Below are positions 1 through 64,000 of a stretch of 64,000 nucleotides of DNA, piece by piece. The stretch lies in contig OX030958.1 in assembly GCA_943735955.1 (NCBI GenBank), forward strand, positions 2,921,531 to 2,985,530, written 5' to 3'. Origin of the DNA: Piscicola geometra (Eukaryota; Annelida; Clitellata; Hirudinida; Piscicolidae). The number at the start of each line of letters is the position of its first letter. Position 1 is the stretch's first letter. The notes under the pieces are model-generated. The model saw nothing but the letters and a program-made list of their open reading frames with translations. It was not told the DNA's origin and searched no databases. A program made the translations under genes and the position numbers.

Positions 1-906
1 AAAATTCAAAGTATTAATTTATACAAGAAAAATAGTATAACTGACCCGTTTGATTTTATCTGACAAGTTTTCATCATCACCCATTTGTTCTAATCTCCTT
101 AATGACTGGCCACAACAACTTCAAATGTATTGCTGGAGGTTTTGACATTGAAAAATAAATAAAGTCTTTAATTATGCTGCTCGTCTTGCTGCTCGTGCTC
201 ATAATTTTATTTCATATTTCTCTTTATTTTCGTTTCTTACATTGGTTCTAGAGTGACTTTTAAAATATGCCTAAATATGTTTAAAATTCATAACTGTTCT
301 GATCCAATTTATCTTAAATATCTACTTAAACAACCCCCTAAATCTTTTCAAAGATCATCTACCTTTAAGCGTTCTTTTCGTTTTTCAGTTAAACACTCTT
401 TTGCTTAACGTTTTTTCTTACTGCGGTTCTCTTTTATTGAATTCTTTACCATCTTCTTTAACTTCAACTAAGTCACTCATAGCTTTCCGTCGAGGCCTAA
501 AGACGTATTTGTTCGAAACGTGATGGCTGAGCGCTTTTTTTCCCACAGGGCGCTATACAAATATTTAGTGATTGATTGATTGATAATGCAATGGTGGCTT
601 TTTAATACATTTCTATGGCATTTAATACTTATTTTAAGTACGGAGTATTGATGAAATAGAGACTTCCATACTTTGCTGGAGTTTGCTGAAAAATAATTGT
701 TAAAGAATCCAATCCCAATAACTTTTATTCTCGCTTTTTTCCGTTCCCGACCTAAAAGTTGAATCCCGTTCCCGTTTTTTCCCGTTCTCAATTTGAATTT
801 TGACTCCCGTTCTCATTCCAGTCCCAAAAACCTATTCCCGTTCCTGTCTTCCCGTTCCGAAATTAATTTTAATTCCCATTCCCGCGGGTACCAGGTCCGA
901 CCTCTA
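1..906 (-). mobile_element. hAT-A fragment, right end, broken by a LINE tail
   Basis: The left window edge lies inside a hAT element. Bases 1-150 and about 589-906 match the outer element at 51.07-51.39 and 52.97-53.10 kb, including the CCCGTTCCCG-rich subterminal repeats (about 720-890) and the terminal inverted repeat ending TCCGACCTCTA at 906. Compared with that copy, a LINE 3' tail has been inserted at about 151-588. The orientation is antisense to the transposase remnant seen in the sibling copy. The left end is outside the window, so the target duplication cannot be checked. Confidence 0.75.
151..588 (+). mobile_element. CR1-like LINE 3' end with (ATTG)n tail
   Basis: This is a 5'-truncated LINE. 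Conceptual translation gives the C-terminal part of a CR1/Jockey-type reverse transcriptase polyprotein (FRRGLKTYLF motif near 489-520, one internal stop in the 5' part). It ends in the non-coding tail GGCGCTATACAAATA and an (ATTG)n microsatellite at 567-583. The same tail occurs at 6.35, 35.8, 57.97 and 62.9-63.18 kb, so this is one family with a shared 3' terminus. It interrupts the hAT copy around it. Confidence 0.75.
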
Positions 907-1403
907 CTAGGAATGGCGTTTGTGGTTAACTGTTCGATCCAAATGTCGAACTTTTACTGGAACTTTAGTTACAGACTCCTAAAAATAAAACTGAAACTAA
1001 GCTTTAGATCACATTTGGAATTGAAACTGAAACAGTTACAATTTTCAAAATTGGTAACGGAACTGGAACTAGATCTGAATTTGTGTGGAGCTTGCCAAAC
1101 ACTTTATATAACATTTAAAGATCTTTTCTTTTTATATTGATTTCAAAATCCAGATATTTATTTTGAAATTTATTGATATGAAACATTTTTTCCAATTTTT
1201 CGAGTTTATTGAAAAATTAAATTTATAAATTGAACATTGAAGATTCAAAATTTAAAATAGATGATGAAAGGATCCTATTAAATTTTGATTATACATTTAA
1301 GTTTGTTTATTATAAAACAATTTTTTGATGATTCAAATGATTATTGGGTGAGTGATATTAGGTGAAGCCGAAGGAATTACAGAATTTACATAGGATTCTT
1401 AAG
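907..1403. other. Intergenic, AT-rich; upstream of first recognised PRPF4 exon
   Basis: After the hAT end there are about 500 bases of AT-rich sequence. Positions 920-1090 carry repeated AACTGAAAC/GGAACTGGAAC words of the kind seen in subterminal parts of hATs such as the one at 31.8 kb. No TIR pair is seen. No convincing exon for the missing PRPF4 N-terminus and no clear promoter are seen. Confidence 0.5.
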
Positions 1404-4400
1404 AGTTATATATCGTTAATTGAGATGGAAAACTTTGAAATAGAATCAAGACAAGAAAAACTAGAAGAATATGAAAGTAGAAAAAAGGTTTGTTTAAAAA
1501 AAATTAATTCATTTCTAGAAGAAATACGTATATATTTTTTAAGCCTATATTAATTTTATATATTATTTACTATTCTTAACAGGCACGTCAAATACAAGTT
1601 TCCACTGATGATCTTGAAGTGAAAGCACAACTAAGGCAACTGGGAGAACCAATATGTTTGTTTTTTTATTTAAGCTGTAATTATTACTGAGTTTATTTAA
1701 AAATTATAATTGAAAAGTTGTTTCACAAAAATATGAAACTGAATTAAAATTAAATCATTTTTTATGTAAAAAGTAGTTTAAACAAAATATGACAAAGGTT
1801 TGTTTGGAGAGGGGCCAGCAGACCGCAGGGACCGACTGAGGGAGGTGATAGCCATTCTGGGCCAGGATGCCCTCAAGAAGAAGGATGAGGCCAAGCCCAA
1901 GAGCAACAAGACCGAGGTGCGAGAAAAGGAAGTCATTGCATCTTAAAGTCTTCTGTGAAAAACTTTTTTCTGAACATTTGAAAATTATAAAAATATCCCA
2001 TAATGAGTTCTCCTGTATGAAAATGTTTTCTAAAACTTTTTAAAGCCGTCTTTACTACTCCACCCACTTGACATTCTTTCCCTCCAGACAGAGAAGGTCA
2101 CATGGTACCATGAAGGACCTAAGGAGTTGAAGGAGGCGAGGGAGGAGATTGCCAGGTACTCCATTCCAAGGGCTGCCTTGCGTCTGAAGCAGGCTCGCAT
2201 AGCTGCCCAAGAACCCACCGCGTCTTTCAACAGTCGACTGCAGGAACTCTTCAAGAGAAACAGGGTTAGCTGTTTAGGTGGATAGGTGTTTGTGAGGTTG
2301 GTTGGTTAAATAGATGTTTAGGTAGTTGCTTGGATTAGTAGGTGATTGGTTGGGTGGTTGGATTGGTGGGTGGTTGGTTGGTTGTTTGGGTGGATAGTAT
2401 CCACTGGAAATGTGTTTGGAAGGTTAGTTGAGGTTTAAATTTTATTTTACCGTTAAATAATCATTCACAATCAAAATTGTTCCTCCTTCTGTTTTATATT
2501 CAATACCTTCCAACGCAACAACTCACTTCTACACAACGCACACAGACCACCACAGCGATCTTCAGCCAAATAGCCGACCAAAGACCCATCTCACATTGCC
2601 AGTTCTCACCCAACAACCAGATGCTTGCCACCTCTTCATGGTTATAATAATAATAATAATTTTTATTATCATAACAATAATAAATATAATCATAATGGGA
2701 TGATGATGCTTCAGCATATTAATTATTGAAAATTGTCTGTCTCATGCGCAGGAGTGGCTTGTGCAAGCTTTGGTCCATACCGGATTGTAACGTTATCCGC
2801 ACTATCAGAGGTCGTTATCATTATCATCATCATCATCACCACCATCATCGTTATCATCATCACCACCATCATCATTTCGTGGCCACTCATTCATCCAGCC
2901 TAAGTTTCATTAGATTCATTCTTCGTCTCATCTCCACCATCTCTCCAACCATGATCCATCCACCACCACCACCTTTACACCCACTACCACTTTCTTCATC
3001 CACCCACCATCTTTTTCACCTAGCACCACCTCCACTCACCAAACAATATCTTTTTTTTCCACCTTTTCCACCCACTTCTACTTCTTTCACTCACAAACCG
3101 CCACCTTCATCCACAACCACAATGCACCCACCTCCACCTACCCACCACAACCACCCCACAATGCACCCACCTCCACCTACCCACCACAACCACCCCACAA
3201 TGCACCCACCTCCACCCACCACGACAGCGCATCCCACGCAAGCGGGCTGCATCACCTTCCACCCTCGTTCCACCATCGACCTATCCGAATCATCCGCCAA
3301 CCTGGCCACCTGTTCCACCGATGGTCAAGTCAAGTTGTGGCCCCTTGACAGGTGGGGTGGGATGGATGGATGGGGTTGGGAGGAGGGTTGGAAAAAGAGG
3401 GAATGGTTGGGAAAGGAGGAAGAGGAGGGTTAAAAAAGGATAAAAGAAGGGGGAAGGAAAGTTGGAAGAATATAAAAGTATAATGAATTCAAACGACACT
3501 GCATCGATCATCTTCCTCCTTCCTCCCACCTCTGCAGTGAAGAGAGTGTCGCCAGGCTGGAAGGGCAGGAGCCTCACAGGGTTTCCAAGTGTGAGTTCCA
3601 TCCGTCTGGCAAGTTTCTCGGCACATGCTGGTCAGAGGGCAAGATTTATTTTGTTTTCTTCACAGCATTATAAATTGATTATTTTACTTGTTCTTGTTCT
3701 CCGTATTATTCTATTTTATTTTCTATTATTTCTTCTCAAAATGACTTTCATTAAACTATTTCGTTTATATTTTCGATCCCGCACTCAACCCAACCACCTC
3801 CATGACCCCAATCTTCCACCGAACCACTTCGAAACCACTTTACCAACTACTCAACCACTTCCACTACACCATCTACCAACCACACCAAACCACCTCGACA
3901 ATTCTCTTCATCCCACCACCTGACTATTTCCACAACACTATCCTTCTAATTGCGTCCACCACACAATTTTTCAAACACTTTCACAACTCCTTCCAACCTC
4001 CACACCATCTCCCAACCACACATCTACCACCCAACTTCCACACCACACCAACCACACAATCCACCCAACCTCACACCACACCAACCACACAATCCACCCA
4101 ACCGCCACCCGTTCAGCTTTGACCACTCATGGCGTCTTTGGGACGTGGAGCGGTGCACCGAAGTACTGCACCAGGAAGGCCACAGCAAGGAGGTGTATGA
4201 CATCTCTTTCCAAATAGATGGGTCCCTCGCTCTTACAGGGTGTGTGTGTAGTGGTGTCGATTGGAGGCGTGTGGTGGTGTTTGTTGAGGGAGGGGGTAGG
4301 TGGATTGATGGGGTTAGTTTTGGGGTGGTAGATGCGAGATAAGGATTGCTTGCTGCACTGGTATTGTTTCATTAATTTTGGTAGTCGAAAAATTTTATTA

Positions 4401-5478
4401 TTCAGATAGATTGTTTTAAAGCACCCACAAACAAACACACAAACACACACTCATACACACATACACACACACATACACACACACACACGCACACAGGGGC
4501 TTAGACGCGTATGGCAGGGTATGGGATTTGAGGACAGGCAGGTGCATCATGTTCCTGGAGGGACATCTTAAGGCTGTTCTCGCCGTTGACTTCTCACCGA
4601 ATGGGTGAGTGGTGGTTGAGTCAATATCGGTGGCGGTTTGGTTAAATGGGTGGTGGTTGTGCTAATGTGGGTGTTAGGACGATTTTAATAGATTGGGGCG
4701 TTTATGTATGGTCAATTCTTTCTTGACGAAGGCTCGCTATTGTCGCTTTTATCTTCGTCTAAGTGAACACTCGCACAACTCGATCAATGTATTCAGCTTC
4801 CAGATGGCGACAGGCAGCGAAGACCATTCGGTCAAGGTGTGGGACTTGAGGAATCGAAACTGCACCTACACCATTCCAGCGCACAACAGCCTCGTCTCAC
4901 GGGTGAAGTTTCAAAGTAGGCGGCTCGGAATGCGTTGATGGATGATGGGTGCTTAACGGGGTGGATAATGCTACTCCAAAGTATATAAAAAATGTCTAAA
5001 TCCAAATTTGTGTACAGATTCAATTTTGAGACCGTTCAAATGAAAGGTTATGCGTGCAATATATTTTTTGTGGGTATTCGAAATGTAGGCTTGTGAATGC
5101 CTCACCCAGACGACACAGGCTTCTACCTGGTTACTGCATCTTACGACCAAACCGCCAAGGTGAGGACACAATTTTCACCAAATAAAATGATTTCATCTCA
5201 TCTTTTTCAATTCATTAATTTACACTTTCCGTTTAATTTAAATAGTTTACTTATCCAAAGATCCAGCTTTACTTTTTTTCTGGGCACACTACACCAGCAC
5301 TCGTCCACACTGCCTCTCCTCCACTCAGATTTGGAACCACCCGAACTGGTCCCCGTCCCAAGTGCTCAGCAACCAGGGCGGCAGGATCATGTGCGTCGAC
5401 GTCTCCAACAACGACGCCTACATCGCCACTTCGACCTACAACAAGTCCTTCAACCTTTGGACCCCGTCGCAGTCCTGA
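1404..5478 (+). CDS. PRPF4: PRPF4, U4/U6 snRNP WD40 protein, 13 exons (N-terminus missing)
   Basis: PRPF4 is a core subunit of the U4/U6 and U4/U6.U5 tri-snRNP that works in pre-mRNA splicing in the nucleus. Exons I can place: 1404-1487, 1583-1655, 1798-1916, 2088-2264, 2546-2640, 2752-2810, 3228-3351, 3538-3630, 4117-4239, 4497-4604, 4797-4915, 5110-5159, 5329-5478. All have GT donors and AG acceptors, and together they give 1,374 nt, an exact multiple of three (457 residues plus stop). Order: the SFM (splicing factor motif) region with [10 protein letters not shown] and [15 protein letters not shown], the WYHEGP segment, then WD40 repeats with motifs such as [31 protein letters not shown] and the final NLW. 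The protein family has about 520 residues, so roughly 65 N-terminal residues are not found. The start at 1404 is an inferred acceptor, not an initiation codon. The 12th exon acceptor at 5108-5109 was chosen because only it keeps frame. Confidence 0.93.
2270..2400 (+). repeat. G/T-rich simple sequence in PRPF4 intron 4
   Basis: The intron after 2264 carries a run of GGTTGG, GGTGGTTGG and GGGTGG words on the transcribed-sense strand for about 130 bases. The many G-doublets and triplets could form G-quadruplex-like structure in the pre-mRNA. It is simple sequence with no coding potential. Confidence 0.7.
3122..3227 (+). repeat. 39-bp tandem repeat in PRPF4 intron 6
   Basis: The unit starting ATGCACCCACCTCC recurs at 3122, 3161 and 3200, giving a period of 39 bp. 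It lies just before the intron 6 acceptor at 3226-3227. It creates a long false open frame of His, Pro and Thr that is not protein coding. Confidence 0.85.
4041..4105 (+). repeat. 33-bp duplication in C/A-rich PRPF4 intron 8
   Basis: The word CACCACACCAACC starts at 4041 and again at 4074 inside a long C/A-rich intron (3631-4116) that is nearly free of G on the + strand. It ends at the acceptor before the exon at 4117. Confidence 0.75.
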
Positions 5479-6340
5479 AGAATCGGGAATATAATTTTTT
5501 TATTAATTATGTATTAAAGATTGAGAATTATTTTATATTCTATTAAATGTGTGTTAGACAGACTATACGGTGTAGTAGTTCTACTATAATAAGTATGACA
5601 GTTTCTAAAAGAATTCGTTATACATTTATTTTCATTATTATTTTCTAAAATAAGTCATTTCACATTAAAATAATGTTTCAATATTTATTGATGCTTCTTC
5701 AGAGTATTTATAAATATAATCAGTTGAATTAAAAAACCTAAATAGTGGTTTTAATACTTTAAAACGTTTTTTTTGAATATAAAATAAAGAAAATTGAGTG
5801 AAAACTAAATAAAAACAATTTTTATATACAAAATGTGTCAAATAGTGTCATCTTATTATTTAAAGAGATGAATTTCACGACTTAATTCCATATTTGTCCG
5901 CTTTTTGCCTATCTAAAAGTTTAAGGTCATATTCTAGAATAAATTGTGAGTTAAAGTAAGGTTAGGATTCTTAAAAAAAGGAATACCGTAAACAACAGAT
6001 TGTTTGCACACCCATAATGTTTAGACACCATGATATTGTTTTTGAAGCCCTTGTATTTTAAAATTTCATGAAATTTTTATTCGATAATAAAATGGAAAAA
6101 AATATTATAAACGAGAAGGTGGACAGTGGCGATTGAAGCATTAATGAGAATAATCATGATCAAGGTATTCTCTTTGTCAAGCAGGCAACTCGGAGCGATG
6201 CGGCAGTGCTGCACTTTTGCACGCTTGACTTGTCGGAGGCGACCAGAGGGGCGAGGGTGGGACTAGCGTGTAACTACACTGAAGGCAAATGCAGGAGGGT
6301 GTTCTCTTTCGTGCGCTTTAGTAGTGTGGTGGTGATGGTG
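5479..6340. other. PRPF4 3' flank; nothing recognised
   Basis: AT-rich sequence after the PRPF4 stop codon. A GC-richer block at about 6190-6330 reads open for some 40 codons but has no recognisable motif and no matching splice sites. It is probably repeat debris next to the LINE tail that follows. Confidence 0.4.
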
Positions 6341-6344
6341 GGCA

Positions 6345-6540
6345 AGAATCAATTAATCACCAATTATTTGTATAGCGACCTTTATGAAGCGAACAAAGGC
6401 GCTCAGCCATCACGTTCTGAACAAGTACGTCTTCAGGCCACGACGGAAAGCTATGAGTGACTTAGTTAAAGTTAGAGAGGAGGGTAAAGAATTCCATAAA
6501 AAAGGACAAGTGTTTAACTGAAAAACGAGAGAAGGATGCG
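6345..6540 (-). mobile_element. CR1-like LINE 3' tail, antisense
   Basis: Reverse complement of the LINE tail at 151-588: the coding end (CGTCTTCAGGCCACGACGG reads as the RRGLKT motif on the - strand) is followed by the GCGCTATA-like tail and a degenerate (ATTG)n at about 6345-6365. It is strongly 5' truncated. Confidence 0.7.
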
Positions 6541-6912
6541 TGTGATGGAGGCGATGACAGTGGCATGATTATCACTCAGGACAGAAATTTGACACCAGTG
6601 TTTTACTCTTTCTGACAAACTGAAAATGTCATTCTTTTTCCTCTCTCGGCCGCTGGTTCTTTTGTAAAATGATGGATCTGCTGACTTCATTCAGTGTGCC
6701 AGCTCTTTACATTCAGCAACATTATTCTGTTTTTGAAAGTTGAAGCTAGTTTCAAGCATTTTTAGAGTCGATTCGAATGTCCGTTTTTTTCTCTTCATTG
6801 CTGACGCAGCTGATCCACCAGTTTTAATCATTTCTTCTGTGATGTGGTAGAAAGTTTTGTACACAAACTTCTGGTTATTGTTCTACTAGTATTCATCACT
6901 CTCACTCACCCT
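6541..6912. other. Intergenic; nothing recognised
   Basis: About 370 bases between the LINE tail and the complete hAT element. No open frame longer than 60 codons free of the hAT, and no repeat that I can link to another place in the window. Confidence 0.4.
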
Positions 6913-8957
6913 CAGGGGCGCAACCAGCAAAAAATGCTGGGGGGGGGCTCAACTTTAGTAAAAAAAAATAATTGTTTAATCCATTTACCGCAGCTCTTGC
7001 GTTTTGCAACATCAATTTTTATATTTTTTTTCTGTTTTTATACCGAGTTTTTTCACATATTTTGTACAATAAATTTTAAATTTTAATTTTATAGGTTAAA
7101 TTTCAATTTTTTCGATTTTATTATTTATAGTCTTTTATATCCTGTTCACATTTAAACTTTCTCAAAAAAACCTTTCTTCGCTTAGATAATTGTTCAATTT
7201 TTTCGTTCGATTTTAAGTATATTTATACGAATTTAGTCTTAATTTCAGTGTGAAAAGATAGTTAATACTTGAATTAATTTTTTAATATTCAAAATAACTT
7301 GCAAAACGTTTTCAATGCTTTTAAAAATCAATGGTGCGTTTTCGCAACTTTGACATAATATGATTTCATATGATTTTTAATAAGTCTAGTCATTATAATA
7401 ATAACAAAATTTGCTATTTTAATGTTAATGTATTATGAAATTTATAAAATTAAAATTGAAAGTTGAATTTTGTAGATGAATGTTGATTTTTATATTTCGA
7501 TAAAAAATTTAAAACCGCAAATTTTTCACACTTGAAGCTTTTATTGAAAAGAATATAGTTTTTTAACCTCTCATAGGTTGAATATAAAATTAAAATAAAG
7601 ATAACATTCGTCGTCAGTGTCGTCTTTGAAACAGCAAGACAGTTTATGAGTGCTGTTGTAATTCACGTTAAATAATTTGCTTTGTTGTAATTAAAATAAT
7701 TATTATTAATATTATAACAAATAAAATAATTAGAAGTTTGAATTTTATCGAACTATTCGCAATTGAAATTTATTTCTGTTTAATAAATGTGGTTTGAATC
7801 AATTTATTTATGCTTTCTTACTGTACATAAGTATGTCACACTTCCCGCTCACGTTGCGTTTTCGCAGCATTTTGCCCCATTAAAACTTATGAAATAATTG
7901 TTTTCAATTTTGCTTGAGTTATTCTTATAACCATATAATGCAAGTCTAAATGTAAAATTCATTTTACTTTTTTTTCTCGGGTAGCGGCGGTCAATGGGCT
8001 AAATAAAAACTACCAATTATACTTGATAAAAAATTTAGATAGTTTATTAATGATACGAAAGAAAAACTACAAACTAAGTTGCATAGTATTCTTAAAGTTA
8101 CGTCATCATTTTTCAAACTAAGGAAAAAAATAAAAAAATAAGTTTGATATGAGATCCTAAACAGTCTATAATTTTTTTCAAAATATTTAGTTTCAACTAA
8201 ATTTTGATGTGTTTTCAGTTACAAAATAATTTTTCGATCAGTTTGTGAAAATCTTTTCACCATTTCATTTACTGGAAGAAGTGCAGTAGCGGTTTTGGTA
8301 GCAGATATTCTCAAACAAGCTATGCAAACGACATGCAGATACAGTCGTCTTAAGATGAATTTTATTAAGCCGAAGTTTAGAAAATGCTCTTTCTGCATCT
8401 GATGAAGTAACTCGCAGACTCAGAACAACATCGAGCATATAATGCAACTCGGGCTGAAAGCTTGTTGCTCAAAATAATTCTTTCAGTTCGATACATGCAA
8501 TGAGATCAGACTGATACGCACGTAAACTTGATGTGTTGTTGTGATTTTGAGCTGTCTTTACACAGTTTCAGCATCCTTTCCATGAAGGTTGGATAATTCT
8601 GAAAGCTCGAGAGTTATTTTGTCCATCTGATTTGTTCTCTATATACTGTGTCATGGCTTAAAAAATTTACAGATAAAAAGTATAAAGATTTAAAAGTGTA
8701 GTTAAGGTCTAGTGGTGCTCTATTTCTTCTCAGAATTTGTGACATGTTAGTGTTATTTTGGTGGGATCTCTATGTTCTGTGTTGATATATGAAATGTTTC
8801 GTGAGATAAAGACCCGATGGCCATCCAAAGAAAATATCATTGTCCTATGGCATATTGAAAAATTCATTACCCCCCCTCCCCCCACCACCTAAAAAAACTC
8901 ATCGATTTTTGAAAAATTGCGAGCCCCCCCCCCCAGCCTCCCCTGGTTGCGCCACTG
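6913..8957 (-). mobile_element. hAT-B element, complete ends with 8-bp target duplication
   Basis: Ends are CAGGGGCGCAACCAG at 6913 and CTGGTTGCGCCACTG ending at 8957, flanked on both sides by CTCACCCT (6905-6912 and 8958-8965). That is the 8-bp duplication of hAT transposases. Runs of C and G lie just inside each end. Inside, on the - strand at 8265-8447, a fragment reads like the C-terminal dimerisation region of TTF-type hAT transposases (SSDAERAFSKLRLNK). The rest is stop-ridden, so the copy is dead. Confidence 0.9.
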
Positions 8958-8965
8958 CTCACCCT

Positions 8966-9182
8966 CGAAAGTTTTTTTAAGTATCATTTGTTTCTGTATA
9001 TTATGTTTTAAAAAAAATTAAAATACTATGTAAATAAACTTTTTTTTCTATATTATATAATTAAAAAATTTAACATTCCAAATAAATAATGAGAATATTA
9101 GTTTTGTCTTTGTGTTAAATGGTGAAAACATTTATTTATTAAATTTTAAATGATAAAAACTCTTTTATTCGGGGCTGGATAC
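8966..9182. other. Short AT-rich spacer between two hAT elements
   Basis: AT-rich and without features; it separates hAT-B from the hAT-C copy. Confidence 0.4.
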
Positions 9183-12100
9183 CATGGGCGGCGATCCTGG
9201 GGCGATCCTGGAGTCAGGACCCCCCCCCACTTTTTTTACATTTTTGTAATCCAAAATTTCTATTTGTATATGAGCATAATCGTCAACCATGGCATAAAAG
9301 TAATTGTTTATACAGTAATACATTGTGAGTATGTGTAGTTATAATGATAGCTGTCTAAAACAAAAATATTCTTTTCTCACTTAAATACTCCTTCACCTAG
9401 TTTTTTTATCATTATGGCGTAGGCGGGAATCTTGAGGGGGTCTGGGGTCCACCTCTACAAGAACCCCCTCACTCTTTTAAAAATACACATTTCTCAACTC
9501 TAATTTTGATACGAGTTTAATCGTCAACCATGGGATAAAAAATGCTAATACAGTAATACATTGTGAGTATGTATGGGCAGCGATGCTAGGGGAGTTCTGG
9601 GGTCCATCTTAACAGGGACCCCCTCAGTTTTACAAATCAAATAATTTCTTAACTCCTATCTTAATACAAGCGAAATCGTCAACCATAGCATGAAACAGAA
9701 TTTTTATTCAGTAATATATTTTTTCACTTTTCGCAAGTAGACATTTAAAATGCTTTTCAGAAAATATCAGTTCACTTTTTGCAAGCAGACAGATTTACAT
9801 TTTTATAAAAAAATCATTCATATTGTGCTACTTATTTTGCATGGACGAAATTCATAGGGGGTTCTGAGGTCCACTTCAATATCAACCCTTTCAATTTTTT
9901 AGATGAACCAAAGTTAAGGAATTTCAAAAAGCTTCGAACATTAACTGAAGTTGTGGTTAAATTAAACTACAAGTTTCACATCGCATAACTGCCAAAAAGA
10001 AATGCTGAGGCTTTTAGCTCATTCTATCGTTAGAAACATAGTGTGCACTGTTAATGCCGAATCAAGCGAGTTTGGTATTGTGGTTGACGGCACACAAGAC
10101 TGCAATGGGTTAGAGCAGGAATCGATATGCATTCTTTTTGTTGATGAAGCTCTGAATTATGCTACCTTTAGAAAAACTAAGTGCTCAGACTTATGACGGC
10201 GCTGCTAGCATGAACGGCCGATATAACGGTTGTCAGGCTATTATCAGCAGTGAACATCCGCTTGCATTGTTTTTCCACTGTTCTACACACCAGTGTTATT
10301 TTCGTTTCATAAAATAATTATAGTTTTTATTTCAGTTTCGTTTTGGAATTAATTATAGTTTTTATTTTCGTTTCAGTTTTGAAAATATATTAATTTACAA
10401 CTTTGAACACTATTTTTTATATCTAAAAAAATTAATTGATCATAAAATGAAACAGTAAAATAGAACTGTATATTAACAACAAATGAGTTTTTAAAATTAA
10501 CAGTCAATTTAAATATAATGAGAATTGAGTACGTAAATTATTGAGTAATGACAAATTTGAAATATAATAAAAAATTTAAAATTAAAATAAGTGATAATTT
10601 TATTGACAAAGCGAAGCGGTAAAAAATTAACGTTTTATAAATGGCGCTACTTTCATAAAGCCCCAAGATAATGTTTATAACATAGACAAATATTTTTTAT
10701 ATAATTTATTCATTTGCATATTATGGCATACTTTGAAATTTATTTAATTTTCATTTTGAAAATAATTATAGTTTTTATTTCAGTTTCGTTTTGGAAATAA
10801 TTATAGTTTTTATTTTCGTTTTCGTTTTGAAAAAAAATTTAGTTTTTATTTTCGTTTTTGTGGAACGATTATTCAGAATTTTCGTTTTTGTTACGAAAAT
10901 AACACTGCTACACACTGTGCAATTCTTGTTGCCCAGCACACAGCTGCCGCAAATCCCTATGTGAGCAATTCACTTCAGTTTGTCCAAGAGTTAGGTGCTT
11001 TTTACAATCGTTCAGGGAAGGTCAAGAAGCAGTTTAGTAATGCTTTAGTGTCTCTTGTAAGTGACTTTCCTGGTGAGCCACTGAATAAAAAGTATAGTTT
11101 AAAACTTCTTAGTCCTACAAGATGACTGATCAGAGTTTCTACAGTGTCCTCTGTGCTTGAACATTATCAAGTGGTACCTGTTAGCTTGGAATCATTTGCT
11201 TCCATTGGTACTGCTGATGAAACAGCTGAAAGACTTGAAGCCTTTTTTCAACAGGGCACTTCTGCACTGGCCCTCAAAGAATTGTTTTGGTGTTTTCACT
11301 TTTGGAACAGTTAAACAAGTCATTGCAATCAGCAAGTGCCAAGTTCAGTGGAATGGTTGCAGCGACTGATTCAGTTGAGCAAGAACTGCGTCGCCTACGA
11401 TCAGATGAATAGCTTTACGCCATTTTCAAAGATGTCAACAGTATGGTTTTGGCATATAATCTCGAGCCGATTGTTGTACCTCGGGTGCAAAAGCCGCCAC
11501 AAAAGTATCGTGGGCTGAGCCCAGCTTATGTAGCAACAACACCAGAGGAACATTATCAAGCAGCATATTACGCTGTCATAGACATTGCAATCATGCAACT
11601 CACAAGAAGGTATAATCGAGATTCTCCTGGTTTGCGTTCATACTTGCAGCTGGAGACAATGTTGCTAACTGGTGAAGTGAAGCATGTTATTTGCAAGCAG
11701 TATCGTGAGTTAAACGCAACTAGTCTTTGTTCACAGTTAACTATGTTTAAAGACCAGAATGAATACAGAACTTTAGCACAAACGAAAAAAATAAAGCAAG
11801 CTATGATCCCGGAAGTCAGAGCTTTGTTTCCTTAGGTTGAAAGATTGATCAGGTTGATGTTTGTGTGTCCAATAACGTCATATACTGCAGAAAGATCTTT
11901 TAGTGCTTTGCGGCGTCTTAATACTTGGTTGCGTGCACCTATGACACAGCCTCGCTTGAATTCACATTGGACATCAGGATATACTTTACAGTCTGGATTT
12001 GAAAAGACTAGCAAAAGAATTTGCCAGTCGGTCAGACATTCGAAGGGGTCTTTTTAGAAATTGGAGTAAACGAGCTGTAGGGAGAGGGCAGGAGGACAGG

Positions 12101-12554
12101 CAGAGAGGGTATTTTATGTTATCTAAGTTATAAAAACAACCTCCCAATATATATTTGTTTATAACTTTGGCAAATTTAAATCTATTTGTAATTTTTTAAA
12201 CTATTTGAATCAGAAATGAATTTAAAACAAGATGTTATACAATTTATTTGATGGCTTGATGGCTAGTTGTAATCAATTTATATAGATGTCAAATAATAAA
12301 AAGTACCAAAATCGCTATTGTTTTTCTTCAAATCGCTCATAGTAGCAATAGAAAAGTATTTTTATTAAGTATCAAACTCTTTTTTAATGTTTGGTGATAG
12401 AAATATGAAGAGTTGATACAAAAATAATGTGCACTACAGTAAACAATACTAAATAGTATCGCTGGTACTGTATTGGTCGATACTGGCTCTTTGATTCCAA
12501 CCCTGGGGAGGACCCCCTCCCCCCCCCAAGATTTTCCGCAGATCGCCGCCCCTG
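9183..12554 (+). mobile_element. hAT-C copy 1 (ZMYM1/DUF4371-like), decayed, with nested MITE
   Basis: Starts CATGGGCGGCGATCCTGG and ends GATCGCCGCCCCTG, imperfect inverted repeats rich in C/G runs. Coding remnants from about 9960 to 12120 match the other two copies at 14.4 and 28.7 kb: TQDCNGL, TYDGAA, then the hATC dimerisation region with TAERSFSALRRLNTWLRAPM (11,883-11,942). This architecture is that of DUF4371/ZMYM1-like hAT transposases. Many stops and frameshifts; a 617-bp element is inserted at 10,291. A repeat of the 5' subterminal block occurs two to three times at 9183-9720. No clean target duplication could be confirmed. Confidence 0.8.
10291..10907. mobile_element. hAT-D non-autonomous element nested in hAT-C, TSD CTACACAC
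   Basis: 617-bp insertion with ends CAGTGTTATTTTCGT and ACGAAAATAACACTG. The 8-bp CTACACAC is present at 10,283-10,290 and 10,908-10,915 but only once in the uninterrupted relatives at 14.88 and 28.98 kb. There is no coding capacity. Interior copies of AATTATAGTTTTTATTTCAG lie near both ends. This is an unambiguous recent hAT MITE insertion. Confidence 0.95.
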
Positions 12555-13498
12555 CTAGAAGTGCCAGTGCATGAGCGTGTGCGCATGTGCGTGCTTATAT
12601 GTGGACCGCTATATCTATGTCCGCTACAGTCCCGAATTGAAACTTTTTCTTTAAGTCCCCTAGTGAGTTTCTTCCTCATTTCTTCTGGCATTTGTGGGCC
12701 TGTGCAATCTGTTTCCTTTTTTAAATTATTTCCTTTTCTTTTTTAAGGTGCTTATAAGACAGACTTATTCCACATTTGTCTTCTCTTTTTTTTCTTTTAT
12801 TGTTTTTTGTAGAACCTGTCTACTGTCTTTCCGAGGCCAGCTTCAAAGTCAAACACAAATCTATTCATTCTCGTTTTGTTCAACAATACTTCCCTTTTAG
12901 AGATGATTTTATTTGTTCTTGTTTTGAGTTAATAATAAATATAGATTTGTTCTGCCCCATATACCATTCCATACCAGGTGTTTATCTTTTACAGAAACTT
13001 CAACTGCATTAAAAAACCGCAAAGATGGAAAAAAAGACGTTCGTTCACGAAAACAGTTGCACGTGACAAAGGGCTCTTTCAGTGTGCCTCAATGAAGCTC
13101 ATCGATAGGGAGACTGGTGAAGAAGTGCCAACTTGGACAATCCTGTTGAACAATCATTTGTAAAAAATTGATGATTTGCATCTTTAATAAACGTTTTAAA
13201 AGTGTTTCTTCATAGTAAATTTTACTGAGTTAACAAAAAAGAGTAGAAAGCAGCGTCTTTATGATAAGATGTGATTTAAAAACTTACCTTTACAATGTTC
13301 AAACGAAATACAATCAATGAGCTTCACTGCCTTAGTGGTTGTATTGCTTGAAACACTACTTTTGAAAGAGAAAATAAATCTAAATGAACTTTGAAAAAGT
13401 TAGAATTTGAGTCATTTATTATTTTATTAATAAGCTTGTGTTGATAAAAAGACTTTTGATATGATCAATAGTGTACTACCAGCAAAAGGACAAGAAGG
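12555..13498. other. Unrecognised region with two possible exons
   Basis: Two stretches look exon-like on the + strand. One follows a polypyrimidine tract and TTTTTTGTAG acceptor near 12,811 and reads EPVYCLSEASFKVKHKS. The other follows TCTTTTACAG near 12,994 and is open to a stop at 13,161 (contains LIDRETGEEVPTWT). The second is also open in another frame (to about 13,087), so its frame is uncertain. I recognise neither family. They may be a broken host gene or another decayed transposon. Confidence 0.25.
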
Positions 13499-13635
13499 CA
13501 TGGGCAGTGATCCTGGGGGGTCCGGACCTTCTACTTTTTGGTAGTGAAGGGGTCCACTTCAATGGTTTGGACCCCCCAGGATCGCCGTCTATGCTGAGTA
13601 GGATCCCCCAAAATTTGAAGCAGATCGCTGCCCCT
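13499..13635. mobile_element. Short hAT-C-derived MITE
   Basis: 137 bp bounded by CATGGGCAGTGATCCTGG and GATCGCTGCCCCTG, the ends of hAT-C, with only G/C-run subterminal sequence between. It is an internal-deletion derivative. No clean target duplication. Confidence 0.7.
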
Positions 13636-13956
13636 GTTATTTATAAAACAAAAACTTTAAAATCAAGTGCTGGTGGTTTTAGTGGTGCAAGTGTAAGGAT
13701 TGATTGCCATAGATATCAAAAGCATTCAAATTCTATATTAGAAAATGAACAGTCATCAATGCTTATAGAAAATTCATTCTCAATTACTATCATCATCATC
13801 ATCTCAACAGTCTTTCTTTAGCATCATCATTATTATCATCTCAAAAGTCTTTTTCATTAGCATGTAAAGAAGCCTTATTTATTGTACATTTTACGCTATA
13901 TCTCGCCTCCGATAGTTTGTCGAAATTTAAAGAAAATATGGTCGTTTTTTGCTATT

Positions 13957-14063
13957 GTTAGAAACCAAACACCAGCTGATTCGAGAAATAAATAGACAGA
14001 GCCATCAGCTGTTTTTTATATTCCGCTGTCTATGTTTACGAGTACCGTTTCTAACATATCCCG
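13957..14063. repeat. Small inverted-repeat element ahead of HYLS1-like exon 1
   Basis: TGTTAGAAAC at the left and GTTTCTAACA at the right bound about 105 bp containing two copies of CAGCTG. It is probably a tiny MITE in the upstream region of the next gene. No relative was seen elsewhere in the window. Confidence 0.35.
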
Positions 14064-14135
14064 GTCAAAGGTTCTGTGAAAACAAAAATGAAACCTTAAT
14101 TAAAATTACAAGTCCAGACTTGAAATTTGGGCAAT

Positions 14136-14498
14136 ATGTCTGAATTTAGTTTTTCTATAGATGAAATAAAACGAGAATTAGAAAATTTAGGTTATAAAAA
14201 TGTTCCAGTTGATAAACTTTACGAATTTAAAGCAGGTTTGTGTGGCGGTAGTTTTGAAAATGTTTTAAAATTTAAAGCTTTTGTTTTAAAGTTTTTGAAA
14301 ATAAAGTTACTTATTAATCATTAATAATTAATGCAGTAAAAATTAATTTTAAAAAATTTAGATTTGGAAACATTGGTGAAAAAAGATGAGGACATGAAAG
14401 ACAGCTTACAAAATAAATCAAGTTTGATGAATTTCAAAATGCTTCGAACATTAATTAACGTTGTGGTTAAATCAAACTACAAGATTCATATCGCATAA
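14136..14498 (+). pseudogene. HYLS1-like gene, first two exons, cut by hAT-C
   Basis: Exon 1 is 14,136-14,235 (ATG start, donor GTTTGT). Exon 2 starts at 14,362 after TTTTTTAG. Joined in phase they read an acidic/amphipathic N-terminus, with IKRELENLGYKNVPVDKL followed by YEFKADLETLVKKDEDMK. This resembles the short conserved N-terminal helix pair of HYLS1 (hydrolethalus syndrome protein 1), a centriole protein needed for cilia. From about 14,428 exon 2 becomes hAT-C sequence and stays in frame to TAA at 14,496-14,498, predicting a 78-residue product with a transposon-derived tail. The conserved C-terminal HYLS1 domain is not found. The HYLS1 assignment rests on a short segment and is tentative. 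Confidence 0.45.
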
Positions 14499-16565
14499 CT
14501 GCCAAAACGAAATGCTAAGGCTTTTAGCTCATTCTATCGTTAGAAACAAGGTGTGCACTGTTAATACCGAATCAAGCCAGTTTGGTGTTGTGGTTGACGG
14601 CACACAAGACTGCAATGGGTTAGAGCTGAAATCGATATGTATTCGTTTTTTGATGAAGCTCTGAATGTTAATGAACAGTTTATTGGTTTATTCAGCCCAC
14701 CAGACATGATAGGAAAAACATTATCTGCTGTAGTAAAAGATTTTCTGATCAGAATTATGCTACCTATAGAAAAATTAAGTGCTCAGACTTATGACGGCGC
14801 TGCTAGGATGAACGGCCGATATAATGGTTGCAGGCTATTATCAGCAGTGAGCATCCGCTTGCATAGTTTTTCCACTGTTCTACACACTGTGCAGTTCTTG
14901 TTGCCCAGCACACAGCAGCCGCAAATCCCTATGTGAGCAATTCACTTCAGTTTGTCCAAGAGTTAGGTGCTTTTTACAATCGTTCAGGGAAGGTCAAGAA
15001 GCAGTTTAGTGATGCTTTAGTGTCTCTTATGATAGACTTTCCTGATGAGCCACTGAATAAAAAGTATAGTATAAAACTTCTTTGTCTTACAAGATGACTG
15101 ACCAGAGTTTCTACAGTGTCTTTTGTGCTTGAACATTATGAAGTGGTACTTGTTAGCATGGAATCATTCTCTTCCAATGGTACTGCTGATGAAACAGCTG
15201 AAAGGCTTGATGCCTTTTTTTAACAGGAAACTACTGCACTGGCCCTCAAAGAGTTGTTTTGGTGTTTTCACTTCTGGAACAGTTAAACAAGTCGTTGCAA
15301 TCAGCAAGTGCCAAGGTCAGTGGAATGGTTGCAGCGACTGATTCAGTTGTGCAAAAACTGCGTCGCCTACAATCAGATGAGCAGTTTAACGCCATTTTCA
15401 GAAATGTCAACAGTATGATTTTGGCATATGATCTTGAGTCGATTGCTGTACCTCGGCAGCAAAAGCCGCCACAAAAATATTGTGGGCTGGGCCCAGCTTA
15501 TGTAGCAACAACACCAGAGGAACATTATCGAGCAGCATATTACGCTGTCATAGACATTGCAATCATGCAACTCATAGAAAGGTTTAATCGAGATTCTCCA
15601 GGTTTGCGTTCATACTTGCAGCTGGAGACAATGTTGCCAACTGGTGAAGTGAACCATGATATTTGCAAGCAGTATCGTGAGTTAAATGAAACTGGTCTTT
15701 GTTCACAATTAGCTATTATTAAAGACCAGAATGAATACAGAAATTTGGCACATACGCCGAAATTAATGCAAGCTATGATCCCGGAAGTCAGAGCTCTGTT
15801 TCCTTAGGTTGAAAGATTGATCAGGTTGATGCTCGTGTGTCCAATAATGTCATGTTCTGTAGAAAGATCTTTTAGTGCTTTGCGGCGTCTTAAGACTTGG
15901 TTGCGTGCACACAGCCTCGCTTGAATTCACTGGCCGTTTGTCATTCACATCAGGATATACTTGACAGTCTGGATTTGAAAAGACTAGCAGAAGAATTTGC
16001 TAGTCGGTCAGACATTCGAAGGGGTCTTTTTGGAAATTGGAGTAAACGAGCTGTAGGGAGAGGGCAGGAAAACAGGCAGAGAGGATATTTTATGTTTTCT
16101 AAATGGCCCACAGTGTATATTTAAATTCTAAATATACACCGTGGGCCAAAAAAATCCCTCAATGTATATTTGTTTATAACTTTGGCAAATTTAAATCTAT
16201 TTGTAATTTTTTTAAACTATTTGACTTAGAAATGAATGGAAAACAAGATTTTATAACATTTATTTGATGGGTTGATGGCTAGTTGTAATTGAATTTATAT
16301 AGATGACAAATAATAAAAGGTACCAAAATTGCTATTGTTTTTCTTCAAATCGCTCAAAGTGGCAATAGAAAAGTATTTTTATTGAGTATCAAACTTTTTT
16401 TCTAAATGTTTGGTGATACAACTATTAGTAGTTGATACAAAAATAATTTGCACTACAGCAAACAATACTAAATAGTATCGCTTTTACTGTATTGGCCGAT
16501 ACCGGTTCTTTGATTTCAACCCTGGGGAGGACCCCCCAAAGATTTTCCGCAGATCACCGCCCCTG
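14428..16565 (+). mobile_element. hAT-C copy 2, 5'-truncated
   Basis: Begins inside the element (GAATTTCAAAATGCTTCG matches about 9922 in copy 1) and runs to the 3' end GATCACCGCCCCTG at 16,565. Coding remnants in order: TQDCNGL, NVNEQFIGLFSPPD, TYDGAARMNGRYNG, then a 182-codon open stretch at 15,259-15,807, then a damaged hATC region near 15,850-16,030. It carries several frameshifts. It lacks the 5' end, and its left junction lies in HYLS1-like exon 2. Confidence 0.8.
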
Positions 16566-16689
16566 CTGAATACGCCCATGGAGCCTGTCGTACAACAAAC
16601 TATCACGTGGTATTTCCTCAAGAATGAAAAATTGTGTTTTTTATGCTTGTTTTTGGCATTCAACCATCTCGTGAGATGATGATAGCGCT

Positions 16690-19370
16690 CTGATGTGTTC
16701 TTTGACGGCAGCTTCTAGAGTGGCTCAGCAGACCGATCCTGGATCGACAGTCTCTGCTGCAGCGGCTGCAAGTGAAGTCAGATGGAGGATCGAGAGCCTG
16801 ATTCTGCTGCCTCATTTTTCTTCTTTTCCTTCGGGATTCCAGATGTTGTCTGCGTTCTTCCTCACTTTTTTTGATGCCTTTGTGACAGTCTGGCGCCAGC
16901 CCCTCCGGTCATCGGCTAGCTCTTCCCATCTGCCAGGGTCGATACCCGTAAGTTCGAGATCGCGTTTGCAGACGTCTTCGAAGCGTAGTTGCGGGCGACC
17001 AACTGGACGGTGTCCTGTAGCCAGCTCGCCATAGGTCTTTGGGTATGCGACCTTCTTCCATTCGACGCACGTGACCCAGCCAGCGTAGACGTCTTTGGCA
17101 TAGAAGGAGGTGTATGCTGAGTGAGTTGATTTGATTGAGTAGGGCTGTGTTGGTGACTTTGTCTTGCCATGTTATATCAAGGATGCCTCGGAGACAGCGA
17201 AGATGAAAGCTTTTGAGACAATCTTCTTGCCTGGCATAGGTGGTCCAGGTTTCGCTGCCATACAACAGAGTGCTGAGAACGCATGCCTGGTACACTTCGA
17301 GCTTGGTGTTTCGTGTCAGCTGGTTGTTAGTCCATACACGTTTGCTCAATCTGCCCATGACGCTGGCCGCTTTGGCGAGCCTCTTATCAATCTCGTTGTC
17401 GAGGGATAGGCTTGAAGCGAATGAGATTGTATTATGGAGACAAGAAAGAGAGGTTTATTAATCAGAAAGGTTCCTTATATATAGTACGAGAAAAAAGGGT
17501 CAAGGAGTGGCCGTGTGCACATAGTGTACAAATGCGGCACGCTACAGGCTGCTAGTAATGACGGAGCCCAGGTATGTGAACTTGTCAGTTGTCTCCAGCA
17601 CCTCATTGTCGATTGTGATTGAGGGTGGAATAGGGATGTCTTAACCCATGATGTTGGTTTTTTTATACTGATGGTCAGACCGAATTCTCTGCAAGCCTGA
17701 GCAAAGTGATTCATCAGCTGCTGAAGGTGTTCCTACGTGTGTGACACCAGGGCCGCATCATCAGCGAACAGCATGTCTCTGATGAGGACAGTGCGAATTT
17801 TTGTCTTTGCTCTTAGGCGTGCCATGTTCAGCAGTTTCCCGTCACTTCTGGTGTGTAAATGGACACCTTCTGCAGACTCTTTAAAAGCAAAGTTCAACCG
17901 CATCGAGAAGAAGATACCGAATTATGTAGGCGCTAGCACACAACCCTGTTTGACCCCATTCTTGATTATGAAGGATTCTGAGGTCTCTTCATCGTAGCTG
18001 ACCATACCTTGCGTGTTTTCGTGATAAGAAGTTGTAATGTTGAGCAGCTGAGATGGACAGCCAATCTTCTTGAGTTGCCGAAATAGGCCGTTCCTGCTTA
18101 CAAGGTCGAATGCCTTAGTTAGGTCGATAAAGGTGATACACAACGGCATCCGCTGCTCTCTGCACTTTTCCTGGAGCTGACGCACAGAGAAGATTATGGC
18201 GAGTGTGGATCTTTCTGATCTGAAGCCACATTGCGATACAGGATACACGCGACTTGCGATGAATTGGAGACGGTTGAAGACAACGTGGGCGAAAACTTTA
18301 CCCACGACGCTAAGCAGTGAGATGCCCCTGTAGTTGTTGCAGTCGCTGCGGTCGCCCTTGTTCTTGTACAGGATGACAATCTTGGCATTGCGCATATCCT
18401 GTGGAATTCTATCTTCTCTCCAACATAGGCAAAGGAGCTTGTGAAGTGGCTCTAGTAGAGACGGTTCACCGCATTTGATGATTTCTGGTGGGATGCCATC
18501 GTCTTCTGGTGCTTTTCCACTCTTTAAGGCATCGATAACTTTGCTGTGTTCGTCCATGGTCGGCTCGGCATCCAGCTCTTCCAAGACTGACAAGTCTTCA
18601 ATAGCGTCCAGTGCTATCTGAGTCACAGAGTTTTCTTTGGAATAAAGTTCTAGATAGTGTTCGAAGCACCTTCCCATTTGCTTGTCTTTGTCTGTGATGG
18701 TCTCTTCTGATTTGGACTTTAAGGGTGCAGTCTTCTTTGCCTGTTGCTTTTTTGATGCCTTCATACATGCTCCTTACGTTGCCAGCGTCTGACGCTTGTT
18801 GAATGCTATTCGCCAGTTGAAGCCAATAGTCATTTGCGCAGCGTCGAGCCGTCTGCTGGGCTTTTCTTCGGGCAGCTTTCAACTCTTCGAAGGTGGACTG
18901 ACTCGGGTCGCGTTTGTAATCAATCAATGCCTTTCTCTTGGCGTCAATAACAGTCTCGAGATTTGCCGCATTCGCTTCGAACCAATCGGTGTTCTTGTGT
19001 TCCTTTTTGCCATACGTGAGTAAAGCAGTTCTGAAGATGGTATTCCGGAGCGAGTTCCATCTGACTTCCGCATTAGGCTCTTGGTCGCAGTGTTGCAGCT
19101 CCCCCAGCCGATCTATGAACTCCTGGTTCTTGGCTTGATGGGTGGTCTGACAGGTGTTGATTTTCGGCTGGCATTTCTTCTTGGAGAGGTGGAGTCTCTT
19201 GGGGCGCAACTTTATCTTTGACGCGATCAGAGAGTGGTCTGTATCGCAATCGGCGCTATGATAAGTTTTGGTGCTGCGGACGTTGTTCAAAGAGTTGTGC
19301 CTGGTGATGATCAAGTCCAGTTGATGCCAGTGATTTGATCTTGGATGTCTCCAGGACACCTGGTGACATG
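16690..19370 (-). mobile_element. LINE with endonuclease tail and reverse transcriptase, decayed
   Basis: Reading on the - strand from 19,370 down: the end of an APE-type endonuclease domain (LDLIITR, DTDHSL near 19,305-19,235), a linker, reverse transcriptase from about 18,560 (SGKAPEDDGIPPE, NNYRGISLLSV, GFRSERST, FIDLTKAFDLV, GVKQGCVLAPT), then a C-terminal part with LYGSETWT and RRLRWLGHVRRM at about 17,250-17,060. The organisation fits a Jockey/RTE-superfamily LINE. It is 5' truncated and frameshifted near 17.9 and 17.4 kb, so it is not active. Confidence 0.85.
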
Positions 19371-19384
19371 GAAAAAATGAGTAG

Positions 19385-20280
19385 TAAATTTGTGGGTTAT
19401 TGTGATCTGCATACTTGAGTTTGTAGCTCTAAGTAACTACATCTTTTGACCTTGCAGACCGGCGTCTTTTCTTCTGGGGAAGACTAGCCCTCATGACAAT
19501 GCTACTCAACAAATAATCTGGGCACTCAGTAGACAGACACTTGGGCATTAACAAGATGTTTTTGTATTCAATTGTGTTTTCAACATGAAGCCAGAGGAGC
19601 TCCTTGACAACAGGGCGGATATTATCACACTTTCAAGCACCTGTTATGAGCCTAGCAGTGGTGTTAATTATAGACTGAATTTTCTGCAGCTGCGTCATTG
19701 GCAACCCAGTAAGAATGATATTGCCATAGGCAATTTGACTGAGAACCAAAGCAGAAGCCAAAGTTCTCAGTGATTCATTGGTCAATAACCATCTTATGGA
19801 TCGTATTTGGCGTAAAGAAGCAAAGCAGGTTTGAGTCATCTTGTAGATGTGTGTCGTCATGGTGAGGTCTTTGTCGAGATAAACTCCTAGGTTTCTGACA
19901 TTTTCAGAAGGCGAACTGGATCTTTGGGAGTGTGAACAGAGTTTCGACGGAATGAGAGCCAGATAACTTCAGTTTTGCTGGAGTCAAGTTTCAGTTGATT
20001 GGCACCCATCCAAGCAGCAATTTCATCAATGCATGATGAGACTCTTTCATGCAGGTCAGCTTGATGACCTTTAATGCATTGACCGTAAATCTGGGTGTCA
20101 TCAGCATACCGATGAAAAGCAAGCTCATGTCTAGCTGCTATTTTTTCCAAATCTCCAGTGTACAACGAGAACAGTAAAGAACCAAGGACTGAACCTTGGG
20201 GGACTCCTACAGCGGAAACCGACGTTGTCGATTTTGTCCCACTATTGGTTTGAAATTTAATGACTCAAACCATTTTTGAA
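19385..20280 (-). mobile_element. CR1-type LINE fragment
   Basis: On the - strand, [20 protein letters not shown] leads into [12 protein letters not shown] (the YADD polymerase motif near 20,115), then a region with TQLQKIQSIINTTARLI at about 19,660. It is CR1-like reverse transcriptase, truncated at 5' and broken by frameshifts. Its 5' end lies only about 35 bp from the orphan inhibitor exon at 20,318, in the place where that gene's first intron should continue. Confidence 0.8.
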
Positions 20281-20317
20281 GTACTTGAGCTAGTAATAAA
20301 ATATAAGATCAACTCAC

Positions 20318-20355
20318 GAAAATACGACGAACTGTGCCACAAAAAGAATTTTCAT
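20318..20355 (-). pseudogene. Orphan exon 1 of a sixth potato inhibitor I gene (PI-A)
   Basis: On the - strand the ATG at 20,355 opens MKILFVAQFVVF and two further bases, then the donor GTGAGT. Length class, phase 2 donor and hydrophobic leader are the same as exon 1 of the intact paralogues. It has the same TATA box upstream. Downstream exons are absent; the CR1 and LINE fragments at 16.7-20.3 kb occupy their place. It is presumably a remnant gene cut by LINE insertion. Confidence 0.75.
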
Positions 20356-20429
20356 ATTTGAAAAAATTTATTTTCCAAGTAAGTTTAACAAAAAGAAGTG
20401 ATTCAATTTCATCGCAAAATGCAGTTCAC

Positions 20430-20435
20430 TTTATA
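20430..20435 (-). promoter_or_regulatory. TATA box of PI-A
   Basis: TATAAA on the - strand, 75 bp upstream of the ATG of the orphan exon, in the context AGTATAAAGTGAACTGCAT. PI-B has almost the same context. Confidence 0.6.
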
Positions 20436-20990
20436 CTGATCGCAAGAATGCTGTTTTTGAGAAGTCGAACGCCTAGGCAAGTTAAAGTTCCTTCTCAGGT
20501 AGCACTAGAAAGATTGCATTGATTTTGAACCAGTATCCAATTTAAAAAATAGGCGTCATCAATGATATCGTGAAGCTTTAATCGAAAATCATGAATTGTG
20601 TAAAATTGAAGTCTTGTGCCAGAATTAGAGTTTATTTTCAAGTAGCATTACAGTTACGGACGTACGAAATGGAGTTATCTTGTTATTTTTAGTAACAGGG
20701 CTTTGAAAGAAAAATAACCAAGTATGAATAAAAGATTTTTCAAATCAGCCGACAACTAGACAAATGTATTTTTCACTTGTGTATTTTTGCATAAATTTAC
20801 TCAGTTATGATGAGCTTATCTTTTTAACATTAAATATTTATGAACTTTTCAATTTATTTAATTTTTGAAATAATTGTAAACGCATTTATTTTCAATTCAT
20901 TTATTTGAAAATCAAAACTCTAATAGATATAATAAGTGATTTTTCTAGTCATTTCAGGATGTCTGAGAAGCAATTATGTTTGCAATTGCT
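20436..20990. other. Spacer between PI-A and PI-B
   Basis: AT-rich spacer; includes the 3' flank of PI-B. I see no exon, TIR or tRNA-like box. Confidence 0.4.
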
Positions 20991-22719
20991 TTAGCCATAG
21001 TATGGCGTTTTCTTGACGTTGCCGTTCGAATCGAGAAACACCCGCACTCGATTGGATTGCCGTTCTAATGTCATAATTTTCATTGAGCCTTCAGGAACAA
21101 TCTGAACCTGTTTGTAATTTTAAAGAATAGTAATCTCTTCAAATTATTACTTTGAACTAAAGTTGTTATTACAATGTTTTTGTAATAAAAAATGCATACA
21201 ATGTTTAACAAGTTGTAACGAAAGTTTTAAATTATATTAAAAATTAATAAAATGTAGTCTCACATCTGCCTCAGGATCAGCTTCTTTAATTAACGCTTCA
21301 GCTTCTTCGCCCGTCTGAAGGCATTTAAATAGTTATTTCATTGTAGCTTCTCATTTATTAAATGAAATAATATGATTTTTAAGTTTAAGAAAAATACTTA
21401 AGAAATTTATATTTATTTTTAAAACCAACCTTTCCAACTGTCGCAGCAAAAGTCTGTTCAGTCTGAGTCGTTAATAAACAATTTTTAAATTTCACTGACC
21501 GACAAATAGAAAATGATTTCGCGTAAATGAAAAATGAATAGATGATTATGAAAACTTCTCAGATGAAATCAAACAGGTCAGTTATATTATTTTCTTTTAT
21601 AAATTAATACTTTGAATTTGAATTTATAATTTCCAGTTGATTGCTCAGTTGATCATTTCGACAAAAGAAAAGGTGCTCATTGATCTTATTCTAATGGCAG
21701 CATATCCGGGATAGAAAAATAAATGAATACTAAAACATTTTTTAGAGAAAATTGTATTTTGTACAGCTAGACCAAGCTGCAGTGCCATTTAGGAAAATAC
21801 AAACGTTTTTTTAAGAATTATTATGTTTGCTTTCATATCTTAAACTTATGATAAAATTTTTATACTATCAAATTATACAAATGATTTTATTTAAGCAGGC
21901 AACCAAAATGAAATCTTTATGCAGTTTTCACCAAATTTGATATTGGTCTACACTGACTCTTTGTAGTGAATTCACCACATACGTTACATCAGGAGAATGT
22001 TTACATTAACGCGATTGCCGATTCATTATGTATATATAAAATTTTTATTATAAATTAACAAAATAAATAATGCTTTTAGAAACTGATTTTGTCTTTATAA
22101 TCTTTAACTATATTTAACTATATTTTATTATTAATCAGTAAAAAGTAATATGTAAACAAATAATATTAGGATTTAAAAAAAGTTAAACTAAGATATATGA
22201 AAAGCGTGATGAAATCGAACATTTTCATTTCATTACAGCACAGAGCATCTTTTAAAACACACTAAATGACATACGATTTACAAAAATTTAGTTTTTGTAT
22301 GTTTACAAAAAATCTGTCAGCCAGTGTTATTAATCAGTAAAAAGTAATCCATAAATTAATAATATTAAAATTAAAAAATTAAAGTTCGTAACAAAATAAA
22401 TTATAAAATGGTTGAAGTATTTGATAAGTTAGTGAATAAACTTTAAAAGAAAACGATTTCACATTGGTCTTTTGTGATAACAAATACCTCTGATTTTTTC
22501 TTCAAATGTGCATCACATCTTTCCAATAAGGTTACTCTATCAAAAGGATAACTTGAATTTTATTGTTTTATTTAATTAATAATTGGCTAGACAAATATAT
22601 TTCAATCTGCTTTTAAATATTGATTATTAGACCATTTTTGAAATAATTAAGCTAGTGATGATAAATGAAACTACTAACGAAAAGACGATGAATATTGCCG
22701 TGAAGAGCTGACTTTTCAT
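20991..22719 (-). CDS. Secreted potato inhibitor I (eglin/CI-2) family protein PI-B
   Basis: Predicted secreted serine-protease inhibitor of MEROPS family I13. Exons on the - strand: 22,679-22,719; 22,488-22,536; 21,430-21,462; 21,264-21,314; 20,991-21,107. All are GT-AG, phases 2,0,0,0, giving 96 residues. Exons 1-2 give a signal peptide (MKSQLFTAIFIVF, likely cut after ERCDA). Exon 3 gives TFAATVGK, equivalent to the LVGKS turn of CI-2. Exon 4 gives the helix TGEEAEALIKEADPEAD. Exon 5 gives the strand-loop-strand VQIVPEG ... NRVRVFLDSNGNV and the C-terminal PYYG. By alignment to CI-2 the P1 residue is Leu (TL|E), and the loop is two residues longer than in its siblings. A hAT-A fragment (about 21.53-21.90 kb) sits in intron 2. 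Confidence 0.88.
21530..21900 (+). mobile_element. hAT-A internal fragment in PI-B intron 2
   Basis: GATTATGAAAACTTCTCAG onward matches 51,820-52,100 of the inner hAT-A copy, including CAGTTGATCATTTCGACAAA and GCTGCAGTGCCATT. It has no ends. It is a decayed relic that did not disrupt the exons. Confidence 0.7.
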
Positions 22720-22794
22720 TTTAGATAAGAGTTTATTTCAAATTACGATTCAAATAAAAGTGTAGATATATTTTCACCACTAAATGCAGCTCAC

Positions 22795-22800
22795 TTTATA
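22795..22800 (-). promoter_or_regulatory. TATA box of PI-B
   Basis: TATAAA on the - strand, 76 bp upstream of the PI-B ATG, followed by GTGAGCTGCATTTAG, nearly the same as at PI-A. Confidence 0.65.
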
Positions 22801-22964
22801 CTGATATTTCAAGGCATTGCCTGTATTCAATAAAAAATTAATTGACAATCAGAATTCAATTAAAACTTTAAAAGGTTTCACCAATAAAATATAATCAAGA
22901 CCTTCAGTCGAAGTTACTTTAATTAAATTTCCAGCAAGTTTTTTATTTTTATTTAAATGGTAAA

Positions 22965-23130
22965 TTCGTTGGTCCAGCAACTTAAAGGTCACCAGTTCGA
23001 ATTTCTGTTGAGCTAACCGCGAGCTTTCATTTACCTAGTGTATATGATGTGGTGTTTCACGACGTATGTCGCGTGAGTGGCGCCTCAGTTACGTGCTTTG
23101 GCGCATTATAATACGCATTCATCAATCATC
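22965..23130 (+). mobile_element. tRNA-derived SINE, family S2 (5' truncated)
   Basis: Starts within the tRNA-like head (TCGTTGGTCCAGCAACTTAAAG), keeps a B-box-like CCAGTTCGAATTTC, then the core with CCTAGTGTATATGAT and GAGTGGCGCCTCAG and the tail GGCGCATTATAATACGCA. A fuller copy is at 56.88 kb. Confidence 0.75.
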
Positions 23131-23762
23131 AATCAATCATCGAGCGGGCGCCGATAAGGAGCCGGAGACCTCATTTTTCGCGGCGCGACTAAATGACTCC
23201 AGAAATTTTTGCTCACCGCTTATGATTTAGGCTGGATGGCTTTAATCGTTGGCTGCCCTGGGTCGATGTATGCCGAGATTTTTGTCTGTATGACATTCTT
23301 GGTCAGCCAGGACGCTTTCGTGCTTTCATCTCGGACTTTTATAACAAATAGTGGTGTACAGGCTCATTCATTGGCATGCGAAAACAATTACTATTAAAAG
23401 CAAATTGTTGAATTCTGATCATTTTGCTGATGGGCTTGAGGCCTTTAATATTAAGTCGCTCGGGCCCGCCATTAACTAAGCCCTTAATATTTTGTTATAA
23501 AATTTACTTTTTTGACGTTTAAATATTTTAATGAATATTTTTTTATTTTGGATTAAATATTTTCGTACAATTTACAAATATTTCATGACTTTTCCATAAT
23601 ATTTTTCATATCAAAGGTCAAAAGACCTGCGGTGTTCGTACTCCCTAAACTATAGTTAGTTTCAATTTGTATACCGCAATTTGAGCCGAAATTGTGAAGT
23701 GAGCTTGCTAACTTTCTATCTTTGATTAAGGTTAATTTTTTATTCTGTTTGTTTGATAAGCG
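23131..23762. other. Unassigned repeat-like block and AT-rich spacer
   Basis: A GC-richer stretch at 23,140-23,340 follows the SINE; its base composition is unlike the surroundings and its frames are stop-broken, so it is probably old LINE debris. The remaining 400 bases are AT-rich and empty. Confidence 0.35.
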
Positions 23763-24290
23763 TAGAGGTCAGACAGGGTGCCCGTGGGACTCCCAAAAGA
23801 ACGGGAATGGGAATGATAGGCAAAATCTGGAACGGGTAGAATTGGGAACCAGAAATTAAACGGGAATTGGAATACATTCAAATTGGAAACGGAATCAACC
23901 GAAACAACATTTTTGGCATAAAAATAATTAATTAGATAAAAAATGATATTGGAATAATTTAAAAACATATGGTGGTCTTTATGAAATAAAAATTACAATA
24001 CATTTTGTTGTTGTTGAAGTTTAGGAGAATAATAATGTTGAAAACCCTTCTTTTTCTTAAGTCTTTGATGAATGAAGATGAAATTTTAGAAGAGGATAAA
24101 TTTTTAAAATATATAAAATTACGTCTTTAAAAAATTGAAGATTTGAAAGATGTTTTATTTTATTGGAGTAAAATGAGAAATGTTAAATAACTTTTAAGAA
24201 GTGTCAAAAAAATTGTTCGGTATATCTGCATGGTCTATTCCATTTGATTAGCATTTTTCCACATGTAGTCGTTTAACTTGAGACTGCACG
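23763..24290 (+). mobile_element. hAT-A fragment with left end
   Basis: Begins TAGAGGTCAGACAGGGTGCCC with the GGGAACGGGAAT subterminal words, then joins directly to the transposase C-terminal part (GATGTTTTATTTTATTGGAG at about 24,149, which reads DVLFYWSKM as in 52,254-52,565). Internal sequence has been lost and the right end is absent. Confidence 0.75.
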
Positions 24291-24379
24291 GGAAACCTCC
24301 CCTTGGGTAACTGCGAGAAATCAACTGGAAAATATATTTTTAAGATATTTGCAGAAATAAGTGGCGAAAAGTTATCATA

Positions 24380-24715
24380 AGCAAAAACGATGAAAAAAAT
24401 AAATTATTTTGTTAAAGAGCAAAAACCTTAATTCAAGCTAATTTGAGAAAGTTAATTGAAACTAATTATTTATATTTTCAAAATATTAAATAGTCAAATA
24501 TATAATTTTTTTAAACAAGTCGGTGCCTATGGTTAAATTGAATAATAATTCAATAAATCTAAAGCAAAAACGTTTAAAAAAAGTTAATTATTTTATTAAA
24601 GAGCAAACATCTAAATTCAAGCTAATTCGAGAAAGATGTGGCCATTAAAAACAATAATTTATATTTTACAAATATTAAATATTCCAAAATATATTTTTTT
24701 AGTTTTAAACAAGCA
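24380..24715. repeat. Imperfect direct duplication of about 130 bp
   Basis: AAGCAAAAACGATGAAAAAA...TTAAAGAGCAAAA...AATTCAAGCTAATTTGAG at 24,380-24,510 recurs in diverged form at 24,560-24,715. No ends or coding potential. Origin unknown. Confidence 0.5.
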
Positions 24716-25335
24716 AGTATCGAAATTTTGATCAATATACGACTCGCATTACGAGAGATATTGAAAAAGTATAAGGAAAAAGTTAGGCTCTCAAAGTCAG
24801 GTCCATGAAACGCATATTTATCAGGCCAACAGCGCTTTAGATAATTCTCCTAAAAGTTCAATTTGCTCGAGTTTAAAAGATGAGAAACTTTAGAACCAAT
24901 TGGAATATTTCAAAAATAAAACAGATTTATAACTTCCAAATCAAAACCTATTAAATGTATATTAATTTTAACAACTTTGTTAATTTCAAAAATCATGGTG
25001 GTTGCTTTGACTTGGTTAAGCATTAATTATTTCTGCTATTTTCATTTATAGTGACTTTTAAATATTTTTTAATTAAATATTATTATTATTTTAGAAGTCA
25101 AGATCTGCGTTGTTCAATCCCATAACCCAAATGTTCATTCACTTCTTCATCATCCTCATCGAGTTAGAATAGATAAGAGATCAACGGTCTTCTTTATTCA
25201 CTAAATTTCTCGAAAATCAATACGAAATTTGTGAAAACTAAAATAAACACTTTTTTCCATTTCATTAACTAAATAACTAATACTCAGCAAAAATTTATTT
25301 TGAGTTGTCTTTGTTTGATTCATTTCAAGCTTCGT
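24716..25335. other. AT-rich spacer and 3' flank of PI-C
   Basis: Nothing recognised. AATAAA on the - strand at 25,294-25,299, about 40 bp after the PI-C stop, is a candidate polyadenylation signal. Confidence 0.4.
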
Positions 25336-27105
25336 TCAACCATAGTGTGGCTCTGACACAACAACGCCATCCTCGTCGACAAAGACGCGCACTCTCTTTT
25401 GGCGAAGATCGTCAGTCACTGGAGAACCTTCCGGAAGAATATGAACCTGTGAACGAATGTTTCAAGTAAACCAGTAGTACTTTTATTCCAATTGAAATTA
25501 AAGTTTATTAATTGAAGTGTGTTTATATTAAAAGTATAATGATTTTTAAAAATTAAAAAAGTTCTGCTTTATATACAAACTGCTGAATGTATTAATGAAG
25601 TAACTTTTATCTATAATGATCATAATATTGATTATTCTAATTTAATGAACTCATTAAATGTATGTCTCACTTCTGCATCAGCATCATGCTCTTTAATGAA
25701 CTTTTCAGCTTCTTCGCCCGTCTGTATTAGTTTAAATAGTTCTTTCATTAAATCTTTATAGTTTCTAATTTTTTTTATTTCATGTTATGTGTTAATTTTC
25801 GAAAATAAAAGTAAGGTCAACCGAAACATCGAGGAACAATTCAGAGGCGGATTTTAAAATCTGCAGCCTCTGGGCTGTTAAAACAACTCCCCCCTTGGAC
25901 ACCGCTGTAGGATTCAAGCTTCATGCTCTCGGTCGCAAAACCAACCGCAATTTTAAAATTTTTTGAGCAATAAAATGTTACAATTTGTTAATAGTTCAAA
26001 TTTTCGTCTTTTAATGATAAATAAACAGTAAAAGCCTTGTTGTTAAAAATAATTTACTGGAAATATATCACATTTAAATATGTTCAAAAGTGTTTACTTT
26101 GCGCAGCTGCATCCGAAAATAAATGTATGATGTGATCATAGTTGATGTTTTTTGTCAAATCAGATTCAATCGATAAAACTGCATACCATTTCAAACTAGA
26201 TTAGATGCATTTTATACTTTTAACGTGAAATCCAGATAACAAATCATCCAACTAAATTTCTGAATAAATCATTGTTTCTAGTTTTTTAGTTGCCGAAGGT
26301 AACCCGAAGCTTGACTCTTTGAATTTGGATTTACATTCTTATCATCAAAACTAAAACATGATAGTCAAGATGTATAAAATAAAATACTTAAACCCCGATT
26401 ACATTTAATTTGTTTAAATGGTTTTATAAAATATTGTAAAAAAAACGTTGGATGTTGAACAAATAAATTTTAAAGTCAAAATTTGTTTTAATTTTGTTTA
26501 TGTGTTTTCGAAAGCTTCCTATAGCGCGGGGTTTGTTTTCATTTTTTTCACTAATTTACATTTTCCGTCTTTTTAAATCTGCCGCCCTGTGCTATAGCCC
26601 TTTAAGCCCGTGTGGAAATTCAGCTCTGCTCTTAGTTCGCACCAACCATTCCAACTGCATCAGCAAAATCGTCCTGTAGTTTGGTTGTTGAGGATTTAAT
26701 AAAGTTTTTGAGAAAGCTTCGATTGGGTTCTAGTACTTTATACATTTTAAATCGCAAGTTTCATTCTTTTAAATTATTTATTTTATTCATAAATTATTTT
26801 TTTGAGAATGAAGCTTTTATAATTCGTTATGAAGTTTTAAAGAAAATTAATTATCATCCGTATTCAATGGAATTCTTACATGAGGTGATGCATTGCATCT
26901 TTCCAATATTGCTACTCTGAGAAAAAAGAAGGTAATTTATGTTGGTAGAAATTTAATTCATGAATAATGAACAACATAACAATTCAGATAAGCTTTGATT
27001 GGTCTATATACTTTTATTATCCGAATCATGACTAATAATCTTATTAAAAAATTAAATAGCTCACGAAAAAACAAGAAGCAGTGCCGTAAAAATTAAAATT
27101 TTCAT
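25336..27105 (-). CDS. Secreted potato inhibitor I family protein PI-C, predicted P1 Asp
   Basis: Same five-exon plan as its neighbours. Exons on the - strand: 27,065-27,105; 26,880-26,916; 26,647-26,673; 25,671-25,721; 25,336-25,446, all GT-AG with phases 2,0,0,0, total 88 residues. Leader MKILIFTALLLVF plus SVAILERCNA, probable cleavage before SPH, leaving a mature chain near 65 residues, the size of CI-2. Then DDFADAVGM, the helix TGEEAEKFIKEHDADAE, the loop strand VHILPEGSPVTDDLRQKR, then VRVFVDEDG and PHYG. The P1 position aligned to Met in PI-E is Asp here (T-D|D-L), unusual for this family. The inhibitor fold is well supported; the target protease is unknown. Confidence 0.9.
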
Positions 27106-27160
27106 TTTTTACAAAAATAGTTTGCAAATGAATTATTTGAATTTCAAATTTTAACCTACT

Positions 27161-27166
27161 TTTATA
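27161..27166 (-). promoter_or_regulatory. TATA box of PI-C with shared upstream word
   Basis: TATAAA (in CGTATAAAAGTAGG) on the - strand, 56 bp upstream of the ATG. Immediately upstream is CATCTTTGAGTTC, also found in slightly altered form before the PI-E TATA box and partly before PI-F. Confidence 0.7.
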
Positions 27167-27249
27167 CGGAACTCAAAGATGCTGTTACTTAAAGTCTACT
27201 AAAAAGATCAAAGTTTATTCTTAACTTGAATAACAACTATTGCATTTTG

Positions 27250-28135
27250 TATATATGGGAGACCGGGGCAAGATGACGAGCCGAGCAAGATGAAGAATTT
27301 CTTATATTTTCAGTTTTTCACTAGTTGAAAGCATGAAACGAACACTACTGGCTCTTCTACTTTCCTTTCGTTAAATAATAGTATGCAAACGCTGAAACCT
27401 CTATTTTTGTTTTAGTTATGAAGCTTTAATTGTTTTCCACGGTCACGTTATAACTTTTATGCACATATAAATAAGCTTTGCTGCAGAATTAAGTAACCTA
27501 TTTCGTTTAAAACAAATATTTAATAGTAGTTCATTTATAATACTACCTATTAAAATAAATAGTTGTCAATTAGTTGACTTCATACCTGGCAATAAAAACG
27601 AAAGTTTGTAACTAAGCAGTTCGGGGCAAGATGGTCGCGGCAAGATGCTTGTCATCTTAACTCGTTTTTCAGAATTGTAAAAAACAAATATGAATATGAT
27701 TTTGAAGCTTTTGAGCTGCTTGAGCGTTATAAATTAATAAATTAACGCAAAGAATTAAAGATGTAAATTTTAGATAATTACGGATGTCTAGATTTTATCC
27801 TATTTTCATGATATTGAAATGTATTTAATTTAATTTAATATTTTTAAAAGGTTTGAACATTTTATTGATTTTTTTAACCACATAAAATATTCAAAAGATT
27901 TAAATTTTAGAATTTTTTCAGTGTTGTCATCTTGCCCCGGTACTAAGGCAAGATGAAAATTTAGTAGGGTTGTATTAAAATGAAATTATTCCTTAGTTAT
28001 ATTTATTTTTAAAAGTAAATGTGATATATTTATTACAAAAAATGAAATAGTTATAGTAAAAAAGTTTTTTATCTTTAAAAATAAAATAACAAAACGACGT
28101 AAATCTTTAACTAGGTCATCTTGCCTCTACTTAAA
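27250..28135. mobile_element. Decayed TIR element(s) with GGGGCAAGATGA ends
   Basis: GGGGCAAGATGACGAG near 27,256 and GGGGCAAGATGG near 27,623 face GTCATCTTGCCCC near 27,929 and GGTCATCTTGCCTC near 28,116. The inverted arms suggest one or two nested MITE-like elements. No coding capacity and no clear duplication, so the class is unknown. Confidence 0.45.
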
Positions 28136-28589
28136 ACCCTTTAAAAAGAATGATACCTCATAAATCAATCAAAAGCTCTTGAATCCAGAGTGAGCAAATC
28201 TTTAAAAGAATTTTATTAAAGCAAATATAAATGTCTTATTTGTTGCATTTAAAAGAATAATAAAAAATATATATATAAATTTTAAAGACTTTGACATTAA
28301 CTTAAAATATAAATCCAATTTTTTAAAGGGCTGAAAGAGAAAAAATTATATCAAAAATTATATCAAAAATTGCATTTAAAATAAATATTATTAAAAAAAA
28401 TTTTTTAAATTCATAATTTCATTTTACAATTTTCAAACAGTTTTTCTTTTTAACCTGCTTTTGTTCATAACAAACAATATCTATTTCAAAATTTGAAACT
28501 TCATATTTCATTAACCATAAAGATGTCAAAATCATTTTTTTTGAAAAACATAATTAACAATTATTTGACCTAGATTTGTAATCTAACAG
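28136..28589. other. AT-rich spacer
   Basis: Nothing recognised; long A/T runs, no TIRs, no exon-like stretch. Confidence 0.4.
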
Positions 28590-30546
28590 TAATACATGGT
28601 GAGTATGTTTAGTTATAGTGATAGCTGTCTAAAACAAAATTATTCTTTGCTTACTTAAATATTCCTTCACCTAGTTTTTTTATCACTATGGCGTAGGCGG
28701 GAATTCTGAAGGATCCTGGGGTTCACTTTTATTTTTTACTTTTTGCATGAAGCTCTGAATGTTAATGAACAGTTTTTTGGTTTATTCAGCCCACCAGACA
28801 CGATCGGAAAAACATTATCTGCTGTAGTAAAAGATGTTCTGATCAGAATTATGCTACCCATAGAAAAACTAAGAGCTCAGACTTATGACGGCGCTGCTAA
28901 CATGAACGGCCGATATAATGGTTGTCAGGCTATCATCAGCAGTGAGCATCTGCTTGCATTGTTTTCCCACTGCTCTACACACTGTGCACATCTTGTTACC
29001 CAGCACACAGCTGCCGCAAATCCCTTTGGGAGCAATTCACTTCAGTTTGTCCAAGAGTTAGGTGCTTTTTACAATCGTTCAGGGAAAGTCAAGAAGCAGT
29101 TTAGTGTTGCTTTAGTGTCTCTTATAATTGACTTTCCTGATGAGCCACTGAATAAGAAGTATAGTATAAAACTTCTTTGTCCTACAAGATGGCTGACCAG
29201 AGTATCTACAGTGTTTTCTGGGCTTGAACATTATGAAGTGGTACTTGTTAGCATGGAATCATTTGCTTCCATTGGTACTGCTGATGAAACAGCTGAAAGG
29301 CTTGAAGCCTTTTTTCAACAGGGCACTACCTCACTGGCCCTCAAGGTAGTTGTTTTGGTGTTTCCACTTCTGGAACAGTTAAACAAGTCGTTGCAGTCAG
29401 CAAGTGCCAAGGTCAGTGGAATGGTTGCAGCGACTGATTCAGTTGTGCAAGAACTGCGTCGCCTACGATCAGATGAACAGTTTAACGCCATTTTCAGAGA
29501 TGTCAACAGAATGGTTTTGGCATATGATCTCAAGCCGATTGCTGTACCTTGGGTGCGAAAGCCGTCACAAAAGTATTGTGGGCGGAGCCCAGCTTATGTA
29601 GCAACAACACCAGAGTAACATTATCGAGCAGCATATTACGCTGTCATAGACATTGCAATCATTCAACTCACAGAAAGGTTCAATCGAGATTCTCCTGGTT
29701 TGCGTTCATACTTGCAGCTGGAGACAATGTTGCTAACTGGTGAAGTGAACCATGATATTTGCAAGCAGTATCGTGAGTTAAATGAAACTGGTTTTTGTTC
29801 ACAGTTAACTATGTTTAAAGACCAGAATGAAATTTAGCACAAACGCAAAAAAAAATGCAAGCTATGATCACGGAAGTCAGACATCTGTTTCCTTAGGTTG
29901 AAAGATTGATCAGATTGTGTGTCCAATAACGTCATGTACTGCAGAAAGATCTTTTAGTGCTTGGCGGCGTCTTAAGACTTGGTTGCGTGCACCTATGACA
30001 CAGCTTCGCTTGAATTCACTGGCCGTTTGTCATGCACATCAGGATATACTTGACAGTTTGGATTTAAAAAGGCTAGTAGAAGAATTTGCTAGTCGGTCAG
30101 ACATTCGAAGGGGTCTTTTTGGAAATTGGAGTAAACGATCGGGGGAGAGAGAACAGGAGGACAAGCAGAGAGGGTATTTTATGTTATCTAAATATACACT
30201 GTGGGCCAAAAAAAAGTAATTATTGTACATTTGTTTATAACTTTGGCAAATTTGAATCTATTTATAAAATTTATTTGATGAAAAATAATAAAAAGTAGTA
30301 AAATCGCTAATGTTTTTATTCAAATCGCTCATAGTGGTAATAGAAAAGTATCTTTATTGAGTATCAAACTTTTTTTAAATGTTTGGTGATACAAATAATA
30401 GAAGTTGATACAAAAAACATTTACACTACAGCAAACAATACTAAATAGTATTGCTGTTACTGTATTGGCCGAAATCTGTTTTTTGATTCCTACCCTGGGG
30501 AAGACCCCCCCCCCCCCCCAAGATTTTCTGCAGATCGCCGCCCCTG
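28590..30546 (+). mobile_element. hAT-C copy 3, best preserved transposase
   Basis: 5' part truncated (joins at about 28,590, equivalent to 9320 in copy 1), 3' end GATCGCCGCCCCTG at 30,546. The frame 28,743-29,618 is open for 291 codons: NEQFFGLFSPPDTIGKTL, then TYDGAANMNGRYNG, THCAHLVTQH, LLCPTRWLTR and EQLNKSLQSASAKVSGMVAA, all typical of DUF4371/ZMYM1-like hAT transposases. A single stop at 29,616 then separates it from the rest. The hATC part with CTAERSFSAWRRLKTWLR is at 29,936-29,991. The N-terminal zinc finger is missing. Confidence 0.85.
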
Positions 30547-31079
30547 CTTATTCGTAACTTTTCAAAGGCTGCGTGTTTCTTTTTTTATGATTAATGTTGA
30601 GCAAGCCGTTTTACGAGAGCATAGGAATAAAACGCAATGACCAAAAAGTTCCATGAACATTAAGTTTAAATAAATTAAAATTTTTCATTAACAAGTTGAT
30701 GATCAATTTAAGAATATTCAATATTCAAAAGTAGTCTTCACTGAAGCCCATTCTTGCATAGCATTACAAGCTAAAAAAACATGTACTCACGAAACTGCCC
30801 TCCATTTCTTCTCATACGAATCTGAGATGAAAGTAAGAAAACTTTCTGCAGACTAAGGATGTCATATAGAGAAATAATATCGATCCAGGACGGCCAACGC
30901 ATGATTACAATACAATTCAATAAATTATTAACGTGGCGCGAGCCCGAAAGAGCTTCAAAACTACTTAAGTACTAATAAAATACTTTCAAAAAGGTATACA
31001 AAAAATCAAATAAATAAATAATAATACAGTTACTACCACTCATCACCATCATTCACCACACATTCCGACCATCCCCGCA
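30547..31079. other. Spacer with one exon-like stretch
   Basis: Mostly AT-rich. On the - strand near 30,790-30,825 a short stretch is bounded by TCTCAG and GTGAGT and reads IRMRRNGGQF; it has no partner exon, so I do not call a gene. Confidence 0.3.
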
Positions 31080-31569
31080 TGCAGTAAAGCTTTACAAAAG
31101 CATCTTTTTCGTCTTTGGCTTGACCCTACTCCTGGTTTCGTTGCACTCGCTGTCTTAGTCCAAATTACATGCCTTGCATTACATGTCTCGGTAGTTCTTT
31201 TTCCACTTGCCCAACAATCTATAGGTTTCCGCCTCAACTTAAAGGTCATGACAGAGTCGGAATTGAGCTGTAAGGCCTTGCTGCAGTCGACGATGGCGGC
31301 GTTCAGACGTTGCATATGTTGGCTCGTTTGGCATAGAAACTAGAGTCTCTCCTCCCCTATTGAGTGAAAGACATCTTCGTACAGTGGAACAACTTCATCA
31401 TGTTCTGTATCCAAGTCGTTTTTCAGCCTCTCGATATTGGTCTATATCTTCTCTTTATCCTCTTGCTCTACAGACTTGGCATCCTAATGGCAGTGTAGTT
31501 GGCCTCCGGAAGGTGGAGACTGGAGGCATTACACTGGCATGTCTTCACAAACGTCTCTTGAAGCTCCAT
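31080..31569 (-). pseudogene. ST13: ST13 (Hsc70-interacting protein, Hip) processed pseudogene
   Basis: On the - strand, MELQETFVKTCQCNASSLHL at 31,569 matches the Hip N-terminal oligomerisation segment (ELRAFVKMC..). After a damaged acidic linker, FYAKRAN, then LNAAIVDCSKALQLNSDS and RLLGKWKKNYRDM match the TPR region of Hip (YAKRA, NAAIRDC, INPDS, RLLGHW). The TPR segments lie in different frames and the middle part is shortened. Pieces that are separate in the protein lie side by side without introns, so this looks like an old retro-copy. Hip is a co-chaperone that stabilises Hsc70 in the ADP state; this copy cannot encode it. Confidence 0.75.
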
Positions 31570-31816
31570 TCTTGTTCATAATTGAGACGGAGCTTTAAGC
31601 GCAAGCGAAGACAATTGAAGAGGTCAGTTCCAAGTCCAGTAAATTACAAATTACGTAAATTCCTACAGACATGAAAATACTCCTACAACTAAATAAACGC
31701 AAGTAATCAATAATTTAATGTTTAAATAGCAAGAACATATGAAATAATCTTAAGCTATAGATTGAAAATTTCCGTCTTCATCAAGCGCCAAATTAATAGG
31801 TTGTAATTGTACTAGG
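31570..31816. other. Spacer
   Basis: AT-rich, ends with the left target duplication GTACTAGG (31,809-31,816) of the following hAT. Nothing else seen. Confidence 0.4.
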
Positions 31817-32957
31817 CAGTGTTGTTCCAGTTAACTGTAACTGTAACTGAAATGGTAAATTAACTGAAAAATATGATTCAGTTAACTGTAACTTTAACTG
31901 TAACTGTAATTCAATGCATAACTGTAACTGAAATAGAAACTGAAAAACAAGAATACTAACTGAATAGTAACTAAAAAATATCTACTTAAAAAATGGGAAT
32001 CGCTACAATATAAAACATTAGCGGATGCACGTTTTTGAGCAATAATATGATTCATTTATTTTATTCTTCTTGTCCGATTATACATATTTGTATGAAATGT
32101 TTAAGGTTAATATCGGCAGAAAACAAGAAAATGCCGTATGTGCCTATTTTATTTACGAAGCTTCATGCGACAAAAGCGAATGTCAGGTTTCAGAAGAGGA
32201 TGATAATGATAAGGAGAAAGTTACCAAGCAACACACTGTAGTTGATAATTATTTATGTATTTACATTTTAAAATATTATTTACCAAGTTAAGAGCATAAT
32301 TTATAAGCCATTTAAATAATTTCAGTTAAACAGTCGTAAATATGTTGTAAATATATAAGAACAATGTAGAAGATCGAATTCGTAAAGATCTTCAAACTGG
32401 ACATCGCGTTGTCATTAACATGAATTGCTGGACTAAGAAGGGTCTTACACTTTCATGTCTCGGGATCTCAGCACCCTTTTATAATCCATCAATGCGTCGT
32501 GCAATTCAGGTCCTGCTAAATGTTCATTCTGTGTCTCACTCACATAGAAGAGAAATGTTAGCACTTAAATTATTGAGTACCCTTGATTATTAGCTTCTTT
32601 TGCGCAAGACATTGTTTCAGCTCCCTCTTCACAAACGTATGTGGAAAGGGTGTTTTAAGTGTGCGGAGACCTAACTGCAGGGAAAAAAATCGCTTCAGCA
32701 AAAATCTGGAATTGAAGACATTTATGAAAATGAACAGCGTATATTATGAATAATATATTTATATATCTTTTAAATAATTTGACTTTTAAACATTAATTTG
32801 GGCTGTTTTATGAATAAAAATTCATTTTATCTTCATCTTGATTAACTGTAACTGTAACTAAAAAAAGTAACTGAAACTGGAATAGTAACTGAAAAATTAA
32901 ATTTTTCCTAACTGTAACTTGAACTTGAACTGAAAAATCCGAACTGGAAAACCACTG
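31817..32957 (+). mobile_element. hAT-E element, 1,141 bp, TSD GTACTAGG
   Basis: Ends CAGTGTTGTTCCAGTTAACT and CAGTTCGGATTTTTCAGTTC (reverse complement of the right subterminal part), with AACTGTAACTG repeats at both sides. GTACTAGG flanks both ends (31,809-31,816; 32,958-32,965). Remnants: a BED-type zinc finger start (AYFIYEASCDKSECQV, about 32,136-32,190) and a damaged hATC end near 32,600-32,700 (CGDLTAG). Internal deletion and stops make it non-autonomous. Confidence 0.92.
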
Positions 32958-32963
32958 GTACTA

Positions 32964-33215
32964 GGGGAGCGGGGATGGCTTAGTTGGTAGACGTCAGACT
33001 TGCGACTCAAAGGTTACCTGTTCAAATCCCTGATAAGCAACCATGAACTATCATATATCTAGTGTATATGATGCGGTGTTTGCGAGGTATGCATTGAAAG
33101 ATGTGTACATCGTGTGGAGTGGCGCCTCTGGCGCATAAGAAAGATGGTTCTCAGAACCATTGTAACATGGCCTGCGTCTGTCAGACTATGAACGATATAA
33201 ACCACACACAAAAAA
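32964..33215 (+). mobile_element. tRNA-derived SINE, family S1
   Basis: Head GGGGAGCGGGGATGGCTTAG with A box TGGCTTAGTTGG and B box TGTTCAAATCC, then a core with TATATCTAGTGTATATGAT and GAGTGGCGCCTCTGGCGCA, and the tail GTAACATGGCCTGCGTCTGT. Two more copies are at 43.62 and 44.56 kb in reverse. The head is tRNA-like but is not a functional tRNA: the arms do not pair as a cloverleaf and the core continues for 170 bp. The hAT-E duplication overlaps its first two bases. Confidence 0.85.
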
Positions 33216-34440
33216 AACTTGTTTTTGGCGTTAAGATTCCCATATTTACCATGTTGTGCTTGTAATTATGGGGGAGCATAAGTAGGCAAAAAATTAAAAA
33301 TTGGAACTTCGTTATGTCCACTTGGAATGGTTAACTAGGTTATTTCATGAATATTTAATATTGGAGGTTGGTACTTTTGATGAAACCCTCCCCCCACCAA
33401 AAAAACTAAATTGAAGATTTAGGCCTAAGATTTTTCAAATGTAAAAAAATCATTAGATAATTTAATTTACTCTTAAAATAATATAATTTTGTAAATATTG
33501 TTCAAAAATAATCGTGCCGCCCACACAACACTGAGTTTCAGCCGTGGCATGAATAAAGTTTTGCAATTGGTTGCAACGGATAAAAAGATATATCAGGTTT
33601 TACAAAGTTTTATGATAAAAATAAACGTTTATAGAGAAAATAAGAATGTAGTTGGATATGCACTTGACATGTGTCTTCAACTGGTGGCTCCCGAGCTCAG
33701 CATAACCCTGTAACCGATTCAATTAGTTTCTCCTCTACCTTGAGTAAATAATGGGATCCAGTGGGCTGTTTTTTTACGAAAATAACAAATTTGGGTTTTT
33801 TCCAAGACAAAATTAGTTCTTATTCACCACTTTAATGATCTCACTGAGCTCTCAAGCCAAAACCCACAGATAAACAATAGCCTAGCCTGTCAGTAAGAGA
33901 AGTTATGAAACCTCCCTATTTCAAGATGTTCTGGTGGTGTTTTTCGGCTTGGATGTGAATTTGGTGTCAAAAGCAGCATTTGAGCACTTGGAGTAAGTCT
34001 ACAAGTTTATTTTTATTATGCAGCCTCTTCTCCAGACGGTTTTAGATAAGCATTATCATAGAGGCTAGGGCATTGATAATTAGGCCTTACCTATGAAGTA
34101 CCCAATCAGTGAGCAGGCTCCTGAAATCGATGACACTCTTGTTCAAAATTTTAGAATGGAGAGGCAGTGTAGTGAGATGAACCATATAATAAAGAAACTA
34201 GTAAGTTGAATGCAGTCAGTAGATCCATCATCCTATAAAAGAGCCCGCAGCCTAGAGATGGACAGATCCCGTCTTTCAGAGGCTTCAAAGCAACGGGTCA
34301 AGCAAAAAAACAGTCTAAACTTATCTAAAGTAAAGAAAAAGAAACTAAGTTTTTTTAAACCAAAATTTAAAAAAAACTGGTTTATAGAAAGAAGCGAAAA
34401 AGACTTAAACTTTTATGTCTGTTAAAATCAAAAGATGATC
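33216..34440 (+). other. Unrecognised region with weak coding remnants
   Basis: Short open stretches at 33,498-33,713 (LQLVATDKKIYQVLQSF) and 34,210-34,425 (basic, KKKKLSFFKPKFKKN) lie in one direction and run toward the 27-bp repeat. They could be parts of one decayed element protein. I do not recognise the family. Confidence 0.3.
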
Positions 34441-34448
34441 CTTTCACT

Positions 34449-34540
34449 GAAAATGAAGAAGTTTAACAATTTTATGAAAATGAAGAAGTTTAACAATTTT
34501 ATGAAAATGAAGAAGTTTAACAATTTTATGAAAATGAAAG
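34449..34540 (+). repeat. 27-bp tandem repeat, formerly 9-residue coding repeat
   Basis: GAAAATGAAGAAGTTTAACA recurs at 34,449, 34,476, 34,503 and (partial) 34,530, period 27 bp. Read in frame with the preceding basic segment each unit is QFYENEEV followed by TAA. One change from CAA would remove the stop, so a 9-residue QFYENEEVQ-type repeat may have decayed here. Confidence 0.7.
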
Positions 34541-34559
34541 TTTCAACCAAGAAAGATTG

Positions 34560-35249
34560 AAATATATATAAAAACAAAAAAGTTTCAAAAAGTTTGAAAA
34601 AATGTATTTTTCTAGTGAATAAAAGGTTTAACATCTCCCATTTGTGTTTTTTTCAATCGCGGGTGGGGCGGAGGTTATTTTTGACTTAGAAAATTAATTT
34701 TTGTGTCAAACTTCTTGTTAGTTTTTATCATGTCCTAAGTGGACATTTTGAAATGTTGAAATCGATGTTTATGTCCCCCCCCTACTGTAATGCAATAGAC
34801 ATTCAAATAAAAAGAATAAGAAAAGACATATTATTGTTCATAAAACATTTTTTAAAAGTATTTTTTTCCAAATTAAATATAAACATTAAAAAAACTTTTA
34901 TTTTTTTTTGTTCAATTTGTTTAAGCTTACAAAATTGAAATAAATCAATTATCAATAAAATAGTCAATAATCAGGATCTTTCTCGTTAATCTGGTATACT
35001 TTACGGGTAATGGAAGTCACGCATGCACGTACTTAACAGTTTTTGAATGTAAACACATTTTTCTAGAGTTTAAAAAGTGGTCTTAACCGTTTTTGGAAAT
35101 GGAACTTTCTGAAAACATGCTAATGAAGAGAAGTAAGCTAATGAATATAATAACTCAATTTTTTAAAATTTGTATTTAACTTTAATTGTAGATTTCTAAA
35201 ACAATCGAAATGATGAGAAAAATATAGGCTAAAAAGTCAATAGTTTTTG
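34560..35249. other. AT-rich spacer
   Basis: Long A/T runs, no exon-like stretch or paired ends. It ends at the duplication GTTAAAAG (35,250-35,257) of the next hAT. Confidence 0.4.
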
Positions 35250-35572
35250 GTTAAAAGTAGAGCTGTGCTTAAATCTACGTTAACTTTCGATTAACGCGTT
35301 AATCAATTAACGACCGTTAAAATTTTTAACGCATTTGAAAAAAATTGACAAATTAAATTTTTTTAATTCATTTAAACCTATCCATATTGAACTGTTTTTT
35401 GCAGTTTTGGGTTCATTGTCAGCAAGTGAACACAAAAACTTCCCTAATTTACTGTCAACAAACGAATGGGAATAATTGTATTTCATCAGACAACTTCACA
35501 TTTCTTATAGATTTGCAACATGGTGAAAAATATCTAAAATTTTCATAGTGTTACTTGCAATTTGCTAACGGG

Positions 35573-35750
35573 TAGCCGAGTCGGTGACGACTCTCGGCTT
35601 GACCAATAATGAAAAGTTCTAGGTTCAAGTGCAGCCAATGCCCTAGTAACCCAGAGGCGCAAATGAAAATATGCAGCCTAAGTGGCCTCGAAGCTCGTTC
35701 GGGTTATACGCCACTATAATACTACTCGTCATTATTTTTCACTTCACACA
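35573..35750 (+). mobile_element. tRNA-derived SINE, family S3, inside hAT-F
   Basis: GGGTAGCCGAGTCGGTGACG head, B box AGGTTCAAGTG, tail GGGTTATACGCCACTATAA and ATTATT run. A near-identical copy is at 50,640. It differs from S1 and S2 in head and core. Confidence 0.75.
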
Positions 35751-35797
35751 AGAAATATGCACTTCAGAAGAAGGTCCAGCTTATGTAATTCGTTTTA

Positions 35798-35865
35798 CAC
35801 AATCAATCAATCACTAATTATTTGTATAGCGTCCTTTAGGAATTGAACAAAATATCTTTCCTAAT
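35798..35865 (-). mobile_element. CR1-like LINE (ATTG)n tail, antisense, inside hAT-F
   Basis: CAATCAATCAATCACTAATTATTTGTATAGCG is the reverse complement of the LINE tail at 151-588. Only about 65 bp remain. Confidence 0.65.
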
Positions 35866-36109
35866 TGAAGCAGTAAATGATTAAACAGATTATCCAATGG
35901 TTAAGAATTGCCACATCATTAGACCTCCGATTGAAAAATTTAAAATATTTACAAAAAATTAAAGAGTTAAAGAAACTATTTAAAAAAACTTCAGAAACTA
36001 CACAGCCTTTACCAAACAAAAGACTGCAAACATATTTAACTTCAGATTTTGAAGATTACTTTGTGAATCCTTAAACGTTATAGAACAGAATCTGAGGTAT
36101 GCTTTGAGA

Positions 36110-36574
36110 GCTTAGTCTTAGTCTTTAGTCTTTATAGTGTCTTTGTCTCGACACTTCATATATTTTTCTTCTTCATCTCCCCCTTTCTCTTCTTTCCCTT
36201 TGTCTCCAGATCGCTCCCACACTTCTCAGCACCACTTTTTCCATCCTCCGATCCTCCTCCTGGTAACCAAGGACCCCTTCCATCGGGTCCTGTTTTCCAC
36301 GCTCCCTTCTCCAAACCGTCAGCCATTCTTCTCTCCACTCTTCATACAACCAACACTCTAGCAAAACGTGCCTCTCATTCTTTTCCTCCCCTCAAACACA
36401 CTTCCTATCCTCCTTCTCATACTTCCAGCGCACAATTTCATTATTCCTTACCGTCAAGCTATCCCCCTACACATCATCCAAACTTTCGCTCCATCTGAAC
36501 CATCTACATATTTTTCCAACTTTCTGCTTTCTGACTTCTCCTCACGGTATCTTTTCAGTCTTTCACTTTCCTGT
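36110..36574 (-). mobile_element. LINE 3' end, 5'-truncated, inside hAT-F
   Basis: Nearly the same as 59,265-59,705. On the - strand it encodes the end of the LINE protein (CLYEEWREEWLTVWRRERG near 36,360-36,300). The 3' terminus is GACACTATAAAGACTAAAGA, with an imperfect AAGACT tail, matching the 59-kb copy. The 5' break at 36,574 joins hAT coding sequence. Confidence 0.8.
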
Positions 36575-37021
36575 AGCTGTCCTATTGTTTGGTGGCAACA
36601 GCACGACGAAGCATATCCGGCTCTTTCGAAACTGGCAAGAAAGCACTTGTCATCTTCTGCAAGTACAGTTCCATGTGAAGGTCTATTCAGCTTGTCATGA
36701 AAAATAGTAAGCGAGAAAAGATTCTCTATAGATCCAAATAATGTTGAAAACTTGTTTGCTTGAGTAACTGGCTCAAAAATGATGTGTGAAAATTGAATTT
36801 TTAATCATTCATAGATTTATTATTTTTTTAATGTGCATTACTTTTATTTAAAAAGTTCCAAGAAAATTATATTTTTAAAAATAAAAATAAAACTATAATA
36901 TACTAATGTCAAATATGCTAAAAACATTGCGTTAAAATACGATTAACGCACGATTAAATTTTTAAATCGAACGATTAACAGTGATTAAAATGTTTAATCG
37001 TGGAACAGCTCTAGTTAAAAG

Positions 37022-37311
37022 ACATTTTGATAAGCTAAATAAAAATAATAAATTTGAAAAATACATTTTAAAGTGCCTACCAAAGATTCTGTCACGGCCT
37101 TAAGTCGACCAGTTAAATTCATTAGCCGAAAGCTGTGGAAAAAGAATCCTACATACATCTTATCTGCGCTGCCTCGATGAGGATGATAATGAATATTACA
37201 CTTAGTTTCAAATTAGCGTTTTCATATTTCTCCGTAAAACACGGACACCGATTTAATTCATTTACTGAAACTCAACAACTTCGGGAAAAAGTTTAGATAG
37301 CTTTATTCCAT
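37022..37311. other. Spacer, 3' flank of PI-D
   Basis: No exon-like stretch; a possible AATAAA on the - strand lies just after the PI-D stop at about 37,302. Confidence 0.4.
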
Positions 37312-38402
37312 TCAACCATAGACTGGCGGTTTCACAACGATGTCACTGTCATCGACGAAAACTCGAATTCTTTGAATATCCAAGTCCTCCAGCACAGGGG
37401 CATCTTGTGGCAGAATCACCACCTAGAAACGAATTGATCAAGTTACTTTTAATTTCAATTTTTATCTAATCAACCAATAAAATCTGATATTTCTCGAACA
37501 CTTCGTCTCAGCATTTGAAAAGCCTATTAAGGTAATATTATTAGTAATAATTGTTAATAATTATTGGTAATAAATATTGGTAATAATTGGTAATAATTAT
37601 TGCCACCATAATATTGGTCATTCTTATTGTTGTTATTATTATGTTTTGTATATATATTTAAAGTTTGTTTAATAACTCATTTTCCATTAATATCTAACGT
37701 CGGCTTCCGGGTTCTCTTTCAGAATGTATTCCTTGGCTTCAGCGCTGGTCTGCAGGCGTTTTAAAGCAGCTCTCAAATGCAGTCATTTCTTAATAAAAAA
37801 GAAATACAACAACGTTTTTAGTATTGTTTTTGAAATTTTGTCAAAATTAAGGTTTTGTTTAATTACAAACTTAAAATGTCTCAAACCATTCCAACTATTT
37901 CCGAAAAAGCGGCTGGTGGTTCCTTTTTGGGTGAACAGACGTAATATAAAATATTTATCAAAATTTTCATTTTTGCCATTTATAATAAAATAATTAAAAC
38001 TTTAAGTTTTCGAAAAGTTTTATCCGATACCTTTATAAATACATATCTGAAACTAAATTCACTGACTCTTTGAATTTTTAATTAGTTTATAAAAATTTGA
38101 TGAAAGAAGGTTTAAAATATGTTTTTCATTGAAATTCTCACTTCATGAACATCAGGGCAGTGAGAATCCTGGCCATAAATTGGACTGCAACTTTCTGATA
38201 TTGCCACTCTGAACGTGAACAAAGTTCATAATGTTGTCTTTGAAAACAAGAAGTCTTCTTAAACTATAATAACAGTTTATTTTCTCTTGAAAATATAAAT
38301 TTCTACGTTTTAAAAACCATTATGTTCTAATCAAATCATTATTATTGTACAATTAACTCACAAAAAAACAATGAACAGCGCCGTGATGAAAAGGACTTTC
38401 AT
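37312..38402 (-). CDS. Secreted potato inhibitor I family protein PI-D, predicted P1 Glu, extra cysteines
   Basis: Exons on the - strand: 38,362-38,402; 38,142-38,208; 37,887-37,922; 37,699-37,749; 37,312-37,422; phases 2,0,0,0; 101 residues. Leader MKVLFITALFIVF. Exon 2 is longer than in its paralogues (22 whole codons against 12-16) and adds SESCSPIYGQDSHCPDVHE with two cysteines nine residues apart. Exon 3 EPPAAFSEIVGM, exon 4 helix TSAEAKEYILKENPEAD, exon 5 VVILPQDAPVLEDLDIQRIR, VFVDDSD and C-terminal VYG. Alignment puts Glu at P1 (L-E|D-L). The helix and the PEAD...V strand are very close to plant CI-2. The two cysteines may form a small N-terminal disulphide loop, which CI-2 and eglin lack. 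Confidence 0.9.
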
Positions 38403-38474
38403 GCTGGAAATAATTATTTTATTACTTTAAACCTAGATTCAAGCTTCATAATTTAAAGCGTGTTTTCTATTTGT

Positions 38475-38480
38475 TTTATA
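38475..38480 (-). promoter_or_regulatory. TATA box of PI-D
   Basis: TATAAA (CCCTATAAAACA) on the - strand, 73 bp upstream of the PI-D ATG, preceded by CTTTAGTTC, similar to the PI-C upstream word. Confidence 0.65.
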
Positions 38481-38890
38481 GGGAACTAAAGCTTCAAAGT
38501 CCAAAAAAATATTAAAGTTTATTCAGATTTGCATTGAAATAAATAAAATGTAAAAAATATGTTTAAATAATCACTCTCAATAAAGTTAATTTGCAGCCCT
38601 AGAACGAAATTATGATAAATTGAATTATTAGAATTAAAATATTCAAAACTCGCTCCCCTGACACGCTTGTAGACACTCTCCGTGTGTCAGCACAAAGACT
38701 TTGGACCAGAAGGAATCCTGCACCTGGAGAAGAAGCTAAATGTCTTATTTTTTAGCGATTAATGTTATACGATGTATTAGATGGGAATGAAATGTTTCAC
38801 CCAGGAAATTTCATAAATGGATTCAAACAGAAATTCAAAACTAAAATCAACTAATAAAATTGATTATCAATTCAAGAATATTCATCATCT
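38481..38890. other. Spacer
   Basis: AT-rich except for a GC-richer stretch at 38,650-38,740 with no clear reading frame. Nothing recognised. Confidence 0.35.
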
Positions 38891-38894
38891 CCTG

Positions 38895-40560
38895 GTTTTT
38901 GTTAAACAGACCAACTTTTCCTCTCCCGAGGGTAGGGCCTGTCTGAAAAATCTCAATCACTCTCTCCACTCCTTTCTGTCATGGGCATCAGTGTTGCATG
39001 CCCCCAGGTATTTGAAGTCTTTCTGCACTTTCTCTTCCCACGTCTTCTTTGGCCCACTTGGTCATTTCGTTCCAGAAACCTTCTTTCTTCTAATCTTGTT
39101 GATCCATCCACCATCACGTTCCACATGCCCAAACCACCTCATTCTTCTCGCTTGCAGTACAGCACCAATATCCTGGATTCCCATCATTTTTTGGAGCTCA
39201 TCTGAACTGATGAGATTTGTTGATTTGATGTTGCACATCCAACATGTCATGGCCCGGTCATTGCGTTGAAGGTGGTTGATTGTTTCTGTGGTGACAGCCC
39301 AAGTCTCAGAGGCGTGTAACACATGAGGTGTACACACAACTTCTGGTTGGAAGTGGAAGATTTCTGTTTGTCAGTAGAGAAAGAAGTTGGCGAAATTTTC
39401 CCCACGCACACTTGTATCGGGTTATGGCAGCATCCTCACAGCCTCCACCTGCAGACAGCATGTCACCTAAGTAGCAGAATTCAGAAACGACTTCAAGTTT
39501 GTCTTCATCGACAAGAACTTCCACAATTGGTCTTCCGTCTATCGGTCGAGCTGTGCCTTGACAGCGGGCACACTTGTAATTTGGGTCTGAGCGGAAAGAG
39601 CCTTTAATGTCTGAGCATCTCTTGTGCACCTAGAATGAACAACCGCTTCATAGAATGGAGTTTTTGCCCGTTCCTTTAAGGCAGACTGCACATGGGTACT
39701 TTACCGATTTTTTGGTCAGCTCTAGATTCGCACCTAATACTAGAACTTTCGTTTTCCCCATATTAACTTTTAAGCCCTTTTTCTCCATTCCATTCTTCCA
39801 TATCTTGACCTTAACAAGCAGCTCGTTCAGTGATTCAGCTATTGCTACAAAATCATCTGCGTACAACAGCTCCCATGGACAACCAGTGCGAAACTCAATG
39901 AATAACGCTTCTAGCACGATGATGAATAATAGAGGGCTTAGGACTGAACCTTGATGGACCCCGACGCCCCCTTCGAACTCGTCACTGAAAGCTTCACCAA
40001 CCTTTACCTTGCTTTTCACCTCCGAATACATAGACTGCACCACTCTCACCAGCCACTCCTCGATACCGAGTTTACGTAATGCCCACCATATCACCTTCCT
40101 TGGGACACGGTCAAACGCCTTCTCAAGGTCGACGAAAGCTAAATAGAGTGGTTTGTTGGCAGCCCGGTACTTTTCCTGGATCTGACAGATGATGCAGATG
40201 GCATCTGTTGTTCCACGCCCTGGCATAAAGCCAAACTGCATCTCGTCAATCTTCGCACGGGTCCTGATCAGGCCTTCTATCACGCGCTCCAGTACTTTGA
40301 GTACTTGCTCTATCAGCTTCAAGCCCCTGTAGTTGTTCCTGTCGAGAGCATCTCCTTTCCCCTTGTAGAGGTTCACAATAAAACTCTTTTTCCATTCAGT
40401 GGGGATCTTCCCTTTTGAGATGATGCACTCAGCAAGATCAGGTACTAGGATGGCACCCTGTAGACCAGCAGACTTGAGCATCTTAGCAGCAATGCCGGAC
40501 GAGCCAGCTGCCTTGCCATTACTCATCTTTGCAATATTCAAAATCAAAACTCTAACATCT
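38895..40560 (-). mobile_element. LINE with reverse transcriptase and embedded Cys-rich finger
   Basis: On the - strand, 40,547-39,648 is open for 299 codons of reverse transcriptase: NGKAAGSSGIAAKML, NNYRGLKLIEQVLKVLERV, FMPGRGTTDAI, LAFVDLEKAFDRVPR, GVHQGSVLSPLL, LLYADDFVAI. It runs on into a Cys-rich segment (CAVCLKGTGKNSI, then in the next frame HKRCSDIKGSF and YKCARCQG) that looks like a PHD-type zinc finger, followed by PIDGRPIVEV, CYLGDML, ASETWAVT and RRMRWFGHVERDGGW. This is a LINE protein with a PHD-like finger between polymerase and C-terminus. A frameshift near 39,640 and 5' truncation inactivate it. Confidence 0.88.
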
Positions 40561-41058
40561 CATGGCTGCCCGTCCATTCACAGCATTACAACTCTCTAAA
40601 GGAAAAGAGCAGAAATAAAAATTAATGAAACCATTATGAAAACTTTTATCAAGAAATAGTTCTAAATATTGAAGACTCCTAAGTTTTACTAATTAAAAAA
40701 TGCTTAGTAATACTGCTTGTAAACTATAAAAAAATAGTTATAGTAGTTTTAGTTTCAAAAAGAAATAGACAATAAAAAATAACTTGACTAAGATATAAAA
40801 ATATAATTTAAAAGATATGAAATTGAAACTATTGAATACTTTTTTTAAACACCAAAAGACTTTTATAGTTTTAATTAACTTTCAAACGAATTTTCCATTT
40901 ATTTATTTGTCTAGTTAAATCGTATAGAGTCAAAAAATAAACAAAATTACATTTTTATCATTTTATTAACTAAATAACTAATATTCTAGAAAAGTTGCAA
41001 TAAGTAAGCCAAAGGAATCGATTTGAGTTGTCTTTGTTTGATTCCTTTCAAGCTTCGT
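40561..41058. other. AT-rich spacer, 3' flank of PI-E
   Basis: Nothing recognised apart from AATAAA-like words on the - strand shortly after the PI-E stop. Confidence 0.4.
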
Positions 41059-41998
41059 TCAACCATAGTGTGGCTCTTCCACAACAACGCCATGCTCGTC
41101 GACAAAGACGCGCACTCTCTTTTCACGGTAATCCATTGTCACTGGAGATCCTTGAGGAAGAATATGAACCTGGGAACGAATTTATCAAGTGAACTAGTAT
41201 TTTTATTAGAAATAAAATTGAACTGTTACATTACGTTTTTTCTAAATTTAAGAGTATGATGTTTTTAAATTTATTTGTTAAAAACATATCAATGAATTGA
41301 CTTGTTTATATAAGGATAAAAAAATTGACTATTCTAATTTAATGAACTCTCTATTATTGTCTCACTTCTGCATCAGCATCATGCTCTTTAATAAACTTTT
41401 CAGCTTCTTCGCTCGTCTGTTGTCGTTTTAATATTTTTTTTTAAAGCTTTTTAGTTTCTAAATTGTTATATTATATTATGTGTTAATTATTTGAAAAAGA
41501 AATAAATGTCAACCGAAACATCGAGCCCTTATTTCGCACCAACCATTCCAACTGTATCTTCAAAATCTTCCTGTAGTTTGGTTGTTGAGGATTTATTATA
41601 TTTTTCTAGAAAACTCCGATTATGTTCTAGTACGATATAAATTTTAAATTATAAGTTTAATTATTTAAATTAGTTTTTTGGGATTTATATAAAAATATTT
41701 CATTTCAAATTAAGGTTTATAAATCGTTCTTTTTTATAAATTTCATTTATATTCAATGAAATACTTACATGATGTGATGCATTGCATCTTTCCAATATTG
41801 CTACTCTGAGGAATAAAGAGGGTAACTTGTGCTGGTATAGTTTTTGATTCATGAATAATAGACCTAAAAATAAAAAAGTTCTAATTTGCTTTGATAGGTC
41901 TATACATTTTTATTTTTGAATCATTGACGAATACTCTTATTAAAAACGACAACTCACGAAAAGATAAGGAGCAGTGCCGTAAAAACCAAAGTTCTCAT
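41059..41998 (-). CDS. Secreted potato inhibitor I family protein PI-E, predicted P1 Met
   Basis: Exons on the - strand: 41,958-41,998; 41,769-41,805; 41,544-41,570; 41,366-41,416; 41,059-41,169; phases 2,0,0,0; 88 residues. Leader MRTLVFTALLLIF and VAILERCNA, likely mature from SHH. Then EDFEDTVGM, TSEEAEKFIKEHDADAE, and VHILPQGSPVTMDYREKR, VRVFVDEHG, PHYG. The loop VTMDYREKRVRVF is the closest in the array to CI-2 (VTMEYRIDRVRLF), with Met at P1 and the Arg pair that anchors the loop. PI-C is its closest sibling: exon 4 and the leader differ by a few residues only. It is the shortest locus (940 bp) and apparently intact. Confidence 0.92.
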
Positions 41999-42063
41999 TT
42001 CCTTGGAAATAGTTTTTAAACGATTTATATGAAAAAGTTTCAAATTTAATCTTTCAATCCACT

Positions 42064-42069
42064 TTTATA
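42064..42069 (-). promoter_or_regulatory. TATA box of PI-E with shared upstream word
   Basis: TATAAA (CGTATAAAAGTGG) on the - strand, 66 bp upstream of the ATG, preceded by CATCTTTTGAGCTT, the same arrangement as at PI-C. Confidence 0.7.
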
Positions 42070-42119
42070 CGAAGCTCAAAAGATGATGTTATTTTGGAGT
42101 TTAATTCGAAGGTTAAAGT

Positions 42120-43010
42120 TTACTTTTCAATTGCATCAGAGTACAGTTAAACAATAGCGAAAATCGTTAAGCGTTAACCTATTAGAAACACGTTAATTTC
42201 ATTAACCGTTATTTAGTTAACTTTTTATTATTTTAGGAGAAAATATAATCAACTTGAGAACATTAATGACATTCTAATTTACTGTTCTAAAAATAATTAG
42301 AATAAAATATGGTTTATAGGTGGCTCAATGGCCTTTTATTGACACTAAAAAAACACTACACTTTCATTTAAGGTTTTGTCTAAGAAACATGTGCTTTTTA
42401 TTGGATGAATATGGGAAAATAGTCCCAAACAACCTGTGTAGTTTTATGACAGTAAACTAGAATTTCATTCGGCACACGCAAAATTTACTAATTCAGGTCA
42501 ATGTTAAAATAAACAGCCTTAGATGAGACCATGGTTTCTAAGGTTTAGTTGAAGTCATGGCGAACAACTATTTATGTCGGTCAATGCAATTTTTTCATTT
42601 GACAATGTTTATTGTTTTAAAAATCACCATTTCACAGTTTTATCGATTAATTTTAACATACAAATGTTTATTTAAAATTTAATTTGTTTAATATAATGAC
42701 AAACACACAAATATTTTAAAATAATAAACAGTATTTTTTAATTTATAATTCTCATGAATGTCTCATAAACGACTTTAGCAATGGTTTCAGAAACAAAAAC
42801 AGTAAGTGTAAAATAAGTAGTTTTTCAAGCTGAAAAGAATCTATTTTCTTTAATACTGATTACGAAATTATTAATAAAAGTATACTTCAACGGAAGTACA
42901 TTAGTTCGTTAGTATATTTCGAAATTAATTTAAAAGTTGAATTTTTAACGGAAAAATTAACTTCGTTAACAACGGTTCAGAACCCAGATTCGCATCATAG
43001 TTATTACATT
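42120..43010. mobile_element. Possible decayed hAT with AACGTTAAC-rich ends
   Basis: GTTAAGCGTTAACC and ATTAACCGTTATTTAG near 42,155-42,220 face AACGGAAAAATTAACTTCG and GTTAACAACGG near 42,947-42,977. This subterminal style is that of hAT-F at 35.3 and 49.0 kb. No ends or duplication could be fixed, and no transposase is seen. Confidence 0.3.
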
Positions 43011-43621
43011 AATAAAAATTGAAAAATAGAAGCAATGATCATAAATGATAATCATCAGAAACCTTTGACTCGAGAGTGAGGAAACCTTAAAAAGAATTTT
43101 TCACAGTATATTCAAATATCTGAATGGATGCTTTATACTTATGTTTACAAACTCTTTTTTTTTCAACGTGCCTAAATAAAAAGAGTATAAAAATAATTAA
43201 TTAAAACAATAAGAAATTTTTGTAATATAAAAAATTAATTAGGTTTTCGATTACTATATAATTTTTTTTCCAACTAGCTCTAAATCATAACAAACAAAAC
43301 CTTTTGAAAAATTTAAAAATTTTAAACTTTGTACTTAATCATAAAGATGTCAAAAGTATTTTTCTTTAAAACATAATAAACCATTACTTGAACTAGATTT
43401 GCACTATAATGGCGTTGAATTTAAAAAGAATTATATTTAAAATGGAAAAATTTTTTAATTAATTAATGATAAAAAAGATTTTCTAAAATCTCATTTTTGA
43501 TATGTCTTTAACTTTTATTATAGAAAACAAATTTGAATAAAGCATCTTGAAACATTTTTACTTATTTCACATTAGTTATCATATTTAAGATAAACTTTGG
43601 ATTAAACTTTTTTTTGTCTAT
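43011..43621. other. AT-rich spacer
   Basis: Nothing recognised. Confidence 0.35.
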
Positions 43622-43842
43622 ATCGTTCACAGCCTGGCAGACGCAGGCTATGTTACAATGGTTCTCATGCGCCAGAGACTTCACTCCAAGCGACGTACAC
43701 ATCTCTCAATGCATACGTTGCTAACACCGCATCATATACACTAGGTATATGATAGTTCACGGTTGCTTGTCAGGGATTCGAACAGGCAACCTTTGAGTTG
43801 CAAGTCCAACGTCTACCATCTAAGCCATCCCTGCTCCCCTTG
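43622..43842 (-). mobile_element. tRNA-derived SINE, family S1, antisense
   Basis: Reverse complement of the SINE at 32,964: the head GGGGAGCAGGGATGGCTTAG lies at the right edge, with core CATATACCTAGTGTATATGA and the tail CATAGCCTGCGTCTGCC at the left. Confidence 0.8.
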
Positions 43843-44159
43843 TAGTTTTATCCTTAAATGTAAATTTTCACAAGCTGTATGTTTCTCCTTTGAATGATTA
43901 CCGTAAAATATCAATATATTCGCACACTTATAAATAAATAAAAATTCTAAATTATGAAAATATAAAAGTTTTCTCTCTATTCATAGTCAAATTTAAAAAA
44001 TCATAATATTGTTCAAATTCAGTTATATGTATTATTATTGTCACCATATTTACCACCAAAAACATTTTTGTTTTCATATTTTATCTCTAAACTAAGGACT
44101 CAAAAAGCAATTATTGTTGCAAAAAACGAAAGTGTCTGAATGTTTCGAGTGTCCAAAAT

Positions 44160-45130
44160 CTGATATTTTACGGTAGTTTTTCCACTACTTTTTCTCATTC
44201 TATCTAGAAGGTAGTAATTCATTATGCTTCTCTTGGCAAGTTGAGTTTTCTGATTAGACCATTTTATTCATCCTGGTTAAAACTTTGAAGAATTTATGAC
44301 ATTCTTTCATAGCCACCATCACCTTCATTAGTATCAGTTAAAACATCAAAAAAAGCTCTTATTTAATTATTTCTTGTAGTGGGTGAAAAGTTGCTATTGG
44401 CACTTTTTCTGAATGAGGAACCAGGCGTCTAGCATAAAATTAATCGGGATAGGTCCACTTACTATGGTTATTTTGTTTGATTTCAATAATGTTGACAAGG
44501 AAAACAAACAACTTAAAAAATGGATTTTAGTTTTTCTCGAAAAAATTTTTTAATAGTCTATATTACTCACAGCCTGACAGAATGCAGGCCATGTTACACA
44601 TGTTCCATGGTTCTTATGCGCCAAAACGCCACTCCAACGACGTACATTTTTTTCAACGCATACGTCGCTAACACCGCATCATATACACTAGATATATACA
44701 CATCATATACACTAGGTATATATGATAGTTCACGGTTGCTTGTCAGAGATTCGAACTAGCGACCTTTAAGTCGCAAGTCTGACGTCTACCATCTAAGCCA
44801 TCCCCGCTCCCCTGGTATACCATATTTCAAAATATTTCTTTTTTCCAGTGGTTCACTGTTGTAAATGTTTTTCACACATTTTACAAATCCAATGTGGTGC
44901 CCAGGTTTCATCTTTATCACAGGGTTTAACACCAAAGTTACCAAAATAAGCTTTCTTTAAAAAATCATTAGCTGTTTATCTGTTTTTTTTCAGTGTATTC
45001 TCACAAATATAGAAAAACATGCCAAGAATATTTAAAAAACCTTTTCTACTTGAACTCATTTTGCTTACTATTTACAAATAAAAATATAAAAACTTTGAAA
45101 ACTATATTTCAATTTTATTACAAGAAATAT
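44160..45130 (-). mobile_element. Decayed unclassified transposon ORF, copy 1
   Basis: Interrupted by an S1 SINE at 44,556-44,815. On the - strand, fragments in several frames spell a pattern (LNQDELN..IRKLNLPREA..LLASRL-like) that I know as the start of an unnamed transposon-associated protein frequent in arthropod and other invertebrate genomes. The same sequence recurs at 53.53-54.53 kb. Recognition comes from memory of a recurring ORF, not from a characterised family. Confidence 0.4.
44556..44815 (-). mobile_element. tRNA-derived SINE, family S1, antisense, with small internal duplication
   Basis: Same family as 32,964 and 43,622. The core word CATATACACTAGATATATAC is duplicated (44,678-44,723) relative to the other copies. 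The head GGGGAGCGGGGATGGCTTAG is at the right edge and is intact in both boxes. Confidence 0.8.
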
Positions 45131-45629
45131 AAAGATTTCTAATGCGCAGAGCTATTAAATATTTGAAAATATCGAGTAAAAGCAGCAGATTAAAATGCAA
45201 ATTATCTATAAAAAAAAGTAAAGCTGATGGGAGAGAGCTGATTTTATATTCGAATTCAGCATCTCAAATACAGATAAATCAGTTTTTAAGTTCTAGACAC
45301 CTGAAAAACTTTTTTTGTTAGTCTGTTTAATGCTTGTAAGCTGAAACATTTTAGTTTTAATAAGAAATACACATTAGAAAAATAATTAACTAAGATACAA
45401 TGAGATAAGTTAGTAGATGTAAAATTGAACTATAAAAACGCTAAATTAAATCAGAAATCGTTTTTGTTGATTAAAAACCAAATACTTTTATGCTTTATTA
45501 ACTTATTAATGTTTTAAGCAATAATTTTTTGTCGAAATTATTGTTTCGTCTACATAAAACTTCAAAGTAAGAAAAGTGTTTCCATTTATTTCTTTGTTTC
45601 CTTAAATCGTTTGGAGTTTATTAGAGAAA
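45131..45629. other. AT-rich spacer, 3' flank of PI-F
   Basis: Nothing recognised apart from the end of the transposon relic at the left. Confidence 0.4.
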
Positions 45630-46459
45630 TTATCCAAAAACTGGTTCTCGCACAACGATGTCGCTTTCATCAACGTAGATCCTGATTCTGCCGGGGTCGT
45701 AATCCAGGCTGACTGGGTCCTTGATCACGATAGTCTGTGTGTGAGTCAAATGTGGACTTCTACAGTTTAATCAATGAATTTCATAAAATTTCAATTTAAA
45801 AATAGATTATTTAATCATTTCATCATGGAAATTAAAAGATAATATTTTGACAGTTTATAAACTTATACATAGATAAGCTTACACGGATGCCTGGAAATAT
45901 TCCTTGGATGAGTGCAATGGCTTCATCGCCTGTCTGAACAGAAGAAGTGGAATATTGCATGGATATTGCATGTTTTTATTTCCCTATATCTAGCTTTAAA
46001 ATAGGGGAATAGGTATAAAAGATTTTAAACTTTTCCAATTGCTTCTTTGAAGTCGTGGTAGGGCTTTGGAAGAAAAAATATCCGTTGATTAATTTAAAAT
46101 GAATGTATAAATCGAACAATATATAATATTTTATTAATTAATTAGAAATGTAAAAAGTTTTCAAATTAAACAACTCATAAAAATGTTAATATAGTAATAA
46201 ATAAACGTTTTAAAATTTATTTTGAAGTATTTTGTCTAATGACGATTCATATAATGATTAATTACTTGCGAAGTGGCTAATGACTTTTCCACCAGTACAA
46301 CTCTTCAATGAATAAAGACAATTTCGATTTTGAAAGAGTTTTCATATTTTTTGTCAGTTTATATTTTTGAATGTTTTTATTTGAAAAAAACAACAATCTA
46401 AACCATTTGAATACTTACGCAACGATAAGACACAGTGCAGATAAAAACAAAAGCTTCAT
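45630..46459 (-). CDS. Secreted potato inhibitor I family protein PI-F, predicted P1 Leu
   Basis: Exons on the - strand: 46,419-46,459; 46,266-46,302; 46,031-46,063; 45,883-45,933; 45,630-45,734; phases 2,0,0,0; 88 residues. Leader MKLLFLSALCLIV then AVVLVEKSLA, probable cleavage before TSQ. Then PYHDFKEAIGK, TGDEAIALIQGIFPGIR, and TIVIKDPVSLDYDPGRIRIY, VDESDIVV and PVFG. The nonprime side of the loop is two residues shorter than in PI-C/D/E; the P1 position is Leu (S-L|D-Y). PI-F is the most divergent member: no cysteine after the leader region, and an IFPGI helix end in place of PEAD. It is the outermost gene of the array at the high-coordinate side. Confidence 0.9.
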
Positions 46460-46530
46460 CTTTGGAAACTATGTTATCAAACCTTCCCAAATAATTTTTA
46501 ACGTTTATTGAAAGTTTTCAAAAATGCAGG

Positions 46531-46538
46531 TTTATATA
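46531..46538 (-). promoter_or_regulatory. TATA box of PI-F
   Basis: TATATAAA on the - strand, 72 bp upstream of the ATG, preceded by CATCTTTG as at PI-C. Confidence 0.65.
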
Positions 46539-47207
46539 GAGAAAGCAAAGATGTTGTTGAGTTTAGGTCCTTCCAAAGGTCAGAGTCTTAATAAAGTCAA
46601 ACAACTGCTGAACAAAATATCTATAAACCTTTTTAAAATTTATTTTTCTTTTATAAAAAAACAAATAGATTTTAGAATTTTTTTTTCAACGTTAGCTTGA
46701 GTGTCAGATCCGTAGCCAGAAGAGTGGCAGAGCGCCTCCCCCTTAGTGAAATGTAAACATTTTCATTTTAATTTTTTCATGTTTTATGAATTAAAATTTA
46801 CAATGCAAAGCGTTAATAAAAACAGCTCATAAACGAGAAGAGAAATATAATGTGATTAGAAACAGATGTTATGACATTCGATCGCTAACAAAACTTAAAA
46901 TATAAATATATTCGCATACTTATAAATAATTGTTTTTTCCAAAGTACGAAAATATAACATTTTTTCAACCAATTTATAAATTATATATTGATAAATATTG
47001 AAATTCTTTGCTAATTAGTTTCAATTCATAGTCAAATTAACGTTGTCATAATATTTTATAAGTTCATTTAGAAGTATTATTATTGTTCGAACTTACTCAG
47101 TCAAATAGGAAAAACTAAATTTTTAAATTATAACAATTAGAATCAGACCGAAGATGACCACTGTGAAGAACAAAAAAGTAAAACTTAGTTTAATTTACCG
47201 TAAATAC
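46539..47207. other. AT-rich spacer
   Basis: Nothing recognised. Confidence 0.4.
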
Positions 47208-47292
47208 TATGTATGAGACGCAGCCATGCATAAGGCGTACCCATGTATAAAGCGCACCTATGTATAAGGCGTGCCCATGTATAAGGCGTACC
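47208..47292. repeat. 17-bp tandem repeat, five units
   Basis: Units of the type CATGTATAAGGCGTACC repeat with a 17-bp period from 47,208 to 47,292. It follows TTTACCGTAAATACTATG, so it may be the end of a DNA transposon with internal minisatellite. No partner end was found. Confidence 0.75.
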
Positions 47293-47899
47293 TCGTATTT
47301 GATTGAAAAAATAATAATAAATAAATTATAAGATTTAAAAAAAAGTGAAATTAGCTTACTCTCTTCTAATTCAGCAATCTTTGTCAAACTGAATTTTCAT
47401 TTTTTATTTAAATACTTTCAAATAAATACAAGACAGTGTAATTATTGCAATAAAAAACATGAAAACGCATTAAACGGTAATTCAGTCTTATTTGTCTGAG
47501 ATTGTAATAATGATTACAACTTTTTTTAAACTTGTTGTCTCGCATTTTACTTTGAAGGATTGTTATTGTTTTATTTTAAACATTTATTTTCATGATGTTG
47601 TTTTTTGAAATTATGAAGGAAGACTTGTTAATTATTATTTCAAAGATTTATTTATTTATTTATTGGATAGAAGAACCCTTAATGCCTTGTTCAATTATAA
47701 TAATTTAGAAACTGATTTCCAAAAGAATAGTTTAAAAGTTGGGAGATAACGTTTTGCTGTATTTTCCCCACATCCGAACGAGTATAATTTTCATTTTATT
47801 ATTATTAATTAGATGATACACTACAATTTCATTATGTTCAAGTAGTATAATTAATTATTGAGTGACTAGCCTGTTGTAACCATGGATTTGTAGCATAGA
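47293..47899. other. AT-rich spacer
   Basis: Nothing recognised. Confidence 0.35.
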
Positions 47900-47906
47900 C
47901 ATAGTT

Positions 47907-48645
47907 GCCTAAGATGAAAAATGAATAATTGCATAAGATAAAAGGTAGGAAGAGATTGTAGACATTGATGAATCTGTCTCTGGCATTTGTCCATCCCGGG
48001 AGATGATAAATCTATAAAGACTATATACAATATAATAGACTATAAAAAGTTAAATCTAAAATATCGTCTCAATAGACTGTTTACTAGAGGTTTGCAATGG
48101 TTGAGGCTAAAAATAAATAGCTAAATAAAGAAATTTCTCTGGGTAAAGCGAGTTTAACTTTTTTTTATTCCAAAAAGTTTACTTTGAAAATGGATTTCTA
48201 CAAATTCTTTAACAAATTTAGAGCGTTCTTAAAAGACATTTGATGACGCTTTTGAGAAAGAACTGAAAGACTACATGTTCCGGAATAAATAAAGATTTTT
48301 TGGATTGATCAGTATTGAAAGAGCGGAAAAAAGTTTTTCTTTAGATAAATAAGATAGTCTAAAAATAATTGAAATGTTTAAATCACAATTTTTATGACAT
48401 AAATTATGCTTTCATCCTAGGCAACTAAGCCTTCCATCTTGGAAACCCAGTTGCTCAAGATGAAATTTTTGAGTGTTCATGATTTGAGGTTAATAAACTC
48501 ATATTTCTTTTGTCTTCATTTCTTATGTTAGAGTAAATATAGTTTGACAAAGAGTCAATATAATGGTTGGGTAAACTTTAATTTATGTTATTGGTTATGC
48601 AATTGAGCTTGAGGCTACTTGTAAAAATCGTTTCATCTTGTGCAA
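47907..48645. mobile_element. Two TIR remnants with CCTAAGATGAAA-like arms
   Basis: TAGTTGCCTAAGATGAAA at 47,907 faces TTTCATCCTAGGCAACTAAG at 48,409. AGTTGCTCAAGATGAAA at 48,446 faces TTTCATCTTGTGCAACC at 48,631. These look like two MITE-type elements side by side (about 520 and 200 bp) with related ends. They resemble in style the GGGGCAAGATGA arms at 27.25 kb. Confidence 0.5.
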
Positions 48646-48954
48646 CCTTCCCTCATTTTTTTCTTTATTACTTATATTTCAAAAATAGTCATCTGTTTAA
48701 AATGCTAGTTATGATATAAGAATTCACAATTTAATTCTTTTTTCTTTCTTTCTATCATTGAAGCAATTATTAAGTTGAAAATTATGAGTGCCTAGTAAGG
48801 TCTTAAACTCCAAGCATGAGGCGCATAAGCTTTTGAAAGTAATATTTATGGTAAAAAATTGTGTTTTATACCTGGTGTTTTACAGCTCTTAGTTTAGTTC
48901 AAGGAGTTAGACCACCGCATGTCTTTTGATCACTATAGTGGGTTCAGTTAAAAG

Positions 48955-49771
48955 TAGAGCTGTTCCTCGATTGGAAATTTTAATCACCGTTAATCGAACG
49001 ATTAAAAATTGTAATCGCCGTTAATCAAACGATTAACATTTGTTATCTAAAGTTAATCTTGGTTTAACGCAATGCCTATTTGACATTAATTAGTATAAAA
49101 TGGTATTTTTATTTTTTAAACAAATTTAATAGAACTACTAAATTTTTATCTGAATTATAAAAGTAATCCTCATTTAAAATAAAAATGAATGCCTAAATTA
49201 TTAAAAATGTAAATGTCACACTTAAACCAGTTACTCAAGCAACAAGCTTGTCTAAATTAAATAATTCTAAAAAGGCCTTTTTCTACTCGTTACTCCGTCT
49301 TTTTCATTTTTTCTTCTGTTTTTTTGAAATATTCTACACTTTAAAATGGGGGTCTAATAATGTGGCAATTCTCAAGAATGGGCTGCTCAGAACTATTTTT
49401 CTATGCTCCAGCTCGGAAATAAATTTTACTCTGAAACAAATAAAATAAGCTGGATCTTCTTCTGAACTGCATACTTTTTGTGTGAAGTGAATAATTACAG
49501 ATAACACTCATGAACACGCTAAATATTTTTTCATCGCCTAGGAGTTTTATTGAAAATCTACAAGGAATTAAAAGTTTTTTGCTGAAAGCAACTTTTAAAA
49601 CGAGGGATACCCTTCCACAAAATCTATTCAACGATTTTCATTCGCGCAAAACAATGAAATAAATTTCAGAAAGTTCAATTTTAATAAATTTAACGGCGTT
49701 AAACATTTTAATAGCGATAATCTATTAACGCGTTTACGCAGAAAGTTAACGTAAGTTAAAGCACATCTCTA
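48955..49771 (-). mobile_element. hAT-F copy 2, non-autonomous
   Basis: TAGAGCTGTTCCTCGATT at the left and AAAGCACATCTCTA at the right, in reverse orientation to the copy at 35,258. Flanks GTTAAAAG (48,947-48,954) and TTTAAAAC (49,772-49,779) agree in 6 of 8 positions, so an old duplication is plausible. The remnant AGTTACTCAAGCAACAAGC matches the end of the transposase region at 36,750. Confidence 0.75.
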
Positions 49772-49779
49772 TTTAAAAC

Positions 49780-50108
49780 ATATTATAATTAATTTTTCTA
49801 ATTCTTATAATCATATTTATAGCTCAATGTAGATCTCCACAGAAGGAAGTCTCCGGGAAGGGTCTCCAGCTTGGGTTCTCCTAGGATGAGGTCTCGTAAA
49901 TGGTTTTTTAATATTCTATAGATTAGAAAATATTATTTGTCTAGAACGCCAGACAGTTCCACTTTCATTTTTCCAACCGATTTTTTTATAAAATAAGTTG
50001 CTTAAGGTGTCTTAGCTGTGTTTCTTTTAACATAATTTAAAAATTTATGAAGTGCATTTAAAGTATTTATTTGCAAAAAAAGCTATCAATGATTGATTGT
50101 ATTTGGAC
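49780..50108. other. Spacer
   Basis: Nothing recognised. Confidence 0.35.
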
Positions 50109-50638
50109 TAGAGGTCCGACATGAACGATTTTTCATTCCCGTCCCGTTCTCGAAAATTTTTTCCCGTTCCATCTCGTTTCCGATGGGACATTAGAATTTT
50201 GATTCCCGTCCCGTCCCGTTCCCGCAACTCGATTCCCGGTCCCGACCCGTTCTCAAAACTTTTTATTTATCTATTCATTTTTGCTGCTGTTTTCACTGGT
50301 CACAAACTTGCTAGTCTTATAATTTCCTAAAATTTATTATTCAAAAGTCAGGTATAACAAAATATTTTTGGCTACTTCATTTTGTATTGGAAAATTGCTC
50401 ATTTTACTCTAATAAAAATAAAACATCTTTATAATCGTCAATTTTGTTGAGACGTAATTATGAATATTTGTACAATTCATCCTCTTCTGAATTTTTTTCT
50501 TTGTTCATTATTATTATTTCTTTAATAATGTTAGAAATATGTTTTTTGACAGCATTCTTATTCTCCACAACTGCAAATATAAAATCATTCGTATAATTTG
50601 ATAGTATAATAATTTTATTATACTTTTTACGTTATGGG

Positions 50639-50820
50639 TGAATGGGTAGCTGAGTCGGCAACGACTCTGGGCTTGACCAATTATGAAGGGTCCTAGGTTC
50701 AAGTGTAACCAATGTCCTAGTAACCCAAAGGTGCAAATGAAAATATGCAGTCTATGTGGCCTGGAAGCCCGTTTGGGTTATACGCCACTATAATAATGCT
50801 CGTCATTATTATTATAAAAA
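50639..50820 (+). mobile_element. tRNA-derived SINE, family S3, inside hAT-A
   Basis: GGGTAGCTGAGTCGGCAACG head, AGGTTCAAGTG B box, GGGTTATACGCCACTATAAT tail and ATTATT run; very similar to 35,573. Confidence 0.75.
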
Positions 50821-51391
50821 CAAACATAATAAATCTAAATAACCATCCTTTGTTTTTTTTTCTCAACGGTACTGCAGCTTGGTCTGGCTGTACAAAATAG
50901 AATTAAATTTTCTCTAATGAAAGTCTTGGTATTTATTTCTTTTCTATCCCAAACTTTTTTCTATTATTCTTTCGTACTGTGGATGCAAATGACATGTTGC
51001 TATATGAATAAGGTCAATGGGCATCTTTTTTTTGTAGAAATGATCAACTGAGCAATCATTTGGACATTAATCATTCAAATTCAAAGTATTAATTTATAAA
51101 ATAAAAATAATTTAACTGACCATTTTGATTTCATCTGAAAAGTTTTCATCATGACCCATTTTTCTAATCTCCCTAATCTTTGGACTCGCCATAACAACTT
51201 CAAATGTAGTGTTAGAGATTTTGACATTGGCAATGGTGGCTTCGTTATACATTCTTATTGCATTTGATACTTAATTTAAGTACAGAATATCGATGAAATA
51301 GAGATTTCCATACCTAGAAGTTAGCTGAAAAATCATTGTTAAAGAATCCAATCACAATAACTTTCCCCGTTCCCGATTTGAATGTTGACAC

Positions 51392-52961
51392 TAGAGGTCG
51401 GACCGGGTACCCGATTCGACCGGGTACCCGCGGGTACCCGCGGGACTCCCGCGGGAACGGGAATGAAAATTAATTTCGGGACGGGAAAAGTCGGGAACCG
51501 GGAATAGGTTTTCGGGACGGGAACGGGAACGGGAATCGAAATTCAAATCGGGAACGGGAAAAGACGGGAACGGGAATCAACTTTTAATTCGGGAACGGGA
51601 AAAACGGGAATAACAGTTATTGGGTTTGGATTCTTTAACAATGTTTTTTCAGCAAACTTCTAAGTATGGAAATCTTTATTACATCGATACTCCTTACTTG
51701 AAATAAGTATTAAATGCAATAGAAATGTATAACGAAGCCACCCTTGCCAATGTCAAAATCTCCAACACTACATTTGAAGTTGTTATGGTGAGTCCAAAGA
51801 TTAGGGAGATCAGAAAAAATGGGTGATTATGAAAACTTTTCAGATGAAATCAAAAATGTCAGTTAAATTATTTTACTTTTATAAATTAATACTTTGAATT
51901 CGAATGATTAATTTCCAAATTATTGCTCAGTTGATCATTTCGACAAAAGAAAAGATGCCATTGATCTTATTCATATGACAGCATGTCTGTTGCATCCCCA
52001 GTATGAAAGAATAATTGGAAAAAAGTTTGGGATAGAAAAAAAATGAGAACTAAGACTTTCATTAGAGAAAATTTAGTTCTATCTGTATAGCCAGACCAAG
52101 CTGCAGTGCCATTGAGAAAAAAATCAAATGATGGTTAAATTAGAATAAAATTATTATACTATCAAATTATACGAATGATTTTATATTTGCAGTTGTGGAG
52201 AATAAAAATGTTTTCAAAAAAATATTTCTAACAGTATTGAAGAATTTATAATAATGAACGAAGAAAAAAATTCAGAAGAGGATGAATTGTACAAATATTC
52301 ACAATTACGTCACAAAAAAATTGAAGATTATAAAGATGTTTTATTTTATTGGAGTAAAATGAGCAATTTTAAAATACTACAAAATGTAGCCAAAATTTTG
52401 TTTAGAATATCTGCAAGTTATATTCCCTGTGAACGGAATTTTTCAGTATGTGGTCGTTTAACTTCAGACCCAAAATCATCTCATTTGAAAGCTGAAACTC
52501 TTAACGGTTTAACCCGTGTGAAAAGCAATAAAGACTTGATTGAATTAGTCAAAAACAGTTACTAACTTCAATACTTTCATTTCAATAAATATTTGAAATT
52601 TAAATCGTGTTTTTTTAATTTTTTTAAAAGAAATGTTCTCTGACTTTCAAATAATAAATTTTAATAAATGTTAGAACTAGCAAGTTTGGGACCAGTGAAA
52701 ACGATAGCGAAAATCAATGAATAAATAAAAGTTTCGGGAACGGGTCGGAACCGGGAATCGAGTAGCGGGAACGGGACGGGACGGGAATCAAAATTCTGAT
52801 GTCCCATCGGGAACGGGACGGGACGGGAAAACAAATTTCGGGAACGGGACGGGACGGGAATGAAAATTTTGATGTCCCATCGGGAACGGGTCGGGACGGG
52901 AAAACAAATTTCGGGAACGGGACGGGACCGGGAATGAAAAGTCGTCCATGTCCGACCTCTA
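51392..52961 (+). mobile_element. hAT-A inner copy, 1,570 bp, TSD GTTGACAC
   Basis: TAGAGGTCGGACCGGGTACC at the left and TCCGACCTCTA at the right; GTTGACAC at 51,384-51,391 and 52,962-52,969. The uninterrupted sequence occurs in the copy at about 798-806. The interior keeps an open 103-codon stretch at 52,254-52,565: DVLFYWSKM, then SASYIPCERNFSVCGRLT and LNGLTRVKSN, the hATC dimerisation domain. The catalytic part is missing, so the copy is non-autonomous. Confidence 0.95.
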
Positions 52962-53100
52962 GTTGACACCCGTTCCCATTCCCGTCCCGAAAACCTATTC
53001 CCGGTTCCTGACTTTTCCCGTCCCAAAATTAATTTTCGTTCTCGTTCTCATGGGAGTCCCGTGGGTATGCGGTTAGATCGGGTAAGCGGTCTGACCTCTA

Positions 53101-53535
53101 GTTCTATGTTTATTGACTTTGTACGCCAATACCTATGATTTTTATAATGGCTATCACTTTCATGATTACTTCCTAAAACGAAATATAAAAGATACACACG
53201 ATAAAAGATAGAATAATATACTAATAACGCAATACTGTATTTCTAACCGTACCTACTTTATGCACAGCTTGATTCGTTAATTCATAGTCGTTGAAATTAA
53301 TAAATTTTTTTACTCGCGAAAATGTAAGTCAAAATTACGATAAATAATGAGATGAACTTCATTGTCGTTTACGTGAAAAATCATATTTAAAAGAAAATAA
53401 TGCGTTTGATAAAAAACGCTATGATCGACTGTGTACACCTTCCCTCTACAATTTTAAAATTTACCTTTGAAAAGAAATAAAGTTTTGAACTTTGCACGTT
53501 TCAAGTCTGTTGAAGAATGCCCGCAGCGACCAGGT
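53101..53535. other. Spacer with a possible signal-peptide-like start
   Basis: On the - strand an ATG near 53,353 opens MKFISLFIVILTYIFA, a good hydrophobic leader, but the frame stops soon after and I cannot join it to further exons with confidence. Otherwise nothing recognised. Confidence 0.2.
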
Positions 53536-54530
53536 TCAGCTGCAATAATATTTTAGACTATATTTCCAGTACATTTTCTCATTCAATCTAGAAGCTTCCT
53601 TCGACAAGTTGAGATTTCTGAATACATCTATTAATTCATTCTTGTTTAAACGGTGAGAAGTTGATGACACTACTTCAGAATCACCATCACCTTCGTTATT
53701 ATCTGACATGAGCGGCGATCCTGGGTGTCCGGACCCCTCCTTCCACTTTTTCAATAAAAACATTTTAAACTCTGGTTTTGATGTGAGCATAATCGTCAAC
53801 CATGGCATAAAATAAAATGTTTACATAGTAATACATTGTGAGTATGTGTAGTTATAGTGATTGCTGTTTAAAATTAAATTTTTTTTTACTTATTTAAATA
53901 TTCGTATTAAAACAGAAATTAAAAAATGTTTTTTTGAGTAGGAGAAAAAGGCGGTTTGGACTCCAAAACCCTACTAGGCTCGTCTATGCTGGTTAAAAGC
54001 CCCTCCCAAGATTTGCAGCAGATCGCTGCCCCTGGTATAAGAAGTTCCATCAAACGAAAAATGTAAATTTTCAAATAGTAAAGGTAGTTGGTGAAATGTC
54101 GGTATCGGAATTTCTTCTAAATGAGGAACTGGGTGTCTAGGAGTAACTAAATCGAGATGAGTCCACTTATTACGCTTATTTTGTTTGATTCCAATAATAT
54201 TTATAAGAAACAAATAAAAATTCTCAAAATGGATTCAAGTTTCTCTCAAACCCATTAGAATTTAAAACTTCAAACTATTTCTTTTCCCAGTAATCGACTG
54301 TTGAAAATTTTCTTTAAAGATCCGGTGTGGAGTCATTTTTTGTTCTAATTATTAAGTTTAACACCAAAGTAATCAAAATAAGTTTGCTTGATAAAATCAA
54401 ACACAGTTTTTCTGTTTTCTTTTCATGTGTATTCTCCACAAATATAGCAAAACACATCAGGATTATTAAAAAAAACCCTCCTTAAACTAATTGTTTGAAA
54501 ATAAATTTCATGCAAAAATAATAACTTTAA
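53536..54530 (-). mobile_element. Decayed unclassified transposon ORF, copy 2, split by a hAT-C MITE
   Basis: Parallel to 44.16-45.13 kb. On the - strand 53,536-53,700 reads LNKNELIDVFRNLNLSKEA and SRLNEKMYW. The other part (54,035-54,213) reads DLVTPRHPVPHLEEIPI. A 328-bp hAT-C derivative separates them. Confidence 0.45.
53707..54034. mobile_element. hAT-C-derived MITE, 328 bp
   Basis: Left end CATGAGCGGCGATCCTGG, right end GATCGCTGCCCCTG. The interior keeps the hAT-C words CGTCAACCATGGCATAAA and AATACATTGTGAGTATGTG seen at 9280-9330. No coding capacity. Confidence 0.8.
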
Positions 54531-55089
54531 ACCCATATTTAATTTTTTTTGAAATATAGATATTTCTAATGTGCAATGTTATTAAATATTGCAAAATTTC
54601 TGCAGCTCAAAATGGAACTTATCTGAAAAATTAGAGCTAGTAGAATTTTTTTTATTTTCTATTTGAAATCAGCACTCCAAGTAGAGTTGAAATCAGTTTT
54701 AAAATTCAAAACGCACAAAAAAACTTTTTTTATAGTTTGTATAATTTTACAAAAGCAGACGTTTCTATAAGCGTTTCTATGTAAACATTAGGCTCATGAC
54801 ATTATCTATTTTTTTAGATTTTAATTTTTGATGATTTAACTGTTGAATTTCAACATGATGATAAATAGAGTCAATAGAAGATATTTAGTAAATGTTTCTT
54901 TTTCTTTATAAAAACCTCATGCCGAAAACCAATTGAAATATTTCATTGAAGTGCGGTAAAATAGAAACGACAAAATTGTATATTCTTGTTTTCATTTTCG
55001 AAAAATATGAAAAAATTATAAAACTCAATAGAAAAATTATTTTTATTTAATTTGGAAATGTGTTTGATATTTAAAAAAGTTGGCAACTG
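54531..55089. other. AT-rich spacer
   Basis: Nothing recognised. Confidence 0.35.
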
Positions 55090-56860
55090 AAGATAACAAA
55101 TTCTATGAAATTTTAGAAGAGTGTTGGCTATGCAACAATAACTACATTGCAACATAACTACATGTTAAAGTTCATCCATCAAAAGTTGTCAAAGAATATA
55201 TTTTCAAAAAAAATTTAGAATGTGAAATTTCTTCCAATATATCAGAACATTCAGAAACCCTTGACCTTGATAATAATGACTGAGAATCTCTTGCTTAAAA
55301 AAGAAATATTCTACGGCAAAAAGTAAAATTCATCTAGTGAAACAAACTAATTTAAGTTCTTCTAAAACAGCAAAAGCTTTGGAACAACTATCTGAACAAG
55401 ATATTGACATCCCAATACCAACTCAATCTGCAATATATAAAGCATCAAGTAGAAAATGCAGTAAAAATTCGAAAAACTTTAAATGATAAAATTTGGCTTT
55501 GCTCTTTGACTGTTAAAAATTAACACGCAAGAAATACAAGTTATTTGTTCAAACAATCAGCACCGTGAAACTCATCTAGTAGAACTAACTCTTATTAAGG
55601 GGCCATCCATAAAAGACGTCCACAAACTTTAGGCTTTTTTTTACCTCCCCCCCCCTCCTCCCTTGTCCATTTTTTGTCCCCTTTTGACCTAACCCCCCTT
55701 CCCTCCCCTAGTTGTGGATGTGCAAAACATTTAATTTACCGAACTTAAATCAAAAAATATTTTGGAGAAATTTACAACAATATAAAGAGTACGTGCGTAC
55801 AAATAGTTATTTAGAAATTCCAATTATTTTCAGAAAAAATTCTTAAAGAAAATAATAACTGTTCAAAATTATTTTAGTAAATCAGTGTAATAAAAATGTA
55901 AAGAACAAATTATCCACCATCGTTCAATCAACAGAAAATTATGACTTCAGCCATTCAAACATGTTTCATATAAATTATACTATAATTAAAACATCTGTTT
56001 TTGAATCTTCAGTTGCTAATTGAGCGGTCTCTTCTGATTTTTCTGCCATATGTTCACTAGCAGGAATATGGCAGTGGACGACCTTATGTTTTTTCATTGC
56101 CACCTGTGACGGAAAATATTTGCCACAGAAACATATTCTCTTGGAAATTTTACCAGCCACCGATGGACAATAGAGAATGTCTAAATTTTGCTGCATTTTT
56201 TCAATAAAATATTTGTTTTTTAGGTTAAGATTGCATTTTTTATTTACATACATTTGTACATTTTTTCGGAAAATAATTTTTGTCCTATATCTAATTTTTT
56301 TATAAATAAAGTCAAATTCAAATATTTCTGTCATTTTTTTTAACCCCAACACAGAATAAAAATCATTAAAGATTTTCTGGAAAAACTTTAAAAATTTTTA
56401 TTTGAGATTTTATTGTATTTGCCAAATCAAACTTTAACAACATATTTAAAAAATAATATTCAAGCGTATTAATTATTATTGAACCTATCGTTTCTAAATA
56501 AAACCTGTTTGTGAAAGATTGTTCGGCTTTGCATCCCAAATCTTTTGTCACTCAACTAGGAGTATTTTGCAGTAAATTTATGCAAAACTACTGCACTCTA
56601 AGTACACTACGATGTGGATATCCACTCTGTCCTAAACCCCCTCCCCCTTTTCCACTTTAGGCCACTTTTTGCTGAACCCCCCCCTCCCTCATTTTGTGTG
56701 GACGTCTTTTATGGATGGCCCCTAAAAGTATTAGTGATGGAAAAGCATTAACATTATTTAATGGAATAACTGAGGTGTTAGAACAATAAAAGTTTGAGAA
56801 TGTATTTAAATTATAATCTGTGATTCTACAAGTGTCAATACTGGAATAAAAATTTAATTG
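55090..56860 (+). mobile_element. Unclassified transposon ORF relic split by a TIR element
   Basis: Flanks of the inserted element at 55,598-56,723 read across: ICSNNQHRETHLVELTL before it and ISDGKALTLFNGITEVLEQ after it, then CDSTSVNTGI-like sequence. The second part is the DGK..L..L and FDTTSxNTG pattern of the same unnamed transposon-associated protein as at 44 and 53.5 kb. Frameshifted and dead. Confidence 0.4.
55598..56723 (-). mobile_element. TIR element, 1,126 bp, encoding a C2H2-containing protein
   Basis: Near-perfect terminal inverted repeats AGGGGCCATCCATAAAAGAC and GTCTTTTATGGATGGCCCCT, extended by CGTCCAC, with C-rich subterminal parts. Left flank TTA(A), right flank (T)AAA, so a TTAA-type target is possible but not proven. 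On the - strand 56,352-55,975 is open for 125 codons, with CPSVAGKISKRICFCGKYFP and KKHKVVHC forming a likely zinc finger. Superfamily uncertain. Confidence 0.7.
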
Positions 56861-56875
56861 TTCTAATGGCGAGCG

Positions 56876-57085
56876 GGTTGGCTTTGGCGAGTGGGTTGGC
56901 TTAGATGGTAAAGTCGTTGGACCTGCAACTTAAAGGTCGCCAGTTCGAATCCATTTTCAGGCAACCGTGATCTATCATATACCTAGTGTATATGATTCGG
57001 TGTCTCACGACTTATGTCGTGTGAGTGGCGCCTCAGTTGCGTGCCTTGGCGCATTATAAATACGCATTATTATTTTTTTTCAATT
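56876..57085 (+). mobile_element. tRNA-derived SINE, family S2
   Basis: Head GGCGAGTGGGTTGGCTTAG with A box TGGCTTAGATGG, B box CCAGTTCGAATCC, core TATACCTAGTGTATATGAT, GTGAGTGGCGCCTCAG and tail GGCGCATTATAAATACGC followed by ATTATT. The first 17 bases are present twice (from 56,872 and 56,888). Confidence 0.85.
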
Positions 57086-57218
57086 AAAGAGCGGTTTTGT
57101 TATCTTCGTTAAGAGCGCTATTTAAATAATTAGTGACTGATTGGTTGCTTGTTTGAAAAGCATTTTTGTGGAAAGACAACTTCTCCTAGCAACTTCTCTT
57201 ATCCTATGACTTTGTTAA

Positions 57219-58687
57219 CCCATTAATGCATGACTCAAAGGAATTAATTAATTTTTTTACATCTTATTAAAGAAATGATTCTAAAAAATAAAAATGAAAA
57301 ATTAGTCTGAAATATTTTACACAAAAAAAGTTATAATGAAAATAAAAAATGTCTTCAATAAAGGACACTATGCATTGCTACTGACGGTAATCATGATTCG
57401 TGGTAGATGCTGAAGCACTCTAAATTTAAAGCTACATTACATTTAAGGCATTTTTCTGCGCTTTCTTTCCACATTGCTTGCATCTTTTTTGGCCATCTTT
57501 AATTTGACCAGTAAAATGATCCTATTAGTTTGAATAACACCAATCCACCAAGGCCTAAACCGCTGTTGCACTCTTCGGATGTTCCTTCATATGGGTTTAT
57601 CAAATAACCAAGCCTATTATTTAGACACCAAACTGTATTCCCAAACCTTATGGGTTTCCCTCTGATTAACTCTTTTGATGAATGCCTTCCATAATATGGC
57701 ACCATTAATTCATCAATTGCCAAATGACATTCTTTGGGCTAAAATTTGTGAAATCTTTCATTCATAGAATCAAATAATGGACGCACTTTGGCCATTCTGT
57801 CTAATTTATTAATTTTCTCATTGTCATTGCAATGAAAATATCTTAATAATTATTCAAATCTGTTGACAGTTATAGCATTGCTTACAGCTAGATTGTGTCC
57901 ATGGTCGCTTTGTTCGCAATACATCCTGCGATTTGCCAAAGAAATATAGCCTCTTGAATTTGAGGGTAAAGCGCTATAGAAATGTATTTGATTGATTGAT
58001 TGCCTGAGAGAATGAGTATAGGCTATAATTATGCTTTCATGTTTGCTCCTTTAGCAAACCGCAGGATTTACAGCGAACAAAGCGACCATGTACACAATCT
58101 AGCTATACTGTATAGTTATCAACTTGATGACTGCTACATAAAAAAATAAATTAAACAATGTGAGGAAAGACATGTTTTCAAATTTTGATTTGTTGTTTGA
58201 ACTATTAGAACTGTATCTGCTGAGAAGAAGTCATTGTCATCTTCCAAAATACTAATGACTTCATGAATCTGAAAATAATTTAATTTACCATCATTATTAC
58301 TGCATAATGTCCTTAAAAAGAGACACTAAATAAAACACAGTTTTTGGAAATATTATTAGATGTAAAATAAAATTTATTTTATTATAAGATATAAGAATAA
58401 ACTCCAATAAAATAATATTAAATATTATGAATGGTAAAAAGAAAATAAATCAATAAATAACTTTTTTTCACGAGCCCTTACAAAAACAGAAAAACTTTTG
58501 TTATCGCGTTGAAAAATCAAAATATCAAAACACTCAATCAATTTGGGATCAAACAGAAAAAATAGACAAAAACTTCAATTTATACAGGGTTGGATTAACT
58601 TCAAAAATAATAAATATAATCAAGATAACTATTTTCAAATTTTGTTTAAATTGTTGTTCTTAAAAAAAGACAGTATGCATTAATGGG
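57219..58687 (-). mobile_element. piggyBac-type element, 1,469 bp, TTAA ends
   Basis: TTAA (57,215-57,218) then CCCATTAATGCATGAC; at the right GTATGCATTAATGGG then TTAA (58,688-58,691). On the - strand 57,723-57,499 reads MAIDELMVPYYGRHSSKELI and GKPIRFGNTVWCLNNRLGYL, the IDE..M.P..GR / KPI..G block around a catalytic Asp of piggyBac transposases. At 57,480-57,390 the C-terminal cysteine-rich domain RCKQCGKK, CLKCNVALNLECF remains. The N-terminal half is lost or replaced, so it is dead. A fold-back element is inserted at 57,884. Confidence 0.93.
57884..58104. repeat. Long inverted repeat nested in piggyBac, LINE tail at its centre
   Basis: AGCTAGATTGTGTCCATGGT, CGCTTTGTTCGC and CATCCTGCGATTTGC at the left mirror GCAAACCGCAGGAT, GCGAACAAAGCG and ACCATGTACACAATCTAGCT at the right. 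The loop holds the CR1 tail GCGCTATAGAAATG and (ATTG)n at 57,966-58,002. It is either a fold-back transposon or a hAT/piggyBac MITE hit by a LINE tail. Confidence 0.7.
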
Positions 58688-58691
58688 TTAA

Positions 58692-59264
58692 AGAACTTAG
58701 TGAAAATTATGCATATCTTAAAAATACTTAATTTAAAAATAAAATGTAAAAACATCAAATGACGCCACGATATGTAGATTTCATATCAAGTGGGAATTAG
58801 CATTCCGATACTACCAAGAATATGGGTCATATCCTTTCATTATTATGAAAGCCTTACCTAATATAAATATGGCAAGCTGAACTTTAAGAGCAATATATGT
58901 TCTACTTAATTTTCCTATACTTCGGGATCGACAGACTGCTTGCTGAAATTTGCGAATTGATTTTTGGAGCTTGGTTTGATTTTTGTTTCAGTCATTATTT
59001 CTATAAGAAACAGTGGAATCGAAACAATAAGAGCATTCCACAAAAAAAAAGTAACATTTATGCGGAAAGAGCAATTGAAATCGAAGAAGGAATAAAGTGT
59101 GAAAAGCTGGAAAAAATCAATTAGAAGTTCATTTTATAAGAAAAAGATTTATTATTATTTTATTTTATTAATATTTTTCAATTTTATTTTATATTATATT
59201 ACAGTCATCGGTTAAAACACACTGACTTTTACTATCTAGCTAAATTTCCAAATAGTAGTAGTAG
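58692..59264. other. Spacer with one unassigned open stretch
   Basis: 58,897-59,124 is open for 75 codons on the + strand (hydrophobic start MFYLIFLYFGIDRLL, basic end). No family recognised and no splice partners seen. Confidence 0.3.
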
Positions 59265-60780
59265 TAGTCTTTATAGTGCCTTTGTCTCGACACTTCATAC
59301 CTTTTTCTTCATCTCCCCCTTTCTCTTCTCTCCCTCTCTCTCCAGATCGCTCCCACACTTCTCAGCACCACTTCTTCCATCCTCCGATCCTCCTCCTGGT
59401 AACCAAAGACCCTTCCCATCGGGTCCTGTTTTCCACGCTCCCTTCTCCAAACCGTCAGCCATTCTTTTCTCCACTCTTCATACAACCCACACTCCAGCAA
59501 AACGTGCCTCTCATTCTCTTCTTCCCCACAAACACATATCCTATCCTCCTTCTTATACTTCCAACAAACAATTTCATTATTCCTTACCGTCAAACTATCC
59601 CCCCAACACATCATCCTAACTTTCGCTCCATCTGAACCATCTACATATTTTTCCAACTTCCTGCTTTCTGACTTCTCCTCACGGTACCTTTTCAGTCTTT
59701 CATTTTCCTGTATCTTATTCCCCTATTCCTCCCTTCCCATTTGTTGGATCCTCTTCACTAGTTCCCTTCCCCCTATCCCTCCGACCTCTCTTTTTGAAAC
59801 GCCCATCATAAACACTCTTGCTCGTGCGCCTTTCCCTCCACGTACCATTCTGCTCACAACCTCCACACCCAATTTTTTTCCTAAGTTGGCTACACCTCTC
59901 CACCATTTAGATTTCTTACCTATCTCCTCTACACATGCTCTACCTACTCTTGCTACTATATCTTTCCCCTTTAATGTCCTAATTACAAAGTCTGTCATGA
60001 CCTTAGCCTCTTTTTCCCAGAATGTACTCCAGGCTGTTTCACCATGTACTACGACATTTCTTACACTAGTCTCTACCCCCCATATCCATCTCCCAAACTT
60101 TGTCTGCAAAACCTCTAGCTTCTTTCTCTCCTTAACTGACCAACCAACTGCTGCAACACCATACATTAACTTTCCTACAATCAAGCTTTTCCATGCCTTC
60201 CTGCCCACGATAAAACGACTCCCCGATCTTTTTGCTCCATATTTTACCATGCCGGTTAGGCTTCCAGCGTTTTTCATAATTTCACTAAATTGATAAATCC
60301 CCCCTTTTTTCCCCCTTTAAGCTTTAATCCTCAAGACCTTACCTCATCACATTTTCGTATGGTCCTACCTCTAATTACCCATTCTTGACATCCTTCCATT
60401 CCTGTGTTACCAACCAGTTCCACAACTTTAGATTTCTCTTCATTCAGTTTCATTCCATATTCCTCTAACACCTTCAGTGCATCCTCTAACACTATTTTCA
60501 TATTATCTTCATTTCCCGTCGTCACTAGGATGTCGTCAGCATAAAGCATTCTTCCAAACCTCCACTCTTTCCTACTATCCTGCCTACCCATTTGATTATG
60601 TACTTTCATCACTACCCCGGCTCGATGGTTATTCAGGACCGCTGCCACATCCCTAGTGTATAAATTAAAGAGAATTTGAGATAAAAAAACAACCCTGTCT
60701 AACTTCACTTGTGCACGTAACCCATTCTGTCTCCAAGTCCCTCAACACAAACCTCACTCTGCTCTTTTCAGTATTTTGAG
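59265..60780 (-). mobile_element. LINE fragment with reverse transcriptase and CxCG...HxLLxC tail
   Basis: On the - strand from 60,780: SEVRQGC, LFNLYTRDVAAVL, MLYADDILVTTGN (YADD motif near 60,550) and the thumb, then 60,277-59,723 (GKLMYGVAAVGWSVKERKKL, TKFGRWIWG), then the zinc-like tail ICVCGEEENERHVLLEC near 59,540. The 3' terminus is GGCACTATAAAGACTACTAC with an ACT-type microsatellite at 59,258-59,270. Several frameshifts. The truncated sibling is at 36.1 kb. Confidence 0.85.
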
Positions 60781-60852
60781 TTTTGGCATGAAGTTTTTTA
60801 CATAAAATCTCAAATGATGGTTCATTTTAGTGTTGTTCCATAAAACCTCATC

Positions 60853-61809
60853 TTAAGGAACTTTGAATGTTCTAGGAGGTAGTGTGAGAAGAGGTGTTGT
60901 CAATCGATTATCCGGAAACTGCACGCTGAAGGAAACTTTGGCCAAGACATTAGAGCAGTCTAATTTTTTACTGTGTAAATCATCCATGAGAAAGTATTGA
61001 TACTGAAAATCCAATTAAAAACTAAAGGGATTTACTGTGAGATCAAACAAATAAATAGTGAATCCATGTGCTTTGTAGTCTTGATTGAAGACCTTGATAA
61101 TTTACTAATATAAATATTTAATCATGGCTTCCCATCCAGATTAGTCTACTGTGAGCTCCTAAATCTTCAACGAAAACAAGTGTACCGGCTGTACTAGAGT
61201 TGAAGTTTATCGGGGATTTAGTCGAAAGTGGAGCGTAAGAGAGAACGCTCTTACATGAGACTCTTTTCAAGTTTACTTCTATAAATATGTCATCTTCCTT
61301 AATACAAGAGTCGCTATACAAACTGTTTATAGAAAAGCATTTTGCTGGAGTTATAACAGTAGTACGAGCCCTGTGGTGACTTTTATATTTCGCATACAAG
61401 TTAAATTTTCCGTTAGCACAAAAGTCATTTATACTGAAATAGAAGTTCATTTCTTGATGAGTGGTTGTTCTGTTTGCGAACATATGAGCAACACTTACGT
61501 TGGATCTAATTTCTATGTACATGATTTCATACACGTCACCAGCTTTAGGAAGAGTTGAAGCTTCGAATGGAATGAGGTTGGTAAAATTCCAACGGAAAAA
61601 AACAAGGTTTATATTGGATTGGTGATCTTTTCTTGTGAGCACCAAAACCAGCCATGGTGAATTTTCAAAGCTTGTGGAACTTTCTGTGTAGAAATGGTAT
61701 ATTATTTTGCATGGCACGATATTTTCCATTTTGAAGGTCATTTGTGAGCAATGAGTTTCTGGGCTGCTGTAGAAATCCTCAAGAAGGCAATTTGTTGAAA
61801 GATCTATAG
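60853..61809 (-). CDS. Unrecognised, probably extracellular protein gene (partial)
   Basis: I do not recognise this gene. The main exon on the - strand runs from about 61,809 to near 61,130 and is open for about 230 codons without low complexity. It has several N-x-S/T sites (RWNFTN, SNVSVA, ANRTTT) and about eight cysteines, which suggests an extracellular domain. A possible exon 61,037-61,093 (VFNQDYKAHGFTIYLFDLT) and a terminal exon 60,853-61,002 (acceptor TTTTCAG, 49 codons, KLDCSNVLAKVSFSVQFPD, stop TAA) continue in compatible phase. The intron between them would be only about 34 nt, so details are uncertain. The 5' part is missing: a hAT end starts directly at 61,810, and the apparent ATG lies in the hAT end. 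Confidence 0.45.
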
Positions 61810-62890
61810 CAGGGGTGCACAACCTTTTTCAGCCTGAGGGCCAAAATTACTGAGTCCCTGGGCGCCAAGGGCCGCATCAGCGTGCACATAGATGACACAA
61901 TAAGACAACTCAAAGAATGCAACTTTTTAATGAATGTCATAAAAAAATAACGTTATTTAAACATGTATGAATAACTAAATGTAAAAAACTCGATGAGTGC
62001 AAGTTTTTAATAAATGTCATTAAAAAAAATAACGTTATTTAAACTGTATGAATGACTAAATGCTAGAATTTTAATGAGAAGGTTGAGCTTGAACGGTTGC
62101 AACAACATTGTCAATATTGGGTTTGAGTTCTGTTGCTGCAAGCCTCAAAATCGAACAAAGATTATCATCAGACAAATTATTTTTATTTGTGTTCATGACT
62201 GAACAGTCATGTTCACACATGTATGTGCTGCCAAATTCAGACAAGATTCGGCAAGCCAAATCTTTGACCGCTCCATATTTAACTGAACTTCCATAAAAAG
62301 TTAAAATGGAGTTATGCTGAAACGCAGACATTAATTCTGGTGAACATTGAAAATCAATGACTTCTTACTGACATTGCTCAGGTACGGATTCTACAGCACA
62401 AGAGAAAGGGTCACGGATGAAGTTAAATAAATCCTTATGCTCCCTGAATGCATCAAAACGTTCATTAAATTCCTTTAGTAACGCTTCAAAACTGTCGTGG
62501 TATTTATTGAAGTCACATTGGCATTCCTACTGAAAAGCTGAACAAAAAGAAAAATGACATAAATTACCAGATTGCAGATTCGAACAAAACAGCCGTAGCT
62601 TCAAGGTGAATGACAGCAGCTCTTGGTACATATCAAAGATGTAGTGATCTTTGCCTTGAAGACGCAGATTCAATTTATTTTAGTGTTCTGTTATGTCTGC
62701 CAAAAATGCTAATTCTGCCAACCACTGTTTGTCTGTAAAAACAGCTTTGTCTTTGCCTTTGGTAACAAGGAATTCACAGATTTCCTTTCGTAACTCAACA
62801 AACCTAGTTAGAACTTTTCCTCGACTCAACCACCTTACATCAGTGTGATATGGTATGTCACGATATTCTGACTCAATGTTTTCAAGAAAT
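61810..62890 (-). mobile_element. hAT-G copy 1 (ZBED5/GTF2IRD2-like)
   Basis: Begins CAGGGGTGCACAACCTTTTT, CAGCCTGAGGGCC. On the - strand from 62,860 down: DIPYHTDVRWLSRGKVL, EICEFLVTKGKDKAVF, DKQWLAELAFLADITEH, then FNKYHDSFEALLKEFNERF, then the C-terminus LSEFGSTYMCEHDCSVM and PNIDNVVATVQAQPSH. These are typical of hAT transposases related to ZBED5, FAM200 and GTF2IRD2. It has a few stops and is cut near 62,890 by a LINE tail; the left end next to the 61-kb gene is intact. Confidence 0.88.
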
Positions 62891-62892
62891 TT

Positions 62893-63180
62893 ACCTTAAA
62901 AATCTAATTAAACAACCCCCTAAATCTGGTCTAAGATCATCTACCTTTAATCGTTCTTTTCGTTTTCCAGTTAAACACTCTTTTGCTAAACGTTCTTTTT
63001 CTTACTGTGGTCCTCTTTTATGGAATTCTTTACCTTCTTCTTTAACTTCAACTAAGTCACTCATAACTTTCCGTCGAGGCCTGAAGACGTACTTGTTTGG
63101 GACATGATGGCTGAGCGCTTTTGTTCGCTTAGTAAAGGGCGCTATATAAATTATTAGTGATTGATTGATTGATTGATTGA
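62893..63180 (+). mobile_element. CR1-like LINE 3' end with (ATTG)n tail, intact frame
   Basis: Same family as 151-588 but with an open C-terminal frame at 62,850-63,107: LIKQPPKSGLRSSTFNRSFR, AKRSFSYCGPLLWNSLPSSL and FRRGLKTYLFGT, then GGGCGCTATATAAATTATTA and (ATTG)4 at about 63,160-63,180. The junction with the hAT is at about 62,890. Confidence 0.85.
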
Positions 63181-63383
63181 AAAAGCACTAAAATGTTTAA
63201 AAAAGTATTATATATTTTATGAATAGTTTATATAGATTTTAAATCTAAAAATATTTTTTATATTTTCATTCATTTTTAAACAATATTTAAATTTTTTTTA
63301 ATTAGGAATAATTTTACTACTTAACGTTGTTGGAGTATTTCGCAAAAACATTCGGCAAGTTTTCACTACGTATCTATATATAC
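63181..63383. other. AT-rich spacer
   Basis: Nothing recognised. Confidence 0.35.
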
Positions 63384-64000
63384 CAGGGGTGCACAACCTT
63401 TTTCAGCCTGAGGGCCAAAATTACTTAGTCCCTGGGCGCCAAGGGCCGCATCAGCGTGCACATAGATCACACAATAAAACAACTCAAAGAACGCAAGTTT
63501 TTAATAAGTGTCATTAAAAAAAAATAACGTTATTTAAAAATGTATGAATAACTAAATGTTATTATTTTAATGAGAAGGTTGAGCCTGAATGGTTGCAACA
63601 AAATTGTCAATATTGGGTTCGAGTTCTGTTGCTGCAAGCCTCAAAATCGAACAAAGATGATCAACAGTCAAAGATGATCTCCGTTTATTTTCATGACGGA
63701 AAACGTTTGTTCACACACGTATGTGATGCCAAATTCAGACAAGATTCAGCAAGCCAAATCTTTGACCGCTCCATATTTAACTGAACTAAGACTTCCAAAA
63801 AAAGTTAAAATGGAGTTATGCTGAAACGCAAACTTTAATTCTGGTGAACATTGAAGATCAATGACTTCTAACTGACATTGCTCAGATACGGATTATACAG
63901 CACAAGAGAAAGGGTCACGGATGAAGTTGAATAAATCCTTATGCTCCCTGAATGCATCAAAACGTTCATTAAATTCCTTTAGTAACGCTTCACAACTGTC
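63384..64000 (-). mobile_element. hAT-G copy 2, runs off the window
   Basis: CAGGGGTGCACAACCTTTTT again, followed by a close match to 61,810-62,480 with the same coding remnant (QPNIDNFVATIQAQPSH-like end on the - strand). Small indels near 63,660 and 63,785 break the frame. Confidence 0.85.

Follow-up and report, generated by a model that had tools for sequence, protein, structure and literature searches.

The window analysed here comprises 64,000 nucleotides of the genome of the leech Piscicola geometra (contig OX030958.1, C4:2921531-2985530; assembly of 171.02 Mb in 66 contigs). It holds a cluster of eglin-type potato-inhibitor-I genes (PF00280 / MEROPS I13), organized as five complete genes of five exons each and an orphan first exon, all on the minus strand. 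These features run from position 46459, the ATG of the first gene, to position 20318, the final base of the orphan exon. The models were rebuilt independently and their end coordinates agree with those of the original prediction.

Five genes with a common exon plan

Gene models were anchored on the exon-5 places detected with PF00280, extended to 51-nt exons lying between AG and GT, and completed with exons 3, 2 and 1. Splice sites in all models were assigned by paralog comparison. The genes are labelled by their position in kb within the window, and loops are written with a slash between P1 and P1'. The first gene, g45 (46459-46419, 46302-46266, 46063-46031, 45933-45883 and 45734-45630 including the stop), encodes a predicted product of 88 aa with the loop VSL/DY and two residues fewer before this loop. 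An upstream acceptor for its exon 5 was dropped, since the RIRIYVD strand is not in frame with it. The next gene, g41 (41998-41958, 41805-41769, 41570-41544, 41416-41366 and 41169-41059), likewise encodes 88 aa, with the loop VTM/DY; an alternative exon 2 (SIIHESK...) was dropped in favor of VAILERCNASxH, which is backed by the rest of its group. Two genes carry an acidic P1, namely g37 (38402-38362, 38208-38142, 37922-37887, 37749-37699 and 37422-37312; 101 aa, loop VLE/DL) and g25 (27105-27065, 26916-26880, 26673-26647, 25721-25671 and 25446-25336; 88 aa, loop VTD/DL). The last gene, g20 (22719-22679, 22536-22488, 21462-21430, 21314-21264 and 21107-20991), encodes 96 aa with the loop MTL/ER. 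Two residues are inserted before this loop, and its MTL/E register was fixed by alignment to CI-2.

All five genes share the exon plan originally proposed for them. Exons 1 to 5 measure 41, 37-67, 27-36, 51 and 105-117 nt respectively, with exon 4 invariably 51 nt, intron phases of 2,0,0,0 and GT-AG boundaries in 20/20 introns. Introns are 97-276 nt in length, save for intron 3 of g25 (925 nt) and intron 2 of g20 (1025 nt). Each gene is intact across its four splice junctions and ends in a glycine with the stop directly after it. Exact models are thereby provided even for exons 1-4, which at 27-67 nt escape ORF scans.

The orphan first exon (20318-20355, minus strand) reads MKILFVAQFVVF followed by TC and a GTGAGT donor, and its 5' flank is recognizable to about 20605. 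Because the exon and 250 nt of this flank share 91.4% identity over 291 nt with the 5' end of the complete paralog L010, which lies outside the window, we read it as a true relic. Further exons of this gene were looked for and none were found. A reverse-transcriptase frame (19887-20264, minus strand; RVT_1, 45.7 bits) lies directly after the orphan exon, and a retroelement insertion therefore probably cut off the remainder of the gene. Mobile elements of another type are also present: a hAT/DUF4371-like element occupies 28586-30547, and pieces of its family lie near g25, L012, L015 and L013/L014. We rejected this element as a mover of the inhibitor genes, as its family is so common in the genome (40 copies scored at ≥94%, 544 first-look candidates) that adjacency proves little.

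The spliced products were assigned to their family by profile and structure searches. Against a PF00280 cut-off of 24.5 bits, all five window products scored 35.4-64.6 bits (g45 35.4, g41 63.8, g37 64.6, g25 61.4, g20 49.1); this was one of the checks originally suggested. The cut-off was exceeded by all seven products scanned, out of 13 models built in the genome as a whole. Three products were queried against the PDB and matched chains of CI-2 and eglin c, with best E values of 3.6e-10 (L009), 1.3e-8 (g37) and 4.3e-7 (g20). When g25 was searched against 5.8 billion proteins, five short relatives with uninformative names were returned.

Members of the potato inhibitor I family have a loop with an acidic P1', an RxR pair behind it, and a C-terminal glycine. 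In the window genes, P1' is acidic in 5/5, while P2 is Thr in g41, g25 and g20, Ser in g45 and Leu in g37, as read from the alignment. The RxR pair, one Asp and one Val are invariant in the 13 aligned exon-5 sequences (13 of 17 known places); at L017 (C11:4296307), the second Arg of the pair is absent. Cysteine is missing from exons 3 and 5 in 13/13 models and from exon 4 in the 12 with an intact exon 4. By reading of the sequences, exons 1-2 are hydrophobic and signal-like in all 13. Exons 1-2 would encode a signal peptide and exons 3-5 a cysteine-free CI-2/eglin domain, with the whole reactive loop encoded by exon 5, and the products are probably secreted. The family, signal-like start, exon plan and reactive loop had all been read correctly from the DNA.

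Genomic distribution and duplication history

A PF00280 scan of the 171.02 Mb found at least 16 exon-5 places over the cut-off, eight of which lie within about 93 kb in or beside the window. The five window places (20994, 25339, 37315, 41062 and 45633) are all on the minus strand. One extra weak place at C4:6246850 (E 0.011) brings the places known to 17. This clustering is not due to chance, since at least 8/17 places would fall within a given 93-kb stretch with a probability of about 1e-21. In addition to the five window genes, we modelled eight genes of the same plan outside it. Three of these, L009 (C4:2918k), L010 (C4:2880k) and L011 (C4:2874k), are on the plus strand and point toward the genes on the window's minus strand. 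The array was originally described as lying entirely on the minus strand; this holds for the five window genes but not for the cluster, which plus-strand genes of the same plan adjoin. The minus-strand array thus makes up half of a larger two-orientation cluster, which is accompanied by dispersed copies.

The other five models are found at C4:3402k (L012), C4:11165k (L013), C17:15k (L014), C10:4865k (L015a) and C10:4868k (L015b). Across the 13 models, 52/52 introns are GT-AG and exon 4 measures 51 nt in 12/13, the remaining copy being L015b, where it is 49 nt and the frame is broken. L013 and L014 have an altered C-terminus (VIHN). The 13 models leave four of the 17 known places, namely the weak one at C4:6246850 and three on C11. 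Two of those on C11 are of another type and carry SPCTMD and SPCTRD, whereas L017 contains a TAG stop. An exon-3-like relic with a stop lies at L030:865-978, 1.8 kb after L010. No further exons were detected at E 0.01 in L031, L032, L033 or the rest of L009.

Long pieces of sequence are shared between copies. The block that contains g25 and g20 (20670-28587) is repeated in inverted orientation on C10, with both genes, and partly at C4:3.40 Mb, with g25 only; its long pieces have 82.7-88.8% identity to C10 and 84.4-91.2% identity to C4:3.40 Mb. The copies retain their introns and hence arose by DNA duplication, not retrocopying. L013 and L014 share two pieces, together 6.3 kb, at 99.0% and 98.6% identity. 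The genes g25 and g41 are older tandem relatives: their introns are 72-82% and their exons 83-97% identical, with exon 2 at 97% and exon 4 at 96%. L010 and L011 have a different pattern. Their exon 5 is identical at 114/114 sites and their 3' flank at 95-96%, whereas their other exons (73-80%) and introns (58-70%) have diverged, which points plainly to a conversion tract having made exon 5 identical in the two genes.

Other inhibitor families were also surveyed in the genome. A search with PF00713 (hirudin) gave no match, and neither did its control. The antistasin family, which is rich in leeches, is represented by 43 domain places.

Divergence of the loop-bearing exon

We compared exon 5 with a non-coding yardstick, intron K, in 10 gene pairs; p values are nominal. 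The 3' flank beyond about 100 nt is non-homologous between the g25 group and L012 or g41, as well as between L009 and L013. As such a flank makes exons look too conserved, only introns served as the yardstick for those pairs. In the g20 group, the 3' flank is homologous.

Exon 5 is constrained in the g25 group. Its dN is lower than intron K in 6/6 pairs; the difference is significant in five, with dN/K of 0.12-0.36 and p no higher than 0.034, but not in L012-L015a (dN/K 0.79, p=0.81). In the g25-g41 comparison, 15/111 sites differ in exon 5 and 54/196 in intron 4 (p=0.0045). Despite this constraint, P1 is Tyr in L015a where g25 and L012 have Asp. The L009-L013 pair, for which dN/K is 1.34, depends on the yardstick: p is 0.22 against all introns, 0.032 against intron 4 alone, and 1 when the partly non-homologous 3' flank is added.

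In the g20 subgroup, the loop-bearing exon 5 has changed faster than the surrounding non-coding DNA. With introns as the yardstick, g20-L015b has a dN of 0.421, dS of 0.202 and K of 0.113 (dN/K 3.7, p=1.7e-6), g20-L011 has a dN of 0.260, dS of 0.390 and K of 0.115 (dN/K 2.3, p=0.006), and L011-L015b has a dN of 0.247, dS of 0.210 and K of 0.126 (dN/K 2.0, p=0.03); genes recur across these three pairs, which are not independent. When introns and the 3' flank are combined for g20-L015b, K falls to 0.094 and p to 4e-8. In this pair, 31/111 sites differ in exon 5, 29/156 in intron 4 and 15/249 in the 3' flank. If intron 4 is the sole yardstick, p is 0.076 for g20-L015b, 0.0017 for g20-L011 and 0.76 for L011-L015b. 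After removal of CpG columns, exon 5 compared with intron 4 plus the 3' flank gives p values of 0.0008, 0.036 and 0.16 for the same pairs. The broken frame of L015b does not explain the excess, as decay alone yields a neutral rate and no more.

Selection, conversion or both may act on the loop exon, and three related genes cannot separate these processes. We give nearly an even chance to the reading that the excess came from gene conversion by an unsampled diverged copy instead of from selection on point changes. Conversion evidently operates in this family, as the tract at L010/L011 illustrates. Synonymous sites are also raised between g20 and L011 (8.2/26.8, p=0.006), and intron 4 is itself raised between g20 and L015b, so that exon 5 does not stand out significantly from that intron. 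Set against this, no donor was found: identity between exon 5 of g20 and any of the 12 others compared does not exceed 77%. In addition, dN is twice dS between g20 and L015b and the synonymous excess in this pair is non-significant (p=0.09).

More tentatively, we consider a reading that includes positive selection on exon 5 of the g20 group. In this case, rapid change and conversion acting on one exon would have re-targeted the inhibitor set of fish leeches, giving it P1 residues of Leu, Met, Tyr, Ala, Asp and Glu as well as loops that are longer or shorter by two residues. The family would thereby cover serine proteases of chymotrypsin, elastase and Asp/Glu specificity, from either fish hosts or bacteria of the gut.

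Predicted targets and relation to known inhibitors

The loop of an I13 inhibitor enters the active site of a serine protease in the manner of a substrate. There, P1 occupies the S1 pocket and sets the target, while the two core arginines of the RxR pair hold the loop so that it is cleaved very slowly. The Piscicola products are expected to act likewise, with their loops bound as substrates would be, P1 placed in the S1 pocket and RxR slowing cleavage. As read from the alignments, P1 among the 13 modelled paralogs is L, M, E, D, A or Y. In the window, it is L in g45, M in g41, E in g37, D in g25 and L in g20. Outside the window, it is L in L009, L013 and L014, A in L010, L011 and L015b, D in L012, and Y in L015a.

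These residues suggest distinct targets. P1 Leu, Met or Tyr would direct the inhibitors to chymotrypsin-like enzymes and Ala to elastase-like enzymes, whereas Asp or Glu would indicate either acidic-residue-specific enzymes or a loss of the usual activity. The usual targets chymotrypsin, elastase and subtilisin may be inhibited poorly by g37 (P2 Leu, P1 Glu) and by g25 and L012 (P1 Asp). A plant member of the potato inhibitor I family inhibits a Glu-specific protease; our literature search for this member returned none among the matches listed. Similarly, a search on the P1 of leech eglins returned nothing on acidic P1 among the matches listed.

We are confident in interpreting the locus as an eglin-kind cluster that was multiplied by DNA duplication and whose paralogs diversified through P1 and exon 5 toward different proteases. 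Tandem and segmental duplication would have supplied the copies. Changes of P1, fast change of exon 5 in one subgroup and exon-5 conversion elsewhere would then have produced paralogs that bind different proteases, perhaps those of the host or gut encountered during and after feeding on fish.

It is unlikely, on balance, that the proteins regulate the leech's own proteases, in its body or gut, rather than acting as feeding factors. In favor of this reading, passages of one study report no differential expression of Hirudo eglin genes between salivary cells and muscle (PMC7191736). Conversely, exons 1-2 read as signal-like in all 13 models, and the authors of studies on other leeches, including the portion seen of PMC10671345, assigned signal peptides and antithrombotic roles to eglins; both observations are still compatible with a role inside the leech. 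It is very improbable that the cluster is mostly non-functional and its frames intact merely through recency: although decayed or altered copies exist (L015b, L013/L014, the orphan exon and the exon-3 relic) and the L012-L015a pair lacks a signal of constraint, the five window genes are intact over all their splice junctions and g25 and g41 have kept exons 2, 4 and 5 more similar than intron 4.

The original prediction considered a multi-gene, intron-split, secreted array worth describing, but the novelty implied does not hold, as the genome is that of a leech and leech families with signal peptides (2 to 11 copies) have been published. In the portions seen of these reports, Hirudo medicinalis has seven eglin copies on six scaffolds (PMC7303139), Hirudinaria manillensis has four that are, by the paper's wording, on a single chromosome (PMC10671345), and three Whitmania species have 11, 5 and 2, with reactive residues kept in 7/15 (PMC11897028). 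The words exon, intron and selection are absent from the main text of the last study. Clusters and exon-intron structures are noted for Hirudo blood-meal genes in general in parts of PMC7191736, and Kvist and colleagues describe eglins as mainly under purifying selection in the section seen of PMC3631404. Like these families, that of Piscicola has several copies per genome with starts that are signal-like by reading. It differs in belonging to the piscicolid lineage, in its loops two residues longer or shorter, in the grouping of eight genes, in both orientations, within 93 kb, and in its exon-5 conversion and hyperdivergence. Published eglin genes of Piscicola were not found in our literature search. 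For another piscicolid, Pontobdella macrothela, a salivary transcriptome that may report eglins is cited in PMC7303139. A search for fish-leech salivary transcriptomes likewise gave none among the matches listed.

Compared with eglin c of Hirudo medicinalis (PDB 1acb, 4h4f; I13/PF00280), the Piscicola proteins share the family, the cysteine-free domain, the GSPVTxD loop and the RxR core, and the VTL/D loop is kept in L009. However, L009 shares just 23/51 residues with eglin c (45%, hand count of the alignment) and P1 varies among the Piscicola paralogs. The eglins of H. manillensis, by contrast, have 83-88% identity to eglin c, as given in part of PMC10671345. Barley CI-2 (PDB 2ci2, 7aon) is the top PDB match of the three queries and its M/E loop explains the L/E register of g20, though it is a plant protein and a remote relative.

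The family itself is ordinary, and the modest extra interest of the locus is in its P1 series and exon-5 pattern. The genes add a piscicolid genome to the known range of leech eglins and offer natural loop-length variants for inhibitor work. An acidic P1 on an eglin scaffold, together with the natural P1 series and exon-5 divergence, would make an arms race between leech inhibitors and the proteases of hosts or gut bacteria testable. A parallel is found in the ASSET process of snake venom protein exons, where, according to the portion seen of PMC2711939, segments of exons that bind the target change and the rest is stable; that process concerns other protein families, and the Piscicola cluster has paralog conversion in addition.

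Eglin copies and relatives outside the window

Two eglin paralogs modelled outside the window, L013 (C4, 11.165 Mb) and L014 (C17, approximately 15 kb from the chromosome start), represent a very recent inter-chromosomal duplication. They share 98.6–99.0% identity across 6.3 kb, and the C-terminus of the inhibitor is altered in both copies.

Another region, L016 (C11:3409000-3416000), contains two PF00280 exons that are inverted relative to each other and encode Cys at P3 within the loops SPCTMD and SPCTRD. The loop SPCTRD, with its P3 Cys, is also present in the metagenomic relatives P0002 and P0005, which resemble L016. This pair appears to belong to a second lineage within the PF00280 inhibitor family.

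Mobile elements among the eglin genes

Three minus-strand RVT_1 frames, which we read as LINE-type, flank or intersperse the eglin genes of the window (17922-18773, 74.3 bits; 19887-20264, 45.7 bits; 39648-40559, 105 bits). In addition, hAT-like transposase remnants are located at 28586-30547, 1.5 kb upstream of the inhibitor gene g25, and at 14598-14936. Their profile matches, to DUF4371 (28 and 24 bits) and the hAT dimerisation domain (18.4 bits), all fall below the respective cut-offs. Forty copies of the family of the 28586-30547 remnant scored at least 94%. Pieces of this family neighbour the dispersed eglin copies, but the family is very common.

A further hAT remnant, distinct from these two, lies at 52206-52565 (plus strand) and matches the hAT C-terminal dimerisation domain at 27.9 bits (cut-off 21.4).

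A frame with a weak WD40 match

A proline/histidine-rich frame at 2723-3433 (plus strand) carries at its end a weak WD40 match of 22.2 bits, below the cut-off of 27, and a WD-repeat gene may have one of its exons here.
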